Below are positions 1-64,000 of a DNA stretch of 64,000 nucleotides, piece after piece. Under the pieces are notes generated by a model. That model had not been told where the DNA came from, did not search any database, and saw only the letters and a list, made by a program, of their open reading frames with translations. Position numbers and translations under genes: made by a program. Each line of letters begins with the position of its first letter. Within the stretch, counting starts at the first letter, position 1. Origin of the DNA: Pseudomonadota bacterium (GTDB lineage: Bacteria; Pseudomonadota; Alphaproteobacteria; Rhodobacterales; Rhodobacteraceae); assembly GCA_020161615.1 (NCBI GenBank), contig JAIUPD010000001.1:124001-188000 (forward strand). The letters run 5' to 3'.

Positions 1-1835
<1,835 letters not shown>

Positions 1836-2173
1836 GGGGAGGCTCCCTTCGGGTCAAGAGGGGTTTGGCTGCGCTGCTCATGCCTCATCGCGCGCCACCG
1901 ATCAAGGGGGGGAGGGGCATTTTGTATACCATTGTGCACAAAAACCGGTGAATACCGCCGGCGGCCTCCGGCGCCGGGGTGGATGCGCGGGATTTGCGCA
2001 GGTTCGGGACCGGTTTGCCCGCCCCTTTGGCGCCTGCCGCGCGGTGGCAAAGGAATGCCGCAGCCGTGGCGCCGCTGTCACAAGCTGGTGTAACCAAGGC
2101 CACAGCGGGTTGCCCCTGCTTGCGCGCGGGTCCATTTGCCGGTTCACTGACGCAGAATTTCAGGAGTTGGCGA
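1836..2173. promoter_or_regulatory. Divergent intergenic region acnA / DUF1223 with a TTGTGCACAA palindrome
   Basis: This 338-bp region separates two divergent genes and holds no convincing ORF. It contains a perfect 10-bp palindrome, TTGTGCACAA, at 1932-1941. A GTATAC palindrome lies just beside it at 1924-1929. Together they form an AT-rich island in otherwise GC-rich DNA, about 95 bp upstream of the acnA start. It could be a transcription factor site or part of the acnA promoter. A CAGGAG ribosome site at 2161-2166 serves the downstream gene. I see no clear -35/-10 pair. Confidence 0.4.
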
Positions 2174-3169
2174 ATGACGCTGAAGGCACGGGTCCGGACG
2201 GGAATCTTGTCGCAGGCCCGGGGGCAGGCTGCCGGCGTCGGCATGGCGGCGGTGCTGGCGCTGGGGCTGGCGCCGGGCATCGTGCGGGCGCAGGATGCCG
2301 GAACGGCGACCGAGGTGCCGGTTCTGCTGGAGCTTTACACCGCGCAGGGCTGTGCGTCCTGTCCGCCCGCGGACGACATGATGATCGACCTCGCCTCGCG
2401 CGAGGATGTCATCGCGCTGGCCCTGCATGTGGATTACTGGGATTACATCGGCTGGGCGGACACCTTTGCCGATCGCGCCTATACCGAACGCCAGCAGCGC
2501 TATGCCCGCCGGTTCGGCCATTCCACCATCTACACCCCGCAGGTCGTCATCAACGGCACCCAGATTGTCGAAGGCTTCCGGGTGATGGAGGTCATGGACA
2601 CGATCGCGGCGCAGCAGGCCCGGCCGGCCGAGGTGCGCCTGCATCTGGCCCGGACCGAGGGCGGGCTGGAAATCAGGGCCGAGCCCACCGCCGATGCCGC
2701 GCCGCAGATCGCCATGGCCTCGCGCCGGTCGGCGATTTCGGGGATGGCGACCAATTCCGTGGTCGGCACGCTGAGCATGGTGCGCCGCGAAAGCGAGGCA
2801 CCCGCCGAGACGGCCGAGGCCGCCGATGGGGCGCCCGAGATGGCCGAAGCCGCCCCGCCGCCCGTCGCCGCCGCGCCCGCGCCCGCCGCCGGGATGGGCA
2901 CCACGGGTCTGGGGCCGGTCGGCAGCGGGCCCTATGTGGTGCAGATCGTGCGCTACCGGCCCAGCGAGACAGTCGATATCCTGGACGGCGAGAACGCAGG
3001 CCTCAGCGCGCATTACGCCAATATCGTCACCAGCTGGCAGCCCATCGGCAGCTGGGACATGCTGGCCCCGCTGGATCTGACGATCCCGCTGGAGGGCACC
3101 GATCCGGTGGTCGTGATCGTGCAGGAAAGCGGACAGGGCGAAGTGATCGCCGCCTCGCGGGTGCGCTGA
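2174..3169 (+). CDS. DUF1223 domain protein, predicted periplasmic thioredoxin-fold
   Basis: A 331-residue protein of the DUF1223 family, whose biochemical role is not established. An N-terminal signal peptide is seen (Arg-rich start, hydrophobic GMAAVLALGLAPG, then a VRA-Q type cleavage site). The thioredoxin-like core follows, with the conserved QGCASCPPAD segment (Cys60 and Cys63) and a HVDYWDYIGWAD block. An Ala/Glu/Pro-rich stretch at about residues 200-245 looks like an unstructured insertion or linker, and a beta-rich tail follows. The start at 2174 is chosen because a CAGGAG ribosome site sits 8 bp upstream and the signal peptide begins there. A longer in-frame reading from 1979 lacks such support. 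It converges with the acyltransferase gene downstream. Confidence 0.85.
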   Translation: MTLKARVRTGILSQARGQAAGVGMAAVLALGLAPGIVRAQDAGTATEVPVLLELYTAQGCASCPPADDMMIDLASREDVIALALHVDYWDYIGWADTFADRAYTERQQRYARRFGHSTIYTPQVVINGTQIVEGFRVMEVMDTIAAQQARPAEVRLHLARTEGGLEIRAEPTADAAPQIAMASRRSAISGMATNSVVGTLSMVRRESEAPAETAEAADGAPEMAEAAPPPVAAAPAPAAGMGTTGLGPVGSGPYVVQIVRYRPSETVDILDGENAGLSAHYANIVTSWQPIGSWDMLAPLDLTIPLEGTDPVVVIVQESGQGEVIAASRVR

Positions 3170-3179
3170 GGCTCAGCGC
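3163..3179. repeat. Perfect palindrome across two convergent stop codons
   Basis: GCGCTGAG-G-CTCAGCGC is an 8-bp perfect inverted repeat with a 1-bp centre. It contains the TGA of the DUF1223 gene on the plus strand and the TGA of the acyltransferase gene on the minus strand. It could act as a short bidirectional terminator, but there is no T-tract on either side. Confidence 0.4.
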
Positions 3180-4087
3180 TCCATCCCCGGTGCGTGTTTC
3201 CAGCGCCGGTGCAGCCAGAACCATTGCCCCTTGTGCGCCATGACCTTGCGGCTGGCGCTGTCGTTCAGCGCCTTGGTCATGGTCAGCGCGTCGGTATGGG
3301 GGATCGGTTCCTGGACTTCGATGGTGAAGGTCAGCCCATCGGGGTTGCGCGTGGCGTAAAGCGGCACCAGCAGCGCCTTGTACTTCAGCGCCATCTTGGC
3401 GGCCGAGGTCGCGGTCCAGGCCGGTTTGCCCAGGAAATCCACGAGTTCGCCATGCGCCATGTAATGGTCGCCCAGCAGCCCCAGCATGCCGCCCGATTTC
3501 ACAAAGCGGATCATGTCGCTCAGCCCCTCGGGCCCGCGGGGAAACAGGGGCCGGGCGATGCTCTCGATGGTCGCCACATAGCGGGCGTTCGCCGCGGGAT
3601 TGGTCATCGGCATGTAGAGCCCGCCGACCCGGAAGCCCCGCGCACTGAGGTTAGAGCGCCAGGCGTCGTAATTGCCGAAATGCGCCGAGACCAGGATCAC
3701 CGGCCGCCCCTCGGCATGCGCCCGGTCGAGCGCGGCGAGGCCCGGGCCGCCCGGTTCGAACGTGGCGGCGCGGCGGGCGAAGTCGGGGCCTGAATGCAGC
3801 TCGATGAAGGACCGGCCGAAATTGTCGGCGACCTCGCGACAGATGGTGCGGACCTCGGCCTCGGGCATCTGGGGGAAGACATGGCGCAGATTCTGGCGGA
3901 TCCGGCGGTTCAGGGCCAGCGGGCCCAGCACGCGGCGGAAGAACCAGCCCATGGCGGGCACCCGGCGCTCGTAGGGAAGCAGCTTGACGGTGCCGATCAA
4001 GGCGGCGGTCAGCCGGTCGTCGATCCAGTGACGAACCGAAAGGCGCGGCGGCGCTGGATCCGGGGGGGCGGCGGTCGTGCGGGTCAT
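3173..4087 (-). CDS. Lipid A biosynthesis acyltransferase (LpxL/LpxM family), copy 1
   Basis: A 304-residue member of the HtrB/LpxL late acyltransferase family, which adds a secondary fatty acid from acyl-ACP to the lipid A precursor at the inner membrane. The HX4D catalytic motif is present as His136-FGNY-Asp141, inside the family block VSAHFGNYDAWR. A conserved arginine-rich N-terminal region with RRIRQNLRHVFP precedes it. A paralogue in the same orientation lies directly upstream (4137-5021), followed by acpP, the acyl donor carrier. The two enzymes probably add the two secondary acyl chains in sequence, but which one is LpxL and which LpxM cannot be decided here. No strong ribosome site is visible before the ATG. 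Confidence 0.9.
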   Translation of the reverse strand: MTRTTAAPPDPAPPRLSVRHWIDDRLTAALIGTVKLLPYERRVPAMGWFFRRVLGPLALNRRIRQNLRHVFPQMPEAEVRTICREVADNFGRSFIELHSGPDFARRAATFEPGGPGLAALDRAHAEGRPVILVSAHFGNYDAWRSNLSARGFRVGGLYMPMTNPAANARYVATIESIARPLFPRGPEGLSDMIRFVKSGGMLGLLGDHYMAHGELVDFLGKPAWTATSAAKMALKYKALLVPLYATRNPDGLTFTIEVQEPIPHTDALTMTKALNDSASRKVMAHKGQWFWLHRRWKHAPGMER

Positions 4088-4136
4088 GGAGGATATCTAG
4101 ACACGCGCCGGGGCGGTGTCCATGCGGGCGGGTGAC

Positions 4137-5021
4137 CTAGGGGTGGGACTTCTTGCGCCGGTTATGCCACCAGACCCATTGTTCGGGATGGGCGATGACC
4201 TGCGCGCCGAAGGCCGCGTTGAGGGCGGCCGTCATCGTCCGGGGATCCGAGGGCGGGATCGGCGCATCGACCTGCACGCGGAAACCAGGTTTGCCTGGCG
4301 TGCGGATGCCCCAGACCGGGACCAGCAGCGCGTCATAGCGCAATGCCATCTCGGCCATGGACAGGACGGTGCGGGTGGGCTTGCCCAGGAAGTCGATCAG
4401 CACGCCGTTCGGCCGGTCCAGATCCATCAGGATCCCCAACATGCCCCCCTTCCTGAGGAAGCGGACGACATTGCGCAGGCCTTCATTCGTGTCGGGGAAC
4501 ATCGGCTGGCCTGAGGCCGAGACGGCCTCGACATAGCGGCGGTTCATCGCCGGGCTGCCCAGTTCCTTGTAATAGCCGCCGATGGTGTAGCCGCGGTGGA
4601 TCAGCGCCAGCCGCCAGGCGTCGTAATTGCCGAAATGCGCGGAGACCAGGATCACCGGCCGTCCCTCGGCCTGCGCCTGATCGAGGGCGGCGAGGCCCGG
4701 CCCCTCGATGGGCAGCGTCGCGGCAAGGGCGGCCATGTCCCGGGCCGAGACCACCTCGACGATCATGCGGGCGAGGTTGCCGGGCACCGTCAGGGCAATG
4801 CGGCGGACCTCGGCCTCGGGCAGGTCGGGGCGGAAATGGTGAACGGCCTCGGTGACGCGGCGGTTGATCGCCGTGAAGCGGCCCATGGTCCGGCCGATGA
4901 ACCCCGCCAGCCGGGCGCGCAGCCCGAAGGGCAGCACCATCAGGCCGGTGACCAGCGCCAGCGTCACACGGTCGCGCAGCCGTTCGGGGGCGGGGGCATC
5001 GGGCGCGGGATCGGTGCTCAT
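4137..5021 (-). CDS. Lipid A biosynthesis acyltransferase (LpxL/LpxM family), copy 2
   Basis: A 294-residue paralogue of the adjacent downstream gene, with the same HX4D motif (His129-FGNY-Asp134) and a hydrophobic segment near residues 20-40 that could anchor it to the inner membrane. The family reaction is transfer of a secondary acyl chain from acyl-ACP to a lipid A precursor. It is probably co-transcribed with copy 1, 49 bp away. A terminator between this gene and acpP suggests that the pair has its own promoter or is reached only by read-through. Calling the individual regiospecificity would need phylogeny. Confidence 0.9.
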   Translation of the reverse strand: MSTDPAPDAPAPERLRDRVTLALVTGLMVLPFGLRARLAGFIGRTMGRFTAINRRVTEAVHHFRPDLPEAEVRRIALTVPGNLARMIVEVVSARDMAALAATLPIEGPGLAALDQAQAEGRPVILVSAHFGNYDAWRLALIHRGYTIGGYYKELGSPAMNRRYVEAVSASGQPMFPDTNEGLRNVVRFLRKGGMLGILMDLDRPNGVLIDFLGKPTRTVLSMAEMALRYDALLVPVWGIRTPGKPGFRVQVDAPIPPSDPRTMTAALNAAFGAQVIAHPEQWVWWHNRRKKSHP

Positions 5022-5040
5022 GCAGGCCAGGGCTCAGCCG

Positions 5041-5080
5041 AAAAGAAAACGCGGCCACTCCGGGTTCGGGAACGGCCGCG
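5041..5080 (-). terminator. Rho-independent terminator of acpP
   Basis: On the minus strand, just after acpP, the arms CGCGGCC (5074-5080) and GGCCGCG (5050-5056) form a hairpin. It is followed by the T-rich run TTTTCTTTT (complement of 5041-5049). Stem, loop and T-tract are in the right order for intrinsic termination of acpP. Confidence 0.75.
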
Positions 5081-5121
5081 CGGTCTGTCAGGTCGTGTCC
5101 GGCGGCGGGGCCGCCCGGAGG

Positions 5122-5355
5122 TCAGACCGCTTCGCTGATGAACTTCACCGCGTCGCCGAAGGTCTGGATGTTCTCGGCGGCGTCATCGGGGATCTCGATC
5201 CCGAATTCTTCCTCGAAGGCCATGACCAGCTCGACGGTGTCCAGCGAGTCGGCGCCCAGATCGTCGATGAACGAGGCGTTCTCGGTGATCTTGTCTTCTT
5301 CGACGCCGAGATGCTCGACCACAATCTTCTTCACGCGATCAGCGATGTCGCTCAT
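5122..5355 (-). CDS. acpP: Acyl carrier protein AcpP
   Basis: A 77-residue acidic acyl carrier protein that shuttles growing acyl chains in fatty acid synthesis and donates them to lipid A enzymes. The phosphopantetheine attachment site is Ser37 in [10 protein letters not shown], the textbook ACP motif. Length and sequence match housekeeping AcpP. The start at 5355 is preceded by a GAGGA-type ribosome site; an upstream in-frame Met would add an unrelated basic extension. It sits between two lipid A acyltransferase genes and the fabG/fabF genes. It has its own promoter and terminator candidates, as expected for a highly expressed gene. Confidence 0.98.
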
Positions 5356-5485
5356 GTTCAGTCCTCGTTTCCCTCTGGCGGAACCCGCCCAGTGTTGAAT
5401 TGGCTCTCGCAAGCTGTGACGGCCATGCCGCCGCAGAGGCGCCACGCCGGACCAGCACGGGCAGGCCCCGGCTCAATCAGCGCCG

Positions 5486-5513
5486 CCTATAGCACAAGCG
5501 CGCCACGAGGCAA
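5486..5513 (-). promoter_or_regulatory. Candidate sigma70 promoter for acpP
   Basis: Reading on the minus strand, TTGCCT (5508-5513) and TATAGG (5486-5491) are separated by 16 bp. They lie about 130 bp upstream of the acpP start. The -10 and -35 are each four of six matches, so this is a moderate candidate. Confidence 0.4.
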
Positions 5514-5591
5514 ACGCTTTCCCGTCCGCCCGAGGGGGCCTAGGCTGCGCTGGCGCGGGGGGCGTGTTCAGGCCACAACAGACAGGAAATC

Positions 5592-6023
5592 ATGGCGAAC
5601 CTTTACCTTCTCATTCACCTTCCGGTGTTGCCGGCATGGCTGATGCTGATTGTCATGCCCGAGGCGAAAGCGACCCGGCGGCTGGTGCATTCCGGGCTGA
5701 TTCCGTTGCTGATGGCAGCGGTCTATGCCGCGTTCCTGACGGCGGGCATGGTCTTTGGCCAGGCGGCCGAGGGCGCGGGGATGGGCTCGCTGGCGGGCAT
5801 CATGGCGCTGATGTCGCATCCGGTGGGGGCGCTGACCGGATGGGCGCATTTCCTGATCTTCGACCTTTTCGTCGGCGCCTGGATCGCGCGGGACGCACGG
5901 GCGCAGGGATTCGGTCATGCAGGCACGGTGCCGGTCCTGCTGCTGACCCTGGTCTTCGGACCGCTGGGGCTGGCGGCGCATGTGCTGCGCCGCCTGATAG
6001 CGGGGAAGGGGATGGCGTTCTGA
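5592..6023 (+). CDS. ABA4-like family integral membrane protein
   Basis: A 143-residue hydrophobic protein of the ABA4-like (DUF4281) family, named after the plant protein needed for neoxanthin synthesis. The bacterial role is unknown. Four membrane segments are visible: about residues 3-22, 32-52, 68-90 and 110-130. Conserved polar positions include the early H-P pair and the GWAHFLIFDLFVGAWIARDA block of segment 3. It stands alone between acpP and fabG, convergent with fabG. The ATG follows an AGGA ribosome site. A membrane role linked to lipids or carotenoids is possible but is not shown by the neighbours. Confidence 0.8.
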   Translation: MANLYLLIHLPVLPAWLMLIVMPEAKATRRLVHSGLIPLLMAAVYAAFLTAGMVFGQAAEGAGMGSLAGIMALMSHPVGALTGWAHFLIFDLFVGAWIARDARAQGFGHAGTVPVLLLTLVFGPLGLAAHVLRRLIAGKGMAF

Positions 6024-6033
6024 GCCGGAAGGA

Positions 6034-6771
6034 TCAGAGCATCGCCATCCCGCCGTTCACATGGATCGTGGTGCCGGTGACATAGGCGGCCTCGGGCGAG
6101 GCGAGGTAGAGCACCGCCGCCGCGATCTCTTCAGGCGTACCCATGCGGCCGGCCGGGATCTGGCCGTTGATCTTGGCCTTCTGGTCATCCGTCAGCTTGT
6201 CGGTCATCGGCGTGGCGATGAAGCCGGGCGCCACCGCATTGGCGGTGATCCCGCGTGAGGCGACCTCGGCGGCGATGGATTTCGTCAGGCCGATCATCCC
6301 GGCCTTCGAGGCGGCGTAGTTCACCTGGCCCGCGTTGCCGGTGGCGCCGACGATGGACGAGATGTTGACGATCCGGCCCCAGCGCGCCTTCATCATCGGC
6401 CGCATGACCGCCCGGCAAAGGCGCATGGTGGCGGTCAGGTTCACGTCGATGACCGAGGCCCAGTCGTCATCCGACATGCGCATGAAGATCTGGTCGCGGG
6501 TGATGCCGGCGTTGTTGACCAGGATGTCCAGCCCGCCCATCGCCTCGATGGCCTGTTTCGGCAGCGCCTCGACCGCCACGGAATCGCCGAGGTTGCAGGG
6601 CAGCACGAAGGCCCGCTCGCCCAGTTCCGCCGCCAGTTCCTGCAGTGGCGCCTCGCGCGTGCCCGAGAGGCCGACGGTCGCGCCGGCGCCATGCAGCGCG
6701 CGGGCGATGGCGGCGCCGATGCCGCCCGAGGCGCCGGTGACAAGGGCGCGTTTGCCGCTGAGGTCGAACAT
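6034..6771 (-). CDS. fabG: 3-oxoacyl-ACP reductase FabG
   Basis: A 245-residue classical SDR that reduces 3-oxoacyl-ACP with NADPH in fatty acid elongation. Seen are the TGASGGIG nucleotide motif near residue 12, NNAG at 86-89, the catalytic Ser at 138-139 and Tyr152/Lys156 in YAASKAG. The C-terminal end GGMAML is typical of FabG. Neighbours acpP and fabF support the housekeeping assignment rather than one of the many SDR paralogues. A GAAAGGAAA ribosome site precedes the ATG. It is divergent from fabF across a region that carries a palindromic repeat. Confidence 0.95.
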   Translation of the reverse strand: MFDLSGKRALVTGASGGIGAAIARALHGAGATVGLSGTREAPLQELAAELGERAFVLPCNLGDSVAVEALPKQAIEAMGGLDILVNNAGITRDQIFMRMSDDDWASVIDVNLTATMRLCRAVMRPMMKARWGRIVNISSIVGATGNAGQVNYAASKAGMIGLTKSIAAEVASRGITANAVAPGFIATPMTDKLTDDQKAKINGQIPAGRMGTPEEIAAAVLYLASPEAAYVTGTTIHVNGGMAML

Positions 6772-6795
6772 GGGATTTCCTTTCGGTCAGGCTGT

Positions 6796-6872
6796 GCGGG
6801 AACCGGGCAGGGGGCGCTGCCCCCTCTTGGCCTGCGGCCAATTCACCCCCGGCGTATTTCCGGCAGAGTGAT
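6796..6872 (+). repeat. Interspersed palindromic repeat, copy 1
   Basis: The unit starts with the hairpin AGGGGGC-GCT-GCCCCCT (6809-6825), followed by TTGGCC-TGC-GGCCAA (6827-6841). It ends in a less GC-rich tail, CCCCCGGCGTATTTCCGGCA. The same order (G/C hairpin, CTTGG, CCCCG, ATATTT, then AAAGATG-like end) occurs at 29837-29885 in the same orientation. Repeats of this kind are common between genes in Rhodobacteraceae, so this is probably a dispersed extragenic element rather than part of the fabG or fabF promoters. Confidence 0.55.
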
Positions 6873-7044
6873 GAGAGGGGCGTTCCGCCCGGCGATTGGG
6901 CGCGGTTCTAGCAGCCGCCGGGTCCTGGCGCCAGCGGGCAGGAGTTCGCCGCCGCGCGCCCGCGCTCTTTTCCCGCGCGGGAACAATGTGTATGTGGCAA
7001 GGAAAAGCTATGGATCGGCGAAGGCCGAAGACGGAGGATTGCAG

Positions 7045-8307
7045 ATGCGTCGAGTCGTGGTCACGGGGCTGGGTATGCTGACGCCGCTTGCCTGCGGGGT
7101 CGAGGAGACCTGGAAGCGGCTTCTGGACGGACAATCGGGCGCGGGCCCGATCACGCGGTTCGACGCGAGCCATCTGGCCACCACCTATGCCTGCGAGATC
7201 CCCTTCGGCGACGGCTCGGACGGCAGTTTCAATCCCGACGACTGGATGGCGCCGAAGGACCGGCGCAAGGTCGACGATTTCATCCTCTATGGGCTGGTCG
7301 CGGCCACCCAAGCCGTCGAGGATTCGGGCTGGATGCCTGAGAGTGACGAGGATCGCGAGCGTACCGGGGTGATGATCGGCTCGGGCATCGGGGGTCTCAC
7401 GACGATCGCCGACACCGCCATCCTGATCAAGGAGAAGGGGCCGAAGCGCGTCTCGCCCTTCTTCATCCCGGGCTCGCTGATCAACCTTGTCTCGGGGCAG
7501 GTCAGCATCAAATACGGCTTCAAGGGTCCGAACCATGCGGTCGTCACCGCCTGTTCCACCGGCGCCCACGCCATCGGCGACGCGGCGCGGCTGATCATGC
7601 TAGGCGATGCGGACGTGATGGTCGCGGGCGGGGCCGAGGCGCCGATCAGCGAGATCGGCATCGCCGGGTTCAACGCCTGCAAGGCGCTTTCCACCAAGCG
7701 GGGCGACGAGCCGCAGAAGGCCAGCCGCCCCTATGACGCGGACCGTGACGGTTTCGTCATGGGCGAGGGCGCGGGCATCGTCGTGCTGGAGGAATACGAG
7801 CACGCCAAGGCGCGCGGCGCGAAGATCTATTGCGAGGTGCTGGGCTATGGCCTGTCGGGCGACGCCTATCACATCACCGCGCCTTCGGAAGACGGCGACG
7901 GCGGCTTCCGGTCGATGGCGGCGGCGTTGAAGCGCGCCGGGCTGCAGCCGGCGGACGTGGATTACATCAACGCGCATGGCACCTCGACCATGGCGGATAC
8001 CATCGAACTCGGCGCGGTTGAGCGGCTGATGGGCGATGCGGCCGAGAAGGCCACCATGTCCTCGACCAAATCGGCCATCGGGCACCTGCTGGGCGCGGCC
8101 GGGGCGGTGGAAGCGATCTTCTGCGTGCTGGCGATCCGCGACCAGGTGGCGCCGCCGACCATCAACCTCGATAACCCGGCGGTCACGCCGAAGCTGGACC
8201 TGGCGCCGAACGCGGCGCGCAAGCGCAAGATCGACGTCGCGCTGTCCAATTCCTTCGGCTTTGGCGGCACGAATGCGAGCCTCGTGCTGGGTAAGGTGCG
8301 CGACTGA
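7045..8307 (+). CDS. fabF: 3-oxoacyl-ACP synthase II FabF
   Basis: A 420-residue condensing enzyme that extends acyl-ACP with malonyl-ACP. The Cys-His-His triad with the conserved Lys is complete: Cys170 in VVTACSTGAH, His311 in NAHGTST, Lys342 in SSTKSAIGH and His347. The start at 7045 is set by a GGAGG ribosome site 8 bp upstream and by the family N-terminus MRRVVVTGLGMLTPL. An in-frame upstream extension is not protein-like. The stop overlaps the mltG start by one base, so the two are co-transcribed. Confidence 0.97.
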   Translation: MRRVVVTGLGMLTPLACGVEETWKRLLDGQSGAGPITRFDASHLATTYACEIPFGDGSDGSFNPDDWMAPKDRRKVDDFILYGLVAATQAVEDSGWMPESDEDRERTGVMIGSGIGGLTTIADTAILIKEKGPKRVSPFFIPGSLINLVSGQVSIKYGFKGPNHAVVTACSTGAHAIGDAARLIMLGDADVMVAGGAEAPISEIGIAGFNACKALSTKRGDEPQKASRPYDADRDGFVMGEGAGIVVLEEYEHAKARGAKIYCEVLGYGLSGDAYHITAPSEDGDGGFRSMAAALKRAGLQPADVDYINAHGTSTMADTIELGAVERLMGDAAEKATMSSTKSAIGHLLGAAGAVEAIFCVLAIRDQVAPPTINLDNPAVTPKLDLAPNAARKRKIDVALSNSFGFGGTNASLVLGKVRD

Positions 8308-9458
8308 TGTGGAAGCACATCGCGGCGAACGCGCTGACGCTGCTGATCGTGGCGTTCGTCCTGCTGGCGGGGGTGGTGGCCATGGGTCAGCACGCCTTCC
8401 GGGCAGAGGGGCCGCTGGATCAGGCGATCTGCCTCAGGGTGGATCAGGGCGCCTCGCTGCGGACCGTGGCCTCGTCGCTCGACGCCCAAGGCGCGGTGAC
8501 GAGCCCGATGCTGTTCCGCATCGGCGCGCAATATGACGGGCGCGACAGCCAGCTGCGGTTCGGGTCTTATCTGGTGCCGGCCGGCGCCTCGATGGACCAG
8601 ATCCTCGATATCGTGACGCGCGGCGGGGCCTCGACCTGCGGCACCGAGGTGGTGCTGCGGATCGGCGTGACGGCGGCCAGCTATGTCGTGCGCGAGCTGG
8701 ACCCGGCGACCAGCCGCTTCACCGAGACGGTGGACCTGCCCATCGACACGACCGATTTCCCCGAGGAATACACCAGCGTCGCCGAGGCGCCGGATACCCG
8801 GTTCCGCATTGTCGTGGCCGAGGGCGCGACCAGCTGGCAGATCTGGAACGCGCTGGGCAATGCCGAATTCCTGTCCGGCAGCGTGGCCGAGGTCCCGCCG
8901 GAGGGGCATCTGGCGCCCGATGGCTACGAGGTACGGCGCGGGGCCGACCGGGGCGACTTGCTGGCCCGGATGCAGAGCGCACAGGAGGCGTTCCTGGCCC
9001 AGGCCTGGGAAAACAGGGTCGAGGGCCTGCCCTTCGAGACGCCCGAGGAGGCGCTGACGCTGGCTTCGATCGTCGAGAAGGAAACCGGCGTCGCCGAGGA
9101 ACGCCGCGTGGTGGCGAGCGTCTTCATCAACCGCCTTCGGGTGCCGATGCGGCTGCAGACCGACCCGACGGTGATCTATGGCATCACCCGGGGGCAGGGC
9201 GTGTTGGGCCGGGGCCTCAGGCGCTCGGAACTGGACGCGGCAACGCCCTACAATACCTATCGCATCGACGGCCTGCCGCCGACGCCCATCGCCAACCCGG
9301 GTCGCGCCGCCATCGAGGCAGTGCTGAACCCCGAGGAGACGGAATACCTCTATTTCGTCGCCGATGGGACCGGGGGTCATGTCTTTGCCCGGACCCTGGC
9401 CGAGCATAACGAGAACGTGGCCCGCTGGCGGCAGATCGAGGCGCAGCAGGGTAACTAA
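8307..9458 (+). CDS. mltG: Endolytic murein transglycosylase MltG
   Basis: A 383-residue YceG/MltG family lytic transglycosylase that cleaves nascent peptidoglycan at the inner membrane and so limits glycan chain length. One N-terminal membrane helix (residues about 8-28) precedes a LysM-like part. The catalytic domain carries Glu257 in ASIVEKETG and the conserved LQTDPTVIYG block. The ATG overlaps the fabF stop as TGATG, and fabF-mltG adjacency is a recurrent arrangement. An intrinsic terminator lies about 100 bp downstream. Confidence 0.95.
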   Translation: MWKHIAANALTLLIVAFVLLAGVVAMGQHAFRAEGPLDQAICLRVDQGASLRTVASSLDAQGAVTSPMLFRIGAQYDGRDSQLRFGSYLVPAGASMDQILDIVTRGGASTCGTEVVLRIGVTAASYVVRELDPATSRFTETVDLPIDTTDFPEEYTSVAEAPDTRFRIVVAEGATSWQIWNALGNAEFLSGSVAEVPPEGHLAPDGYEVRRGADRGDLLARMQSAQEAFLAQAWENRVEGLPFETPEEALTLASIVEKETGVAEERRVVASVFINRLRVPMRLQTDPTVIYGITRGQGVLGRGLRRSELDAATPYNTYRIDGLPPTPIANPGRAAIEAVLNPEETEYLYFVADGTGGHVFARTLAEHNENVARWRQIEAQQGN

Positions 9459-9556
9459 GGTTTTAGCGAGTTTTCCGTTGCATCCCAAGGTGTTGCGGAT
9501 TGACTTTCGGCGCGCTCCGTGATAGCGCTAAAGGCATGCTGGCACAGTTCGGCTTG

Positions 9557-9588
9557 CGGCCCGGGGTAACTCCCGGGCCGTTTGCGTT
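9557..9588 (+). terminator. Rho-independent terminator between mltG and the GTA cluster
   Basis: The perfect 9-bp arms CGGCCCGGG (9557-9565) and CCCGGGCCG (9572-9580) enclose a 6-base loop and are followed by TTTGCGTT. The structure ends the fabF-mltG unit and isolates it from the gene transfer agent genes. Confidence 0.7.
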
Positions 9589-9624
9589 CTCATCGCGCGG
9601 GGCAGCGAGGCAGCGGGCAAACCG

Positions 9625-9969
9625 ATGACGAAACGAGACCCTGGACGGGGAAACGACCCGCCGCGCCATCTGGTGGCGCAGGCGGAACGGCAACTGGCGG
9701 CCTATGGAGCCGAGCTCGACGCCGCCATCGAGAGCATGAGAGCCGGGGATGTCACGGCGTCGCGCGACTGGGCGGCGACGGTCTCCTCGTTGCGCAAGGC
9801 ATTGGAGGCGGTGTTCAGTGAACGGGCGAAACTCGAGAAACTTGAAGAGGGCAGCGGACCGCGCGCCGGAGAGCTGGATCTCGCCGCCGCGGGGGCCGAG
9901 GTGCGATGCCGAATGGATCGCCTGCGCGCCGCAGCAGCTGCGGGAGGAGTTCCTGACGGGGCTCAGTGA
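9625..9969 (+). CDS. GTA g1: small terminase-like protein
   Basis: A 114-residue helical, charged protein in the position of RcGTA gp1, which structural work has described as a small-terminase homologue that partners the large terminase in DNA packaging. The sequence is rich in Ala, Glu and Arg and has no enzymatic motif; identification rests on position, size and helix content. Third-codon GC is high until about 9900, which supports coding. The last 150 bases overlap the large terminase gene in another frame, and the two are probably translationally coupled. Confidence 0.7.
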   Translation: MTKRDPGRGNDPPRHLVAQAERQLAAYGAELDAAIESMRAGDVTASRDWAATVSSLRKALEAVFSERAKLEKLEEGSGPRAGELDLAAAGAEVRCRMDRLRAAAAAGGVPDGAQ

Positions 9970-11239
9970 CCAGGCGTTGCTGGCGCTGCCATGGCTGTGG
10001 GATTTCTGGGCGCTGCCCCATCAGAAGGCCCCCGGGGGCGACTGGCGCACTTGGGTGATCATGGGCGGGCGCGGCGCGGGCAAGACCCGCGCCGGGGCCG
10101 AATGGGTGCGCTTGCAGGTCGAAGGGGCGGGGCCGCGCGACCCCGGTCGCTGCGCGCGCGTCGCGCTGGTCGGCGAGACGCTGGACCAGGTGCGCGAGGT
10201 GATGATCTTCGGCGAAAGCGGGATCCTGGCCTGCTCGCCGCCCGACCGCCGCCCCGTCTGGGAGGCCACGCGCAAGCGGCTGGTCTGGCCCAACGGCGCG
10301 GTGGCGCAGGCTTTTTCGGCCCATGCGCCTGAGGCCCTGCGCGGTCCGCAATTCGACGCGGCCTGGTGCGACGAGCTGGGCAAGTGGAAGAAATCCGAGG
10401 CCGCCTGGGACCAGCTGCAATTCGCGCTAAGGCTGGGCGAGGATCCGCGCTGCGTGGTGACGACAACGCCCCGGGCCGAAGGGGTGCTGCGGCGGGTGCT
10501 GGCCCTGCCCTCGAGCGTGGTGACGCGCGCGCCGACCGAGGCCAACCGTGCCTTCCTCGCGGCCTCGTTCCTGCGCGAGGTCGAGGAGCGCTATGGCGGT
10601 TCGCGGCTGGGGCGGCAGGAGCTGGAGGGGATCTTGCTGGAGGATGTCGAAGGTAGCCTCTTCCCCCAGGCGCTGATCGAGCGCTGCCGGACGCGGGAGG
10701 TGCCCGCCTTCAGCCGGGTCGTGGTCGCGGTCGATCCGGCCGTCAGCGGGCATGCGGGATCGGATCTTTGCGGGATCGTCGTGGTCGGCGCGGTGACCGA
10801 GGGGCCGGTCAGCGACTGGCGGGCGGTGGTGTTGGAAGATGCAAGCCTCAGGGCCGCCAGCCCCATCGACTGGGCGCGGGCGGCCATCGCGGCGATGCAG
10901 CGCCATGGGGCCGAGCGGCTGGTGGCCGAGGTCAACCAGGGTGGCAATCTGGTGGCCGAGGTGCTGCGGCAGGTCGATCCTCTGGTGCCGGTGACGGCGG
11001 CGCATGCGGTCAAGGGCAAGGGCGCCCGGGCCGAACCGGTGGCGGCGCTCTACGAGCAGGGGCGGGTCGCGCATTTGCCCGGCCTCGGCGCGCTGGAGGA
11101 ACAGATGGCGCTGATGACCGCGCAGGGCTTCAAGGGCACGGGCAGTCCCGACCGGGTGGATGCATTGGTCTGGGCCCTGCACGCGCTGATCCTGGGACCG
11201 GCGCGATCCTATCGGACACCACAGGTGCGGGTGTTGTAA
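9818..11239 (+). CDS. GTA g2: terminase large subunit
   Basis: A 473-residue packaging ATPase-nuclease that fills GTA heads with host DNA. Walker A is GGRGAGKT (residues 83-90). An acidic Walker B-like WCDELGKW and nuclease-type acidic residues (VVAVDPAVSGH, then LVAEVNQGG) follow, as in the phage DNA packaging family. The start is put at GTG 9818 because a GGAGG ribosome site lies at 9804-9808. The frame is open to an ATG at 9749, so 23 more residues are possible. It overlaps g1 by about 150 bases. A strong terminator-like hairpin begins at its stop codon. Confidence 0.9.
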   Translation: MNGRNSRNLKRAADRAPESWISPPRGPRCDAEWIACAPQQLREEFLTGLSDQALLALPWLWDFWALPHQKAPGGDWRTWVIMGGRGAGKTRAGAEWVRLQVEGAGPRDPGRCARVALVGETLDQVREVMIFGESGILACSPPDRRPVWEATRKRLVWPNGAVAQAFSAHAPEALRGPQFDAAWCDELGKWKKSEAAWDQLQFALRLGEDPRCVVTTTPRAEGVLRRVLALPSSVVTRAPTEANRAFLAASFLREVEERYGGSRLGRQELEGILLEDVEGSLFPQALIERCRTREVPAFSRVVVAVDPAVSGHAGSDLCGIVVVGAVTEGPVSDWRAVVLEDASLRAASPIDWARAAIAAMQRHGAERLVAEVNQGGNLVAEVLRQVDPLVPVTAAHAVKGKGARAEPVAALYEQGRVAHLPGLGALEEQMALMTAQGFKGTGSPDRVDALVWALHALILGPARSYRTPQVRVL

Positions 11240-11262
11240 GGGGGCCTTCGGGCCCCCTTTTC
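11240..11262 (+). terminator. Terminator-like hairpin between GTA g2 and g3
   Basis: GGGGGCC-TTCG-GGCCCCC followed by CTTTTCC is a 7-bp all-GC stem with a UUCG tetraloop and a short T-run. It starts directly after the terminase stop. It would be expected to stop or reduce read-through into the portal and capsid genes. Confidence 0.65.
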
Positions 11263-11393
11263 CGTGGGTGTTGCGCGGTCGCGGGGCCAGCGTGCGCTGG
11301 CTCCAGCCGATGTTCGGATTTCGCCGCGATAACCCGTTCCAAGGCCGCGGCGCCGGGTTCGCCCCGACCCCGCGCGACAACGGAGGCAGAGCC

Positions 11394-12602
11394 ATGTTCG
11401 ACATCTTTCGCAAGCCCGTCGCCGAGCACGCGCCCGAGGCCAAGGCCTCGGCCGTGGGGCCGCTGACGGCGGGCGCGCCCTCGGGCGGCTTCGGCAAGAT
11501 CGCGGCCCTGGCCTCGGTCAGCCAGCTGCGCTGGACCGCGCGCGACAGCGTGTCGCTGACCCGGGCGGGGTTCCAGGGCAACCCGGTCGGCTTTCGCGTG
11601 GTGCGGATGATTTCGGAAGCGGCGGCAGCGTTGCCCCTGGTGTTGCAGGACAATGCGCAGCGCTATGACGCCCATCCGTTGCTGACATTGCTGGGCCGGC
11701 CGAACCCGGCGCAGGGGCGGGCCGAGTTCCTGGAAGCGGTCTATGCCCAGTTGCTCCTCTCGGGCAACGCCTATGTCGAGGCGGTGGCGACGCCCGAGGG
11801 CGGGGTGCCGGGCGAGCTGCATGTGCTGCGCTCGGACCGGATGTCGGTGGTGCCGGGGGCGGATGGCTGGCCCGCCGCCTATGATTACGCGGTGAACGGC
11901 CGCAAGCATCGCTTCACCATGACCGAGGGCGCGGCGCCGATCTGCCATGTCCGGGCCTTCCACCCGCTTGACGACCATTACGGCCTTTCGCCCATCGAGG
12001 CGGCGGCCACGGCGGTCGATGTCCACAACAGCGCGTCGCGCTGGTCGAAGGCGCTCTTGGACAATGCCGCGCGGCCCTCGGGCGCCATCGTCTTCAAGGG
12101 GGCGGACGGACAGGGGCAGATGTCGAACGATCAGTTCGAGCGTCTGCAGGCCGAGATGGAGATGCACCATCAAGGCGCGCGCAACGCCGGGCGGCCGATG
12201 CTGCTGGAAGGCGGGCTCGACTGGAAGCCGATGGGCTTTTCCCCCTCGGACATGGAATTCCACCAGACCAAGGAGGCCGCCGCGCGCGAGATCGCGCTGG
12301 CCTTCGGCGTGCCGCCGATGCTGCTGGGGATTCCGGGCGACGCGACCTATGCCAATTATCAGGAGGCCAACCGCGGCTTCTACCGGCTGACGGTGCTGCC
12401 GCTGGCGGCCAAGGTCAGCGCGGCGCTGGCGCATTGGCTCTCGAGCTATCTGGGGGCCGAGCTGCAACTCCGCCCCGACCTCGACCAGGTGCCGGCGCTG
12501 GCGGCCGAGCGCGAGGCGGTCTGGCGCCGGGTGGCCGAGGCCGACTTCCTGACCGAGGCCGAGAAGCGCGCCATGCTGGGCCTGCCGCCCCGGTCGGCAT
12601 GA
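11394..12602 (+). CDS. GTA g3: portal protein (HK97 family)
   Basis: A 402-residue portal protein that forms the ring through which DNA enters the head and to which the tail joins. Family features include the N-terminal NPVGFRVVRMISEAAAALPL block, LLSGNAYVE, and the C-terminal FGVPPMLLGIPGDATYANYQEANRGF-like region characteristic of HK97-type portals. The start at 11394 (MFDIFRKPV) is preceded by GGAGG at 11382-11386. An in-frame extension to 11268 has no such site. It follows the hairpin after g2 and precedes g3.5 by 13 bp. Confidence 0.93.
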   Translation: MFDIFRKPVAEHAPEAKASAVGPLTAGAPSGGFGKIAALASVSQLRWTARDSVSLTRAGFQGNPVGFRVVRMISEAAAALPLVLQDNAQRYDAHPLLTLLGRPNPAQGRAEFLEAVYAQLLLSGNAYVEAVATPEGGVPGELHVLRSDRMSVVPGADGWPAAYDYAVNGRKHRFTMTEGAAPICHVRAFHPLDDHYGLSPIEAAATAVDVHNSASRWSKALLDNAARPSGAIVFKGADGQGQMSNDQFERLQAEMEMHHQGARNAGRPMLLEGGLDWKPMGFSPSDMEFHQTKEAAAREIALAFGVPPMLLGIPGDATYANYQEANRGFYRLTVLPLAAKVSAALAHWLSSYLGAELQLRPDLDQVPALAAEREAVWRRVAEADFLTEAEKRAMLGLPPRSA

Positions 12603-12615
12603 GGGGGCCGCGGCG

Positions 12616-12864
12616 ATGGCCAGCCCGCAGCGCAAGACGATCGGCGGATCGCGCTTTCTCTACGACAGTTTCGACCTCGCCCAAGCCCGGATCGACGCGC
12701 AGGAGCGCGTGGACGAGGAACGCCGCGCGGGCCTCGAATTCCGGCTGGCCCGGATCGAGGAGGCGCTGGAGCGGTTGGAGAAACGACTCTGGCTCGCGGT
12801 CTACGGCGTGGCCTCGGGCGTGGTGGTGCATGGCGCGCTGGCCTTCCTGGCGACGCAGTTCTGA
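12616..12864 (+). CDS. GTA g3.5: small coiled-coil and membrane-segment protein
   Basis: An 82-residue protein in the g3.5 position between the portal and the prohead protease. Residues about 20-60 are a charged helix with heptad character (Arg/Glu-rich, AGLEFRLARIEEALERLEKR). They are followed by one hydrophobic segment (about 60-80, VYGVASGVVVHGALAFLA). It resembles small phage proteins of unknown function placed here in many GTA clusters. It may be a scaffold-like or membrane-associated accessory; nothing in the sequence decides this. The 13-bp and 9-bp gaps on either side support co-translation. Confidence 0.75.
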   Translation: MASPQRKTIGGSRFLYDSFDLAQARIDAQERVDEERRAGLEFRLARIEEALERLEKRLWLAVYGVASGVVVHGALAFLATQF

Positions 12865-12873
12865 GGAGAATTC

Positions 12874-13410
12874 ATGCAGGGTCTCGAGACGAAATTTCAC
12901 GCCCCCGGCGCGCCGGGCGTGGTGTTGACCGAGGGCTCGGTCATCCAGGGCTATGCCTCGGTCTTCGGGGTGCGCGACCGGGGCGGCGATGTCGTCATCC
13001 CGGGCGCCTATGCGGCCTCGCTGAAGCGGATGGCGGCGGCGGGGGGCAGGGTGCGCATGCTCTGGCAGCACGACCAGGGCCAGCCCATCGGGGTCTGGGA
13101 CGAGGTGGCAGAGGACACGCAGGGGCTGCGCGTCAAGGGCCGCCTGCTGACCGAGGTGGCCAAGGCGCGCGAGGCGGCGGCGCTGATGGCGGCGGGTGCG
13201 GTGGATGGGCTGAGCATCGGCTACCGCACGATCCGGGCCGAGAAACTGCCCGAGGGCGGGCGCAAGCTGATCGAGCTGGAGCTGTGGGAGGTCTCGCTGG
13301 TGACCTTCCCGATGCTGCCCGTCGCCCGGGCCTCGGCCAAATCCGACACCGGCCTCCTGGGCGAGTTCGCGCGCGGCATCGACGCGGCGCGGCAGGCGCT
13401 CAGGGGCTGA
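12874..13410 (+). CDS. GTA g4: HK97 family prohead protease
   Basis: A 178-residue serine protease that matures the capsid and removes the N-terminal scaffold part of the major capsid protein. The family His is seen in MLWQHDQGQPIG and the nucleophile Ser in GAVDGLSIGYRT. The sequence opens with the usual substrate-like beta strand and IQGYASVFG. It lies directly before the capsid gene, as in HK97-type head modules. A GAGGAGAA ribosome site precedes the ATG. Confidence 0.93.
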   Translation: MQGLETKFHAPGAPGVVLTEGSVIQGYASVFGVRDRGGDVVIPGAYAASLKRMAAAGGRVRMLWQHDQGQPIGVWDEVAEDTQGLRVKGRLLTEVAKAREAAALMAAGAVDGLSIGYRTIRAEKLPEGGRKLIELELWEVSLVTFPMLPVARASAKSDTGLLGEFARGIDAARQALRG

Positions 13411-13505
13411 CAACAGGAACGACGCGCGGGGTTCCGGCCCTTCGCGGATGGGGCGGGTTGCCTGTCGGGAGCCCGCGCAATGGCAACCATGAAAGGATGG
13501 ATGCG

Positions 13506-14717
13506 ATGACGAGCGAGTTTCCCGGCCGGAACCATGCGGGCGAGGAAAAGAGCGCGGCGCCCGGCGACGAAGCGGCGCAGCTGAAGGCGGCTCTGGAAGG
13601 GTTCGTGACTGAGATCAAGACCTTCCGCGCCGATGTGATGGGCAATCTGAAAGAACAGGACGAGCGACTGACCATGCTGGACCGCAAATTCACCACCAAG
13701 ACGGCGCGCCCGGTGCTGGCGCAGGCTGACGCGGGCGAGGGCCTGCATCTGAAGGCCTTCGACGCCTATCTGCGCCAGGGCGACGACGAGGCGCTGCGGG
13801 GCCTGACGCTGGAGGGCAAGGGCCTTGTCACCTCGGTCAACGCGGAAGGCGGCTATCTGGTCGATCCGCAGACCTCGGCGCGCATCCATGCGGTGCTGGA
13901 CGCCGCGGCCTCGATCCGTGCCATCGCCAATGTCGTGCAGGTCGAGGCGGGGTCGTTCGACGTGCTGGTGGATCACGGCGACGTCGGTTCGGGCTGGGAG
14001 AACGAGGCCTCGACGTTGACCGAGACCGGCACGGCGGCCATCGACCGCATTTCCATCAAGCTGCACGAGCTGAGCGCGATGCCGAAGGCGTCGCAGCGGC
14101 TGCTGGAAGACAGCGCCTTCGACGTCGAGGGCTGGCTGGCCGAGCGGATCGCGGCGAAATTCGCCCGCGCCGAGGCCGCGGCCTTCATCGGCGGCAGCGG
14201 CACCGACCAGCCGCGCGGGTTCCTGGACCATGACATCGTGGCCAACGGGACCGAGACCTGGGGCGAGCTGGGCTATGTCGCGACCGGCGCCGCGGGCGAT
14301 TTCGCCGCCACCAACCCGGCCGATGCCATCGTCGATCTGGTCTATGCGCTGGATGCGGGCTACCGCGCCAACGCGGTCTTCGTGATGAATTCGAAGACCG
14401 CGGGCGCGGTGCGCAAGATGAAGGACGCGGACGGCCGCTTCCTGTGGTCGGACGGTCTGGCGGCGGGCGAACCCGCGCGGCTCATGGGCTATCCGGTGCT
14501 GATCGCCGAGGACATGCCCGACATCGCGGCCAATGCCCATGCCATGGCCTTCGGCGATTTCCGCGCGGGCTATACCATCGCCGAGCGCCCCGATCTGCGC
14601 GTCCTGCGCGATCCCTTCAGCGCCAAGCCGCATGTTCTGTTCTACGCGACCAAGCGCGTCGGCGGCGATGTCACCGATTTCGCGGCGATCAAACTGCTGA
14701 AATTCGCCGCCTCGTAA
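13506..14717 (+). CDS. GTA g5: major capsid protein (HK97 fold)
   Basis: A 403-residue HK97-type major capsid protein. The N-terminal about 100 residues are charged and helical and correspond to the scaffold (delta) domain cut off by the prohead protease. The mature part begins around LRGLTLEGKGLVTSVNAEGG. The family blocks VDHGDVGSGWENEASTLTETG and AFIGGSGTDQPRGF are present. The start at 13506 is chosen because AAGGA (13493-13497) gives an 8-bp spacing; ATG 13497 is 9 bases earlier and in frame. Two long hairpins follow in the gap before g6. Confidence 0.95.
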   Translation: MTSEFPGRNHAGEEKSAAPGDEAAQLKAALEGFVTEIKTFRADVMGNLKEQDERLTMLDRKFTTKTARPVLAQADAGEGLHLKAFDAYLRQGDDEALRGLTLEGKGLVTSVNAEGGYLVDPQTSARIHAVLDAAASIRAIANVVQVEAGSFDVLVDHGDVGSGWENEASTLTETGTAAIDRISIKLHELSAMPKASQRLLEDSAFDVEGWLAERIAAKFARAEAAAFIGGSGTDQPRGFLDHDIVANGTETWGELGYVATGAAGDFAATNPADAIVDLVYALDAGYRANAVFVMNSKTAGAVRKMKDADGRFLWSDGLAAGEPARLMGYPVLIAEDMPDIAANAHAMAFGDFRAGYTIAERPDLRVLRDPFSAKPHVLFYATKRVGGDVTDFAAIKLLKFAAS

Positions 14718-14730
14718 GCGGTGCGGAATT

Positions 14731-14759
14731 GGCCCGGTCCCGGATTCCGGGGCCGGACC
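14731..14759 (+). other. Long GC hairpin directly after the capsid gene
   Basis: The 13-base arms at 14731-14743 and 14747-14759 pair with two mismatches, both compatible with G-U pairs in RNA, around a 3-base loop. There is no T-tract, so this is a structural or RNA-stability element rather than a classical terminator. It lies 14 bases after the capsid stop. Confidence 0.5.
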
Positions 14760-14796
14760 GATGGCGGCGCAGGCGCGCGGACTGGTCAGAAGGCCG

Positions 14797-14848
14797 ACAC
14801 CCCGCATCGTCCGGCTGCTCCCCCTCCGTGCGAGCGGTGCGGGGGTGT
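14797..14848 (+). other. Second stem in the g5-g6 intergenic region
   Basis: ACACCCCGCA (14797-14806) pairs with TGCGGGGGTGT (14838-14848) with one bulged base. With the preceding hairpin it makes most of the 188-bp g5-g6 gap structured. No ORF is supported here. Confidence 0.4.
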
Positions 14849-14905
14849 GCCTGCGCCGTTCTTCAGGGGCCGGTCATCCGGGACAGGGATATTCAGGAGG
14901 CGAGC

Positions 14906-15493
14906 ATGGACCTGATTGAGACCAGCAGCGTTGCGGACGGCGCCCTGCCGGTGGCGGCCTTTCGGGCGCATCTGCGGCTGGGCACCGGCTTTGCCGACGA
15001 GGCCACGGGCGACGCCCTGCTGATCCAGTATCTGCGCGCGGCCATCGCCGCCATCGAGGCCCGCACGGGCAAGGCGCTTCTGACGCGCGGCTTCCGGCTG
15101 ATCCTGCCGCGCTGGCGCTGGCCCGATGTGCAGGCGCTGCCGGTGGCCCCGGTCTCGGCCGTGGCCTCGGTCACGCTGGTCGAGGCCGGGGGCGGCACGG
15201 AAACCGCCGATCCGGGCAGCTGGCGGCTGGTCGCGGATACCCACCGCCCGACGATCCTGGCCACCGGGGCGGTGCTGCCGGGGGTGCCCGCGAACGGGCG
15301 GGTCGAGGTCGATTTCACCGCCGGTTTCGGTGCGGGTTGGGACGCGGTGCCTGACGATCTGCGACAGGCGGTGCTGCTGCTGGCCGCGCAATTCTACGAG
15401 GGCCGCACCGGCGCCGAACCGATCCCCGGCCCGGTGGCGGCGCTTCTGGCGCGCTGGATGCCGCTCCGGGTGACGGCCGGGGGGCATCGCTGA
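14906..15493 (+). CDS. GTA g6: head-tail connector protein
   Basis: A 195-residue protein matching the phage head-tail connector (phiE125 gp8-like) family. This family forms the ring beneath the portal. Helical N-terminal part with AFRAHLRLGTGFADEATGDALLIQYLRAAIAAIE, then beta-rich middle and LRQAVLLLAAQFYEGR near the end, which is a typical signature of this family. The start has AGGAGG at 14895-14900. It overlaps the next gene by one base. An in-frame extension to 14444 runs through the capsid gene and is not real. Confidence 0.85.
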   Translation: MDLIETSSVADGALPVAAFRAHLRLGTGFADEATGDALLIQYLRAAIAAIEARTGKALLTRGFRLILPRWRWPDVQALPVAPVSAVASVTLVEAGGGTETADPGSWRLVADTHRPTILATGAVLPGVPANGRVEVDFTAGFGAGWDAVPDDLRQAVLLLAAQFYEGRTGAEPIPGPVAALLARWMPLRVTAGGHR

Positions 15494-15828
15494 TGAGCTA
15501 CGCCCTGACGCGGCCGATGGTGCTGCAGGAACCCCTCGCCACCCCCGACGGGGCTGGCGGCTACACGACCACTTGGTCCGCGCTGGGCACGCTCTGGTGC
15601 GAACTGCGTGCGGGCACGGGCTCGGAACGCCGGGGCGCCATCGCGCCCGAGGGGCGGATGCTGTTCCGCATCTTCCTGCGGGCCGCCCCCCAGGGCAGTC
15701 CGCAGCGCCCCCGCCCCGGCCAGCGCCTGACCGAGGGCGCCCGGGTCTTCGCCCTGCTCGCGGTCAGCGAGGCGGATGCGTCGGGGGCCTTTCTGGTCTG
15801 CCATGCGCGTGAGGAGGTTCCGGCATGA
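15493..15828 (+). CDS. GTA g7: head closure (head-tail adaptor) protein
   Basis: A 111-residue small beta-rich protein in the place of the phage head closure protein, which seals the head after packaging and joins the tail. The L-R-P-M-V-L-Q-E start, a GGYTTTWSALGTLWCELRAGTG block and a basic middle match this family of short adaptors. It begins at the g6 stop (TGATG overlap) and overlaps g8 by four bases (ATGA), which is strong evidence for translational coupling. Confidence 0.85.
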   Translation: MSYALTRPMVLQEPLATPDGAGGYTTTWSALGTLWCELRAGTGSERRGAIAPEGRMLFRIFLRAAPQGSPQRPRPGQRLTEGARVFALLAVSEADASGAFLVCHAREEVPA

Positions 15829-16232
15829 GCTATCAAGCCACCGCCGCGCTGCAGGCCGCGCTTTATGCCCTGCTCACCGCCGACATGCCACTGGCGGCCC
15901 TTCTGCCGGGCGGCATCTTCGACGCGCCGCCGCCCGGCACGCCGCAGGGCACCTATGGCGTGATCGGCGAGGAAGAGGCGATCGACCGCTCGGACGTGAC
16001 GGGCGCGGGCGCCGAGCATCGCGTGCTGGTGCAGGTGGTTTCGGACGCGGCTGGCTTTGCCACCGCCAAGGCCGCCGCCGCCCGGATCGCCGAGATCCTG
16101 CCGGGCGCCCAGCCGGCGCTCGCCCCCGGCCGGGTCGTGGCGATCTGGTTCCATCAGGCGCAGGCCCGGCGGGCCGAGGGCAACACCGTGCGCCGCATCG
16201 ACCTGCGCTTTCGGGTGCGGATCGAGATCTGA
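15825..16232 (+). CDS. GTA g8: tail completion protein (DUF3168 family)
   Basis: A 135-residue DUF3168 protein. Phage members sit at the head-tail junction or terminate the tail tube. Recognisable are the N-terminal helix LQAALYALLTADMPLAALL, the GGIFDAPPPGTPQG loop, and the conserved HRVLVQVVSDAAG strand followed by a helix. Overlap with g7 (ATGA) and a ribosome site before g9 place it firmly in the cluster. Confidence 0.87.
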   Translation: MSYQATAALQAALYALLTADMPLAALLPGGIFDAPPPGTPQGTYGVIGEEEAIDRSDVTGAGAEHRVLVQVVSDAAGFATAKAAAARIAEILPGAQPALAPGRVVAIWFHQAQARRAEGNTVRRIDLRFRVRIEI

Positions 16233-16256
16233 CAAACTTTCAAAGGAGTGGCCGGC

Positions 16257-16754
16257 ATGGCTGTGCAAAGCGGCAAGGATCTTCTGATCAAGATGGACAT
16301 GACCGGGGCCGGTCTGTTCGAGACCATCGCGGGCCTTCGCGCCACACGGATCAGTTTCAACGCCGAGACGGTCGACGTGACCAGCCTCGACAGCGCGGGC
16401 GGCTGGCGCGAGCTGCTGGCCGGGGCCGGGGTCAAGGCCGCCAGCCTCTCGGGTTCGGGCGTGTTCCGGGATGCGGCGACGGATGAACGGGCCCGCGCGG
16501 TCTTCTTCAACGGCGAGATCCCCGAGTTTCAGGTGGTGATCCCGGATTTCGGCATCGTCGAAGGGCCGTTCCAGATCACCGCCCTCGAATATGCGGGCAG
16601 CTACAACGGTGAGGCGACGTTCGAGATGTCGATGGCCTCGGCCGGGGCGCTCGATTTCGTCGCCGCGACCCCGCTCGCGCCCGATCCCGAGGATTACATG
16701 GGCGACGGCGGCGATCAGCCCCCGGAAATGCCCGATCCGGGTGAGCCTGTCTGA
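16257..16754 (+). CDS. GTA g9: major tail protein
   Basis: A 165-residue tail tube protein of the TP901-1-like major tail protein family, whose hexameric rings stack to form the tube. The start MAVQSGKDLLIKMD, the TRISFNAETVDVTSLDSAGGWRELL-like middle and the SGSGVF block are characteristic. The C-terminal DPEDYMGDGGDQPPEMPDPGEPV is acidic and Pro-rich, probably disordered. AAAGGAG (16242-16248) supports ATG 16257; a GTG nine bases upstream is less well placed. The stop overlaps the g10 ATG. Confidence 0.9.
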   Translation: MAVQSGKDLLIKMDMTGAGLFETIAGLRATRISFNAETVDVTSLDSAGGWRELLAGAGVKAASLSGSGVFRDAATDERARAVFFNGEIPEFQVVIPDFGIVEGPFQITALEYAGSYNGEATFEMSMASAGALDFVAATPLAPDPEDYMGDGGDQPPEMPDPGEPV

Positions 16755-17077
16755 TGGTCAATCCCATGGCAGGGGAGGTGGCGCTGGTGCTGGATGGCGA
16801 GCGGCGGGTCCTGAAACTCACCCTCGGGGCGCTGGCGGAACTGGAGGAGGCGCTGGGCGCCGAGTCGCTGCTGGCGCTGGTCGAGCGGTTCGAGACCGGC
16901 GCCTTCCGCGCGCGCGACGTGATGGCGCTGCTTTTGGCCGGGCTGCATGGCGGCGGGCATCCGCTGCCCGCCTCGGCCCTTCTCGGCGCCGAGATCGAGG
17001 GCGGCGCGGTCGAGGCCGCGCGCGTCGCGGGCCTGCTGCTGGCGCGCGCCTTCAACCCGGCGGGGGCCGCAGCGTGA
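16754..17077 (+). CDS. GTA g10: GTA-family tail protein, probable tail assembly factor
   Basis: A 107-residue member of the gene transfer agent family (gp10). Sequence features are an N-terminal beta hairpin (GEVALVLDGERRVLKLTLGAL), a helix AELEEALGAESLLALVERF, and the LLLAGLHGGGHPL segment. Position between the tail tube and tape measure genes is where tail assembly chaperones lie in phages, so a chaperone role is inferred. It overlaps g9 by one base and g10.1 by four (GTGA). Confidence 0.8.
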   Translation: MVNPMAGEVALVLDGERRVLKLTLGALAELEEALGAESLLALVERFETGAFRARDVMALLLAGLHGGGHPLPASALLGAEIEGGAVEAARVAGLLLARAFNPAGAAA

Positions 17078-17409
17078 GGGGGCTCGACTGGCCAGGGTTG
17101 ATGCGGGCCGGGCTGCACGGGCTGGGACTCAGACCCGCCGAGTTCTGGGCCCTGACCCCGGCCGAACTGATGATCATGCTGGGCCGCGACGAAGCGGCCC
17201 GGCCCGGGTTCACCCGCGCAAGGCTCGACGCCTTGCTCAAGCGCTTCCCGGATCAGGGAAGGAAGGGAGCGGAGAATGGCGACGCTGGAGGAACTGAACG
17301 CGCAGCTGGCCGCGCTGGAGGCGCAGATCGGCGCGACCTCGGACCAGGTGGCGGCCTTCGATTCCGGTCTCGGCGACATGGGGCGCAACCTGATCGAGAC
17401 GAACCGTGA
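17074..17409 (+). CDS. GTA g10.1: tail assembly chaperone-like protein with an overlapping C-terminal run-on
   Basis: The first 67 codons encode the short chaperone-type protein found here in GTA clusters: LDWPGLMRAGLHGLGLRPAEFWALTPAELMIML. It starts with GTG overlapping the g10 stop. In related clusters the gene ends near the tape measure start. Here no stop occurs and the frame runs on for about 44 codons inside the tape measure gene. Codons in that part have low third-position GC, so the extension looks accidental. The product would be 111 residues. An in-frame ATG at 17101 is an alternative start. Confidence 0.65.
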   Translation: MRGLDWPGLMRAGLHGLGLRPAEFWALTPAELMIMLGRDEAARPGFTRARLDALLKRFPDQGRKGAENGDAGGTERAAGRAGGADRRDLGPGGGLRFRSRRHGAQPDRDEP

Positions 17410-17926
17410 GATGGCGGGCCTGTCGCGGTCCCTGGGATCGGGGCTGCGGCTGGCCTTCGACGGCGTGGTCTTTGATGGCCAGCGGCTCTCGGATGCGATG
17501 CGCGGCCTCGGCCGGTCGATCAGCGAGGCGATCTATGCCGCGGCCATGCGACCCGTGCAATCGGCGCTGGGTGGGGCGCTGTCTTCGGCCATTGGCGGGC
17601 TGGCGAACAGCCTTCTGCCCTTTGCCAACGGCGCCTCTTTCAGCCAGGGCCGGGTCATGCCCTTCGCGCAGGGGGGAATCGTCTCCTCGCCCGTCACCTT
17701 CCCGATGCGGGGCGGTACCGGCCTGATGGGCGAGGCCGGGCCCGAGGCGATCCTGCCGCTGGCCCGGGGGGCAGACGGCAGGCTGGGTGTGCGTGGTGCG
17801 GGCGGCCGGGCGACCCATGTGGTGATCAATGTCACCACCCCCGATGTCGCCGGATTCCAGCGCAGCCAAAGCCAGATCGCCGCCCAGATGCAGCGCCTTC
17901 TGGCGCAGGGCCAGCGTAATTACTGA
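17276..17926 (+). CDS. GTA g11: tail tape measure protein
   Basis: A 216-residue tape measure protein. GTA tails are short, so this is far shorter than phage homologues, and the size agrees with RcGTA gp11 (about 219). An N-terminal coiled coil (residues about 3-30, LEELNAQLAALEAQIGATSD) is followed by hydrophobic Gly/Ala-rich helices (ALGGALSSAIGGLANSLLPF). Then comes the conserved phage block VSSPVTFPMRGGTGLMGEAGPEAILPL-type, with MGEAGPEA as its centre. A GGAAGGAAGGGAG ribosome region precedes the ATG. The g10.1 reading frame overlaps its first 134 bases. Confidence 0.9.
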   Translation: MATLEELNAQLAALEAQIGATSDQVAAFDSGLGDMGRNLIETNREMAGLSRSLGSGLRLAFDGVVFDGQRLSDAMRGLGRSISEAIYAAAMRPVQSALGGALSSAIGGLANSLLPFANGASFSQGRVMPFAQGGIVSSPVTFPMRGGTGLMGEAGPEAILPLARGADGRLGVRGAGGRATHVVINVTTPDVAGFQRSQSQIAAQMQRLLAQGQRNY

Positions 17927-17940
17927 GCGGGGACAAAGAC

Positions 17941-18573
17941 ATGGCCTTCCACGAGATCCGCTTTCCCGCCAATCTGAGCTTCGGCTCGCTGGGCGGGCCC
18001 GAGCGCCGGACCGAGATCGTCACCCTTGCGAACGGCTTTGAGGAGCGCAACACCCCCTGGGCGCAGGCGCGACGGCGCTATGACGCGGGGCTGGGGCTCC
18101 GCTCGCTCGATGATGTCGAGGTGCTGATCGCCTTTTTCGAGGCAAGGCAGGGGCGCCTGCATGGGTTCCGCTGGAAGGATTGGGCCGATTTCAAGACCTG
18201 CCGTGCTTCGCGCGCGATCACGCCGCTCGACCAGTCGCTGGGCTATGGCGACGGGGTAACGCGGGATTTCCAACTGGCCAAGACCTATCGCTCGGGCGAC
18301 TGGAGCGCGCGGCGCCTGCTGACCAAGCCGGTGGCGGGGACGCTGCGGCTGGCCATCGGCGGCACCGAACAGCCCGAGGGGCTGGCCTGGCAGGTCGATC
18401 CCGCGACCGGGATCGTCAGTTTCGACGCCCCGCCCGGGATGGGGGCCGAGGTGACGATGGGCTGCGAGTTCGACGTGCCGGTGCGCTTCGATACCGACCT
18501 CGTGCAGGTCTCGGTCGCCTCGTTTCAGGCGGGCGATGTGCCCAAGGTCCCGGTGATCGAGGTGCGGCAATGA
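17941..18573 (+). CDS. GTA g12: distal tail protein (DUF2460)
   Basis: A 210-residue DUF2460 protein, the distal tail ring that joins the tube to the baseplate. Family marks are FHEIRFPANLSFGSLGGPERRTEIV at the start and FRWKDWADF in the middle. The stop overlaps the start of g13 as ATGA, so the two are translated together. The gene begins 14 bp after g11. Confidence 0.92.
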   Translation: MAFHEIRFPANLSFGSLGGPERRTEIVTLANGFEERNTPWAQARRRYDAGLGLRSLDDVEVLIAFFEARQGRLHGFRWKDWADFKTCRASRAITPLDQSLGYGDGVTRDFQLAKTYRSGDWSARRLLTKPVAGTLRLAIGGTEQPEGLAWQVDPATGIVSFDAPPGMGAEVTMGCEFDVPVRFDTDLVQVSVASFQAGDVPKVPVIEVRQ

Positions 18574-19433
18574 GCGAACTGACCACCACCCGCGCCCGGG
18601 CCTGGGCGCTCAGGCGCGCGGATGGCGCCGTGCTGGGCTTCACCGACCACGACCGCGACCTTGCCTTCGACGGGATCGCCTTTCGCGCTGGCACCGGCAT
18701 GACCGCCGGCGCCATCGTGCAGGGGACGGGGTTGTCGGTGGACAACACCGAGGCGACCGGCGCCTTGTCCGATGCGGCGCTGACCGAGGGCGATATCCTG
18801 GCCGGGCTCTACGACGGGGCCGAGTTGACGATCTGGGAGGTCGACTGGACCGACCCCGCCTGGCGCCGCATCCTGTTTCGCGGCTCGCTGGGCGAGATCA
18901 CGCGGCTGGACCGGGCCTTCAAGGCGGAACTGCGCGGCTTGACCGAACCGCTGGCCAAGGCAGGCGGGCGGGTTTTCGGCGCGCTCTGCCCGGCGGTGCT
19001 GGGCGATGCGCGCTGCGGCTTCGACCTGACCCAGCCCGGCTTCGCGGCCGAAGTCGCGCTCTTGGCGGTGGCCGAGGGCGGCGCGGTGCTGGAGATCGCC
19101 GAACTGCCGGAATTCGCCGCCGATTGGTTCGTCGATGGCGCGGCGCGGTTTCTGGACGGGGCGGCGGGGGGCATGGTCGTGCCGGTCCGGCGTGAAGAGT
19201 CCTTACCCGCGCGGCGACGCCTCTACCTCTGGTCCGCGCCCGGGTTCGAACCGGCGCCGGGCGATACGCTGAGGATCGAGGCGGGTTGTGACAAGCGCTT
19301 CCAGACCTGCCGGCTGAAATTCCTCAACCAGCAGAATTTCCAGGGCTTTCCGCATATCCCCTCCGAAGACTGGCTTCAGGCCACGCCGCGCGTCGATGGG
19401 CCGAACACCGGCGGGAGCCTGCTCCATGGTTGA
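18570..19433 (+). CDS. GTA g13: hub protein (DUF2163)
   Basis: A 287-residue DUF2163 protein, the baseplate hub of GTA particles. It opens with a beta-rich region (GAVLGFTDHDRDLAF) and has the Cys-bearing block LCPAVLGDARCGFDL. The C-terminal part includes CDKRFQTCRLKFLNQQNFQGFP, a cysteine arrangement conserved in this family; RcGTA gp13 has been reported to bind an iron-sulfur cluster, so these cysteines may be ligands. The start overlaps the g12 stop (ATGA) and the stop overlaps g14 by 8 bases. Confidence 0.92.
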   Translation: MSELTTTRARAWALRRADGAVLGFTDHDRDLAFDGIAFRAGTGMTAGAIVQGTGLSVDNTEATGALSDAALTEGDILAGLYDGAELTIWEVDWTDPAWRRILFRGSLGEITRLDRAFKAELRGLTEPLAKAGGRVFGALCPAVLGDARCGFDLTQPGFAAEVALLAVAEGGAVLEIAELPEFAADWFVDGAARFLDGAAGGMVVPVRREESLPARRRLYLWSAPGFEPAPGDTLRIEAGCDKRFQTCRLKFLNQQNFQGFPHIPSEDWLQATPRVDGPNTGGSLLHG

Positions 19434-19857
19434 CCCCCGCGCGGCGCTGGTGGTCGAGGTGCGGCGCTGGATCGGTACGCCCTATGTCCACCAGGCCTCG
19501 GTCCTGGGCGCGGGCTGCGATTGCCTCGGCCTGGTCCGGGGGCTGTGGCGCAGTCTTCACGGAACCGAGCCCGAGGCGCCCCCGCCCTATGGCCCCGACT
19601 GGGCAGAAGCGGGCGGTGACGAGGCGCTCTGGCAGGGCCTCGCCCGCCACCTGCGCCCGGCCCCGGGTGCGCCCGCGCCGGGTGACGTGCTGCTTTTCCG
19701 CATGCGCGCGCGCTCGGTCGCGAAACATCTGGGCGTGCTGACCGAGGCGGGGCCGAATGCCCGTTTCATCCATGCCTATTGCGGCCACGGGGTTGTCGAA
19801 AGCCCGCTGAGCCAGCCCTGGGCGCGCCGCATCGTGGCGCGCTTCGAGATGACGTGA
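19426..19857 (+). CDS. GTA g14: NlpC/P60 family cell wall peptidase
   Basis: A 143-residue NlpC/P60 cysteine peptidase carried in the baseplate, thought to open peptidoglycan of the recipient during DNA entry. The nucleophile is the second Cys of GAGCDCLGLVRG, and the catalytic His is in KHLGVLTEAG. The start at 19426 overlaps the g13 stop by 8 bases. An in-frame start at 19396 would add ten residues but lacks support. A single short domain with no signal peptide agrees with delivery as a virion component. Confidence 0.93.
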   Translation: MVDPRAALVVEVRRWIGTPYVHQASVLGAGCDCLGLVRGLWRSLHGTEPEAPPPYGPDWAEAGGDEALWQGLARHLRPAPGAPAPGDVLLFRMRARSVAKHLGVLTEAGPNARFIHAYCGHGVVESPLSQPWARRIVARFEMT

Positions 19858-19875
19858 CCTGAAAGGAACCCTCGG

Positions 19876-22800
19876 ATGGCGACCCTCCTCCTGTCCGCCG
19901 CCGGCGCGGCGATCGGTGCGAATTTCGGCGGCGCGGTGCTGGGCCTGTCGGGTCTGGTCATCGGCCGCGCGATTGGCGCCACCGTTGGCCGGCTGATCGA
20001 CCAGCGGCTGCTGGGCCTGGGCTCGGGCAGCGTCGAGACCGGGCGCATCCAGCGCCTGCAGGTCACCGGCGCGGGCGAGGGCGTGCCCTTGCCCCGCGTC
20101 TGGGGCCGGGTGCGCACCGCTGGCCATGTCATCTGGGCCTCGCGCTTCGAGGAGATCCCGGGCCGCTCGCGCCGCACCAAGGGCGGGCTCGGCCCGAAGG
20201 TCACCGAACAATCGCGCTATACCGTCAGCGTCGCCATCGCGCTGGCCGAGGGTCAGATCACCGGCATCGGCCGGATCTGGGCCTATGGCGACGAGATCGC
20301 GCCCGGGGACCTGAACCTGCGGCTCTATACCGGGACCATGGACCAACTGCCCGATCCAAAGATCGAGGCGGTCGAGGGCACGGGCTTGGCGCCTGCCTAT
20401 CGCGGCACCGCCTATGTGGTGATCGAGGATCTGGACCTCGGCCCCTATGGCAACCGGTTGCCGAACCTGGCCTTCGAGGTGATCCGCGGGGCCCAGGCCG
20501 AGGGGGTCAGCACCCTGCAACAGGCGATCCAGGGCGTGGCCTGGCTGCCCGGCGCCGGGGAATACGCGCTGGCGACGGAAAAGGTGCTGCTGTCGGGGAA
20601 CGTCACCCCGATCTTTGCCGAGGAATTCTCGGTCCTCGCCGCCGCGAGCGATGCCCAGGCCAATGCGCATACCCCCTCGGGCGAGGCGGATTTTGTCACC
20701 GCGCTGAAGGCGCTGGAGAACGAACTTCCGAACGCCAAATCCTCGCTGCTGATCGCGTCCTGGTTCGGGAACGATCTGCGCTGCGGCGCCTGCACCCTTC
20801 GCCCCAAGGTCGAGGGTCAGGACCGCACCGGTCGCAACCAGGCCTGGCGCGTGGCGGGGCTGGACCGGGCCGCGGCCGCGGTGGTGCCGACGCTGGGCGG
20901 CAAGCCGGTCTATGGCGGAACGCCCTCCGACACTTCGATCCTGCAGGCCATCGCGGCGCTGAACGCGGCCGGGCAATCCGTGGTCTTCTACCCGTTCATC
21001 CTGATGGAGCAATTGCCGGGCAACGGCCTGCCCGACCCCTGGTCCGAAGCCGGGGATCAGCCCGCGCTTCCCTGGCGCGGCCGCATCACCACGGACAAGG
21101 CCCCGGGTCAGCCGGGCACCACCGACCGCACCCCTGCGGCCGCGGCCGAGGTCGCGGCCTTCTTCGGCACCGCCCAAGCCAGCGATTTCACCGTGGCACC
21201 CGGCAGCGTCAGCTATGCCGGTCCCGACGAATGGTCCTACCGCCGTTTCATCCTGCACTATGCGGCGCTTTGTGCGGCTTCGGAGGGGGTGGATGCCTTC
21301 TGCATCGGTTCGGAAATGCGCAGCCTGTTGCAGATCCGGGGCGCGGGCGACAGCTTCCCCGCCGTCGCCGCCATGGTCGATTTGCTGCACGAGGTCCGTG
21401 CGATCCTCGGTCCCTCGGTCACGCTGACCTATGCCGCCGATTGGTCGGAATATGCGGGCTATGACGCGGGCGAGGGGAACCGCTATTTCCACCTCGACCC
21501 GCTCTGGTCCGATGACGAACTCAACGTCATCGGCATCGACAATTACATGCCGCTCGCCGATTGGCGCGAGGGTGAGGCGCATGCCGACTGGCAGGCGGGC
21601 TGGCGCGATATCTACGATCCCGCCTACCTCAAGGCGAATATCGCGGGGGGCGAGGGGTTCGACTGGTACTATGCCAGCACGCCCGAAAGGGACGCGCAGG
21701 TCCGCACCCCGATCACCGACGAGGGCGAATCCGAGCCCTGGATCTGGCGCGTGAAGGATCTGCGCGCCTGGTGGGAGAACGCGCATACCGAGCGTCATGC
21801 GGGCGTGAAGCAGGCGGAATCGACCGAATGGGAGCCGCGTTCGAAACCCGTGTGGTTCACCGAATACGGCTGCGCGGCGATCGACAAAGGCGCCAACCAG
21901 CCCAATGTCTTCCTTGATCCGAAATCCTCGGAATCGCAGGCCCCCCATTACTCGACCGGCGCCCGCGACGACCTGATGCAGATGCAATACCTGCGTGCCA
22001 TGCAGGCCTTCTGGACGGACCCGGCCAACAACCCGGTCTCCGATGTCTATGGCGCGCCCATGGTCGACTGGTCGCGCAGCCATGCCTGGGCCTGGGACGC
22101 GCGACCCTGGCCCTGGTTCCCCGCCCGCACCGACCTGTGGTCCGACGGCGACAACTGGCTGCGCGGCCATTGGCTGACCGGGCGGGCCTCGGCTCAGCCG
22201 CTCGACGCCGTGGTGGCCGAGATCTGCCAGCGCGCGGGCATCGCCGATGCCGATGTCTCGGGCCTTTATGGCGTCGTGCGCGGCTATGCCGTGGCCTCGA
22301 CCGCGACCGGCCGCGCGGCGTTGCAACCCCTGATGCTGGCCCATGGGTTCGAGGCGGTGGAACGGGAGGGCCGCCTGGTCTTTCGCATGCGCACCGGGCG
22401 CGACCCCGTAGCGCTGGACCCCGGGCGCCTCGTCGCCCGCGACAGCGGCGATCTGGAGGTGTCGCGCGCGTCGGAACCCGAGACCGCCGGCCGCCTGCGC
22501 CTGACCTATATCGAGGCCGAGGGCGGGTTCGAGACCCGCAGCGCCGAGGCCGTGCATCCCGACACCCCCGCCGGCGACGCGGCCGAGACCGAGATGCCCC
22601 TGTCGCTGACCCGGGGCGAGGCCCGCACCGCCGTGAAGCGCTGGCTGACCGAGGCGCGGATCGCCCGCGACACGGCGCGCTTTGGGCAGCCGATGTCCTC
22701 GACCCTGGCGGTGGGCGATGTGGTGACGCTGGAACAGGGCGGCGGCACCCGCCATTACCGCATCGACCGCATGGACCTGACCGGCGAGCGCGCCATCGAG

Positions 22801-23817
22801 GCGGTGCGCATCGAGCCCGGCCTCTACCGGCACCGCGATGCCTCGACCGACCTGCCCGCCGCCGGGGCCTATCAGGCGGCGGTCCCGGTGGTGCCGATCT
22901 GGATGGACCTGCCCTTGATGCGCGGGGACGAGGTGCCGCATGCCCCGCATCTGGCGGTCTTCGGCCTGCCCTGGCCGGGCGCCGTCGCCGCCTATGACGC
23001 GCCTGCCGGCAGCGGCAGTTTCGCGCTGAACACGCTGATCGGGCTCAGGGCCAGCGTCGGGCAGACCATCACGCCCCTGTTCCGTGGCTCTCCGGCATTG
23101 GTTCAGCACGGGGCGGGGGTGCAGGTCGCCTTCCCGGGCTCGGTCGCGCCCGCCTCGGTCAGTGACGAGGAATTGCTCGACGGCGCCAATCTCGCCGCCA
23201 TCGGCACCGGCGCGGGGTGGGAGCTGTTCCAATACCGCGAGGCCACGCTGGTCGAGCCCGGGGTCTGGCGCCTGCACGACCTGCTGCGCGGCCAGTTCGG
23301 CACCGAACCCCTGATGCCCGAGGCCTGGTCGCCCGGCGCGGTGGTGGTGCTGATGGACGGCGCGCCCGCTCAGGTCGATCTGGCGGCCTCGGCCCGCGGC
23401 GTGGCGCGGCGCTGGCGGGTCGGTCCGGCGGCGCTGGCCTATGACGATCCGGTCTATGTCGAAAGCACCGAGGCTTTCGCGGGCAACGGTTTGCGGCCCT
23501 ATGCGCCGGTGCATCTGACGGCCGCCCGCGACGGCGCCGGCGATCTGGCGGTGGCCTGGATCCGCCGCACCCGGCTGGGCGGCGATGGCTGGGAGGCGCC
23601 CGAGGTGCCGTTGAGCGAAGAGGCCGAACTCTACCGCCTGCGCATCCGCCACCTGGGCGTCATCCATCGCGAGGTCGATCTGACCGCGCCCCTCTGGACC
23701 TATGCTGCCGCGCAGCAGGCGGCAGATGGGGTGAGCGGCCCTTTCAGCATCGAGGTGGCGCAGGTTTCGGCCAGTTTCGGACCCGGGCTTTTCGCCGCGC
23801 TGGAGGTCACGGCCTGA
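19876..23817 (+). CDS. GTA g15: host specificity / tail fibre megatron protein
   Basis: A 1313-residue baseplate protein that forms the tip of the particle and contacts the recipient cell; size agrees with RcGTA gp15 (about 1300). The N-terminus has a Gly/Ala-rich hydrophobic stretch (AAGAAIGANFGGAVLGLSGLVIGRAIGA), then the phage-tail beta domain. A central TIM-barrel-like domain, about residues 430-760, has glycosidase-like motifs (FCIGSEM, YAADWSEY, WFTEYGCAAID). The last third is the phage tail type 3 domain. GAAAGGAACC precedes the ATG. The stop overlaps the next ORF. Confidence 0.95.
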   Translation: MATLLLSAAGAAIGANFGGAVLGLSGLVIGRAIGATVGRLIDQRLLGLGSGSVETGRIQRLQVTGAGEGVPLPRVWGRVRTAGHVIWASRFEEIPGRSRRTKGGLGPKVTEQSRYTVSVAIALAEGQITGIGRIWAYGDEIAPGDLNLRLYTGTMDQLPDPKIEAVEGTGLAPAYRGTAYVVIEDLDLGPYGNRLPNLAFEVIRGAQAEGVSTLQQAIQGVAWLPGAGEYALATEKVLLSGNVTPIFAEEFSVLAAASDAQANAHTPSGEADFVTALKALENELPNAKSSLLIASWFGNDLRCGACTLRPKVEGQDRTGRNQAWRVAGLDRAAAAVVPTLGGKPVYGGTPSDTSILQAIAALNAAGQSVVFYPFILMEQLPGNGLPDPWSEAGDQPALPWRGRITTDKAPGQPGTTDRTPAAAAEVAAFFGTAQASDFTVAPGSVSYAGPDEWSYRRFILHYAALCAASEGVDAFCIGSEMRSLLQIRGAGDSFPAVAAMVDLLHEVRAILGPSVTLTYAADWSEYAGYDAGEGNRYFHLDPLWSDDELNVIGIDNYMPLADWREGEAHADWQAGWRDIYDPAYLKANIAGGEGFDWYYASTPERDAQVRTPITDEGESEPWIWRVKDLRAWWENAHTERHAGVKQAESTEWEPRSKPVWFTEYGCAAIDKGANQPNVFLDPKSSESQAPHYSTGARDDLMQMQYLRAMQAFWTDPANNPVSDVYGAPMVDWSRSHAWAWDARPWPWFPARTDLWSDGDNWLRGHWLTGRASAQPLDAVVAEICQRAGIADADVSGLYGVVRGYAVASTATGRAALQPLMLAHGFEAVEREGRLVFRMRTGRDPVALDPGRLVARDSGDLEVSRASEPETAGRLRLTYIEAEGGFETRSAEAVHPDTPAGDAAETEMPLSLTRGEARTAVKRWLTEARIARDTARFGQPMSSTLAVGDVVTLEQGGGTRHYRIDRMDLTGERAIEAVRIEPGLYRHRDASTDLPAAGAYQAAVPVVPIWMDLPLMRGDEVPHAPHLAVFGLPWPGAVAAYDAPAGSGSFALNTLIGLRASVGQTITPLFRGSPALVQHGAGVQVAFPGSVAPASVSDEELLDGANLAAIGTGAGWELFQYREATLVEPGVWRLHDLLRGQFGTEPLMPEAWSPGAVVVLMDGAPAQVDLAASARGVARRWRVGPAALAYDDPVYVESTEAFAGNGLRPYAPVHLTAARDGAGDLAVAWIRRTRLGGDGWEAPEVPLSEEAELYRLRIRHLGVIHREVDLTAPLWTYAAAQQAADGVSGPFSIEVAQVSASFGPGLFAALEVTA

Positions 23818-24104
23818 TGCGGCCCGTCACCCTGACCGACCTCGCGGCCGCCGCGCGGGTGCTGCTGGCGCTGCCCGAGCAGCAGCGCCGGGCGGGGATG
23901 GCCGCGCTCATCGCCGGGGCCGAGGCGGCCGACCGTTACCGCCAGACGACCGGCCGACTGCACCCCGCCTATGGCAACGGCACGCTCCTGGCGGCGGCGC
24001 TGGCCCATCCCGCTGCCGACCCCGCCACACCTGGCGCGCCCGAGTATCTGGCCTGCCTGGCGCTGGCCACCGGGGTCCTGGTCGGCCAGCGGTCGCTTTC
24101 CTGA
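23817..24104 (+). CDS. Small conserved-position protein after GTA g15
   Basis: A 95-residue Ala-rich helical protein that starts within the g15 stop (TGATG) and is therefore translated with it. Residues such as LLALPEQQRRAGMAALIAGAEAADRYRQTTGRLHPAYGNGTL suggest a compact helical bundle. I recognise it as the small ORF that follows g15 in Rhodobacteraceae genomes, but no function is known to me. It could belong to the GTA transcription unit. Confidence 0.7.
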   Translation: MRPVTLTDLAAAARVLLALPEQQRRAGMAALIAGAEAADRYRQTTGRLHPAYGNGTLLAAALAHPAADPATPGAPEYLACLALATGVLVGQRSLS

Positions 24105-24169
24105 ACCGGTGGCACTGGAAATCCGGTGTCGTTCCGCTATGTTTCGGGGATCAACACCGGAGATGCGCC

Positions 24170-24976
24170 ATGCCCGAGTCCCGCGCGAAACTCGCCCCGT
24201 TCGATCCCGTCTGGCAGCGCATCTGCGAAGAGGCGAACGCCGTTGTCCGCGACGAACCCCTGCTGGGTGGCGTCATGCACAACAATCTGCTGCATCACGC
24301 GACCATGGAACGGGCGCTGGCCTATCGCTTCGCGCTGAAACTCTCGTCGGCCGAGATCAGCGAACAGATCCTGCGCGAGATCGCCGAGGAAGCCTATGAA
24401 ACCTCGTCCTGGCTGGGCGAGGCGGCGCGCGCCGATCTGGTGGCGGTCTATGACCGCGACCCGGCCTGCCACCGCTTCCTGCAGCCGGTGATGTATTTCA
24501 AGGGCTATCAGGCGGTGCAGGCCTATCGCGTCGGCCATTGGCTGTGGGAGACGGGGCGCCGCGACATGGCGCTCTTCGTGCAGATGCGGATTTCCGAGAT
24601 GTTCGGCGTCGACATCCACCCGGCCGCCCGCTTCGGCAAGGGGATCATGATCGACCATGCCCATTCCATCGTCATCGGTGAAACCGCGGTCGTCGGCGAC
24701 AACGTGTCGATGCTGCATTCGGTGACGCTGGGCGGCACCGGCAAGGAAGACGGCGACCGTCACCCCAAGATCGGCGACGGCGTGCTGATTGGCGCGGGCG
24801 CCAAGGTGCTGGGCAACATCAGGGTCGGCGACAATTCCCGCATCGCCGCCGGTTCGGTGGTTCTGGAAGACGTCCCCTGCTGCAAGACCGTCGCCGGTGT
24901 CCCGGCCCGGATCGTCGGCGAGGCCGGTTGCGCCCAGCCCGCGCTGTCGATGAACCATTCGCTGAGCGCCGAATAA
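24170..24976 (+). CDS. cysE: Serine O-acetyltransferase CysE
   Basis: A 268-residue serine acetyltransferase that makes O-acetylserine for cysteine synthesis. An N-terminal helical domain is followed by left-handed beta-helix hexapeptide repeats with GIMIDHAHSIVIGETAVVGDN and HSVTLGGTGK, which includes the catalytic Asp-His pair of this family. A CGGAGATG ribosome region precedes the ATG. cysE is the usual gene beyond the GTA cluster in Rhodobacter, so it marks the cluster boundary here. Confidence 0.97.
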   Translation: MPESRAKLAPFDPVWQRICEEANAVVRDEPLLGGVMHNNLLHHATMERALAYRFALKLSSAEISEQILREIAEEAYETSSWLGEAARADLVAVYDRDPACHRFLQPVMYFKGYQAVQAYRVGHWLWETGRRDMALFVQMRISEMFGVDIHPAARFGKGIMIDHAHSIVIGETAVVGDNVSMLHSVTLGGTGKEDGDRHPKIGDGVLIGAGAKVLGNIRVGDNSRIAAGSVVLEDVPCCKTVAGVPARIVGEAGCAQPALSMNHSLSAE

Positions 24977-24980
24977 GCGC

Positions 24981-25649
24981 TCAAAGCCCCCTGAGGAAGC
25001 CCGCCAGATCGTCGGTGCGGTGGTGCACATGGGTCTGGGCCTCGGGGTCCGGGCTCTCGCCTTCGGACGCGGCCAGCGGGCCGACCAGCACGGTGCGCAT
25101 CCCCAGCGCGTGCGGCACCTTGAGGTTGCGGATATCGTCCTCGAACATCGCGGCGCTCGCCGGGGTCAGCCCGGCCAGCCGGAACACGGTGTCGAAGGCC
25201 TCGGCCTGCGGTTTCGGCCGATAGCCCGCGTCCTCGACGCCATAGACCGCCTCGAACAGCCCCTCCAGCCCCCGGGCCTCCAGCACCTTGCGGGCATAGG
25301 GGGCCGAACCGTTGGTATAGACGATGCGCCGCCCCTTCAGCGCGAGGATGGCCTCCCGCAGGTCGGGATCGGGCTCCAGCACCGAGAAATCGATGTCGTG
25401 GACCTCGACCAGATAGGGCACCGGGTCGATCCCGTGATGCGCCATCAGCCCGGCCAGCGTGGTGCCATAGGTCAGCCAGTAATCGCGCCGCAGGCGATCC
25501 GATTCCGCCCGGTCCGCCCCCGTCACCCGCATGACGAAATCGGTCATCTTCACGTCGATCTGGTCAAACAGCCGGACCCGCGGATGATAGAGCGTGTTGT
25601 CGAGGTCGAAGACCCAGGTATCGACATGCCGGAAATGTTCGTGCGCCAT
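24981..25649 (-). CDS. Pyrimidine 5'-nucleotidase (HAD family)
   Basis: A 222-residue HAD hydrolase of the pyrimidine 5'-nucleotidase group. The nucleophile motif is WVFDLDNTLYHP, motif II is YTNGSAPYA, and the acidic metal motif is MFEDDIRNL. The expected reaction is dephosphorylation of UMP or CMP-type nucleotides; other phosphate esters are possible. The start at 25649 (MAHEHFRHVDTW) removes a 22-residue basic extension that would be unusual. It converges with cysE with four bases between stops. Confidence 0.88.
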   Translation of the reverse strand: MAHEHFRHVDTWVFDLDNTLYHPRVRLFDQIDVKMTDFVMRVTGADRAESDRLRRDYWLTYGTTLAGLMAHHGIDPVPYLVEVHDIDFSVLEPDPDLREAILALKGRRIVYTNGSAPYARKVLEARGLEGLFEAVYGVEDAGYRPKPQAEAFDTVFRLAGLTPASAAMFEDDIRNLKVPHALGMRTVLVGPLAASEGESPDPEAQTHVHHRTDDLAGFLRGL

Positions 25650-25758
25650 GCGCCAAGGGCTAGCGGCAAGGGGGCTGCGGCACAAGATGCCAGGGTGCGA
25701 ATCAGGGCTTTTCACCGCCCGCGCCCGACACTAGTCTTCGCCCCCTCGGAGGACCCGC

Positions 25759-26412
25759 ATGAACGACCAGCGCCAACCCCTGCTCGACGCCTATTCGCTG
25801 ATCCTGGCGGCGATCGACGACGGGGTCTACAAACCCGGCGACCGGCTGGTCGAATCGGAGCTGGCCGAACGCTTCGGCGTCTCGCGCACGCCGATTCGCG
25901 AGGCGCTGCAGCGGCTTGAGACGCAAAGCCTGCTGACCCGCGACGGCCGTTCGCTGATCGTGGCCTCGCTCGATCACAACCAGCTGGCCGAACTCTATGT
26001 CGTCCGCGCGCAGCTCGAGGGGCTGGCGGCGCGGCTGGCGGCGAAACACGCCTCGGTCGAGGAGGTGCGGGTCCTGCGCGACATGGTGGCCGACGACCGG
26101 CGGCTGATGAACGATCCCAAGGCGCTGAGCCGGGCCAACAAGCGTTTCCACAAGCAGATCCATCTGGCCAGCCACAACCGCTTTCTGGTGCAGCAGCTCG
26201 ACCTCGTGCATCGTTCGATGGCGCTGCTGGCCACCACCTCGCTCGAGGCCGAGGGGCGCGGGCGCACCGCGCTCGACGAACACGACGCCATCGTCGAGGC
26301 CATCGCCCGCGGCGATGGCGAGGCCGCCGACCGGGCGCTGCGCGAGCATATCAGCCGCGCTTTCGAGACGCGGCTGAAGCTGGAATCGGGCGACCGGCGG
26401 CGCCAGCGCTAA
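25759..26412 (+). CDS. GntR family transcriptional regulator (FCD subfamily)
   Basis: A 217-residue regulator with an N-terminal winged helix (SELAERFGVSRTPIREALQRLETQSLL, the GntR signature) and a C-terminal FCD helical ligand domain with the usual Asp/His metal residues (ELYVVRAQLEGLAARLAA, then NKRFHKQIHLASHN, and LDEHDAIVEAIARGD). It probably binds a carboxylate effector. No nearby target is obvious: the 3' neighbour is convergent and overlaps by four bases. A GGAGGA ribosome site precedes the ATG. Confidence 0.92.
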   Translation: MNDQRQPLLDAYSLILAAIDDGVYKPGDRLVESELAERFGVSRTPIREALQRLETQSLLTRDGRSLIVASLDHNQLAELYVVRAQLEGLAARLAAKHASVEEVRVLRDMVADDRRLMNDPKALSRANKRFHKQIHLASHNRFLVQQLDLVHRSMALLATTSLEAEGRGRTALDEHDAIVEAIARGDGEAADRALREHISRAFETRLKLESGDRRRQR

Positions 26413-28331
26413 AGCGCGGCCTCGGCCGCGCCGTCATGCATGCCATGCGTGGTCTTGTCCCAGTAGAAGGGGCTGGACAGCATTTCCCAGATTCCTTTCC
26501 AGGCGGCGACGGCGGCCAGCGGGAAATAGAAATGCAGGCTCAGCACCCAGATCCTGAGCGAGCGGTGCCGTTGTTGCTGCAGTGCCAGCAGGTTGATGCA
26601 GAGGGAAATCACCTCCGAGGTCAGGAACAGCGCCGCGAGCGCCACGGTGGTCGCCGCGGACAGCTGGTCGGTCAGCGGGTGGCCAATGCCGATCAGCATC
26701 AGCCAGAAGCTCCACAGGATCGGCGCCAGCAGGAATTGCACCAGCGTCCCCAGGAACAGCACCTGCACCCCGGCAAAGCGCCAGGAGCCCAGCTGCCGCC
26801 ACAGCAGCACCGGATCGCGCATATGCACCGCATAGGTCATCGCATAGCCCTTGAGCCAGCGTGAGCGCTGTTTGATCCAGGGCCAGACCCGACAATTGGC
26901 CTCTTCCATCGTCACCGTGTCGAGAAGGTCGGTGCGATAACCGTGGCGCGCCAGCCGGAGGCCCAGATCCGCGTCCTCGGTCACGTTATGCGCGTCCCAG
27001 CCGCCCAGCCGTTCCAGGATCTCGCGCCGGAAGAAGAGCGTCGTTCCACCCAGCGGCACCACCAGACCCAGCCGCGCGAGGCCGGGCAGGATCAGCCGGA
27101 ACCAGGCGGCGTATTCGATGGTGAAACAGCGGCTCAGCCAGTTGGTGCGGGGGTTCACATAGTCCAGGACGCCCTGCACGCAGGCCAGATCCGGCCCGCC
27201 CCGGGCGAAATGCTCGACCACCCGCAGAAGCTGGTCGGTCGCGGGCGCGTCCTCGGCGTCATAGACGCCGATGATGCTGCCCCGGGCGAAATTCAGCGCG
27301 AAATTCAGCGCCCGGGGCTTGGTGCGCAACGGCGATTCCGGCACCGGGATCACCCGCATCCAGTGCGGCAATCGGCTGCGGGCCAGCGCGTTCCGGGTCA
27401 GATGGTCGTCCTCTTCGACCACCAGCATGACATCCAGCAATTCGCGCGGGTAGGACAACGCACCCAGCCGCTTGACCAGCCGTGCGGCGATATCGGGCTC
27501 GCGGTAGAGGGGCACCATGACGGACACCGGCGGCTTGCAGAACGGGGTGGCCGGCGGGGCCGGGGGCGGCTGCGCGGGACGGCGTAGCTGGGCGATGGTG
27601 GCGGCCAGTTTCATCAGCGTGCCCAGCAGCAGGAAGCCGACGATCAGGCCGAAAAGACCCAGGAACGAGGCTTCGGGCGCCAGCGCCGTGAGCACGGCCA
27701 GCAGCGTGAAGCAGGCGAAGGCGAGGCGGCTGAAGCGCGGGCCGTCCCAGATCCGACAGCTTTCCTCGGCGCTGACGCAGGTTTCGGCGAAGAGCCGCAG
27801 GGCCGAGCGGCGTGAGGCCAGGAGCGCGGCGTGCAGCGCCTCCTCGGCCAAGGCGGCCATGGCCACGGGTCCCAGCGCGGCCTCGATCTCGGCTCGGTGA
27901 GCCTCGAACCGGTCGGGCTGGGCGCAGGCGACCAGCGTGACGCCGCCGGCTCGCGACCAGGGCAGGCAGCCGATCTGCAGGCAGCGGCGGGGGCCCAGAC
28001 GGTCGATGAGGCGCGGATCGGGGCGGCTTGTCGTCGGATCAATGACCGTCGTGCCGAATTGCTCGGCCAGGGCGGCCATGATGTCGTTCTCGCTGGCCAT
28101 GCCATGGGCGCGCAGGATGTCGCCCAGCCGGGCCTGCTGCCGGCTTTGCAATTCCAGCGCGCGGACCAGATCGGCAGCGTGGATCGTGCCGCGCCGCAAG
28201 AGGATCGCCCCGAGCGGCGGACGCAACCGAGGCGTGGGGGGCGGGGAGAGGGCGGCGGCGAGCGGCCGGCCGCTCAGGCGCAGAGGTGCCTCAACGCCCG
28301 GCACATCGGGCTCCTCGTACGCGTGCCCCAT
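26409..28331 (-). CDS. Membrane GT2 glycosyltransferase with N-terminal MshEN/GSPII_E-like domain
   Basis: A 640-residue protein. Residues about 35-165 resemble the N-terminal domain of type II secretion ATPases (LGDILRAHGMASENDIMAALAEQFG), a fold that can bind cyclic di-GMP in MshE. Two membrane helices follow (about 200-250), then a GT2 catalytic domain with DAEDAP, TEDADLGLRL and the QRSRW motif of processive synthases. Four further membrane helices come at the end. It probably makes a beta-linked exopolysaccharide, perhaps under nucleotide control. The start at 28331 is preferred over GTG 28343 because of a G-rich site before it. Confidence 0.85.
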   Translation of the reverse strand: MGHAYEEPDVPGVEAPLRLSGRPLAAALSPPPTPRLRPPLGAILLRRGTIHAADLVRALELQSRQQARLGDILRAHGMASENDIMAALAEQFGTTVIDPTTSRPDPRLIDRLGPRRCLQIGCLPWSRAGGVTLVACAQPDRFEAHRAEIEAALGPVAMAALAEEALHAALLASRRSALRLFAETCVSAEESCRIWDGPRFSRLAFACFTLLAVLTALAPEASFLGLFGLIVGFLLLGTLMKLAATIAQLRRPAQPPPAPPATPFCKPPVSVMVPLYREPDIAARLVKRLGALSYPRELLDVMLVVEEDDHLTRNALARSRLPHWMRVIPVPESPLRTKPRALNFALNFARGSIIGVYDAEDAPATDQLLRVVEHFARGGPDLACVQGVLDYVNPRTNWLSRCFTIEYAAWFRLILPGLARLGLVVPLGGTTLFFRREILERLGGWDAHNVTEDADLGLRLARHGYRTDLLDTVTMEEANCRVWPWIKQRSRWLKGYAMTYAVHMRDPVLLWRQLGSWRFAGVQVLFLGTLVQFLLAPILWSFWLMLIGIGHPLTDQLSAATTVALAALFLTSEVISLCINLLALQQQRHRSLRIWVLSLHFYFPLAAVAAWKGIWEMLSSPFYWDKTTHGMHDGAAEAAL

Positions 28332-28433
28332 CGACACCCCCACACACTAACGCGAGGAGTCTTGGCGAGAGAAGGTTAACAGATCGTTAACGCCTTCGGG
28401 TGACACCCGGCGCCTCAAACAACCGGGCGGCGA

Positions 28434-28520
28434 CCGCGAAAAACGCGGGGCAGGCGGAACCGAAAGCCTGCCGCTGCCCGGTGGCACCGAGGGGGGGACC
28501 CCCGGCGCCGTGCCACCGGG
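28434..28520 (-). terminator. Array of hairpins downstream of carA
   Basis: Three inverted repeats lie in tandem after the carA stop, read on the minus strand. The arms 28477-28487 and 28510-28520 are 11-bp perfect with a G/C-paired interior. GGCAGGC (28449-28455) pairs with GCCTGCC (28466-28472). CCGCG (28434-28438) pairs with CGCGG (28444-28448) with a T5 loop. They may end carA transcription or protect the 3' end of the mRNA; no T-tract follows the first stem. Confidence 0.5.
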
Positions 28521-29693
28521 TCAGGCGGCGCTGGGGGCCTTGCGCGCGGCCATCGCGGCGGCGAAACGCTCGAACAGATAATAGCTGTCCTGCGGGCCGG
28601 GGCTCGCCTCGGGGTGATATTGCACCGAGAAGACCGGCTTGTCGGCCAGACGGATCCCGCAATTCGAGCCATCGAAGAGCGAGACATGCGTCTCGACCAC
28701 GCCCTTGGGCAGGGTCTGGCTGTCCACGGTGAAGCCGTGGTTCATCGACGTGATCTCGACCTTGCCGGTGTCATTGTCCTTGACCGGGTGGTTCGCGCCG
28801 TGGTGGCCGTGGTTCATCTTGACCGTGCGGGCGCCCAGCGCCAGGGCCAGCATCTGATGGCCCAGGCAGATGCCGAAGACCGGCAGCTCGGCGGCCAGCA
28901 CGCCCTTGATCATCGGCACGGCATAATCGCCGGTCGCGGCGGGGTCCCCCGGGCCGTTCGACAGGAACACGCCATCGGGATTCAGCGCCAGCACGTCCTC
29001 GGCCGTGGCCGTCGCCGGCAGCACCGTCACGTCGCAGCCCGAGGAGGCCAGGCAGCGCAGGATGTTCTTCTTCGCGCCGTAATCGATGGCCACGACCTTG
29101 TGCAGGGGCGCGGTCTGGGGCTTGTAGCCCTCGGGCCAGGCCCAGCGCATCTCGTTCCAGCGGTAGCTCTGGGCGCAGGTCACGTCCTTGGCGAGGTCCA
29201 GGCCGACCAGGCCCTTCCAGCCGCGGGCCTTGGCCAGCAGGCGCTCGATGTCGAAATTGCCCTCGGGGTCATGGGCCAGCGCCACATGCGGGGCGCCCAG
29301 CTGGCGGATCGCCCGGGTCAGGCGGCGGGTGTCGATGCCGCCGATGCCGATGCGGCCCTGCCGGGTCATCCAGGCGGTCAGCTCGCCCGCGGCGCGCCAG
29401 TTCGAGGGTTCGGTCGGATCCCATTTCACCACCATGCCCTCGGCCACGGCGCGCTGCGCCTCGTCGTCATCCTCGTTGACGCCGACATTGCCGATATGGG
29501 GGAAGGTGAAGGTCACGACCTGCCCGGCGTAGGAGGGATCGGTCATGATCTCCTGATAGCCGGTCATCGCGGTGTTGAAGCACAGTTCCGCCACCGTCTC
29601 GCCGGTCGCGCCGAAACCGTGACCGTAGAAGATGGTGCCGTCGGCGAGAACAAGGCATGCGGTCGGGCGCGGCTGCGCGGGGGCTGCGGACAT
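28521..29693 (-). CDS. carA: Carbamoyl phosphate synthase small subunit CarA
   Basis: A 390-residue glutaminase subunit that supplies ammonia to CarB for carbamoyl phosphate, used in arginine and pyrimidine synthesis. The N-terminal CPSase domain has FGATGETVAELCFNTAMTGYQE. The C-terminal class I glutamine amidotransferase domain shows the nucleophile Cys in GICLGHQMLALALG and His/Glu in QYHPEASPGP. No carB is seen adjacent, which is normal in this group. It has an isolated position with hairpins at its 3' end. Confidence 0.97.
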   Translation of the reverse strand: MSAAPAQPRPTACLVLADGTIFYGHGFGATGETVAELCFNTAMTGYQEIMTDPSYAGQVVTFTFPHIGNVGVNEDDDEAQRAVAEGMVVKWDPTEPSNWRAAGELTAWMTRQGRIGIGGIDTRRLTRAIRQLGAPHVALAHDPEGNFDIERLLAKARGWKGLVGLDLAKDVTCAQSYRWNEMRWAWPEGYKPQTAPLHKVVAIDYGAKKNILRCLASSGCDVTVLPATATAEDVLALNPDGVFLSNGPGDPAATGDYAVPMIKGVLAAELPVFGICLGHQMLALALGARTVKMNHGHHGANHPVKDNDTGKVEITSMNHGFTVDSQTLPKGVVETHVSLFDGSNCGIRLADKPVFSVQYHPEASPGPQDSYYLFERFAAAMAARKAPSAA

Positions 29694-29836
29694 CGAACGG
29701 CTCCTGTCTGTATCCGCCCGTCCTTACGGGGAAGGGCGGGGGGAATCAAGGGGCCGGGTGGCGGTGGCGGCAGAGGGGGAGGGGCGCGGCGGGGCATCGA
29801 GCCCCGCCGCGCCCCCGGGCTGCCGCCCGAACCCGC

Positions 29837-29885
29837 GCCAAGGGGGGCACGCCCCCCTTGGCAATCCCCGTGGATATTTTCAGCG
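29837..29885 (+). repeat. Interspersed palindromic repeat, copy 2
   Basis: A perfect 11-bp stem, GCCAAGGGGGG (29837-29847) and CCCCCCTTGGC (29852-29862), encloses a CACG loop. The tail AATCCCCGTGGATATTTTCA follows. It resembles copy 1 at 6796-6872 in order and orientation. It lies at the 3' end of the GNAT gene, so it may also act in termination there. Confidence 0.55.
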
Positions 29886-29895
29886 CAAAGATGGC

Positions 29896-30336
29896 TCAGA
29901 GCTTGATGTCGTAGGTCTTCCACGGCGTCGCGGTGGCGAGCTTGTCGTAGAGCGCGCGGGCGCGGGCGTTGTCCTCGGCGGTGATCCAGCGGATCACCGA
30001 CCAGCCGCGGCGCCGGCCTTCCTCGCTCACCGCCTCGATCAGGGCGCGGGCGGCGCCCGATCCCCGCGCCTCGGGTGCGACGAAGAGGTCGTCGAGGAAC
30101 CCGCCGGTGCTGGCGGAAAGCGGCCGGGCGAAGGGCCGGAAATGGGTGAGGCCGACCAGACGACCGTCGTCATCCTCGGCCACGAAAGCCTCGACCTCAT
30201 GGGTATGGTCGTGGATCCAGCCCCAGACGCGGGCCCGCATCGCCTCGGTCTGCGTCACCTGATAGAAGGCGGCGTAGCCGGCATAGAGGGCTTCCCAGGC
30301 CGGGCGGTCCTGGTCTTGCGGGCGGCGGATCAGCAT
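29896..30336 (-). CDS. GNAT family N-acetyltransferase
   Basis: A 146-residue GNAT acetyltransferase. The acetyl-CoA binding loop is visible as DLFVAPEARGSGAARALIEAV (Q/RxxGxG/A type), and the last helix includes ITAEDNARARALYDKLA. The substrate is not evident. The start at 30336 has GGAGG 5 bp upstream. An open frame extends far upstream but runs opposite to the inositol phosphatase gene and is not real. It is divergent from that gene. Confidence 0.87.
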   Translation of the reverse strand: MLIRRPQDQDRPAWEALYAGYAAFYQVTQTEAMRARVWGWIHDHTHEVEAFVAEDDDGRLVGLTHFRPFARPLSASTGGFLDDLFVAPEARGSGAARALIEAVSEEGRRRGWSVIRWITAEDNARARALYDKLATATPWKTYDIKL

Positions 30337-30468
30337 GGGGACCTCCGGTTCAGGGCGCCCGAGGCTAGCCCCGGGCGCGGCCGCCGTCCAGACGGGCCGC
30401 GAGGTTCCCCTTTCCTTTGGCGCGCCTTTCCCGTAAGGGCCGGGGCTGTTCAGGACGGAGCCAGCACC

Positions 30469-31260
30469 ATGCAGGGTAGCGCCAATCTCAACCTCATGAT
30501 CAAGGCCGCGCGCAAGGCGGGGCGCTCGCTGGTCAAGGACTTCCGCGAGGTCGAGAATCTTCAGGTCTCGGCCAAGGGGCCGGGCGATTTCGTGACGAAG
30601 GCCGACCGCGAGGCCGAGCGGATCCTCAAGGAAGAGCTGATGGGCGGCCGCCCGAATTACGGCTGGCTGGGCGAGGAGACCGGCGGCGAGGAAGGCACCG
30701 ACCCGACCCGGCGCTGGATCGTCGATCCCTTGGACGGCACCACCAACTTCCTGCATGGCCTGCCGCATTGGGCGATCTCCATCGCGCTGGAGCACAAGGG
30801 CGAAATCGTCGCCGGCGTCATCTTCGACGCTGCCAAGGACGAGATGTTCATCGCCGAGAAGGGCCTCGGCGCCTATATGAACGACTCGCGGCTGCGCGTC
30901 TCGGGCCGGCGGACCATGATCGAATGCATCTTCGCCACCGGCATCCCCTTCGGCGGGCGCCCGGCGCTGCCCGCTTCGCTTCAGGACCTCGCCCGGCTGA
31001 TGCCGGTCTGCGCCGGTGTGCGCCGCTTCGGCGCCGCGGCGCTGGACCTCGCCTATGTCGCGGCGGGCCGCTATGACGGCTATTGGGAGCGCGGGCTGAA
31101 CGCCTGGGACGTGGCCGCGGGTGTCCTGATGGTCAAGGAGGCGGGCGGGTTCTTCGGCCCGATCCGCGACGGTCAGGACCCGGTCGAATCGGGCAACCTG
31201 ATCGCCGCCAACAGCGAGATCTTCGAGCCCTTCGCCAAGATCATCCGCAGCCGCGACTGA
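30469..31260 (+). CDS. suhB: Inositol monophosphatase family protein (SuhB-like)
   Basis: A 263-residue inositol monophosphatase family phosphatase. The three metal motifs are in place: GEETGGEEG, WIVDPLDGTTNFLHGLPHW and NAWDVAAGVLMVKEAGG. Family members hydrolyse myo-inositol 1-phosphate and related sugar phosphates; SuhB in E. coli also takes part in rRNA antitermination. The start at 30469 follows a GGACGGAG site. It leads the YhaO/YhaN pair with a 93-bp gap; the gap contains short GC repeats but no clear terminator. Confidence 0.9.
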   Translation: MQGSANLNLMIKAARKAGRSLVKDFREVENLQVSAKGPGDFVTKADREAERILKEELMGGRPNYGWLGEETGGEEGTDPTRRWIVDPLDGTTNFLHGLPHWAISIALEHKGEIVAGVIFDAAKDEMFIAEKGLGAYMNDSRLRVSGRRTMIECIFATGIPFGGRPALPASLQDLARLMPVCAGVRRFGAAALDLAYVAAGRYDGYWERGLNAWDVAAGVLMVKEAGGFFGPIRDGQDPVESGNLIAANSEIFEPFAKIIRSRD

Positions 31261-31353
31261 CGCGCGGGGCGGCAGGCCGGGCTTGCCGCGGGCGCCGGGG
31301 ATCCCCATTATCCGGGTCCCCGATGTCGGGGCCTGCCGCTGCCGAGGCTTCGC

Positions 31354-32613
31354 GTGAGTTTCACCTTCGTCCATACGGCCGATCTGCATCTCGATGCGCC
31401 GCTGACCGCGTTGGCGCTGCGCGACCCCGATCTGGCGGCGCAGGTGGGCGTCGCCTCGCGCGTGGCGCTGACGCGAATCGTCGATCTGTGCCTTGCCGAG
31501 GGCGCGGCCTTCCTGCTGATCGCGGGCGACCTCTGGGACGGGACCTACAGCTCCACCAAGACCCCGCGTTTCCTCAAGCAGGAGCTGCTGCGCCTGCAAG
31601 CCGCCGGGATCGGCTGCTACCTGATCCGCGGCAATCACGATGCCATGGCCCGCCAGACCGGCGAGCTGGACCTGCCCGCGAATACCCATCTCTTCCCCGG
31701 CCGCGCGGGGACGGTAACGCTCGATCTGGAGGGGCTGCCGGTCGCGCTGCACGGTCTCAGCTTCCGCGAGATCCATGCGCCGGAAAGCCTGCTCCCGCGC
31801 TATCCGCCGCCAGTGCCGGGCGCTTTCAACATCGGGCTCATGCACACCAGCCTGAACGGCAGCCCGCGCCACGATCCCTATGCGCCTTGCAGCCTGGCCG
31901 AGCTGGAGGCGCAGGGCTACGATTACTGGGCGCTGGGCCATATCCACCGGCGGGCCGAACATCACGGGCAGGCGGTGGTGGTCATGCCCGGCACGCCCCA
32001 GGGACGGGGGATCGACGAGCCGGGATCGGCATCGGTAACGCTGGTGCGGGTGGGCGACGACCATGCCGTGACGCTCGAACAACGCTCGGTCGCCTGCCTG
32101 CGTTTCGACCGGCTGACCGTGGATTGCGCGGGGCTTGAGGATTGGGCCGATCTGCTGGCGACGCTGGAGGCGGCGCTGCGCGCGGCAGGCGCCGCCCCGC
32201 GGCCCGAGGATCACCTGGTGCTGCGCCCGGTGCTGGAGGGGGCGACGCCGCTGGGCTGGCGCATCGAGCGCGACCTTGATCGCCTGACCGAGGAGGCGCG
32301 GGCCTTCGCCGCCGGGGCCGGGGTCTGGATCGACAAGCTGGAGCTTCGCCTCGACCGCGCGGCCGAGGCGCAGGGCGCGGCCGAGGCGCTGCCCGAGGAA
32401 CTGGTGCGCAGCGTGCTCGAGGATCTGCCGCAGGATCCGGCGCTGATCCAGGCCCTGACTGCCGCCGCCCAGGAACTGCTCAAGGACCTACCCGCCGAAT
32501 TGCGCGACCTCCTGGGTCAGGACGAGGCCGATCTGCCGCGCCGTTGTCAGGAATTGCTGGCCAAGGGTGCCCCCCTCATCCTGTCCAGCCTCTCGGCCGG
32601 CGAGGAGGCGTGA
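31354..32613 (+). CDS. Metallophosphoesterase, YhaO/SbcD-like DNA exonuclease
   Basis: A 419-residue calcineurin-like phosphoesterase of the YhaO type. All five motifs are present: HTADLHLDAP, AGDLWDG, IRGNHDA, MHTSLNG and LGHIHRRA. This set is shared with SbcD and Mre11 nucleases. A C-terminal helical region probably binds the partner ATPase. The start is GTG at 31354. The stop overlaps the downstream ATPase start (TGATG), so the two proteins are made together, a typical YhaO-YhaN pair related to SbcCD. Confidence 0.9.
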   Translation: MSFTFVHTADLHLDAPLTALALRDPDLAAQVGVASRVALTRIVDLCLAEGAAFLLIAGDLWDGTYSSTKTPRFLKQELLRLQAAGIGCYLIRGNHDAMARQTGELDLPANTHLFPGRAGTVTLDLEGLPVALHGLSFREIHAPESLLPRYPPPVPGAFNIGLMHTSLNGSPRHDPYAPCSLAELEAQGYDYWALGHIHRRAEHHGQAVVVMPGTPQGRGIDEPGSASVTLVRVGDDHAVTLEQRSVACLRFDRLTVDCAGLEDWADLLATLEAALRAAGAAPRPEDHLVLRPVLEGATPLGWRIERDLDRLTEEARAFAAGAGVWIDKLELRLDRAAEAQGAAEALPEELVRSVLEDLPQDPALIQALTAAAQELLKDLPAELRDLLGQDEADLPRRCQELLAKGAPLILSSLSAGEEA

Positions 32614-35600
32614 TGCGGCTCGACCGGCTGGACCTGACCCGCTACGGTCGCTTTACCGATCGCAGCCTGACCTTCGATCCGCCCGCCCCGGGCGAGCCCG
32701 ATCTGCACGTGATCTACGGCCCCAACGAGGCGGGGAAATCGACGCTGTTCGCGGCCTGGCTCGATTTCCTGTTCGGCATCCCGCTGCGCACCCGCTACGA
32801 CTTTCGCCATGCCGGGCCCAGCCTGCAGATCGGCGCCGCGCTCCGCCATGCCGGCGGGACGCTGGACCTCAGGCGGCTGAAACGCAACAGCGGCAGCCTG
32901 CTCGACCGCTACGACGCGCCCGTGCCCGAAGCAGTCTTGCAGGGCGCGTTGGGCGGCCTCTCGCGCGAGGGGTATTCGGCGATGTTCTCGCTCGATGACG
33001 AGACGCTGGAACAGGGCGGCGACAGCATTCTGGCCAGCCGTGGCGATCTGGGCGAGATGCTGTTTTCCGCCAGTGCCGGGCTTTCGGGCCTGGCGCCGCA
33101 ACTGGAAAACCTGCGCGCGGGGCTGGACGAGTTCCATCGCAGCGGCAAGCGCAGCGGCGGGCTGCACGAGGCCAAACGGCAACTGGCCGACCTCGAGCGG
33201 CAGCGCCGCGCGGTCGAGGTCTCGGCCAGCGCACTGCAGAAGCTTGCCCGCGAGGCCGAGGCGGCCGGTCAGGCCTGGCAGGCGGCGCGGGCGCGCGAGG
33301 ACGAGGCGCAGGCGGCGCTGGAGCGGTTGCAGCAGCTCGCCCGGACCTTGCCGCTGCTGGCCCGCCGCGCCCGGCTGGCGGCGCAGCTTGACCCCCTCGC
33401 CGGGCTGCCCGACGCGACGCCCGAGCAGCAGCGGCTGGCCGAGACGATCGAGGCCGAACGGCGCGACATCGGCACCCGCATCGCGGATCGTATCGAGCGC
33501 TGCAAGGGGTTGCAGGATCAGCACGACGCCTTGCCGCGGGACGACGCAGTGCTGGCCGCAGCCCCGGCCATCGAGGCGGCCGAGGCGCTGCGAGCCGAGC
33601 ATGACGCGGCGCAAAAGGACCTGCCTCGCCGCGAGGATGAAGCTGCCGAGGGCGCGGCGCGGATCCGGGGTCTGCTGGCGCAACTGGGCCACAGCGGCGC
33701 GGATCCGGCGGCGCTCTGCCTGCCCGAGGCAGCGTTGTCCGCCCTGCGCGCGCTGCTCGCGGCGCGATCCGGCCTGCAGGGTGCGGTGCGCAGCGCTGCG
33801 GCGGAAAGGGCCAAGGCCGCCGCCCGCCTCGACAGCGAGCGCGCCGAAACCGAAGATCCCGGCCCTGCCGAAGAGGAGGCGGCGCTGGCGACCCTTTTGA
33901 CCCGCTTGCGGGCCCAGGACCCGGCCGGGGCGCTGGCCCGGGCGCAGCGTGGCGCCGACGAGGCCCGGGAGCGGGCCGGTCAGGCTCTGGCCGCGCTGGC
34001 ACCCTGGCGCGGGACCGGCGCCGCGCTGGCAGCGCAGGAGGTGCCGGGCGCCCGTCAGCTCGACGACTGGGCCAGGGCCGCCGAGGCCGCGCGGCAGGCC
34101 CGGGCCGATGCGGGGCGTGAGGTGGCGGCGCTGGGCGCCCGGATCGGCCGGATGGACGCCGAGGCTGCGGCGCGCGCGGCAGGGCAGGGCGGCCTCACCC
34201 TGGCCGATGCCGCGCAGGCCCGCACCCGGCGCGAGGCCCTCTGGGCCGCGCATCGTAGCGCTCTCACCGCCGAAAGCGCCGCGCTTTTCGAGGCGGCACT
34301 GCGCGAGGATGACCGGATTTCGGCCGCGCTGGCCGAGGCCTTGGCCGAGGGCCGCCATGCGGCGCAGCGTCAGGCGGAGCGGTCGGCGCTGGTCGACCAG
34401 CAGCGGGCGGCCGAGGCGGCGTTGGCGCAGGCCGACGCCGGGCTTTCCGCTGCCGAGGGCGCGGTGGGCGAGGTGGCGGCGGCGCTGGGCCTGCCGGGCG
34501 CCGATCTGGGGGCGCTTCGGCTCTTCCTCGACCAGCGCGGGCAGGCGCTGGCGGCGCTGGCGGCCCTGCAGGCGGCCGAAACCGGGGTCACGCGGGCCGC
34601 CGAGGCCCGGGACGAGGGTGCTCGGGTCTTGGCCGGGATGCTGGGCCGCCCCGCGGAGGAAGGTTTCGAGGCCCTGCTGGCCCGCGCCGTGGCCCGGACC
34701 GAAGCCGCCGAACGCCGCCGCGACGCCCGCCGCCATCTGGCCGCGCTGCAAGCCGAACTGCGCGCGCGTCAGCAGGCCGAAGCCGAGGCGAAAGCCGCGC
34801 TCGACCGCTGGCGCGCGGAATGGGCGGAGGTCAGCCGGCAGACGCTATTGGCCCAGCGGGCCGAGGATGACGCAGGCCTCGGCACGGTGCTGGACCTTCT
34901 GGACCGGCTCGGCGCCGAATACCGCGCTTCCGAGGCGCTGGGCGACCGGATCGCCAAGATGCAGGCCAACCGGCAGCGGTTTCAGAGCGCCAAGGCCGCG
35001 GTTCTGACGGCGCTGGGGGCGGAGGTGGGCACGCCCTGGGCTGCCGTCCAGCACCGTCTGCGCCAGGAGCAGGATGCCGCGCGGGACCGCGAGTTGCTGG
35101 ACCGGCAACTCGCGCAGGAAAGGCGGCAGGACAGCGTGGACCGCCAATCCCTCGCCACCCGTGAGGCCGAGGCCGAGCGGTTGGGTGCCGCGCTTGGCTG
35201 GACCCCGGGCGACGAGTCGCTGGTCGCGCATGTCGGGCGCTGCCGGACGGCCGCGGCGCTGCGGCAGGAACTGGCGGCGCTGGACATCGAGTTGCAAGAC
35301 CTGCCCCGGCCGCAGGAGGGCGAGGACGAGGCGAGCGTCAAGACAACGGTCGCCCGCCTGCGCGCCGAACTTGTGGTCCTGCGGCATGACACCGAGGCGC
35401 GGCTGGCCGAAAACCTGGAGGCCCGCCGCCGGCTGGAAGACGTGGGCGGCGACGATGCGCTGGCCCGGATCGTCGCCGAGCGCGAGACGCTGCTGCTGGA
35501 CCTGCGCGAGCGGGCCGAGGCGCATCTGGCACGGCGCTTCGGTCTCATCGCCTTCGAAGCTGGGCTGCGCCGTTACCGCGACCACCACCGCAGCGGCATG

Positions 35601-35999
35601 CTGGCCCGCGCCTCGGATGCGTTCGGCGCGCTGAGTTGCGGCGCCTATCGGGGCCTCGCTGCCCAGCCAGATGGCAAGGGCGAGGTGCTGGTCGCGCTTC
35701 CGGCCGGGGGCGGCGCCAAACTGGCGGCGGATCTGTCGAAGGGGACGCGGTTCCAGCTCTATCTGGCGCTGCGCATCGCCGGTTATCACGAGATGGCGCA
35801 AAGCCGTCCCACGGTGCCCTTCATCGCCGACGACATCATGGAAACCTTTGACGATGCGCGTTCAGCCGCCGCCTTCGGTCTTCTGGCCGAGATGTCGCGG
35901 ATGGGGCAGGTGATCTATCTGACCCATCACCGGCATCTGTGCGACATCGCGCGCGCGGTCTGCCCGGGCGTTCGGGTCACTGACCTGACCGCCGCCTGA
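32613..35999 (+). CDS. AAA ATPase with long coiled coils, YhaN/SbcC-like
   Basis: A 1128-residue SMC-like ATPase of the YhaN group. Walker A is GPNEAGKST (36-44). Long Ala/Glu/Arg-rich coiled coils fill about 180-960, and a C-terminal ATPase half carries LSKGTRFQLYLALRIAGYHE (ABC signature region) and Walker B VPFIADDIMETFDD. It probably works with the upstream phosphoesterase in processing DNA ends or hairpins. I see no zinc hook CxxC in the coil, which distinguishes it from SbcC and Rad50. The start at 32613 overlaps the upstream stop. Confidence 0.9.
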   Translation: MRLDRLDLTRYGRFTDRSLTFDPPAPGEPDLHVIYGPNEAGKSTLFAAWLDFLFGIPLRTRYDFRHAGPSLQIGAALRHAGGTLDLRRLKRNSGSLLDRYDAPVPEAVLQGALGGLSREGYSAMFSLDDETLEQGGDSILASRGDLGEMLFSASAGLSGLAPQLENLRAGLDEFHRSGKRSGGLHEAKRQLADLERQRRAVEVSASALQKLAREAEAAGQAWQAARAREDEAQAALERLQQLARTLPLLARRARLAAQLDPLAGLPDATPEQQRLAETIEAERRDIGTRIADRIERCKGLQDQHDALPRDDAVLAAAPAIEAAEALRAEHDAAQKDLPRREDEAAEGAARIRGLLAQLGHSGADPAALCLPEAALSALRALLAARSGLQGAVRSAAAERAKAAARLDSERAETEDPGPAEEEAALATLLTRLRAQDPAGALARAQRGADEARERAGQALAALAPWRGTGAALAAQEVPGARQLDDWARAAEAARQARADAGREVAALGARIGRMDAEAAARAAGQGGLTLADAAQARTRREALWAAHRSALTAESAALFEAALREDDRISAALAEALAEGRHAAQRQAERSALVDQQRAAEAALAQADAGLSAAEGAVGEVAAALGLPGADLGALRLFLDQRGQALAALAALQAAETGVTRAAEARDEGARVLAGMLGRPAEEGFEALLARAVARTEAAERRRDARRHLAALQAELRARQQAEAEAKAALDRWRAEWAEVSRQTLLAQRAEDDAGLGTVLDLLDRLGAEYRASEALGDRIAKMQANRQRFQSAKAAVLTALGAEVGTPWAAVQHRLRQEQDAARDRELLDRQLAQERRQDSVDRQSLATREAEAERLGAALGWTPGDESLVAHVGRCRTAAALRQELAALDIELQDLPRPQEGEDEASVKTTVARLRAELVVLRHDTEARLAENLEARRRLEDVGGDDALARIVAERETLLLDLRERAEAHLARRFGLIAFEAGLRRYRDHHRSGMLARASDAFGALSCGAYRGLAAQPDGKGEVLVALPAGGGAKLAADLSKGTRFQLYLALRIAGYHEMAQSRPTVPFIADDIMETFDDARSAAAFGLLAEMSRMGQVIYLTHHRHLCDIARAVCPGVRVTDLTAA

Positions 36000-36008
36000 C
36001 CCGCGGCC

Positions 36009-36770
36009 TCAGCCCGGCAACAGTCCTTTCAGCCGCGCCTGCACCTCCTGCAACGCCGGCAGGAAATGCCCGGCCAGCGCCCCCGCCTCCATGCGCGAGG
36101 CCGCGAGCCCGACGTTAAGCGCGGCGATGGTGCGGCCCCGCGCGCTGACCAGCGGCACGGCGAGCGAGCGCAGGCCCAGCTCCACCTCCTCGTCAATGAC
36201 CGCGTAGCCCTGCGCCTTGACCCGCGCCAGTTCAGCCAGGATCGCCCCGGGATCGGTCAGCGTCTTCGGCGTCCGGGCGGGCAAGGGGGTGGACTCCAGC
36301 AGCGCCCGGACCTCGGCCTCCGGCCGGGCGGCCAGCAGGACGCGCCCCATGCTGGTGCAGAAAGCGGGCAGGCGCGAACCCGGCATCAGGGCAATCGACA
36401 TCACCCGGCGCTGGGCGGCGCGGGCGACATAGACGATCTCGTCCCCATCCAGAATCGACACCGAGGAACTTTCGCCGATCGCCTCGGACAAGGCGTCCAG
36501 CATCGGCTGCACGATCTGCGGCAGGGGCATGGTCGCAAGGCATGCTGTCCCCAGCCGCAGCACCCGCGGGGTCAGGGTGAAAAATTTGCCGTCGTAATCG
36601 GCGTAACCCTCCTGCGCCAGCGTCAGCAGGCAGCGCCGCACCGTTGCCCGGTCCATGCCGCAGGCGGCCGAGACCTCGCTGATCGACTGGCGCGGGCGCT
36701 CGGCGGTGAAGGTCTCGATCACCCGCAGCCCCTTGGCCAGCCCGCCCATCAGATCCCGTTCCGCTGCCAT
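36009..36770 (-). CDS. IclR family transcriptional regulator (PcaR/PobR-like)
   Basis: A 253-residue IclR-type regulator. The N-terminal winged helix has LRVIETFTAERPRQSISEVSAACGMDRATVRRCLLTL, and the C-terminal effector domain includes SSSVSILDGDEIVYVARA and DEEVELGLRSLAVPL, as in PcaR, PcaU and PobR. It lies divergent from pcaIJF, the genes such regulators control in response to beta-ketoadipate or protocatechuate. The start at 36770 is preferred because upstream Met codons (36791 and further) fall inside the operator. A start at 36791 is possible and would add seven residues. Confidence 0.88.
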   Translation of the reverse strand: MAAERDLMGGLAKGLRVIETFTAERPRQSISEVSAACGMDRATVRRCLLTLAQEGYADYDGKFFTLTPRVLRLGTACLATMPLPQIVQPMLDALSEAIGESSSVSILDGDEIVYVARAAQRRVMSIALMPGSRLPAFCTSMGRVLLAARPEAEVRALLESTPLPARTPKTLTDPGAILAELARVKAQGYAVIDEEVELGLRSLAVPLVSARGRTIAALNVGLAASRMEAGALAGHFLPALQEVQARLKGLLPG

Positions 36771-36782
36771 GCCTGCCCCATC

Positions 36783-36820
36783 TGTGCGCATATCGAACAA
36801 AATTAGAATATCGCACAAAA
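36783..36820. promoter_or_regulatory. Candidate IclR/PcaR operator between iclR and pcaI
   Basis: Two near-identical 13-mers, ATATCGAACAAAA (36790-36802) and ATATCGCACAAAA (36808-36820), differ at one base and are 18 bp apart. In addition TGTGCGCATAT (36783-36793) is an imperfect inverted copy of ATATCGCACA (36808-36817). The sequence resembles the GTTCGATA/CGCAC-type sites described for PcaR, PcaU and PobR. It is the only AT-rich stretch of the divergent gap, 60-100 bp before pcaI. Confidence 0.6.
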
Positions 36821-36880
36821 CGGATGGACGGAAGGCCCCGGCGCTGGCTATCCCATGGGCGCAACATTCAGGAGGTCCCG

Positions 36881-37615
36881 ATGGACAAGACCCTGCCCGA
36901 CCTCGCCACCGCCGTGGCGGGGATCGAGGATGGCATGAGCGTGATGATCGGCGGGTTCGGGGGTTCCGGCGCGCCGATCGAGCTGATCCACGCGCTGATC
37001 GACCGCTTTCTGGCGACCGGCCATCCGAAGAATCTGACCGTCATCAACAACAACGCCGGCAATGGTCATGTCGGCCTTGCGGCGCTGATCGAACAGGGGC
37101 TGGTGGCGAAGTTGATCTGTTCCTTCCCGCGCTCGGCCGATCCGGTGGTCTTCACCGAGGCCTACAAGGCCGGGACCGTGGCGCTGGAACTGGTGCCGCA
37201 GGGCACGCTGGCCGAGCGGATCCGCGCAGGCGGCGCCGGGATCCCGGCCTTCTACACGCCGACGAGCTACGGCACCCAACTGGCCGAAGGCAAGCCGGTC
37301 GCCGAATTCGACGGCCGCTTCTATGTGCAGGAACGTTGGCTCAAGGCCGATTACGCGCTGGTCAAGGCGCATCGCGGCGACCGGCTGGGCAACCTCACCT
37401 ACCGCATGGCGGCGCGCAATTTCGGGCCTCTGATGTGCGCGGCGGCGGCGAATGCCATCGTCCAGGTCTCGGAACTGGTCGAGCCGGGCGCCATCGACCC
37501 CGAATCGGTCATCACCCCCGGCATCTTCGTCCAGGGCGTCGTCGAAGTGCCCGATCCCGCGCAGGAAGAAGCCCTCAACCGCGCCAACGCCCATCACCCG
37601 GAGGTTCCGGCATGA
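36881..37615 (+). CDS. pcaI: 3-oxoadipate CoA-transferase subunit A
   Basis: A 244-residue alpha subunit of the class I CoA-transferase that makes 3-oxoadipyl-CoA from 3-oxoadipate and succinyl-CoA. The family block IGGFGGSGAPIELIHALI and VINNNAGNG are seen. AGGAGG at 36870-36875 fixes the start at 36881. It overlaps pcaJ by four bases (ATGA), and the operon order pcaI-pcaJ-pcaF with a divergent IclR gene is typical of the beta-ketoadipate pathway. Some homologues act on other 3-oxoacids. Confidence 0.93.
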   Translation: MDKTLPDLATAVAGIEDGMSVMIGGFGGSGAPIELIHALIDRFLATGHPKNLTVINNNAGNGHVGLAALIEQGLVAKLICSFPRSADPVVFTEAYKAGTVALELVPQGTLAERIRAGGAGIPAFYTPTSYGTQLAEGKPVAEFDGRFYVQERWLKADYALVKAHRGDRLGNLTYRMAARNFGPLMCAAAANAIVQVSELVEPGAIDPESVITPGIFVQGVVEVPDPAQEEALNRANAHHPEVPA

Positions 37616-38277
37616 GACTGACCCCCACGCAAATGGCCTGGCGCGCGGCGCAGGACATCGAGGACGGCGCCTATGTCAACCTCGGGATCGGCCAGCCCGA
37701 GATGGTGGCCCGCTTCCAGCCCCCCGGGCGGCAGGCGATCTTCCACACCGAGAACGGCATCCTCGGCTTCGGCGAGGCCCCCGAGCCCGGGACCGAGGAT
37801 TGGGATCTGATCAACGCCGGCAAGAAGGCGGTGACGCTGAAGCCCGGCACGGCCTTCTTCCACCACGCGGACAGCTTCGCCATGGTGCGCGGCGGGCATC
37901 TGGATGTGGCGATCCTGGGCGCCTACGAGGTGGCGGAAAACGGCGATCTGGCCAATTGGTCGACGGGGCCCAAGGGCGTGCCGGCCGTGGGCGGCGCCAT
38001 GGATCTGGTGCATGGCGCCAAGCGCGTCGCGGTGATGATGGATCACGTGACGAAAGACGGGAAACCGAAGCTCCTCAGCCGCTGCACCCTGCCGCTGACG
38101 GGCGTCGGTTGCGTGACGCGGGTCTATTCCAGCCTCGCCGTGATCGATATCGACAGCGGACATTTCCTGCTCAGGGAAAAGGTTCCGGGCTTGTCCTTCG
38201 ACGCCTTGCAGGCGATGACCGGGGCGCCCCTTCACACGGACGGCCCCGTGGCCGACCTGATCGCACCGGAGCTGTGA
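37612..38277 (+). CDS. pcaJ: 3-oxoadipate CoA-transferase subunit B
   Basis: A 221-residue beta subunit with the active-site Glu in FHTENGILGFG and the NLGIGQPEMVA opening motif. The expected product is 3-oxoadipyl-CoA, formed with PcaI. The ATG overlaps the pcaI stop. The stop is one base before the pcaF start, so three proteins are made from one message. GGAGG lies upstream of the start. Confidence 0.93.
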   Translation: MRLTPTQMAWRAAQDIEDGAYVNLGIGQPEMVARFQPPGRQAIFHTENGILGFGEAPEPGTEDWDLINAGKKAVTLKPGTAFFHHADSFAMVRGGHLDVAILGAYEVAENGDLANWSTGPKGVPAVGGAMDLVHGAKRVAVMMDHVTKDGKPKLLSRCTLPLTGVGCVTRVYSSLAVIDIDSGHFLLREKVPGLSFDALQAMTGAPLHTDGPVADLIAPEL

Positions 38278-38278
38278 C

Positions 38279-39481
38279 ATGACTGACGCCTATATCTGCG
38301 ACTATATCCGCACGCCCATCGGCCGCTTTGGCGGCAGCCTGGCCACGGTGCGTGCCGACGATCTGGCCGCCGTGCCGCTGAAGGCTCTGATGGCGCGCAA
38401 CCCGGGCGTCGACTGGGCGGCCGTGGATGACGTGATCTATGGCTGCGCCAACCAGGCGGGCGAGGACAACCGCAACGTCGCCCGCATGGCGGTGCTGCTG
38501 GCAGGCCTTCCAGTCGATGTGCCCGGCACGACGATGAACCGGCTTTGCGGCTCGGGCATGGATGCGGTCCTGGCCGCCGCCCGCGCCATCAAGGCGGGCG
38601 AGGCCGAGCTGATGATCGCGGGCGGTGTCGAAAGCATGAGCCGTGCCCCCTTCGTCATGCCCAAGGCCGAGAGCGCCTTTTCCCGCGCCAACGAGGTGCA
38701 TGACACAACGATCGGCTGGCGCTTCATCAACCCCTTGATGAAGAAGCAATACGGCGTCGATTCCATGCCTGAGACGGCCGAGAACGTGGCCGAGGATTAC
38801 GCCGTGAACCGCGCCGATCAAGACCTCTTCGCGCTGCGATCGCAGCAGAAGGCGGGCGCGGCGCAGGCCAACGGGCGGCTGGCGAAAGAGATCGCGCCGG
38901 TCGAGGTGAAGACCCGCAAGGGTGTGGTCGTGGTGGACAGCGACGAACACCCGCGCGGCTCGACCACGCTGGAGGATCTGCAGAAGCTGAAGACCTTCGT
39001 GAAGGCCGACGGCACGGTCACGGCGGGCAATGCCTCGGGCGTGAACGACGGGGCGGCGGCGCTGATCGTGGCCTCGGCAGCGGCGGTGAAGAAATACGGG
39101 CTCACGCCCATCGCCCGCGTGCTGGGCGGGGCCACCGCGGGCGTCCCGCCGCGGATCATGGGTATCGGGCCTGCGCCTGCCTCGCAGAAGCTGATGGCGC
39201 GGCTGGGGCTGGGTCAGGCCGATTTCGACGTGATCGAACTGAACGAGGCTTTCGCGTCGCAGGGCCTCGCTACCCTGCGCCAGCTCGGCATCGCCGACGA
39301 TGACCCCCGCGTGAACCCCAACGGCGGGGCCATCGCGCTGGGTCATCCGCTCGGCATGTCGGGCGCCCGCATCGCCGGGACCGCGGCGCTGGAGATGCAG
39401 CTCACCGGCGGCAAGCGGTCGCTCAGCACCATGTGCATCGGCGTGGGACAGGGCATCGCCATCGCCCTGGAAAAGGTCTGA
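38279..39481 (+). CDS. pcaF: 3-oxoadipyl-CoA thiolase
   Basis: A 400-residue thiolase that cleaves 3-oxoadipyl-CoA to succinyl-CoA and acetyl-CoA. The nucleophile Cys is in TMNRLCGSGMDAV, and the His and second Cys are in NGGAIALGHPLGMSGAR and STMCIGVGQG. The DYIRTPIGRFGGSLA opening is typical of PcaF and PaaJ rather than general acetyl-CoA acetyltransferases. PaaJ is not excluded, but context favours PcaF. The gene is followed by a terminator. Confidence 0.93.
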   Translation: MTDAYICDYIRTPIGRFGGSLATVRADDLAAVPLKALMARNPGVDWAAVDDVIYGCANQAGEDNRNVARMAVLLAGLPVDVPGTTMNRLCGSGMDAVLAAARAIKAGEAELMIAGGVESMSRAPFVMPKAESAFSRANEVHDTTIGWRFINPLMKKQYGVDSMPETAENVAEDYAVNRADQDLFALRSQQKAGAAQANGRLAKEIAPVEVKTRKGVVVVDSDEHPRGSTTLEDLQKLKTFVKADGTVTAGNASGVNDGAAALIVASAAAVKKYGLTPIARVLGGATAGVPPRIMGIGPAPASQKLMARLGLGQADFDVIELNEAFASQGLATLRQLGIADDDPRVNPNGGAIALGHPLGMSGARIAGTAALEMQLTGGKRSLSTMCIGVGQGIAIALEKV

Positions 39482-39489
39482 CATCAAGC

Positions 39490-39516
39490 GGCGCCCGGTT
39501 TTCCGGGCGCCCCTTC
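39490..39516 (+). terminator. Terminator after pcaF
   Basis: The perfect 9-bp arms GGCGCCCGG and CCGGGCGCC enclose a TTTT loop, 9 bp after the pcaF stop, followed by the pyrimidine-rich CCTTCGTCC. It should end the pcaIJF message; the T-run is weak. Confidence 0.55.
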
Positions 39517-39605
39517 GTCCCGCGGCAATTCCCGGGAAATGTCGATTTTCTGCAAGGCTAACCCGATTTGATCGCCCTTTCCGGCCGCAGAAGGTCGGAA
39601 AAATC

Positions 39606-40091
39606 TTACCCTTCGGCGATCAACTCCTCGCAGCGCTCCTCCAGCGAGGGCAGGTCGCCCAGCGCTTCGAACACCCGGTTCAGCCCGTCGATCAGCGCCT
39701 GCATCTCGGCCGGGGCGAAGGCCGCGTTCAGCCGTTCGGCAATGGCATCGCTCAGCGCCGTGCAGACCCGCGTCACCTCGACCCCGGCCTCGGTCTGCGA
39801 CACCTCGACCGAGCGGTTGTCCTGATCCGAGCGCGTGCGGCGGATCAGCCCGCTCTTCTCCATCCGCTTCAGCTGATGCGAGATCGTCGATTGCGGCAGC
39901 GCCATCAGCTCGACCAGCTGACCCACCTTCATCGGCCCGTTCTGGTCCAGCGCGAACAGGATGCGCGAGCTATACAGGTCCATGCCATGCGGCGAGATTA
40001 CCGGCAGGCTGACCTGTTGCAGGCGGGCGTTGATCCGGTGCGTGAGGAAGGTCACGCGGTTCTCCAGCCGGGGAAGATCGGCATGCGCCAT
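39606..40091 (-). CDS. MarR family transcriptional regulator
   Basis: A 161-residue MarR protein. The winged helix includes MKVGQLVELMALPQSTISHQLKRMEKSGLIRRTRSDQDNR, with the Asp-x-Arg wing tip typical of the family, flanked by dimerisation helices. The start at 40091 (MAHADLPRLENRV) has a GAGGAG ribosome site; upstream in-frame Met codons are not so placed. It is divergent from the amidohydrolase gene, whose promoter contains a palindrome in its spacer. That is the arrangement expected for a local repressor released by a small phenolic or carboxylic ligand. Confidence 0.9.
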   Translation of the reverse strand: MAHADLPRLENRVTFLTHRINARLQQVSLPVISPHGMDLYSSRILFALDQNGPMKVGQLVELMALPQSTISHQLKRMEKSGLIRRTRSDQDNRSVEVSQTEAGVEVTRVCTALSDAIAERLNAAFAPAEMQALIDGLNRVFEALGDLPSLEERCEELIAEG

Positions 40092-40165
40092 GGTCTCGTC
40101 TCCTCGATGGTTCATCTGCCCGGTCCCTGATCCGCCCTTGCCATGAAAATCCCCGCTTTCCAAGT

Positions 40166-40194
40166 TTGACAGTATGTATCGAATTCGATTATAT
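40166..40194 (+). promoter_or_regulatory. Sigma70 promoter of the amidohydrolase operon
   Basis: TTGACA (40166-40171, a perfect -35) and TTATAT (40189-40194, four of six) are separated by exactly 17 bp, about 40 bp before the amidohydrolase start. This is the best promoter sequence in the window. Confidence 0.75.
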
Positions 40195-40206
40195 TGAAAT
40201 CGAAAT
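40178..40206. promoter_or_regulatory. Candidate MarR operator in the promoter spacer
   Basis: A perfect 12-bp palindrome, ATCGAATTCGAT (40178-40189), fills the spacer between -35 and -10. AATCGAAAT (40198-40206) follows downstream. The same AATCGAAAT and TCGAATT words occur in the dyad at 43771-43797. A repressor bound here would block RNA polymerase directly. Confidence 0.55.
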
Positions 40207-40231
40207 GATTTCTGTCCAAAGGGGGGAGCCG

Positions 40232-41230
40232 GTGGCAGGAGCGGGCGAGGCGCGCATCATCGACGTGCATGCGCATGTCGTGCTGGCCGAAAGTTTCGGT
40301 GCGGCCGGCGATCTGGGGCCCGAGATGGGCGGACAGGACGGGCCGACGCCCTGGTTCCGCGTGGGCGACTACCGGCTGGACGGGGTGCGCTATCAGGGCA
40401 GCCCCTTCATGGATGTGGACGTCCGGCTGGCGCGGATGGATGCGGCCGGGATCGACTTTCAAGTCCTCTCGCCCAATCCGCTGACCTATCTGCATTTCAT
40501 CGAGCCGGGCGCTGCGATCCGCTTCTGCCGCACTCATAACGACGCGCTGGCCGCGCTGATCGCGCCGCATGGCGACCGGCTGGCCGGGTTCGCGGCGCTG
40601 CCGATGCAGGACATCGGCGCCGCGGTCGAGGAACTGCACCGCGCGGTCGGCGATCTGGGCCTGCTCGGCGGCTATATCGGCACAGATATGCCGCAGCCCC
40701 TGGACGCGCCCGCGATGGACAGGCTTTACGAGGCCTCGGTCGCGCTGGACGTGCCGCTTTTCATCCACCCCGGCCCGGCCGGGATCGACGGGCCGAAAGG
40801 TGACACCAACCTCAAGGGCTATGACCTCGATGTGGTGATCGGCTTCGCCGCGCAGGAGACGCTGGCAGTCGCCCGGCTGATCTTCGGCGGCGTGCTGGAC
40901 CGGCACCCGGCGCTGGACCTCTGCCTCAGCCATGGCGGCGGCTCGACCGCGTTTCTGGCGGGCCGCATGGCGCAGGCGATGCGCAAGCGGCCCTGGTCGC
41001 CGCCGGAACTGCGCCATGACGGGGCCTTCGAGGAACGCGTCGCCAAGCTCTGGTTCGACAACCACCTGAACAAGGACGCCTCGCTCAGGCTGCTCACCGA
41101 CATGGTGGGCGACGACCGCCTGGTCTTCGGCACCAATTTCGCCGGCTGGGACGCGCCCGAGGATCTGGGCGCCCATCGCCCCGCCCCCAAACTCGCCGAC
41201 AATGCGCGCAGGCTGCTGCGCATCCGCTGA
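40232..41230 (+). CDS. Amidohydrolase family 2 protein (ACMSD-like decarboxylase or hydrolase)
   Basis: A 332-residue TIM-barrel metal enzyme of the family that includes aminocarboxymuconate-semialdehyde decarboxylase and LigW. Metal and catalytic positions are all present: His13 and His15 in DVHAH, His179 in FIHPGP, His234 in LSHGGG and Asp307 in FAGWDAP. Their spacing is close to that of ACMSD. The reaction is thus likely non-oxidative decarboxylation or C-C hydrolysis of an aromatic or muconate-like acid. The start is put at GTG 40232 after a strong GGGGGGAG site; ATG 40205 is an alternative. A second amidohydrolase follows by 12 bp. Confidence 0.85.
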   Translation: MAGAGEARIIDVHAHVVLAESFGAAGDLGPEMGGQDGPTPWFRVGDYRLDGVRYQGSPFMDVDVRLARMDAAGIDFQVLSPNPLTYLHFIEPGAAIRFCRTHNDALAALIAPHGDRLAGFAALPMQDIGAAVEELHRAVGDLGLLGGYIGTDMPQPLDAPAMDRLYEASVALDVPLFIHPGPAGIDGPKGDTNLKGYDLDVVIGFAAQETLAVARLIFGGVLDRHPALDLCLSHGGGSTAFLAGRMAQAMRKRPWSPPELRHDGAFEERVAKLWFDNHLNKDASLRLLTDMVGDDRLVFGTNFAGWDAPEDLGAHRPAPKLADNARRLLRIR

Positions 41231-41242
41231 CAGGAGGCTGAC

Positions 41243-42604
41243 ATGACGCAGAGCATCATCACCAACGGGCGCGTGATAGACGGCACCGGCAAACCCGCCT
41301 TTCAGGGCTCGGTCCTGATCGAGGGCACCAAGATCATCGCCGTCGGGCCCGAGGCCGATGCGAAAGCCGTGCCCGATGCGCGACGCATCGACGCCACGGG
41401 ACAGACGGTCATGCCCGGCCTAATCGACACCCATTGCCATCTGGCCTTTGACGATGCGGCCTCGAACGCCGAGATCTTTCACCAGCGCCGCAACGCGCTG
41501 TCCGCGCTGGTCGCCAGCTACAACGCCCGCAAGCTCCTGCGCGCAGGCGTGACGGGGATGCTGGACCCGGATTCGACCTTCGAGAACATGATCGACCTGC
41601 GCGACGCCATCGAGGCCGGGATTGTCGAGGGGCCGCGCATGTCCTGCGGTTCCTACGCACTGATCACCGGGGTGGGCGGCACCGCCGGGCGGCTGATCGC
41701 CGACGAGGGTGTCACGGGCTATTACATGCCGGTCAATTCCCGCGACGAGATCGTCCGCGAGGTGCGCCGCCAGATCAAGCACGGCGCCGACTGGATCAAG
41801 GTCCATGTCACCGGGATCATCCCGCGCCAGTCGCACCGGGGCGAGATGTGCGTCTGGACGCTGGATGAGCTGAAGCTGATCTGCGACACCGCGCATGAGC
41901 TGATGACCCCGGTCATGGGCCATTGCCGCGGCGCCGAGGCCACGCGCCGCGCCGCTGTCGCGGGCTTCGACTTCATCTTCCACGGCACCGGCATGGACGA
42001 GGCCGCGCTGCGCGAGATCGTCGACCGCAAGCTGCCCATCGCGCCCGCACTGACCTTCCAGGCCAATATGGTCGATTTCGGCCCGGCGCTGGGCACCTCG
42101 GCCGAGCTCATCAAGCTTTTCGAGCGCGAGATCACCGATTCCATCGAGACGATCACGCTGGCGCACAAGGCGGGGGTGCCGATCCTGACGGGCTCCGAGG
42201 CCGGGTTCGCGCTGGTCCCCTATGGCGACTGGCATTACCGCGAGATGGAGGTCTTCGTGAAATATTTCGGGATGAGCCCCCTGGAGGCGATCCAATGCGC
42301 CACCCAGAAAAGCGCCTTCGGCATCAAGATGCTGGGCGAGACGGGGGTGATCGCGCCGGGCTACCGGGCGGATGTGATCTGCGTGAAGGGCAAGGTGGAG
42401 GAAGACCTGACCCTGCTGGGCGATCCCGACAACATCACCCGCGTGATGATTGACGGGGTGGAAAAGGACCTCACCCCGCCGCCGAAGCGCAAGCCGATCC
42501 CGGGCTGGCGGCTGGCCTCGATGGGCGGCAAGCGGCTGACGCGAGAGGTGGCCTTCGGGCCCAAGGGCGGGCCCGAGCCCTTGCATGTCGAGGAACTCCA
42601 CTGA
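41243..42604 (+). CDS. Amidohydrolase (imidazolonepropionase/prolidase-like group)
   Basis: A 453-residue metal-dependent hydrolase. His64 and His66 in DTHCH, the candidate carboxylated Lys186 in DWIKVHVTG, and later His in GHCRG and FIFHGTG are seen. The catalytic Asp of this family is replaced by Glu319 in TGSEAGFA. An N- and C-terminal beta sandwich encloses the barrel. It probably opens a cyclic amide, ester or related bond. An AGGAGG site precedes the ATG. It is co-transcribed with the family 2 amidohydrolase and converges with the NIPSNAP gene. Confidence 0.85.
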   Translation: MTQSIITNGRVIDGTGKPAFQGSVLIEGTKIIAVGPEADAKAVPDARRIDATGQTVMPGLIDTHCHLAFDDAASNAEIFHQRRNALSALVASYNARKLLRAGVTGMLDPDSTFENMIDLRDAIEAGIVEGPRMSCGSYALITGVGGTAGRLIADEGVTGYYMPVNSRDEIVREVRRQIKHGADWIKVHVTGIIPRQSHRGEMCVWTLDELKLICDTAHELMTPVMGHCRGAEATRRAAVAGFDFIFHGTGMDEAALREIVDRKLPIAPALTFQANMVDFGPALGTSAELIKLFEREITDSIETITLAHKAGVPILTGSEAGFALVPYGDWHYREMEVFVKYFGMSPLEAIQCATQKSAFGIKMLGETGVIAPGYRADVICVKGKVEEDLTLLGDPDNITRVMIDGVEKDLTPPPKRKPIPGWRLASMGGKRLTREVAFGPKGGPEPLHVEELH

Positions 42605-42608
42605 TCCC

Positions 42609-42923
42609 TCAGCCGATGGGCGAAAAGCCCGTCGGCAGCAGGATCTTGCACTCCTGGCTTTCCAGCAGCGGCAGGATTTCCGCCAGAAAGGCCCGCCATT
42701 CCGGTTCCGCCATCAGCGCGGCCCGTCTGCGGCTGCGTTCGTCCAGACTGTCATAGCCCCAGAGGTGCACGGTCTCGTTCAGCGGCCCCAGCTCGGTGAC
42801 GAAATAGCCCAGAAGGTTCCCCAGCACCCGCTTCTGCAGGGCCAGCCCCTTGGCCTCGTACAGGGCCATGAAGGCGGGGACGGCGCCCGGCTTGAAGCGA
42901 TAGGTGCGCTGTTCGACGATCAT
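42609..42923 (-). CDS. NIPSNAP family protein
   Basis: A 104-residue NIPSNAP-type ferredoxin-like barrel protein (MIVEQRTYRFKPGAVPAFMALYEAKG, then HLWGYDSLDERSRRRAALMAEPEWRAFLAE). Such small proteins are frequent in bacterial catabolic clusters, where they may bind or isomerise substrates, but function is unproven. The start at 42923 gives the canonical N-terminus; a longer reading from 43010 overlaps the SDR gene and is unlikely. It is the second gene of an operon with the upstream SDR, 11 bp away. Confidence 0.85.
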   Translation of the reverse strand: MIVEQRTYRFKPGAVPAFMALYEAKGLALQKRVLGNLLGYFVTELGPLNETVHLWGYDSLDERSRRRAALMAEPEWRAFLAEILPLLESQECKILLPTGFSPIG

Positions 42924-42934
42924 CTGACCCTCCC

Positions 42935-43717
42935 TCAGAACGTGCCGCGGAAGAGCCCGCCGTCGAGCAGCAGGTTCTGTCCGGTGATGTAGCCCGCATG
43001 CGCGCTGCACAGGAAGGCGCAGGCCTTGCCGAATTCGGCGGGATCGCCCAGCCGCGCGGCGGGCACCTGATCCTTCCAGGCCTGTTCCACGGCCTCCATG
43101 TCCTTGCCGGTCGAGGCCGCGCTGGCCCGGAACCCCTCGCGCAGGCGTTCGGTGGCGAAATAGCCGGGCAGGATCTGGTTGATGGTCACGCCCTGATGCG
43201 CCACCGTCCGGGCGATCCCCGCCAGAAAGGCGGTCAACCCGGCCCGCGCGCCCGAGGACAGATCGAGCCCCGCCACCGGCATCTTCACCGTGACCGAGGT
43301 GATGTTGACGATCCGGCCGAAACCGCGCGCCGCCATGCCGTCGATCACTGACTGGATCAGCTGGATCGGCGCCAGCATGTTCATCGCCACGCCCTGTTCC
43401 AGCGCCGCCCGGTCCAGCGCCCGGAAGTCGCGGAACGGCGGTCCGCCGTTGTTGTTGACCAGAATGTCGGGCTCGGGGCAGGCGGCCAGCAGTGCCGCGC
43501 GCCCCTCGTCGCTGTTGAGGTCGGCGGCAAGCGGGATCGCCTCGCCCCCCGTCTGCTGCCTCAACTCTTTCGCCGCGGCCTCAGTGCTCTCGGCGCTGCG
43601 GCCGTTCACCACGACCACGGCGCCTGCGCGCAGCAATTCCTCGGCGCAGGCCCGCCCCAGCCCCTTGGTCGAGCCGCAGACAATCGCCCGGCGCCCGGTC
43701 AATCCCAGATCCATCAC
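42935..43717 (-). CDS. Atypical SDR family protein lacking the Tyr-Lys pair
   Basis: A 260-residue SDR with a normal nucleotide motif (CGSTKGLGRA). The usual YxxxK is replaced by Ser154-SGA-Arg158 in DLSSGARAGL. The NNAG motif reads NNNG (88-91), and the catalytic Ser position has ITSV (139-142). Divergent SDRs like this exist and may act as isomerases, lyases or with altered acid-base groups. The N- and C-termini (GQNLLLDGGLFRGTF) are intact, so this is not a decayed gene. It leads the SDR-NIPSNAP operon from the palindromic promoter. Confidence 0.88.
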   Translation of the reverse strand: MMDLGLTGRRAIVCGSTKGLGRACAEELLRAGAVVVVNGRSAESTEAAAKELRQQTGGEAIPLAADLNSDEGRAALLAACPEPDILVNNNGGPPFRDFRALDRAALEQGVAMNMLAPIQLIQSVIDGMAARGFGRIVNITSVTVKMPVAGLDLSSGARAGLTAFLAGIARTVAHQGVTINQILPGYFATERLREGFRASAASTGKDMEAVEQAWKDQVPAARLGDPAEFGKACAFLCSAHAGYITGQNLLLDGGLFRGTF

Positions 43718-43767
43718 TTTCCCCCCTCTCGCGGCGGCCGAAACACCGGCCGCTCGCTCTCGACAAA

Positions 43768-43796
43768 ATTATTGCTTTCGAATTAATCGAAATCAA
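43768..43796 (-). promoter_or_regulatory. Promoter of the SDR-NIPSNAP operon
   Basis: On the minus strand, TTGATT (complement of 43791-43796) and AATAAT (complement of 43768-43773, five of six) are separated by 17 bp. They lie about 50 bp before the SDR start. The spacer is occupied by the dyad at 43771-43797. Confidence 0.65.
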
Positions 43797-43797
43797 T
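43771..43797. promoter_or_regulatory. 27-bp inverted repeat, candidate MarR operator
   Basis: ATTGCTTTCGA and TCGAAATCAAT are inverted copies matching at 10 of 11 positions around the 5-bp centre ATTAA. The dyad covers the SDR promoter spacer and lies 33-59 bp before the VOC gene, so it could control both directions. It shares TCGAATT and AATCGAAAT with the site next to the marR gene. Confidence 0.65.
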
Positions 43798-43829
43798 ACA
43801 TCATATCGACGGGAGCAGGGGAGGCATCC

Positions 43830-44372
43830 ATGAGCAGGGTTTTCGGCAACATCACGCAATCGGGCTACGTGGTCCGCGACATCGACGCGCATCTGCGGTT
43901 CCTGTCCGACAAGGCGGGCATCGGCCCGTGGTTCGTGGCGCGCAACGTGGTGCTGCCGGTCTGCCTCTATCGCGGGCGCGAGATCCGCATGGAGATGCAT
44001 GCGGCGCTGGCTAACAGCGGGACGCACCAGCTGGAACTGATCCAGCAGGTCAGCCCCGAGCCCAGCATCTACACCGAATGGCTGGAGCGTTTCGGCGGCC
44101 GCAGCCCCTTGCAGCATGTCTCGTCCTGGGAAGAGGATTTCGACGGCGCCGTGGCGCGGTCGCGGGCCAAGGGCTGGGTGATGATCCAGGAGGGGCGCTC
44201 GGCCTATGGGCCCTTCGCCTATCTGGAGCATGCCGAGGATCCCGATGTGGTCATCGAGATCACCCGCAAGGGGCCCGAGCGGCGCTCGATCTTCGAGCAG
44301 ATCGCGGCGGCGGCGGCGGACTGGGACGGTACCGACCCAATCCGCGAGGGCTGGCCCAAGGCGCAGGTCTGA
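43830..44372 (+). CDS. VOC family protein (glyoxalase/bleomycin-resistance fold)
   Basis: A 180-residue VOC superfamily protein with two beta-alpha-beta3 modules. ITQSGYVVRDIDAHLRFLSDKAG opens module 1, and HQLELIQQV with a Glu provides one candidate metal ligand. HVSSWEEDFDGAVARSRAKGW opens module 2, and YLEHAED is near its end. Relatives include glyoxalases, epimerases and ring-cleavage enzymes, so the reaction is open. A GGGGAGG site precedes the ATG. It precedes the P450 operon by 239 bp. Confidence 0.85.
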   Translation: MSRVFGNITQSGYVVRDIDAHLRFLSDKAGIGPWFVARNVVLPVCLYRGREIRMEMHAALANSGTHQLELIQQVSPEPSIYTEWLERFGGRSPLQHVSSWEEDFDGAVARSRAKGWVMIQEGRSAYGPFAYLEHAEDPDVVIEITRKGPERRSIFEQIAAAAADWDGTDPIREGWPKAQV

Positions 44373-44406
44373 GGGTGGGCCGGACGCATTCCGGCGATCC
44401 GAGGTA

Positions 44407-44419
44407 TCTGTTTTTCAGA
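44407..44419. promoter_or_regulatory. LysR-type box upstream of the P450 operon (site 1)
   Basis: TCTGTTTTTCAGA is a T-N11-A dyad (TCTG-N5-CAGA). It differs at one base from the site beside the lysR gene (59552-59564). It is 35 bp after the VOC stop and about 190 bp before the P450 start, in a leader that also contains ATATTGAAATTGA at 44434-44446. The latter resembles the MarR-side promoter sequence at 40191-40203. Confidence 0.6.
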
Positions 44420-44611
44420 AGATACACCTAAGAATATTGAAATTGACCATATCTCGGGCCTGGTGAACACTCGACCCGAGAACCGCTTGGGGAGGAGCGG
44501 TCCGGCCAGCCCGCCCGGCGCCTTGGCGTCAGGGCCCGGGCATGCGCCGGTCGTCTTCCCCATTCGGACCGGACAGGATCACCGCCCCGGCGGCGAGGGA
44601 GACAGCGCGAC

Positions 44612-45787
44612 GTGACCGAGCAAGTCATCACCGATTACAAGGAAATCACCCGTGTGCTCACGGATCGCTCGATGCGTCAGGCGCTCTATGACGAAGGCGG
44701 GGTGGTGATGGACGACGTGCTGCTGACGCTGCACGGGCGCGAGCATCACGCGCGGCGGGTGCTGGAATTCTCGATCCTGCGCAAGGATTATTTCGCCTAT
44801 TACGAGCAGCAGGTCTTCCCGCCCGCGCTGGCGCAGGTGATCGGGCCGCTGGCCGCGGGCGGGCGCATGGATCTGGTGGATTTCGGCTACCGCGTGACGA
44901 TGAACCTGACGGCCGATTTCGCCGGCATCGACCGCCCCGAGAAATCCGCCGAGGAGACCGAGCGCCTGCTGAAGCTGGTCAAGACCTTCTCGGAAGGCGC
45001 GACGCTGGTGCATTCGACCCGCGACAAGGACGAGGTTCGCGCCGAGGTCCGCGCGGGGCTGGAAGAGCTGCGCGAGACCTTCCTCGCCCCCTCGATCGCC
45101 CGGCGTCAGGCGGCGCTGGACCGGGGCGACGCAGACCTCCCGCGCGACGTGCTGACGCTGCTGCTGCGCGACCGGGAAAAGCACGGGCTCTCGGATGACG
45201 TGATCCTGCGCGAGATGGCCTTCTTTCTTCAGGCGGGCTCGCATTCCACGGCCAATTCCACCGTCCATGCCCTGCACGAGATCTTCCTGCGCTGGCCGAC
45301 CGTCGAGGCCCGCGCGGCGCTGCGGCAGGACCCGCTCTATGTCCAGCGCTGCGTGCACGAGAGTTTCCGCCTGCACCCGGCCAGCCCCGTCGCCTGGCGC
45401 CGGCCCGAGGCCTCCTGTCCCATGTCCGCCGAGGGGCGGGTGGAACTGAACTTCGCCGCCGCCAACCGTCAGCGCGACATCTTCGGCGAAACGGCCGACG
45501 ATTTCGACCCCGACCGCGCCCCGCCCGAAGGTGTGCCGCGCTGGGGCCTGACCTTCGGTTTCGGCATGCATATGTGCCTCGGCCGCGATCTGGACGGGGG
45601 CCTGCCCGCCGGGCCCGATACCGACCCCGCCACGCATCAATACGGCATCGTCACGCAGTTGGTGCGCACGCTGCTGGCCCGCGACGTGCGGCCCGATCCC
45701 GATAACCCCGCCGTGCAGGACACCCGCACGCTGCGGCAGAACTTCTCGTCCTATCCCGTCCTTCTGAATACCGAGCCCGCCGCATGA
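44612..45787 (+). CDS. Cytochrome P450, paralogue 1
   Basis: A 391-residue P450. The heme Cys322 is in FGFGMHMCLGRDL, the ExxR motif is ESFR in HESFRLHPASP, and the meander reads DDFDPDR. The I helix has Ala208-Gly-Ser-His211-Ser-Thr, so the usual acidic residue is absent. After the heme loop an insertion (DGGLPAGPDTDPATHQYG) replaces the standard L helix. It is homologous throughout to the second P450 at 47986. The start is GTG with a GAGGGAG site. The substrate is unknown. It leads the operon that runs on to the SDR, ThuA and second P450 genes. Confidence 0.88.
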   Translation: MTEQVITDYKEITRVLTDRSMRQALYDEGGVVMDDVLLTLHGREHHARRVLEFSILRKDYFAYYEQQVFPPALAQVIGPLAAGGRMDLVDFGYRVTMNLTADFAGIDRPEKSAEETERLLKLVKTFSEGATLVHSTRDKDEVRAEVRAGLEELRETFLAPSIARRQAALDRGDADLPRDVLTLLLRDREKHGLSDDVILREMAFFLQAGSHSTANSTVHALHEIFLRWPTVEARAALRQDPLYVQRCVHESFRLHPASPVAWRRPEASCPMSAEGRVELNFAAANRQRDIFGETADDFDPDRAPPEGVPRWGLTFGFGMHMCLGRDLDGGLPAGPDTDPATHQYGIVTQLVRTLLARDVRPDPDNPAVQDTRTLRQNFSSYPVLLNTEPAA

Positions 45788-46530
45788 GCCAGAAATCCGT
45801 CATCGTCACCGGCGGGGCCGCCGGCCTCGGCCAGGGGATCGCCCTGAAATTCGCGGCCGAGGGGTTCCGGGTCGGCGTTCTCGACCTCGACCCCGCCGCG
45901 ACCGAAGCGGCGGCCAAGGCGCTGCCCGATGCCGTGGCCCTCGTTGCGGATGTGACCGACGAGGCCGCCGTTCAGGCCGCTGTCGACCGCTTCGGCGCCC
46001 CCGATGTGCTGGTCAACAATGCGGGCATCCTGTCTTTGGGCGCGCTGATCGACCAGACGCCCGCGCAATTCCGCAAGGTGCTGGACGTGCATGTCATGGG
46101 CACGTTCACCTGCGCGGGCATCGCCGCGCGGGCGATGCGCGACGCGGGCAAGGGCGGCGCCATCGTCAACCTGACCTCGATCAACGCGGTGACGCCCGGG
46201 CCGGGCTCGGGCGCCTATCCGGCGGCGAAGGCGGCCATCGCCAAGCTGACCGAGCACATGGCGGTGGAATGGGGCCCGCTCGGCATCCGGGTCAATTGCG
46301 TGGCGCCGGGCTTCATCGACGGCGGCATGTCCGCGCCCTTCTACGCCGACCCCAAGGTTCGCGCGGTGCGCGGCGGGGCGGTGCCCTACGGCGGGCTGGG
46401 CCAGGTCGAGGATATCGCCGAGGCGGTCTGGTATCTTGCCAGCGACAAGGCGCGCTATGTCAGCGGCCATCAGCTTGTCGTGGATGGCGCCGTGACCCAC
46501 AGCCTGCTGCGCGCGCTGCCGAGGGAATGA
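45784..46530 (+). CDS. SDR family oxidoreductase
   Basis: A 248-residue classical SDR with GGAAGLGQG, NNAG and the complete catalytic set (Ser in LTSINA, Tyr145 and Lys149 in YPAAK). The ending RYVSGHQLVVDGAVTHS is typical. It overlaps the P450 stop by four bases (ATGA), which suggests it oxidises the alcohol made by the P450. An Asp after beta strand 2 (VLDLD) favours NAD. Confidence 0.92.
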   Translation: MSQKSVIVTGGAAGLGQGIALKFAAEGFRVGVLDLDPAATEAAAKALPDAVALVADVTDEAAVQAAVDRFGAPDVLVNNAGILSLGALIDQTPAQFRKVLDVHVMGTFTCAGIAARAMRDAGKGGAIVNLTSINAVTPGPGSGAYPAAKAAIAKLTEHMAVEWGPLGIRVNCVAPGFIDGGMSAPFYADPKVRAVRGGAVPYGGLGQVEDIAEAVWYLASDKARYVSGHQLVVDGAVTHSLLRALPRE

Positions 46531-46534
46531 GCGC

Positions 46535-47215
46535 ATGCGGGCCCTGATCCTCAGCGGTGGCATTTACCACGATTTCGACCAGCTCGGCGCGGCGCTGGCC
46601 GGGATCCTGTCGGCGCAGGGCTTCCGCTGCGAGATCGTCACCCATCCCGACGCGCTGGCCGCCGCGCTGGCGGAACCGGCGGATCTGGTGGCGGTGCAGG
46701 CGCTGCGCTGGCGGATGCTGGGGCACGAGAAATACGAACCCTTCCGCGCCGACTGGGCCTATCAGGCCGAACCCGGCCTGATCGCCGCGCTGGAGGGCCA
46801 TGTCGCCCGGGGCGCCGGTCTGCTGGCGCTGCATACCGGCTGCATCTGCTTTGATGACTGGCCCGCCTGGCTGGACCTGCTGGGCGGCGGCTGGGTCTGG
46901 GGGCAGAGCTTTCACGCGCCGGATCTGGAGCCCGTGACGGCGACGCCGGTCCCGGGCCATCCGGTGACCGAGGGGCTCGCGCCCTTCACCGTCACCGACG
47001 AACATTACCGCGCGCTGCGCCTCGACCCCGGGGTGACGGTGCTGGCCGAAGGGCACAGCACGGGCGGGGACTTCCCGCTGGCCTGGGCCAAGGGCCGGAC
47101 GGTGACGCTGACCACGGGCCATGACCTCGCCTCGCTGACCGAGCCGGGGCAAGCGGCTTTCATCGCCCGCGCCGCGCGCTGGGCGGCAGGCATGACGGGA
47201 GAGACCAGAGCATGA
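46535..47215 (+). CDS. ThuA-like domain protein
   Basis: A 226-residue protein with the class I amidotransferase-like ThuA fold: [15 protein letters not shown] at the start, [15 protein letters not shown] in the nucleophile elbow region, and GHPVTEGL. ThuA members are linked to sugar and trehalose breakdown and may be oxidoreductase partners or hydrolases; the exact reaction is not known. Its presence between two SDR genes in a tightly packed operon suggests a role in the same pathway. It overlaps the next SDR gene by four bases. Confidence 0.85.
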
Positions 47216-47973
47216 AACCGATGAGCGAGATGTCCGTTCTGATCACCGGCGGCGGCTCGGGCATTGGCGAGGGCACGGCCCGCCATTTCGCCCGCCACGG
47301 CGCCCGCGTCACGATCTGCGGCCGGCGCGAGGAAAAGCTGAAAGCGGTCGCGGACAGCATCGGCCCGGCCTGCGCCTATGTGGTGGCCGACATCACCAAG
47401 GACGCCGATTGTGCCCGGATCATCGAGGCCGCGGTCGCCCATGGCGGCGGCCTTGATGCGTTGATCAACAACGCGGGCAACATGCTGCGCGGCCCGATTG
47501 CCGAGATGACCCGCGAAGCCCTGACCGAGGTTTTCGACAGCAATGTCGTTTCGGGCATGATCCTGACCGGCCTCGCCCTGCCGCATCTGTCGGCGCGCAA
47601 GGGTTCGATCATCTTCCTCGGCTCGGTCCACACGCGGCGCGCTTATCCCGGCGCCTCGCCCTATGCCGCGACCAAGGGCGCGGTCGAGGTTCTGGCCAAG
47701 GTGCTGGCCGCCGAACTGGGGCCGCAGGGCGTACGGGTCAATTGCGTGATCCCGGGCGCGGTCTCGACCGAACTCAACATCCGCGCCGGGCTGGTGACCG
47801 AAGACCAGCAGCGCGTCCGCATGAAGGCGCTGGAAAGCTCGCACGCTTTGGGCCGCATCGGCACCGAAGAGGAACTGGCCGAGGGCATCGCCTATATGGC
47901 CTGCGCCGAATGGGTGACGGGGACCTCGCTGGTGGTGGACGGCGGGCTGTCGCTGGGCATTTCCAATCTGTAA
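47212..47973 (+). CDS. SDR family oxidoreductase
   Basis: A 253-residue SDR with [17 protein letters not shown] and Tyr151/Lys155 in YAATKGA; the catalytic Ser lies in [16 protein letters not shown] after strand 2 suggests NADP preference. In-frame Met4 and Met7 are alternative starts; the ATG at 47212 overlaps the ThuA stop, so it is kept. It precedes the second P450 by 12 bp and ends with [11 protein letters not shown]. Confidence 0.92.
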
Positions 47974-47985
47974 CGGAGGCAAGAG

Positions 47986-49185
47986 ATGACGCATCAGATC
48001 AACGCCTATCCGCAGGTCGAACCCACACTGCGCCTGCCGGACCTGAAACAGGCGCTTTACGATGGCGACCCGCTGTTTCTGCCGACCACGGTGGTCAGCC
48101 TGCATGGCGACGAGCACAAGGAAAAGCGCCGGGTGGTGCAGAGCCTCTTCACCCGCGAATTCTTCCGCAATTATCAGAATCATGTCTTCCCCGAGGCGCT
48201 GGAGGAAACGCTGGCCCCGGTATTGGCCGAAGGGCGGGGGGATCTGAGCCGCTTCGCCTATCGGGTGCTGGCGAACCTTGTGGCCGATGCCGCCGGGCTC
48301 GACCGCGACCGGACCGAGGTGCAGACCGACCGGATCCTGATGATCATCGGCAAGCTGGGCAAGGCGCCGACCATCGGCCAGATGCTGTCTGGCAGTGTCG
48401 AGGCGGCGCGGGCCGAGATCCGCGAAGCGCTGGCGATCTTCAAGGACGAATTCTACGCCCATTCCGCCGCCCGCCGCCGCGCCCTGCTGGCGGCGCATGC
48501 CAAGGACCCCTCGGTCGAGTTGCCGCGCGACATGCTGCTTTACATGCTGCGCGCCTATGACGGGCGGATCGAGGAGGACCAGCTGGTCCGCGACACCGCC
48601 TTCTTCATCCTGGCGGGCGCCTTCACCCAGGCCAATGCCTTGCAGAACACGGTCTGGGAAATCCTGACCTGGTGCGAGGCCAGGCCCGAAACGCGGGCGG
48701 AACTGCTGGCCGATCCTGCGCTCTTGCAGAAATTCATCTGGGAATCCCTGCGACTGCACCCGGCCAGCCCGGTCGCCCGGCGCAAGGCGCTGTGCCCCAT
48801 GCACCTGCCCGATGGCACGGATGTGGACACCGGCCAAATCGTCGATGTGAACATGGCCCGCGCCAACCGCGATCCCGAGGTTTTCGGCGCGGATGCTGCG
48901 ACCTTCAACCCCTACCGCGAATTGACCGGCCGGGTGCAGCTCTATGGCATGACCTTCGGCGCGGGCATGCATTCCTGCGTCGGGCGGATCCTCGCCGCCG
49001 GGTTGCCGATCCGCCCGGGCGTCGAGGGCGAGGACGAGACCGAATACGGCACGCTGCACGCGGTGGTCCACGCGCTTTTGGAGAACGGGATCGCCTTCGA
49101 TCCCGCGAACCCGCCCAAGATCGATGATTCGACCGAGCGCAAGCATTTCGAGAGCTTCCCCTTCCTTCTGCCGGGAAAGGGCTGA
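47986..49185 (+). CDS. Cytochrome P450, paralogue 2
   Basis: A 399-residue P450. The heme Cys331 is in FGAGMHSCVGRIL, the ExxR motif is ESLR in WESLRLHPASP, and the meander reads ATFNPYR. The I helix has Ala210-Gly-Ala-Phe213-Thr-Gln, again without the acidic residue. The post-heme insertion (IRPGVEGEDETEYG) and many blocks, e.g. QALYDGDPL, match the first P450, so they arose by duplication. A GGAGG site precedes the ATG. The pair may act on successive intermediates. It is followed within 3 bp by a flavoprotein. Confidence 0.9.
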   Translation: MTHQINAYPQVEPTLRLPDLKQALYDGDPLFLPTTVVSLHGDEHKEKRRVVQSLFTREFFRNYQNHVFPEALEETLAPVLAEGRGDLSRFAYRVLANLVADAAGLDRDRTEVQTDRILMIIGKLGKAPTIGQMLSGSVEAARAEIREALAIFKDEFYAHSAARRRALLAAHAKDPSVELPRDMLLYMLRAYDGRIEEDQLVRDTAFFILAGAFTQANALQNTVWEILTWCEARPETRAELLADPALLQKFIWESLRLHPASPVARRKALCPMHLPDGTDVDTGQIVDVNMARANRDPEVFGADAATFNPYRELTGRVQLYGMTFGAGMHSCVGRILAAGLPIRPGVEGEDETEYGTLHAVVHALLENGIAFDPANPPKIDDSTERKHFESFPFLLPGKG

Positions 49186-49188
49186 GCC

Positions 49189-50670
49189 ATGGCCGGCACC
49201 GCCCCTGACTGGGACCTCAGCGCCGACATCGTGGTCGTGGGCTTCGGCTGCGCCGGGCTGGCGGCGGCGATCACCGGCTGGCGCGCGGGGGCCGAGGTGC
49301 TTGTGCTGGAAAAGCAGCCTGAGGGCGCGCATACCCCCTCGACCCGGATGTCGGGCGGCATGATGATGGCGGTGACCGACCCCGGTCCCGCCACCGCCTA
49401 CCTCGACCGCTGCGCGGGCGGCATGGTCCCGCGCGACATCAGCGCCGCCTGGGCAGAACGTGCCGTGACGCTGATCGACTGGCTGACCGAGATCGCGCCG
49501 GAACTGGACCTGCGCCGGGTCGGCGGGGCCGAGCATCCCGATTTCCCGGGGGCCGAGGCCTTCGGTGTCTTCCAGCCGGGCGGGGCGAAGACCCGACTCG
49601 ACCTCAACGGCAAGGCGGGGCCCTTCCTGTGGGAGAAACTCGCGCAGAACTTCCATGCCAAGACCGGGGTGCCCGTCCTTTGGGACAGCCCGGCCGACCG
49701 GCTGATCCGCGATGCCTCGGGCCGCGTCATCGGCGTGGAAACCGCCGCCGGGCTCCGGGTCGAGGCGCGCAAGGGCGTGGTGCTGACCTGCGGCGGCTAT
49801 TTGCACAACGCGACGATGAAGCGCGATTTCCTGCGCACCTGGCCGGTCTATTTCTACGGCAACCCGGGCAATACCGGCGACGGCGTGCGCATGGCGCAGG
49901 AAGTCGGGGCGGATCTGTGGCACATGAACCAGATGATCGGCCGGGCCATCGGCAATTTCACGCTCGACGACGGCTCGGACCTGTCGGTCATGCTGTTCCT
50001 GAACCCGCCCGGCTATGTGATCACCGACCGCCACGGCAAGCGCTTCGCCGATGAGAGCACGCAGGCCAATCTGCTGCACGGCTTCTATTACCACCTGCTG
50101 GCCTATGATCCCGAAACCGGCGAGACCCCGCGCAACCCCTGCTATTGGTTCTTCGACGAACGCCGCCGCAAGGCGGGGATGCTGACGCTGCCCTCGGTGG
50201 GCGTGCATGCCGTGGGGATCTATCGCTGGAGCGAGGATAACAGCGCCGAGATTGCACGCGGCTGGGTGGCCAGCGGCGCGACCATCGCCGAGGCCGCGCG
50301 CGCGGCCGGTTTGGCCGATCCCGAGGCCGCCGAGGCCGAGGTCGCCGCCTATAACGCCGCCTGCCACGCGGGCACGCCCGATCCCTTCGGCCGACCGGCC
50401 GAGACGATGGTGCCGGTGGATCAGGGGCCGTTCTACTGCGTGCGGCTCTATCCCGGCGGGTCCAACACAACCGGCGGGCCGCGCCGCGACGCGGGCGCGC
50501 GGATCCTGGATACAAGGGGCGCGCCGATCCCCGGGCTCTATGCGGCGGGGGAATTGGGGCAGGCGACGGGCATGCTCTATCCCTCCGACGGCTCGAACCT
50601 GTCCGAAGGTTTCTGCTTCGGTCAGATCGCGGCGGAATCCGCCCTTGCGGATGCGGAGGGGCGGGCATGA
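49189..50670 (+). CDS. FAD-dependent oxidoreductase (fumarate reductase/KstD-like)
   Basis: A 493-residue flavoprotein of the fumarate reductase/3-ketosteroid dehydrogenase group. The FAD motif GFGCAGLAAAI is at residues about 18-28. The central part has NTGDGVRMAQEVGADLWHMNQ and the C-terminus GLYAAGELGQATGMLYPSDGSNLSEGFCFGQIA. It probably introduces or removes a C=C bond next to a carbonyl. The gene overlaps the next SDR by four bases. Electron acceptor and substrate cannot be seen. Confidence 0.87.
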   Translation: MAGTAPDWDLSADIVVVGFGCAGLAAAITGWRAGAEVLVLEKQPEGAHTPSTRMSGGMMMAVTDPGPATAYLDRCAGGMVPRDISAAWAERAVTLIDWLTEIAPELDLRRVGGAEHPDFPGAEAFGVFQPGGAKTRLDLNGKAGPFLWEKLAQNFHAKTGVPVLWDSPADRLIRDASGRVIGVETAAGLRVEARKGVVLTCGGYLHNATMKRDFLRTWPVYFYGNPGNTGDGVRMAQEVGADLWHMNQMIGRAIGNFTLDDGSDLSVMLFLNPPGYVITDRHGKRFADESTQANLLHGFYYHLLAYDPETGETPRNPCYWFFDERRRKAGMLTLPSVGVHAVGIYRWSEDNSAEIARGWVASGATIAEAARAAGLADPEAAEAEVAAYNAACHAGTPDPFGRPAETMVPVDQGPFYCVRLYPGGSNTTGGPRRDAGARILDTRGAPIPGLYAAGELGQATGMLYPSDGSNLSEGFCFGQIAAESALADAEGRA

Positions 50671-51410
50671 GCGCGCTCCCCCTGGACCTCACCGGCAAGC
50701 TGGCCGTCGTGACCGGCGCCGCCTCGGGCATGGGGCGGGCCGAGGCTGCGCTGCTGGCGCAGGCAGGGGCCGAGGTGATCCTCACCGATGTGCTGGACGC
50801 CGAAGGGCAGGCGGCGGCAACCGATCTGGGCATGCGCTACCGCCATCTCGACGTCTCGAAACCCGCCGATTGGGCCGCGCTGGCCGGTGAGATCCGAGCG
50901 GGTCAGGGCAAGGTCGACATCCTTGTCGCCAATGCCGGGGCCAATGGATCGGCCGCGCCGGATGTCCTGTCCTCCGACCTGCTGCAGAAGCTGGTCGCCA
51001 TCAACCTCAACGGCACCTTCCTGGGCCTGCAAGCGCTGGTGCCGCTGATGGGGCAGGGCGCTTCCATCGTCACCGTGGGTTCGATCTGCGCCCGGGTCGG
51101 TACGCCCGGCGTGCATCTGGCCTATCACGCGACCAAGGGAGCGATCCTGGCCTTCACCCGCGCGGCGGCCGCCGAATTCGGCCCGCGCGGCATCCGGGTC
51201 AATTGCGTGCATCCCGGCGTCATGCCGCCGATGCGCGACCGGCAGGGCGCCAGCCATGCCACCCGCGACAAGCTGATCGAGCGGATCCCCCTGCGCCGGA
51301 CCGGCGACTGGGACGATGTGGCAAAGGTGGTGCTGTTTCTCGCCTCGGAGGCGGCGGGCTATGTGACCGGGACGGATATTCCCGTCGACGGCGGCTTTCT
51401 GGCGACCTGA
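50667..51410 (+). CDS. SDR family oxidoreductase
   Basis: A 247-residue SDR with VTGAASGMGRAEA, ANAG (motif variant of NNAG), Ser in VGSICA and Tyr153/Lys157 in YHATKGA. LTDVLD after strand 2 suggests NAD. It ends with GYVTGTDIPVDGGFLAT. The start overlaps the flavoprotein stop (ATGA), and the OYE gene follows by one base, so they form one unit. Confidence 0.92.
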   Translation: MSALPLDLTGKLAVVTGAASGMGRAEAALLAQAGAEVILTDVLDAEGQAAATDLGMRYRHLDVSKPADWAALAGEIRAGQGKVDILVANAGANGSAAPDVLSSDLLQKLVAINLNGTFLGLQALVPLMGQGASIVTVGSICARVGTPGVHLAYHATKGAILAFTRAAAAEFGPRGIRVNCVHPGVMPPMRDRQGASHATRDKLIERIPLRRTGDWDDVAKVVLFLASEAAGYVTGTDIPVDGGFLAT

Positions 51411-51411
51411 G

Positions 51412-52542
51412 ATGCAGATGAAAGCCCCCCTCACCGATCCTTCCGTCCTCCTCGCCCGCCCGCTGACGCTGGCCGGGCTGGCGCTGCGCAACCGGCTGGT
51501 GATGGCACCGATGACCCGCGAGGCGGCGCCGGATGGCGTGCCGACGTCCGAGATGGCGGCCTATTACGCCCGCCGGGCCGAGGGCGGCGCGGGACTCCTG
51601 ATCACCGAGGGCGCGGCGCCGAACGAAGAAGGCCGTTTCGGCCGCGACGTGCCTCGGCTCTACGGGGCCGAGGCGCTGAGGGGTTGGGAGAGGGTGGTGG
51701 CGGGCGTCCATGCCGAGGGCGCGGCGATCCTTGCCCAGGTCTGGCATGTGGGCGCCTTCACGCCGTCGCTCGTCGGCATGAATGACACGCTGGCGGTCAC
51801 GCGGCTCAGCCCCTCGGGTCTGGCGGGGCCCGGGCGCGCGCTGGGCCGGGCCATGACCGGGGCCGAGATCGCGCGCACCATCGCCGATTACGCAAAGGCC
51901 GCCCGCGCCGCGCGCGAGGCCGGTTTCGACGGGATCGAGATTCACGCGGCGCATGGCTATCTGCCCGACCAGTTCTTCCACGCCGCCACCAACCGGCGCA
52001 CGGATGGCTATGGCGGCAGCCTCGCCCAACGGGCGCGTTTCGCGGCGGAGCTGGTCATGGCCTGCAAGGACCGGGCGGGCGCGGATTTCCCGGTGATCAT
52101 CAGGATTTCCCAGTGGAAACAGCTCGATTACGCCGCCCGCGTCGCCGAAAGCCCCGAGGAACTGGCCAGTTGGCTCGCCCCCTTGGTCGCGGCGGGGACG
52201 GACGCTTTCCACGTCTCGACCCGTCGCTTCTGGGACCCGGCGTTCCCGGGCAACGAGACGAACCTCGCCGCCTTCGTGCGGCGGCTGAGCAACCGGCCGG
52301 TGATCGCCGTTGGCTCACTCTTGATGGACATCGACTTCAAGGCGGCGCGCGGGAAGCAATACGCGGCGCTGGCGCCCGCCACGCTGGGCTGGGCCGCCGA
52401 GGGGATCGAGCGCGGCGAATTCGACCTCATTGCCAGCGGCCGCGGCCATCTGGCCAATGCCGATCTGGCGGCACGGATCCTGTCGGGGGGCGCGGCGACA
52501 CTCGCCGCCTATGACCGGCGGCATCTGGAGCGGCTGACGTGA
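51412..52542 (+). CDS. NADH:flavin oxidoreductase (Old Yellow Enzyme family)
   Basis: A 376-residue FMN TIM-barrel ene-reductase-type protein. It has the OYE opening LTLAGLALRNRLVMAPMTRE and the substrate-binding His pair in EIHAAHGYLPDQFF. NRRTDGYGGSLAQRARFAAELV and the C-terminal IASGRGHLANADLAARI agree with the family. It may reduce an alpha,beta-unsaturated carbonyl. No Fe-S or second FAD domain is present, so it is the short form. It closes the enzyme block; transporter genes begin 64 bp later. Confidence 0.92.
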   Translation: MQMKAPLTDPSVLLARPLTLAGLALRNRLVMAPMTREAAPDGVPTSEMAAYYARRAEGGAGLLITEGAAPNEEGRFGRDVPRLYGAEALRGWERVVAGVHAEGAAILAQVWHVGAFTPSLVGMNDTLAVTRLSPSGLAGPGRALGRAMTGAEIARTIADYAKAARAAREAGFDGIEIHAAHGYLPDQFFHAATNRRTDGYGGSLAQRARFAAELVMACKDRAGADFPVIIRISQWKQLDYAARVAESPEELASWLAPLVAAGTDAFHVSTRRFWDPAFPGNETNLAAFVRRLSNRPVIAVGSLLMDIDFKAARGKQYAALAPATLGWAAEGIERGEFDLIASGRGHLANADLAARILSGGAATLAAYDRRHLERLT

Positions 52543-52606
52543 ACAAGACGGTCCGGCACGGACCCGGGACGAACGGGCCGCAAGGCCCGGAAAGGGAGGA
52601 GACGGC

Positions 52607-53497
52607 ATGCTGCTACAGCAGCTATTGAACGGGGTTGTGGTGGGGGGCGTCTACGCGTTGTTCGCGGTGGGCTTCAACCTGGTCTTCGGCGTGCAACGCC
52701 TGTTGAACCTGGCCCATGGCGCGGTCTTCATGACCGGTGCCTTCGTGGCCTATTACACGGTGCGCGCGGGTGGGCCGCTGATCCTGGGCTTCGTCGCCGC
52801 GGCCGTGGCCTCGGGCGTGCTGGCGATGATCATCGAGATCGTCTGCTTCCGCCGCCTGCGCAAATCGGGCGATGCGGAATTCGGCGCCATCATCTCGTCC
52901 ATGGGGGCGGGGATGGTGATCATGACCTTCTGGCAATGGGTCTCGCAAACCCAGGTGCTGCGCTTTCCCTTCGATACCGTCCCGGTCGTCATCTACCGCT
53001 TCTGGGGGCTGCGCGTCTCGCTTTTGCAATTGCTGATGGCCGCGGCCGCCATCGCCATCGTGCTGGTCATGGCCTGGTTCATCTATCGCACTGCCTTCGG
53101 CCGTCAGGTCCGTGCGGTGACGGACAGCGAGCGCGCCTCGATGCTGGTCGGCATCAACCCCAACCGCATCTACAACCTCACCTATTTCATCTCGGGCGCG
53201 CTGGCGGGGGCGGCGGGGGTGCTGGTGGGGCTGGCGTTCAACAACATCAACTTCACCATGGGCGAACCCTACCTCATGTTCGGCTTCGCCATCATCATCC
53301 TGGGCGGCCTCGGCTCCATCCCGGGCGCGCTGATGGCCAGCCTGATCTTCGGCATGGTGCAGACGCTGTCCATCGCCTACCTGCCCTCGGGCCTGACCAC
53401 CGCCTTCATCTTTTCAGCCATGTTCCTGATCCTGCTGGTCCGCCCCAACGGGCTGATGGGCCGGGAAGAGGCCGGCAGCCTGCGTGGACGGAGATAA
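52607..53497 (+). CDS. Branched-chain amino acid type ABC transporter permease LivH
   Basis: A 296-residue inner membrane permease with about eight helices. The LivH opening LLNGVVVGGVYALFAVGFNLVFGVQRLLNLAHGA is clear, and GLGSIPGALMASLIFGMVQ is the cytoplasmic loop that meets the ATPases. Transporters of this class often import aromatic or cyclic acids, so in this cluster it probably takes up the pathway substrate. A GGGAGGAG site precedes the ATG. Confidence 0.92.
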   Translation: MLLQQLLNGVVVGGVYALFAVGFNLVFGVQRLLNLAHGAVFMTGAFVAYYTVRAGGPLILGFVAAAVASGVLAMIIEIVCFRRLRKSGDAEFGAIISSMGAGMVIMTFWQWVSQTQVLRFPFDTVPVVIYRFWGLRVSLLQLLMAAAAIAIVLVMAWFIYRTAFGRQVRAVTDSERASMLVGINPNRIYNLTYFISGALAGAAGVLVGLAFNNINFTMGEPYLMFGFAIIILGGLGSIPGALMASLIFGMVQTLSIAYLPSGLTTAFIFSAMFLILLVRPNGLMGREEAGSLRGRR

Positions 53498-53500
53498 GCC

Positions 53501-54385
53501 ATGATGAACCTTCTTCTTGGCTATCAGCCGCTTCTGGACCTGTTCCTGCTGCATCTGGGGCTGGCCTATGCGCAATGGCTGGTGCTGCGCGCCGGTGTCT
53601 TCTCGCTGGGCACGGTCGGGCTGGCCGCGGTAGGCGCCTATACCGGCGGGATCCTGGTCGTGACCTATGGCCTGCCCGCGCCGCTGGCGCTGATCGCCTC
53701 GGCGCTCTCGGGCGGGCTGGTGGCGCTGGCGCTCTCGGTGCCGCTGGCGCGTCTCAGGGGGATCTATCAGGCCATCGCCACGGTCGCCTTCATCCAGATC
53801 GTGCTGTCGCTGAACATCTACGCCACCAATGTGACGGGCGGCGCGCAGGGCATCACCGGCATCCCCAAGACGGTGGGCACGCCGCTGCTGCTGGTCGCGG
53901 GCGCGGTGACCATCTACCTGATGTACGCCATCACCCGCAGTCGCCTGGGCCGTGCCTTCGACGCGATCCGTCAGAACGAGGCCGTCGCCGCCTCGCTCGG
54001 CGTCTCCATCGTGCGCCACCAGACGCTGGCCTTCGTGCTCTCGGGCGCGCTGGCCGGGGTTTACGGCGCGCTCGAGGCCTTCCATTCCTACGCGCTGGTC
54101 CCCTCGCAATTCGGCTTCCCCTACCTCATTGCCATCCTGTCCTATGTCGTCTTCGGCGGCCGGACGAGCCTTTGGGGCCCGATCGTCGGCACCGCCGTGC
54201 TGATCCTGCTGCCCGAGGTGGTGCGCCCGCTGGCCGATGCGCGGATGCTCGTCTTCGGGATCCTCCTGATCCTCACCATCAACTTCCTGCCCAAGGGTAT
54301 CGCCGACACGCTGATCGAGCGCGCCCGGGGCCGGCGGCTGGGCGCCCGTCGTCCGGCCGAGGCCGACACCGCGAAAGGGAGCTGA
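53501..54385 (+). CDS. Branched-chain amino acid type ABC transporter permease LivM
   Basis: A 294-residue second permease with the LivM motifs FSLGTVGLAAVGAYTGGILVV and LGRAFDAIRQNEAVAASLGVSIVRHQTLAFVLSGALAG-type loop. About eight membrane helices. It begins 3 bp after livH and ends 3 bp before the ATPase gene. The partners form the LivHM channel. Confidence 0.92.
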   Translation: MMNLLLGYQPLLDLFLLHLGLAYAQWLVLRAGVFSLGTVGLAAVGAYTGGILVVTYGLPAPLALIASALSGGLVALALSVPLARLRGIYQAIATVAFIQIVLSLNIYATNVTGGAQGITGIPKTVGTPLLLVAGAVTIYLMYAITRSRLGRAFDAIRQNEAVAASLGVSIVRHQTLAFVLSGALAGVYGALEAFHSYALVPSQFGFPYLIAILSYVVFGGRTSLWGPIVGTAVLILLPEVVRPLADARMLVFGILLILTINFLPKGIADTLIERARGRRLGARRPAEADTAKGS

Positions 54386-54388
54386 GCC

Positions 54389-55150
54389 ATGGCCCTCGTC
54401 CTCGACAATCTCAGCAAGCGTTTCGGCGGCGTCGTCGCCTCGGAAAACGTCAACATCACCGTGCCGAAGGGCAAGATCACCGGGCTGATCGGCCCGAACG
54501 GCGCGGGCAAGACTACCATTGTCAACATGATCACCGGTATGCTGGCGGTGAGCGGTGGCACGATCCGGGTGGATGACACCGACATCACCCGCGCCCCGGC
54601 CGATCAGATCTGCCGGGCGGGGCTGGCGCGGACCTTCCAGAACATCCGCATCCTGCCGGAGAACTCGGTGCTGGATAACATCCTCATCGGCTTTCACCGG
54701 CACGAGCGCTGCTCGACCCTCTCGGCGCTTCTGGGCCTGCCCGCCTCGCGTCGCGAAACCGCGGCGATGCGCGCCCGGGCCGAGGCGCTGCTGGAACGCT
54801 TCGGCATGCGGCATCTGGCGGAATATCCGGCGGGGGGCCTGTCCTATGGCCACCAGCGGCGGGTCGAGATGATGCGCGCGCTGGCGTCCGAGCCGGAATA
54901 CATCCTGCTCGACGAGCCCATCGCCGGCATGAACGATGTCGAATCCGACGCGCTGGCGGTCCTCTTCCGGGATCTCGCCGACAGCGGCATCGGCATCCTG
55001 CTCATCGAACACAACCTGCGCTTCGTCACCCGGCTTTGCGAGCATATCTACGTGCTGGACGGCGGGCGCCTCATCGCCGAGGGCGCGCCCGAGGCGGTGC
55101 TTTCGGACCCGGCGGTGCTGACCGCCTATGTCGGAGGCGAGCATGCTTGA
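54389..55150 (+). CDS. ABC transporter ATP-binding protein LivG
   Basis: A 253-residue ATPase. Walker A GPNGAGKTT, signature LSYGHQRRVEM (LSYGxQ form usual for LivG) and Walker B ILLDEPIAGM are present, and the LivG-specific RTFQNIRILPENSVLDNI block is clear. Overlap with livF of 8 bases supports coupled translation. Confidence 0.94.
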   Translation: MALVLDNLSKRFGGVVASENVNITVPKGKITGLIGPNGAGKTTIVNMITGMLAVSGGTIRVDDTDITRAPADQICRAGLARTFQNIRILPENSVLDNILIGFHRHERCSTLSALLGLPASRRETAAMRARAEALLERFGMRHLAEYPAGGLSYGHQRRVEMMRALASEPEYILLDEPIAGMNDVESDALAVLFRDLADSGIGILLIEHNLRFVTRLCEHIYVLDGGRLIAEGAPEAVLSDPAVLTAYVGGEHA

Positions 55151-55856
55151 GATCCGCGACCTTCAGGTCCATTACAACGGCATCACCGCGCTGAGGGGCG
55201 TCTCGCTCGACGTCAAACAGGGCGAGGTCGTGGCGCTGATCGGCCCCAATGGCGCCGGCAAATCCACGCTGGTCAATGCCGTGTCGGGCATCGTCAACCC
55301 CTCGGCCGGCAGCATCGCCTTCGAGGGCAAGCCGCTCCACACCAGCCGCGCCTGGAATATCTCGGGTCTGGGCGTGTTGCAGGTGCCCGAGGGGCGGCAG
55401 GTCTTCCCGCAGCTTACCGTGACCGAGAACCTGCAACTCGGCACCACGGCACTGCGCGGCCGCAAGGCCGAGATCCCGCTGGCCGAGGTCTATACGCTGT
55501 TCCCGATCCTGCGCGAGCGGTCCGAGCAACTGGCGGGCTCGCTGTCCGGCGGCCAACAGCAGATGCTGGCTATCGGCCGGGCACTGATGGGCTCGCCGCG
55601 GCTCTTGCTGCTGGACGAGCCCAGCCTCGGCCTTGCGCCGGTCATCATCGCCCAAGTCTTCGCGGCGCTCCGCACGCTGAAAGAGCGCGGCATGACCATC
55701 CTGCTGATCGAGCAGAACGCGACCCTCGCGCTCGATCTGTCGGATCGGGCCTACATCCTCGAACAGGGCCGCGTGGTGATGTCGGGGGCAAGCAAGGCCC
55801 TCGCCGCCGACGCGGATGTCGTTTCCCACTACCTCGGCGTCACGCCCGAAGGCTGA
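55143..55856 (+). CDS. ABC transporter ATP-binding protein LivF
   Basis: A 237-residue ATPase with Walker A GPNGAGKST, signature LSGGQQQML and Walker B LLLDEPSLGLAP. VPEGRQVFPQLTVTENL is the LivF hallmark. The start at 55143 (MLEIRDLQVHYNG) overlaps livG; an in-frame start 15 bases upstream is possible but less likely. It ends 40 bp before the binding protein gene. Confidence 0.94.
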   Translation: MLEIRDLQVHYNGITALRGVSLDVKQGEVVALIGPNGAGKSTLVNAVSGIVNPSAGSIAFEGKPLHTSRAWNISGLGVLQVPEGRQVFPQLTVTENLQLGTTALRGRKAEIPLAEVYTLFPILRERSEQLAGSLSGGQQQMLAIGRALMGSPRLLLLDEPSLGLAPVIIAQVFAALRTLKERGMTILLIEQNATLALDLSDRAYILEQGRVVMSGASKALAADADVVSHYLGVTPEG

Positions 55857-55896
55857 CGCCCGAGCATCGCAACCCACGTCATACAGGGAGGACAGG

Positions 55897-57021
55897 ATGA
55901 CGAAGGTTTCCAGACTGACAATGAAGGCGCTCCTGGGCGCCACGCTTCTCGCCGGACCCGCCGCAGCGGATGAGGTGAACATCTCGGCGATCCTGTCGAC
56001 GACCGGCACCTATGCCTTTGTCGGCGTGCCGCTGGTCAACGGCATCCGCATGGCGGACGAGGAACTGGCGGCCGCGGGCGGTTATGGCGACCATACGGTC
56101 GCCATCCAGTACGACGACAACCGCTCGGACCGGCAGGAGGCGATCTCGCTGCTGACCCGGCGTGCCAACGTCGATCAGTCCGACCTGATCCTCGGCCCGA
56201 TCGCCTCGTCCGAGGCGATGGCCACGGGCCCCGTCGCGGTGCAGCTGCAAGTGCCGATGTTCACCGTGGCGATGACCTCCGAGGTCCTGCCGCTGGGCGA
56301 GTGGATCTTCAAATCGACCGAAACCGCCGTCACCTACATGCCGCCCCTCGCCAATTACATCGGCGAGACGCTGCAACCGGCGAATTGCTATCTGGTGTCG
56401 ATCCTGGATAACCCAGGCTACATCATCCAGAAGGATGTGTTCCGCGACACGCTCGCCTCGCATGGGGTCGAGATCATCGCCGATGAGGGGATCCTGGCCT
56501 CGGACACCGATTTCACGGCGCTGTCGACCAAGATCGTCGATGCGGACCCCGAGTGCCTCTTCGTCACCACCCCGCCCGAGCAGGCCGCCAATATCATCCT
56601 GCAGGCGCGTCAGGCGGGCCTCGACCCCGACACGATCATCGCGGGTGACACCGGCCTCGGCTCCTCGCAATTCATCAACGCCGCCGGGTCGGCGGGCGAG
56701 GGGACGCTCTTCGTCTCGATCTTCTCCGAGGATTACTCGGACGCAACCCGTGACTTTGCCGAGCGCTATCAGGCCCGCTACGGCATCCCGCCCGACCATT
56801 GGGCCGCAACCGGCTATTCGATGATGTCGATCATCGCCGCGGCGATCAGCAGCATCGAGGGCGAGGTCACGCGCGAGAACCTGCGCGAGGCGATGACCCA
56901 GACCCGCGACGTGCCGGTGCTGATGGGCACGGGCTCCATGACCTTTGGCGAAGGCCGGGTGCCGGTCCATGGCAGCGTCGTGATGCGCGTGCGCGACGGC
57001 GGCTGGGAAGTGGTCCAGTAA
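55897..57021 (+). CDS. Periplasmic substrate-binding protein of the Liv-type importer
   Basis: A 374-residue type I binding protein with a signal peptide (MKALLGATLLAGPAAA) and the family features NISAILSTTGTYAFVGVPLVNGIRMADEEL, LILGPIASSEAMA and FVSIFSEDYSD. It captures the ligand for LivHMGF, which precedes it. GGGAGGA at 55886-55892 sets the start at 55897. The ligand is probably the compound the cluster breaks down rather than an amino acid. Confidence 0.92.
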   Translation: MTKVSRLTMKALLGATLLAGPAAADEVNISAILSTTGTYAFVGVPLVNGIRMADEELAAAGGYGDHTVAIQYDDNRSDRQEAISLLTRRANVDQSDLILGPIASSEAMATGPVAVQLQVPMFTVAMTSEVLPLGEWIFKSTETAVTYMPPLANYIGETLQPANCYLVSILDNPGYIIQKDVFRDTLASHGVEIIADEGILASDTDFTALSTKIVDADPECLFVTTPPEQAANIILQARQAGLDPDTIIAGDTGLGSSQFINAAGSAGEGTLFVSIFSEDYSDATRDFAERYQARYGIPPDHWAATGYSMMSIIAAAISSIEGEVTRENLREAMTQTRDVPVLMGTGSMTFGEGRVPVHGSVVMRVRDGGWEVVQ

Positions 57022-57023
57022 CC

Positions 57024-58508
57024 ATGGCCGGATTTTCCGGCACCGAGGCACCGGGCGACACGCCCGGTGCCGATGTTACCTGCGACGTGCTGGTGGTGGG
57101 GACAGGGCCGGGCGGCATGGCCGCCACCGCGGCCGCGGCCGCCACCGGGGCCGAGGTCCATGTCATCGAGGCGCTGGACGCCATCGGCGGCAATTCGGTC
57201 TGGTCCACCGGCTACATGGCTTTCGTCAACTCCCGTGCCCAGGCCGAGGCCGGGATCAAGGACAGCGCCGAGGCTTTCCTGGAGGATGCCGACCATTCCA
57301 TCGCTCTGCTCGGCGAGCGCTACCCGATGATCGCCGATCCCGCGCTGATGCGGCTTTTCGCCGAGCACAGCGCCGCCACCTACGACGACCTCATCGCCCG
57401 GGGCGTGCGGTTTTCCCGTTTCATCCCGCGCCCCCTGCAGCACCGCACCGACCGGATGCTGGCGGTCGAGGACATGATGGCCTTCCGCCGCGCCTTCGAG
57501 CCCGATTTCGCTCGACCCAACGTGACGCTGCACCTGACCACCACCGCCCGGCGGCTGGTGACCGAGGGGGGCCGCGTCACCGGCCTGATCGTCGAGGATG
57601 CCACCGGCCGGACCCGCCGCTGGCAGGTGCGTAGGGCGGTGGTCCTGGCCACCGGCGGCTTTCAGGCCAATCCTGAACTCCGCGCGCGGCATGTGCCGGG
57701 GTATCTGGCCCGCGCGCCCTATCTCGGCGTCGATACCTGCCGGGGCGACGGGCATCTGATGGCCGGGGCGGTGGGGGCGGACCTCATCAACATGGCGCAG
57801 GTGCTGCCGCTCGTCATCGTCTCCTCCTCGCTGGTCGAGGATTGCATCGCCGTCACCCGCGACGGCCGCCGCTTCCATGACGAGGCCGGGCCCTACGAGC
57901 GCCGGGTCGAGGCCTTGCAGGCCCAGCCGGGGCGCGAGGCCTGGTACATCATCGACGACGAGACCCTGCGCCGCAAAGGGCAGTTGGTGGCGCAGATGCC
58001 CCGGCCGGGTGTCTCGGCGCCCGATCTTGGCACACTCGCGGCGCAGATCGGGGTGGATCCGGCAGGGCTGGCGGCCTCGGTCGCCGGCTGGAACGACTTC
58101 CTTGCCGGAGGCGCGATGAAGGACCCCGACTTCGGCCGGGTCGTCTTGCCCGAAGGCCGCCGCCCCATCGCAAAGGGGCCGTTTCATGCCCTGCCCATGG
58201 TGGTGGGCTCGAACTTCGTGGCGGGCGGCCTCAGGGTCACGGCGGCGATGCAGGCGGTCGATGTGTTCGGCGCGGCGATCCCCGGGCTTTACGCGGCGGG
58301 CGATGCGGTGGGCGGGCTGAACCCGACGGCGGAACTGGGGGGCATGCGGCTTTGCGGCGGCTTCACCCTGGGCCGGATCGCCGGGACCTCGGCCGCGTTG
58401 GGCCTGAGCGCCCCGGTCGAGGGGCCACGCTTGCAAGGCGCCCATCTGCCCGGCATGGTGGGTACCAGGGTCGCCTTGCAGAACATCCCGGGTGACGGAT
58501 CTCAGTAA
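57024..58508 (+). CDS. FAD-dependent oxidoreductase (fumarate reductase/KstD-like), second copy
   Basis: A 494-residue flavoprotein of the same group as the gene at 49189. FAD motif GTGPGGMAATAAAAATGAEV at about residues 27-45; GGNSVWSTGYMAF, DTCRGDGHLMAGAVGADLINM and the C-terminal GLYAAGDAVGGLNPTAELGGMRLCGGFTLGRIA follow. The start at 57024 is 2 bp after the binding protein gene, so it belongs to that operon. It overlaps the convergent reductase gene by seven bases. It may dehydrogenate a saturated ring or chain. Confidence 0.87.
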   Translation: MAGFSGTEAPGDTPGADVTCDVLVVGTGPGGMAATAAAAATGAEVHVIEALDAIGGNSVWSTGYMAFVNSRAQAEAGIKDSAEAFLEDADHSIALLGERYPMIADPALMRLFAEHSAATYDDLIARGVRFSRFIPRPLQHRTDRMLAVEDMMAFRRAFEPDFARPNVTLHLTTTARRLVTEGGRVTGLIVEDATGRTRRWQVRRAVVLATGGFQANPELRARHVPGYLARAPYLGVDTCRGDGHLMAGAVGADLINMAQVLPLVIVSSSLVEDCIAVTRDGRRFHDEAGPYERRVEALQAQPGREAWYIIDDETLRRKGQLVAQMPRPGVSAPDLGTLAAQIGVDPAGLAASVAGWNDFLAGGAMKDPDFGRVVLPEGRRPIAKGPFHALPMVVGSNFVAGGLRVTAAMQAVDVFGAAIPGLYAAGDAVGGLNPTAELGGMRLCGGFTLGRIAGTSAALGLSAPVEGPRLQGAHLPGMVGTRVALQNIPGDGSQ

Positions 58509-59467
58509 TCGGGCTCGATCACCAGCCGGGCCGACAGCGCGCGCGACGAACAGGGCATGAAGCAATCGTTGCGCGCGCGCTCGGCCGCGGTCAGGAACTG
58601 GTCGCGGTGATCGGGCCTGCCGTCGATGACCCGGGTCATGCACATGCCGCAGACCCCTTCGGTGCAGGAATTGGGCACATCGAGCCCCGCCGCCAGCAGC
58701 GCGTCCAGCGCCGTCTGGCCCTTGGCCACCGTCACCACCTGGCCGCTGCCCGCCACCTCGATCTCGAAGGCGGAATCGCTGTCGCGTTGTTCGACACTGC
58801 CGGAGAAATACTCGGTACGCACCGCCTCCTCGGGCCAGCCAGCCGCCAGCGCCGCGCCTTTCACCCAGTCCAGAAACCCCGAAGGCCCGCAGATATAGAC
58901 GTGATCTGCCGGCCCCCGTGCCGCGAGCAGGGCCGCCAGCGGCAGGCGCTGGTCCTCGGGGCCGTCATCCAGATGCAGGTGCACCCGGTCGCGGAAGGGC
59001 GCTGCCGCCAACCGGTCGGCAAAAGCCATGCGGGCAGCGGACCGCGCGCAGTAATGCAGCGCAAAGGGGGCGCCCTTGGCCGCCAGCGCCTCGGCCATGG
59101 CCAGAATCGGCGTGACCCCGATCCCGCCTGCGATCAGCAGCGAATGCCCGGCGCCCGGCGCCAGTTCGAAATGGTTCTTTGGCGGGCCGATCATCAGCCG
59201 GTCGCCGGTCGCCACCCGCTCGTGCAGATGTTGCGATCCCCCGCGCGAGGCGGGCTCGCGCAGGACGGCGATCTGATAGCGATCCGTCTCGCCCGGCGCG
59301 TTGCACAGCGAATATTGCCGCGCGGGCAGGCCCGGCAGCATCACGTCGATATGGGCGCCCGCGGTGAAAGCGGGCAGCGTGCCGCCGGTGACGGGTACCA
59401 GATCGAAGCCCAGAATCCCCTCGGCCTCGCGCCGGATCGCGGCGACCCGCATCTCGAGCACGCTCAT
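58502..59467 (-). CDS. PDR/VanB family ferredoxin oxidoreductase
   Basis: A 321-residue one-piece reductase: a flavin-binding beta barrel (ARQYSLCNAP), an NAD-binding domain (LLIAGGIGVTPILAMAEAL) and a C-terminal plant-type 2Fe-2S domain with Cys268, Cys273, Cys276 and Cys302. Such reductases pass electrons from NAD(P)H to Rieske oxygenases such as VanA or, when fused, to P450s. No Rieske oxygenase lies in this window, so the P450s are the likely partners. It is divergent from lysR. Confidence 0.9.
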   Translation of the reverse strand: MSVLEMRVAAIRREAEGILGFDLVPVTGGTLPAFTAGAHIDVMLPGLPARQYSLCNAPGETDRYQIAVLREPASRGGSQHLHERVATGDRLMIGPPKNHFELAPGAGHSLLIAGGIGVTPILAMAEALAAKGAPFALHYCARSAARMAFADRLAAAPFRDRVHLHLDDGPEDQRLPLAALLAARGPADHVYICGPSGFLDWVKGAALAAGWPEEAVRTEYFSGSVEQRDSDSAFEIEVAGSGQVVTVAKGQTALDALLAAGLDVPNSCTEGVCGMCMTRVIDGRPDHRDQFLTAAERARNDCFMPCSSRALSARLVIEPDY

Positions 59468-59551
59468 CGGAACCTCCCTTTTCCCAACTCCCTGATTGCC
59501 AGCTTGCCCAGGACGGAGATATAGTCAAACCGGATATTCTTATGAGTAAAT

Positions 59552-59564
59552 TCTGATTTTCAGA
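59552..59564. promoter_or_regulatory. LysR-type box in the lysR/reductase region (site 2)
   Basis: TCTGATTTTCAGA, a T-N11-A dyad, lies 34 bp before the lysR start and about 85 bp before the divergent reductase start. This is the place expected for autoregulation and activation by a LysR protein. The flanking AT-rich sequence probably contains both promoters. Confidence 0.65.
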
Positions 59565-59598
59565 TGGAGAGCGGCACGGCCCTGGGGAGGGGGCGTCC

Positions 59599-60522
59599 AT
59601 GAAGGCACCGAACTTCACCCTGCGGCAGCTGATGTATTTCGTGGCCGCCGCCAAATACGGCAAGATCGCCAATGCCGCGGTCGAGATCGGGATTTCGCAA
59701 TCGGCGGTGACGACGGCGATCCTGGATCTGGAGCGCACGCTGGGCTTTCCGCTGCTCGACCGCCACGTCAGCGGCGTGACGCTGACCCATCGCGGCCACC
59801 TCTTCCACCAGCACGCCATGAAGGTGCTCGAGGCCGCCGACGAGGCGCAGCGCTGGCCGTTCCAGGCCTCGCTCAACCTGTCAGGCAAGCTCAGGATCGC
59901 GGCCACCCATGTTGTCGTCGGCTATTTCCTGCTGCCCTATCTGGGCAAGTTCCTGGCTGCGCATCCGAAGGTCGAGGTCTCGCTGGAGGAACTGACACGG
60001 CCGGAATGCGAGGATGCGCTGATCGCAGGCAAGGCCGATCTGGGGATCATCCTGACCTCGAACCTGGGCAATCCCGACGATCTGCAGAAGCGCCCGCTGA
60101 TCCAGGCGCAGCGGCGGCTCTGGATCTCGAACAACTCGCCCTTGATGGCGGAAAAGTCGGTGCCGCTGGAGCGGCTGAACGGTCTGCCCTACGTCTTCCT
60201 GATGGTGGACGAGGGCGAGCGGGTCCTGCGCGAACTGGTCCGCCCCTTCGGATTCGAGCCCAACGTGGTCCTGCGCACCACCTCGATGGAGGCGATGCGC
60301 GAATGGATCGGGCTGGGGCTGGGGGTGACCATCGTCGCCGATACGGTTTACCGGCCGTGGTCATTGGAGGGGTTGAAGATCGAGCGCCGCCCGCTTGCCG
60401 ACCCGATCCCGCCCTTGGAAATCGGCCTCGTCTGGCGCAAGGACCGGCCGATGGACGAGGTAACCGAAGGTTTCGCCAGCTTCCTGCGCCAGTCGGTGCC
60501 GGTCAGCGATGGGCTGGACTGA
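59599..60522 (+). CDS. LysR family transcriptional regulator
   Basis: A 307-residue LysR regulator. The winged helix is FTLRQLMYFVAAAKYGKIANAAVEIGISQSAVTTAILDLERTLGF, followed by a ligand-binding domain with two alpha/beta lobes. The divergent reductase and the three matching T-N11-A boxes make it the likely activator of this cluster. GGGGAGGGGG precedes the ATG. It overlaps the convergent MFS gene by 20 bases. Confidence 0.93.
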   Translation: MKAPNFTLRQLMYFVAAAKYGKIANAAVEIGISQSAVTTAILDLERTLGFPLLDRHVSGVTLTHRGHLFHQHAMKVLEAADEAQRWPFQASLNLSGKLRIAATHVVVGYFLLPYLGKFLAAHPKVEVSLEELTRPECEDALIAGKADLGIILTSNLGNPDDLQKRPLIQAQRRLWISNNSPLMAEKSVPLERLNGLPYVFLMVDEGERVLRELVRPFGFEPNVVLRTTSMEAMREWIGLGLGVTIVADTVYRPWSLEGLKIERRPLADPIPPLEIGLVWRKDRPMDEVTEGFASFLRQSVPVSDGLD

Positions 60523-61696
60523 GCCGCCCCAGCCACAGCAGGATCAGGCTGAGGATCGTGGCCCCGGTCAGGACGATCCCGCAGCTGAGGTCATGCTGGG
60601 GGCCGATGCCGACAAGGAAGGTGGACAGCGCCCCGCAGGCCATCTGCGCCGCGCCGAACAGCCCCGCCGCCGATCCGGCCAGTTCCGGCACCGCGTCGAG
60701 CGAGGCGGAAAGCCCGGTCGGGCTGATGCAGCCCGCGGCGAACATCAGCCCCAGCGTCAGCGCGAAGATCAGCGCCGGTGTCATCATCCCGCTCCAGGCG
60801 GCGGCCAGGAACCCGCCCGCCATGGCGATGGCGAAGAGGCCCGCCAGCAGAAAGAACCCGTCGCGTGAGACATGGCCGACCCTGAGCCGCGAGACCCAGG
60901 TCCCGGCCAGCGCGCCCAGGAGGATCCCGCCGACATAAAAACCGACCTCACCGCCCGGTACGCCCAGTTGTTCGTGCAGGATGAAGGGCGCGGCGGCGAA
61001 ATAGCCATAGGTGGTGGTCGAGCCCATCGCACCCCCCAGTGCGATGCAGACGAAGCGGCGGTTGCGGCCCAGCGTGGCGAAGTCGCGGCCCATCTGGCCG
61101 AACCTCAGCGGCTTGCGGTGACGCGCTGTCTCGGGCAGGGACCAGAGCGTCGCGGCCAGCGTGCCCAGCGCCAGCAGCCCCAGCACCAGGAAGATCCCTC
61201 GCCAGTCGGCATAGGCGGCGACGCCCGCGCCCAGCACCGGGCTGATGGCGGGGCCGATCAGCATGACGGTGTTCAGAAGCGAGATGTCGCGCTGCGAGCC
61301 CTCGGGTCCCGCCGCATCCCGGGCGATGGCACGCGCCAGCGCCAGCCCTCCGGCGCCGCCCAGCGCCTGCGTCAGCCGCCCGGCCAGAAGCCAAGGCAGC
61401 GAGGGCGCCAGCGCGCAGAGCAGGCAGCCGACCACGAAGATCCCCAGCGCCGCGATCACCGCCGGGCGCCGCCCCAGCGCGTCCGAAACCGGACCATAGC
61501 CGATCTGCCCCAGCGCGAGCCCCAGCACATAGAGGGTGAGCGAGAGTTGCACCGCGGCACTGCCGACGCCCAGATCCTCGGCGGCATAGGGCAGGGCGGG
61601 GACGAACATATGCATCGCCAGCGTGCCGGTCGAGGCGAGTGCGACCAGCAGGCCCAGCGAGGGCTTTGTCGCGGGGGTCAGGGGGGAAAGGGCCAC
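60503..61696 (-). CDS. MFS transporter, Bcr/CflA family drug efflux type
   Basis: A 397-residue transporter with 12 membrane helices and the MFS signature GPVSDALGRRPAV between helices 2 and 3. The LALARAIARDA block of Bcr/CflA exporters is present. It may export the pathway substrate or a toxic intermediate. GTG 61696 follows a GGAGG site and is preferred over 61732. A LysR-type box lies 80 bp upstream. Confidence 0.9.
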   Translation of the reverse strand: MALSPLTPATKPSLGLLVALASTGTLAMHMFVPALPYAAEDLGVGSAAVQLSLTLYVLGLALGQIGYGPVSDALGRRPAVIAALGIFVVGCLLCALAPSLPWLLAGRLTQALGGAGGLALARAIARDAAGPEGSQRDISLLNTVMLIGPAISPVLGAGVAAYADWRGIFLVLGLLALGTLAATLWSLPETARHRKPLRFGQMGRDFATLGRNRRFVCIALGGAMGSTTTYGYFAAAPFILHEQLGVPGGEVGFYVGGILLGALAGTWVSRLRVGHVSRDGFFLLAGLFAIAMAGGFLAAAWSGMMTPALIFALTLGLMFAAGCISPTGLSASLDAVPELAGSAAGLFGAAQMACGALSTFLVGIGPQHDLSCGIVLTGATILSLILLWLGRLSPAHR

Positions 61697-61775
61697 GGAT
61701 CCTCCATCCTTGGCGGCCCGCCCAGCCTGCAACCATGCCGCGCGCGCGAAAAGACGAAAATGCGCGGCGGCAATA

Positions 61776-61788
61776 TCGGTTTTTCAGA
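61776..61788. promoter_or_regulatory. LysR-type box upstream of the MFS gene (site 3)
   Basis: TCGGTTTTTCAGA matches site 1 at 12 of 13 positions and keeps T-N11-A. It lies 80 bp before the MFS start and 8 bp after the universal stress protein stop on the same strand. Confidence 0.5.
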
Positions 61789-61795
61789 TCGCGCC

Positions 61796-62659
61796 TCAGC
61801 GCATCAGCACCACCGGCACCTTGCACGACCGGATCATCGCCGTGGTGGTCGAGCCGATGATCAGGCTGCGGATCCGGCTGTGGCCATAGGCGCCCATGAC
61901 CAGCATGTCGAAGCCCTCGTCCTCGACAATCGCGGCCAGCGCGGTTTCGGGCTGGCCGGGCCGGACCGAAGCCTCGGCGGCGATCCCGGCCTTGCGCAGC
62001 ATCGCGGTCGTATCCTCCAGCCCGTTGGTGATGTCGGGCGTGGCATGGCCCAGCGTCACGACATGCACCTCGAGCCCCTGAAACACCGCGCTCTGGGCGA
62101 TGTGGTCGATGGCCTTCATCGCCGAAACGCCGCCGTCATAGGCCACCAGAACCTTCTTGATCGACCGGAAGGCGCGCGAGGCCACGAAGATCGGCCGGCG
62201 GCTGGCGCGCACGATCCGCTCCAGGTTCGAACCGAGGTGCCCCTTGGCGAAATCCGCCGCCTCGCCGCGCTTGCCGATCAGGACCACGCGGGCCTCGGCC
62301 TCGACCTCGGCCAGCGTGTCGACGATATCGCCCTGCCTGAGGCGCGTCGTCACCTCGGCCACGCCGGCAGTTTCCAGCAGCGCCCGGGCGTCGTCCAGGA
62401 TCGCCCTGCCGCGGTGGCCGATCAGCTTGGCGCGCTGGGCGTCAAGGTCGGCCAGCTCCTGCAACAGCGCGCTGCGGGCGCCCAGGGCGATGGTGCCGGA
62501 CCGGTCCTGCGTCTGCGAGGCCTCGCGCCGGCCCAGCACATGCACCACCTCGACCGGCTCGCCCGTCAGGCCGGAAATCCAGGCGGCATGGTCGCAGACC
62601 GAGGCGGAATAGATCGACCCGTCCACCAAAGCGACGATTTTATGCTGCGCTCTGTTCAT
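61796..62659 (-). CDS. Universal stress protein, two UspA domains
   Basis: A 287-residue tandem Usp protein. The ATP-binding motif G-2x-G-9x-G-S/T is found in both halves: GKRGEAADFAKGHLGS around residues 128-143 and GAYGHSRIRSLIIGS near 258-272. It probably binds ATP. It lies 10 bp after a SulP transporter on the same strand, so the two are co-transcribed, a pairing seen in other bacteria, where the Usp may regulate the transporter. Confidence 0.92.
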   Translation of the reverse strand: MNRAQHKIVALVDGSIYSASVCDHAAWISGLTGEPVEVVHVLGRREASQTQDRSGTIALGARSALLQELADLDAQRAKLIGHRGRAILDDARALLETAGVAEVTTRLRQGDIVDTLAEVEAEARVVLIGKRGEAADFAKGHLGSNLERIVRASRRPIFVASRAFRSIKKVLVAYDGGVSAMKAIDHIAQSAVFQGLEVHVVTLGHATPDITNGLEDTTAMLRKAGIAAEASVRPGQPETALAAIVEDEGFDMLVMGAYGHSRIRSLIIGSTTTAMIRSCKVPVVLMR

Positions 62660-62669
62660 GTTCCGTCCC

Positions 62670-64000
<1,331 letters not shown>

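Follow-up and report, generated by a model that had tools for sequence, protein, structure and literature searches.

The stretch of DNA analysed here (the window, 64,000 nucleotides) carries a cytochrome P450 gene (P450a) followed on the same strand by genes for an SDR protein, a ThuA-type protein, a second SDR protein, a second P450, an FAD dehydrogenase, a further SDR protein, an Old Yellow Enzyme type protein, a branched-chain-type ABC transporter with its binding protein, and a second FAD dehydrogenase (Table 1). The genes from the first P450 through the second FAD dehydrogenase likely form one transcript. The opposite strand encodes a reductase that resembles the reductase parts of P450-fused proteins as well as phthalate dioxygenase reductase, and it is probably the electron donor of the P450s. 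A lysR gene is divergent from the reductase gene with a dyad in between (58502-59599 of the window), an arrangement also seen in the relatives read. Its product matched both an N-terminal HTH_1 domain (62.6 bits) and a C-terminal LysR_substrate domain (140.3 bits) above the Pfam cut-offs. When compared with the named NCBIfam LysR groups, none of the best 25 of 53 models reached its cut-off, the best being CidR, which scored 116.7 bits where 415 are required, and no NodD-named model was among these 25. For the exporter, a start at the GTG codon at 61696, which follows GGAGG, is likelier than the start of the mechanical ORF at 61732, as judged by eye. The matches of the P450s to solved structures (best E-values of 1.2e-07 and 1.4e-14) were too weak for naming a substrate. 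In the plasmid collection, LysR matched 91 records and P450a three, in every case with less than 60% identity. Rfam yielded nothing at the gathering score for the region 39000-64000, and the terminator scan of 44300-62000 was uninformative, with 6 candidates against 6.9 in shuffles.

Table 1. Features of the P450 cluster and its candidate control elements, in window coordinates.
Feature	Position	Strand	Basis
Site 1: dyad ATCTGTTTTTCAGAA upstream of P450 operon	44406..44420 (centre 44413)	+	13-mer match; aligned with 9 other promoters
Predicted P450-operon promoter: -35 TTGACC (44443-44448), poor -10 AACACT (44466-44471), 17-bp spacer	44443..44471	+	Register conserved
Cytochrome P450 (P450a), first gene of the likely operon	44612..45787	+	ORF, profile matches; orthologues in relatives
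Remaining likely operon	45784..58508	+	ORFs and profile matches
Reductase with 2Fe-2S domain	58502..59467	-	Profile and homology matches
Predicted lysR promoter, TTGCCA-18-TATAGT	59496..59525	+	Promoter scan; TTG hexamer
Predicted reductase promoter: -35 TTGACT (59528-59523), very poor -10 AAGCTG (59505-59500)	59500..59528	-	Promoter alignment
Site 2: dyad ATCTGAAAATCAGAA in lysR/reductase gap	59551..59565 (centre 59558)	-	13-mer match; promoter alignment
LysR-type regulator	59599..60522	+	HTH_1 and LysR_substrate domains
Bcr/CflA-type MFS exporter (mechanical ORF)	60503..61732	-	ORF and profile matches
TTTTCG in -35 register of site 3, inside GTCTTTTCG	61747..61752	-	GTCTTTTCG conserved in 4 genomes
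Site 3: diverged dyad ATCTGAAAAACCGAT upstream of exporter	61775..61789 (centre 61782)	-	13-mer match; exporter-site alignment

The preliminary description had proposed three rare AT-rich 13-mers with LysR geometry as the operators of one LysR regulon. All three were recovered with 0 mismatches where it had placed them and are intergenic with respect to the ORFs of the window, which contains no further match with up to 2 mismatches. Site 1 lies between a VOC-type gene (ending at 44372) and the P450 gene, and site 3 between the stop of a usp-type gene (61796) and the exporter start. The middle site indeed adjoins lysR, in the gap bounded by the reductase start (59467) and lysR (59599). By itself the window count is unremarkable, as 3 matches at up to 2 mismatches were reached in 15 of 100 shuffles (mean 1.24). 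The exact consensus has four matches in the 4.87-Mb genome, three of them being the window sites. Allowing 1 mismatch added 8 genome matches, none at the three window sites. The genome count is also partly circular, because the consensus was derived from the same three sites, and conservation across other genomes is stronger evidence. The single other exact match (L057:5981) lies in a divergent gap without TTGACYATA in register and was excluded from the regulon.

Judging from the alignments, the functional unit is the dyad ATCTGA-N3-TCAGAT and its near forms, with an invariant T-N11-A, and not the T-rich 13-mer. We rejected the consensus TCKGWTTTTCAGA in this role: the T-tract is not preserved, as orthologues have T-rich, A-rich or mixed centres. 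The LysR geometry itself stood, as T-N11-A is kept in all ten composite promoters and all four exporter sites. The composite consists of the dyad and TTGACYATA, separated by exactly 36 bp at the P450 and reductase promoters, and it precedes the two genes in all five of the genomes examined that have close P450 and LysR orthologues. The ten promoters align gap-free with fixed spacing, and ATC, AGA and TTGAC-ATA are invariant. They represent about four independent lineages, because Pararhodobacter aggregans almost duplicates the window; genome G559 was found through protein homology once the pattern was already fixed. The P450 and reductase sites are kept in five genomes and the exporter site in four, and the constant placement of the signals in related bacteria makes the regulon link look real. 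Neither of the two outcomes that the preliminary description had named as refuting, many equally good matches in unrelated intergenic regions or loss of the sites from related clusters, was observed.

The composite is specific across the genome and the family. It matched the own genome twice when up to 2 mismatches were allowed (none in the control), and its exact form occurred three times in 394 family genomes, always at P450/reductase promoters; with up to 1 mismatch, 11 matches in 9 genomes compared with 9 for the reversed control. Of 193 first-look candidates, 150 were scored. The matches of the promoter profile R1 on the ten promoters arise by construction because R1 was built from them. 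ATC-N9-GAT alone is common, with 19 occurrences in the window, and ATC-N9-GA[TA] appears in a single upstream region in 7-29% of shuffles. Six of the ten composite promoters and all four exporter sites have the strict form; window sites 1 and 2 do not belong to it because both end in GAA.

Given the 36-bp spacing, the dyad centre would fall near -65, the usual LysR position, relative to predicted start sites. The distance to the -35-like TTGACY fits this layout in 10 of 10 promoters, although the start sites are predictions and the -10 boxes are poor, worst among the reductase promoters. The putative lysR promoter has a TATAGT -10 that overlaps the reductase -35. The scan that detected it is weak by itself, because it returned two promoter-like sites against 1.1 in shuffles; a TTG hexamer at 17-18 bp is present in 5 of 5 genomes.

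LysR regulators distant from that of the window offered a separate view of the dyad. Among 42 listed matches, 12 had no loci and were left out of the upstream test, and 28 of the other 30 were used, omitting the window's own and that of genome G325. ATC-N9-GAT occurred within 150 bp upstream in 15 of 19 and 1 of 9 homologues in the two groups compared, where shuffles would yield 1.7 and 0.2. Sorted by one recognition-helix position (Thr39 in the window protein, aligned with CbnR Arg34), the motif was present in 16 of 20 homologues with Thr, Ala, Ser or Gly and in 0 of 8 with Glu, a grouping made post hoc with the upstream counts already known. Of the 16 homologues having the site, 7 carry TTT[GT][AC] in the same register, at offset 36, and 0-2 at any other offset; L028 is counted as a miss, and its listed site is a miss as well. 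The homologues sharing the register are all of one N-terminal type. We tentatively suggest, at somewhat under even odds, that this helix position sets the operator class in this branch of LysR regulators (ATC-N9-GAT with Thr, Ala, Ser or Gly, but not with Glu) and that TTTGACTATA is a dual-use block. Service as both reductase -35 and lysR -10 may explain why all five divergent gaps retain TTTGACTATA, compared with TTGACC in 4 of 5 P450 promoters.

Could a regulator other than LysR use the dyads as operators, for example an unlinked protein or the MarR protein encoded at 39606-40163, at the opposite end of the cluster? The MarR gene is retained in homologous clusters, and LysR as the binder is itself a prediction from sequence. 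However, five MarR-bearing homologous clusters yielded neither a promoter-profile match nor a LysR match in the stretches read, whereas Pontibrevibacter, Gemmobacter and G559 have the composite and gave no MarR match in the partial stretches read. Co-occurrence across the homologous clusters therefore disfavours MarR as the dyad binder. Together with the LysR-type site geometry and the recurrence of dyads upstream of distant LysR homologues, it supports LysR as the predicted regulator and renders a different binder improbable. It is more improbable still that the 13-mers are chance AT-rich sequence without any regulatory role. The shuffle result for the window and the one equal match elsewhere in the genome would suit such a view, but across genera the centres and spacers vary around preserved arms and a preserved spacing, and the genome-wide and family-wide specificity of the composite contradicts it for sites 1 and 2.

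Site 3 appears to be a diverged variant and is the least certain of the three. Restricting the LysR regulon to sites 1 and 2, with site 3 a chance resemblance or the operator of another factor, is unlikely but the most serious competitor. One arm of site 3 has diverged (CCGAT for CAGAT), TTGACYATA is absent, the promoter profile misses the exporter sites, and the Gemmobacter stretches searched yielded no match to the exporter. In ten pairwise upstream comparisons, the similarity between the window and Pontibrevibacter was reached by 1 of 300 shuffles both at the exporter and at the P450. Against this, the exporter-upstream similarities of G559 to the window and to Pontibrevibacter exceeded all 300 shuffles, the exporter dyad and GTCTTTTCG stand at a constant distance in the four aligned genomes, and equally mixed-arm ATC-N9-GAT sites occur upstream of some distant LysR homologues.

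We thus favour, with a probability of about 0.82, a regulon in which LysR would bind all three dyads and control the P450/ABC-transporter operon, the reductase, its own gene and the exporter, much as the preliminary description had proposed in linking the sites to one LysR protein. Bound to an inducer, which is probably a compound that the P450 pathway consumes or forms as an intermediate, LysR would activate the operon and the reductase from sites near -65 beside the TTGACY -35, with transcripts starting near 44478 and 59493. From the same gap dyad it would probably repress lysR, the predicted -10 of which shares bases with the reductase -35, and it probably controls the exporter via the diverged site.

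This regulon is new, while its control mechanism is textbook and well known. It ties an uncharacterised cluster with two P450s, an ABC transporter and flavin enzymes to an opposite-strand reductase as a co-regulated unit. That one element stands upstream of the P450 and the reductase alike suggests that the reductase serves the P450s, which eases the common difficulty of matching an orphan P450 with its redox partner. An element defined this precisely supplies fragments for binding tests and gives a handle on the inducer, and hence on the substrate, and the helix/operator correlation lends itself to testing as a specificity rule. Our literature search found nothing pairing a Pararhodobacter cytochrome P450 with a LysR, and no degradation system combining a LysR, a cytochrome P450 and a divergently transcribed phthalate dioxygenase reductase.

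As described in PMC8407307 and PMC4834489, LysR sites are usually T-N11-A with the primary site near -65, and the classical regulon has a divergent target and autorepression from the same site. The locus shares the divergent LysR gene, the T-N11-A dyad in between and a -35 spacing consistent with -65, whereas autorepression and activation are here deduced from sequence. It differs in having the composite also upstream of the P450 operon, some 15 kb distant, and a diverged site upstream of the exporter. The nod box of NodD contains an ATC-N9-GAT palindromic motif inside a 47-bp conserved region, according to PMC5596368; our sites share this core geometry, a likeness that covers the core only, and the target genes are catabolic rather than nodulation genes. 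A further parallel in regulon layout is the ThnR regulon of tetralin degradation, where, as PMC4834489 describes it, ThnR activates its own transcription and requires a co-activator; as in that regulon, one LysR protein would act through primary sites at several catabolic promoters.

The three T-N11-A 13-mers that the preliminary description had gathered into a candidate LysR regulon are all present without a mismatch and all intergenic (Table). Their exact consensus has four matches in the 4.87-Mb genome, three of them in the window, and allowing one mismatch added eight genomic places, none inside the window. At up to two mismatches, 15 of 100 window shuffles reached at least three matches, and since the consensus was also derived from these same three sites, the count alone is indecisive.

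Pararhodobacter aggregans, Pontibrevibacter nitratireducens and a Gemmobacter MAG encode close relatives of the LysR protein (99%, 72% and 64%, respectively). The lysR/reductase gap of each carries ATCTGA-N3-TCAGAT or a similar dyad, in which the centre differs. Read on the minus strand, site 2 can be aligned gap-free to plus-strand site 1, giving 33 identities in the best 45 positions (300 shuffles: mean 22.6, maximum 28), with 36 bp from TCTG to TTGAC. A fifth genome, G559, was located by P450 and LysR homology when the pattern was already fixed; its reductase site reads ATCTATTTTTCAGAT and its P450 site ATCGAAAAAGCAGAT, the latter keeping the outer arms and the register. Across the ten gap-free aligned P450 and reductase promoters of the five genomes, ATC, AGA, AT and TTGAC-ATA are invariant, although P. 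aggregans is a near copy of the window, leaving about four independent lineages. Conservation in related clusters was found at these two promoters, and the motif itself needed correction to a dyad of variable centre followed by TTGACYATA.

The composite TCTGN5YAGA-N23-TTGACYATA has two matches in its own genome at up to two mismatches (reversed control, none). Searched with at most one mismatch against 394 family genomes, it gave 11 matches in nine genomes, and the reversed control gave nine. Two of its three exact matches are the window promoters and one is the Gemmobacter MAG's P450 promoter; the reductase promoter of that MAG supplies a fourth match, and the remaining seven are single matches. 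A profile built from the ten promoters, applied to the own genome, recovered the two window promoters (54.1 and 51.4 bits) and nothing else among the 150 of 193 candidates that were scored. ATC-N9-GAT alone occurs 19 times in the window, sites 1 and 2 falling outside this set as they end in GAA, and ATC-N9-GA[TA] is present in 7-29% of shuffles of a single upstream region. The significance comes from position, spacing and recurrence combined, not from the dyad alone. The fourth exact TCTGATTTTCAGA lies within a divergent gap flanked by alpha/beta-hydrolase-like and carotenoid-oxygenase-like genes (named by eye), and TTGACYATA is absent in register beside it.

Site 3, ATCTGAAAAACCGAT, is probably a diverged operator, judging from comparison of the exporter upstream regions. 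The dyad is identical in P. aggregans, adjoining an insertion or deletion, and reads ATCTGAACTCCCGAT in Pontibrevibacter and ATCAGAATTACCGAT in G559; GTCTTTTCG stands at equal distance from it in all four. Exporter upstream similarity exceeded all 300 shuffles for window/G559 and Pontibrevibacter/G559. For window/Pontibrevibacter it was reached by one of 300, as was the P450 upstream similarity of that pair, and the other eight of the ten pairwise upstream comparisons were reached by none. The profile search recovered no exporter sites, and the Gemmobacter stretches examined showed no match to the exporter.

A marR gene accompanies homologous P450/SDR/ThuA/amidohydrolase clusters in four family genomes (G484, G140, G457 and G346; L077-L080), where ABC-transporter genes are also present, and on a plasmid of Novosphingobium sp. 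THN1 (L081). None of these five stretches contains a profile match at E up to 5 or a LysR match. Genome-wide, LysR matches were absent from G484 and G346 at 1e-50 and from G140 and G346 at 1e-60; for G457 and Novosphingobium, the absence refers to the cluster stretches. Conversely, the composite-bearing partial stretches of Pontibrevibacter, Gemmobacter and G559 gave no MarR match. This co-occurrence of composite and LysR argues for the proposed tie of the sites to one LysR protein. With the same core present alongside MarR, and LysR absent from the stretches read, it seems that the regulator of the cluster was exchanged or supplemented.

ATC-N9-GAT dyads also recur upstream of distant LysR homologues. 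Among 28 LysR homologues at 38-44% identity, ATC-N9-GAT lies within 150 bp upstream of 15 of the 19 higher-scoring and one of the nine lower-scoring ones (shuffle expectation 1.7 and 0.2). Sorted by the residue at the position of window Thr39, it accompanies Thr, Ala, Ser or Gly in 16 of 20 cases and Glu in none of eight (Fisher p = 0.00016, ignoring relatedness and with a grouping made after the fact). This position aligns with Arg34 of the 5xxp chain, which we take to be CbnR and in which this residue presumably contacts DNA. TTT[GT][AC] occurs in the divergent direction at offset 36, the register of TTTGAC in the window, in seven of the 16 site-bearing homologues (any other offset, 0-2); as those seven have one N-terminal type, the register may reflect a single inheritance. 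Two homologues (L018 and L044) have an in-frame stop each (TAG and TGA), and L018 retains a perfect ATCTGAAAATCAGAT upstream.

Among solved chains, the reductase is most similar to 6kbh and 6laa, two long P450 chains that it matches in their C-terminal parts, to 7ylr (named ferredoxin) and to phthalate dioxygenase reductase (2pia). Since it shares its operator with the P450 operon, it is likely the electron donor of the P450s. Also encoded in the likely operon are SDRs, a ThuA-type protein, two FAD dehydrogenases, an Old Yellow Enzyme type and a branched-chain-type ABC transporter (its permease and ATPase genes were assigned by eye). Solved structures gave weak P450 matches, with no substrate assignable, and a literature search on such P450 and LysR clusters found no paper. 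The two amidohydrolase genes lie behind the reductase, on its strand, in Pontibrevibacter, Gemmobacter and G559, where they may be transcribed from the site 2 promoter.

Coordinates of sites, genes and predicted leaders (leaders inferred from predicted starts)
Feature	Coordinates	Strand	Remark
Site 1 13-mer	44407		before P450 operon
Site 2 13-mer	59552		lysR/reductase gap
Site 3 13-mer	61776		before exporter
Fourth exact 13-mer	L057:5981-5993		G000:C6:243980-243992 (own genome)
P450 leader	44478-44611		134 nt, long; no Rfam match
Reductase leader			26 nt
Exporter leader			~21 nt, if start = GTG 61696
Amidohydrolase genes, window	40166-42604		adjoining marR
Amidohydrolase genes, Pontibrevibacter	L014:6484-9847		3' of reductase
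Amidohydrolase genes, Gemmobacter	L015:5637-9010		3' of reductase
Amidohydrolase genes, G559	L083:6868-10238		3' of reductase

Taking TTGACY as the -35 box would place the dyad centre near -65. The hexamers 17 bp downstream in the P450 promoters (AACACT, AATACT, AAGACT, AAAGAT) are poor -10 boxes, and those at the reductase promoters are worse, which would suit activator-dependent promoters yet also counts against the proposed regulation. Dyad and P450 start are separated by a similar length in the other genomes (203-222 bp, four genomes). TATAGT on the strand opposite the reductase -35, preceded in all five genomes by a TTG hexamer at 17-18 bp, is a candidate lysR promoter; a consensus promoter scan on its own found two promoter-like sites (1.1 in shuffles). 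TTTGACTATA would in that case belong to two opposed promoters, as reductase -35 and lysR -10; at four of five P450 promoters, which need no lysR promoter beside them, its position reads TTGACC. Bound to the dyad, which lies immediately downstream of the lysR start, LysR would repress its own gene, and an inducer would move the LysR tetramer towards the -35 side, activating the reductase.

The window protein passes the LysR domain test, and none of the 25 matches listed assigned it to a named NCBIfam LysR group. Our comparisons support the regulon put forward in the preliminary description, with a corrected motif. A position near -65 is described for LysR recognition sites (PMC8407307, PMC4834489), and the dyad equals the nod-box motif (PMC5596368) in core geometry. 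The regulon is new and well-delimited, and its control is of a known kind.
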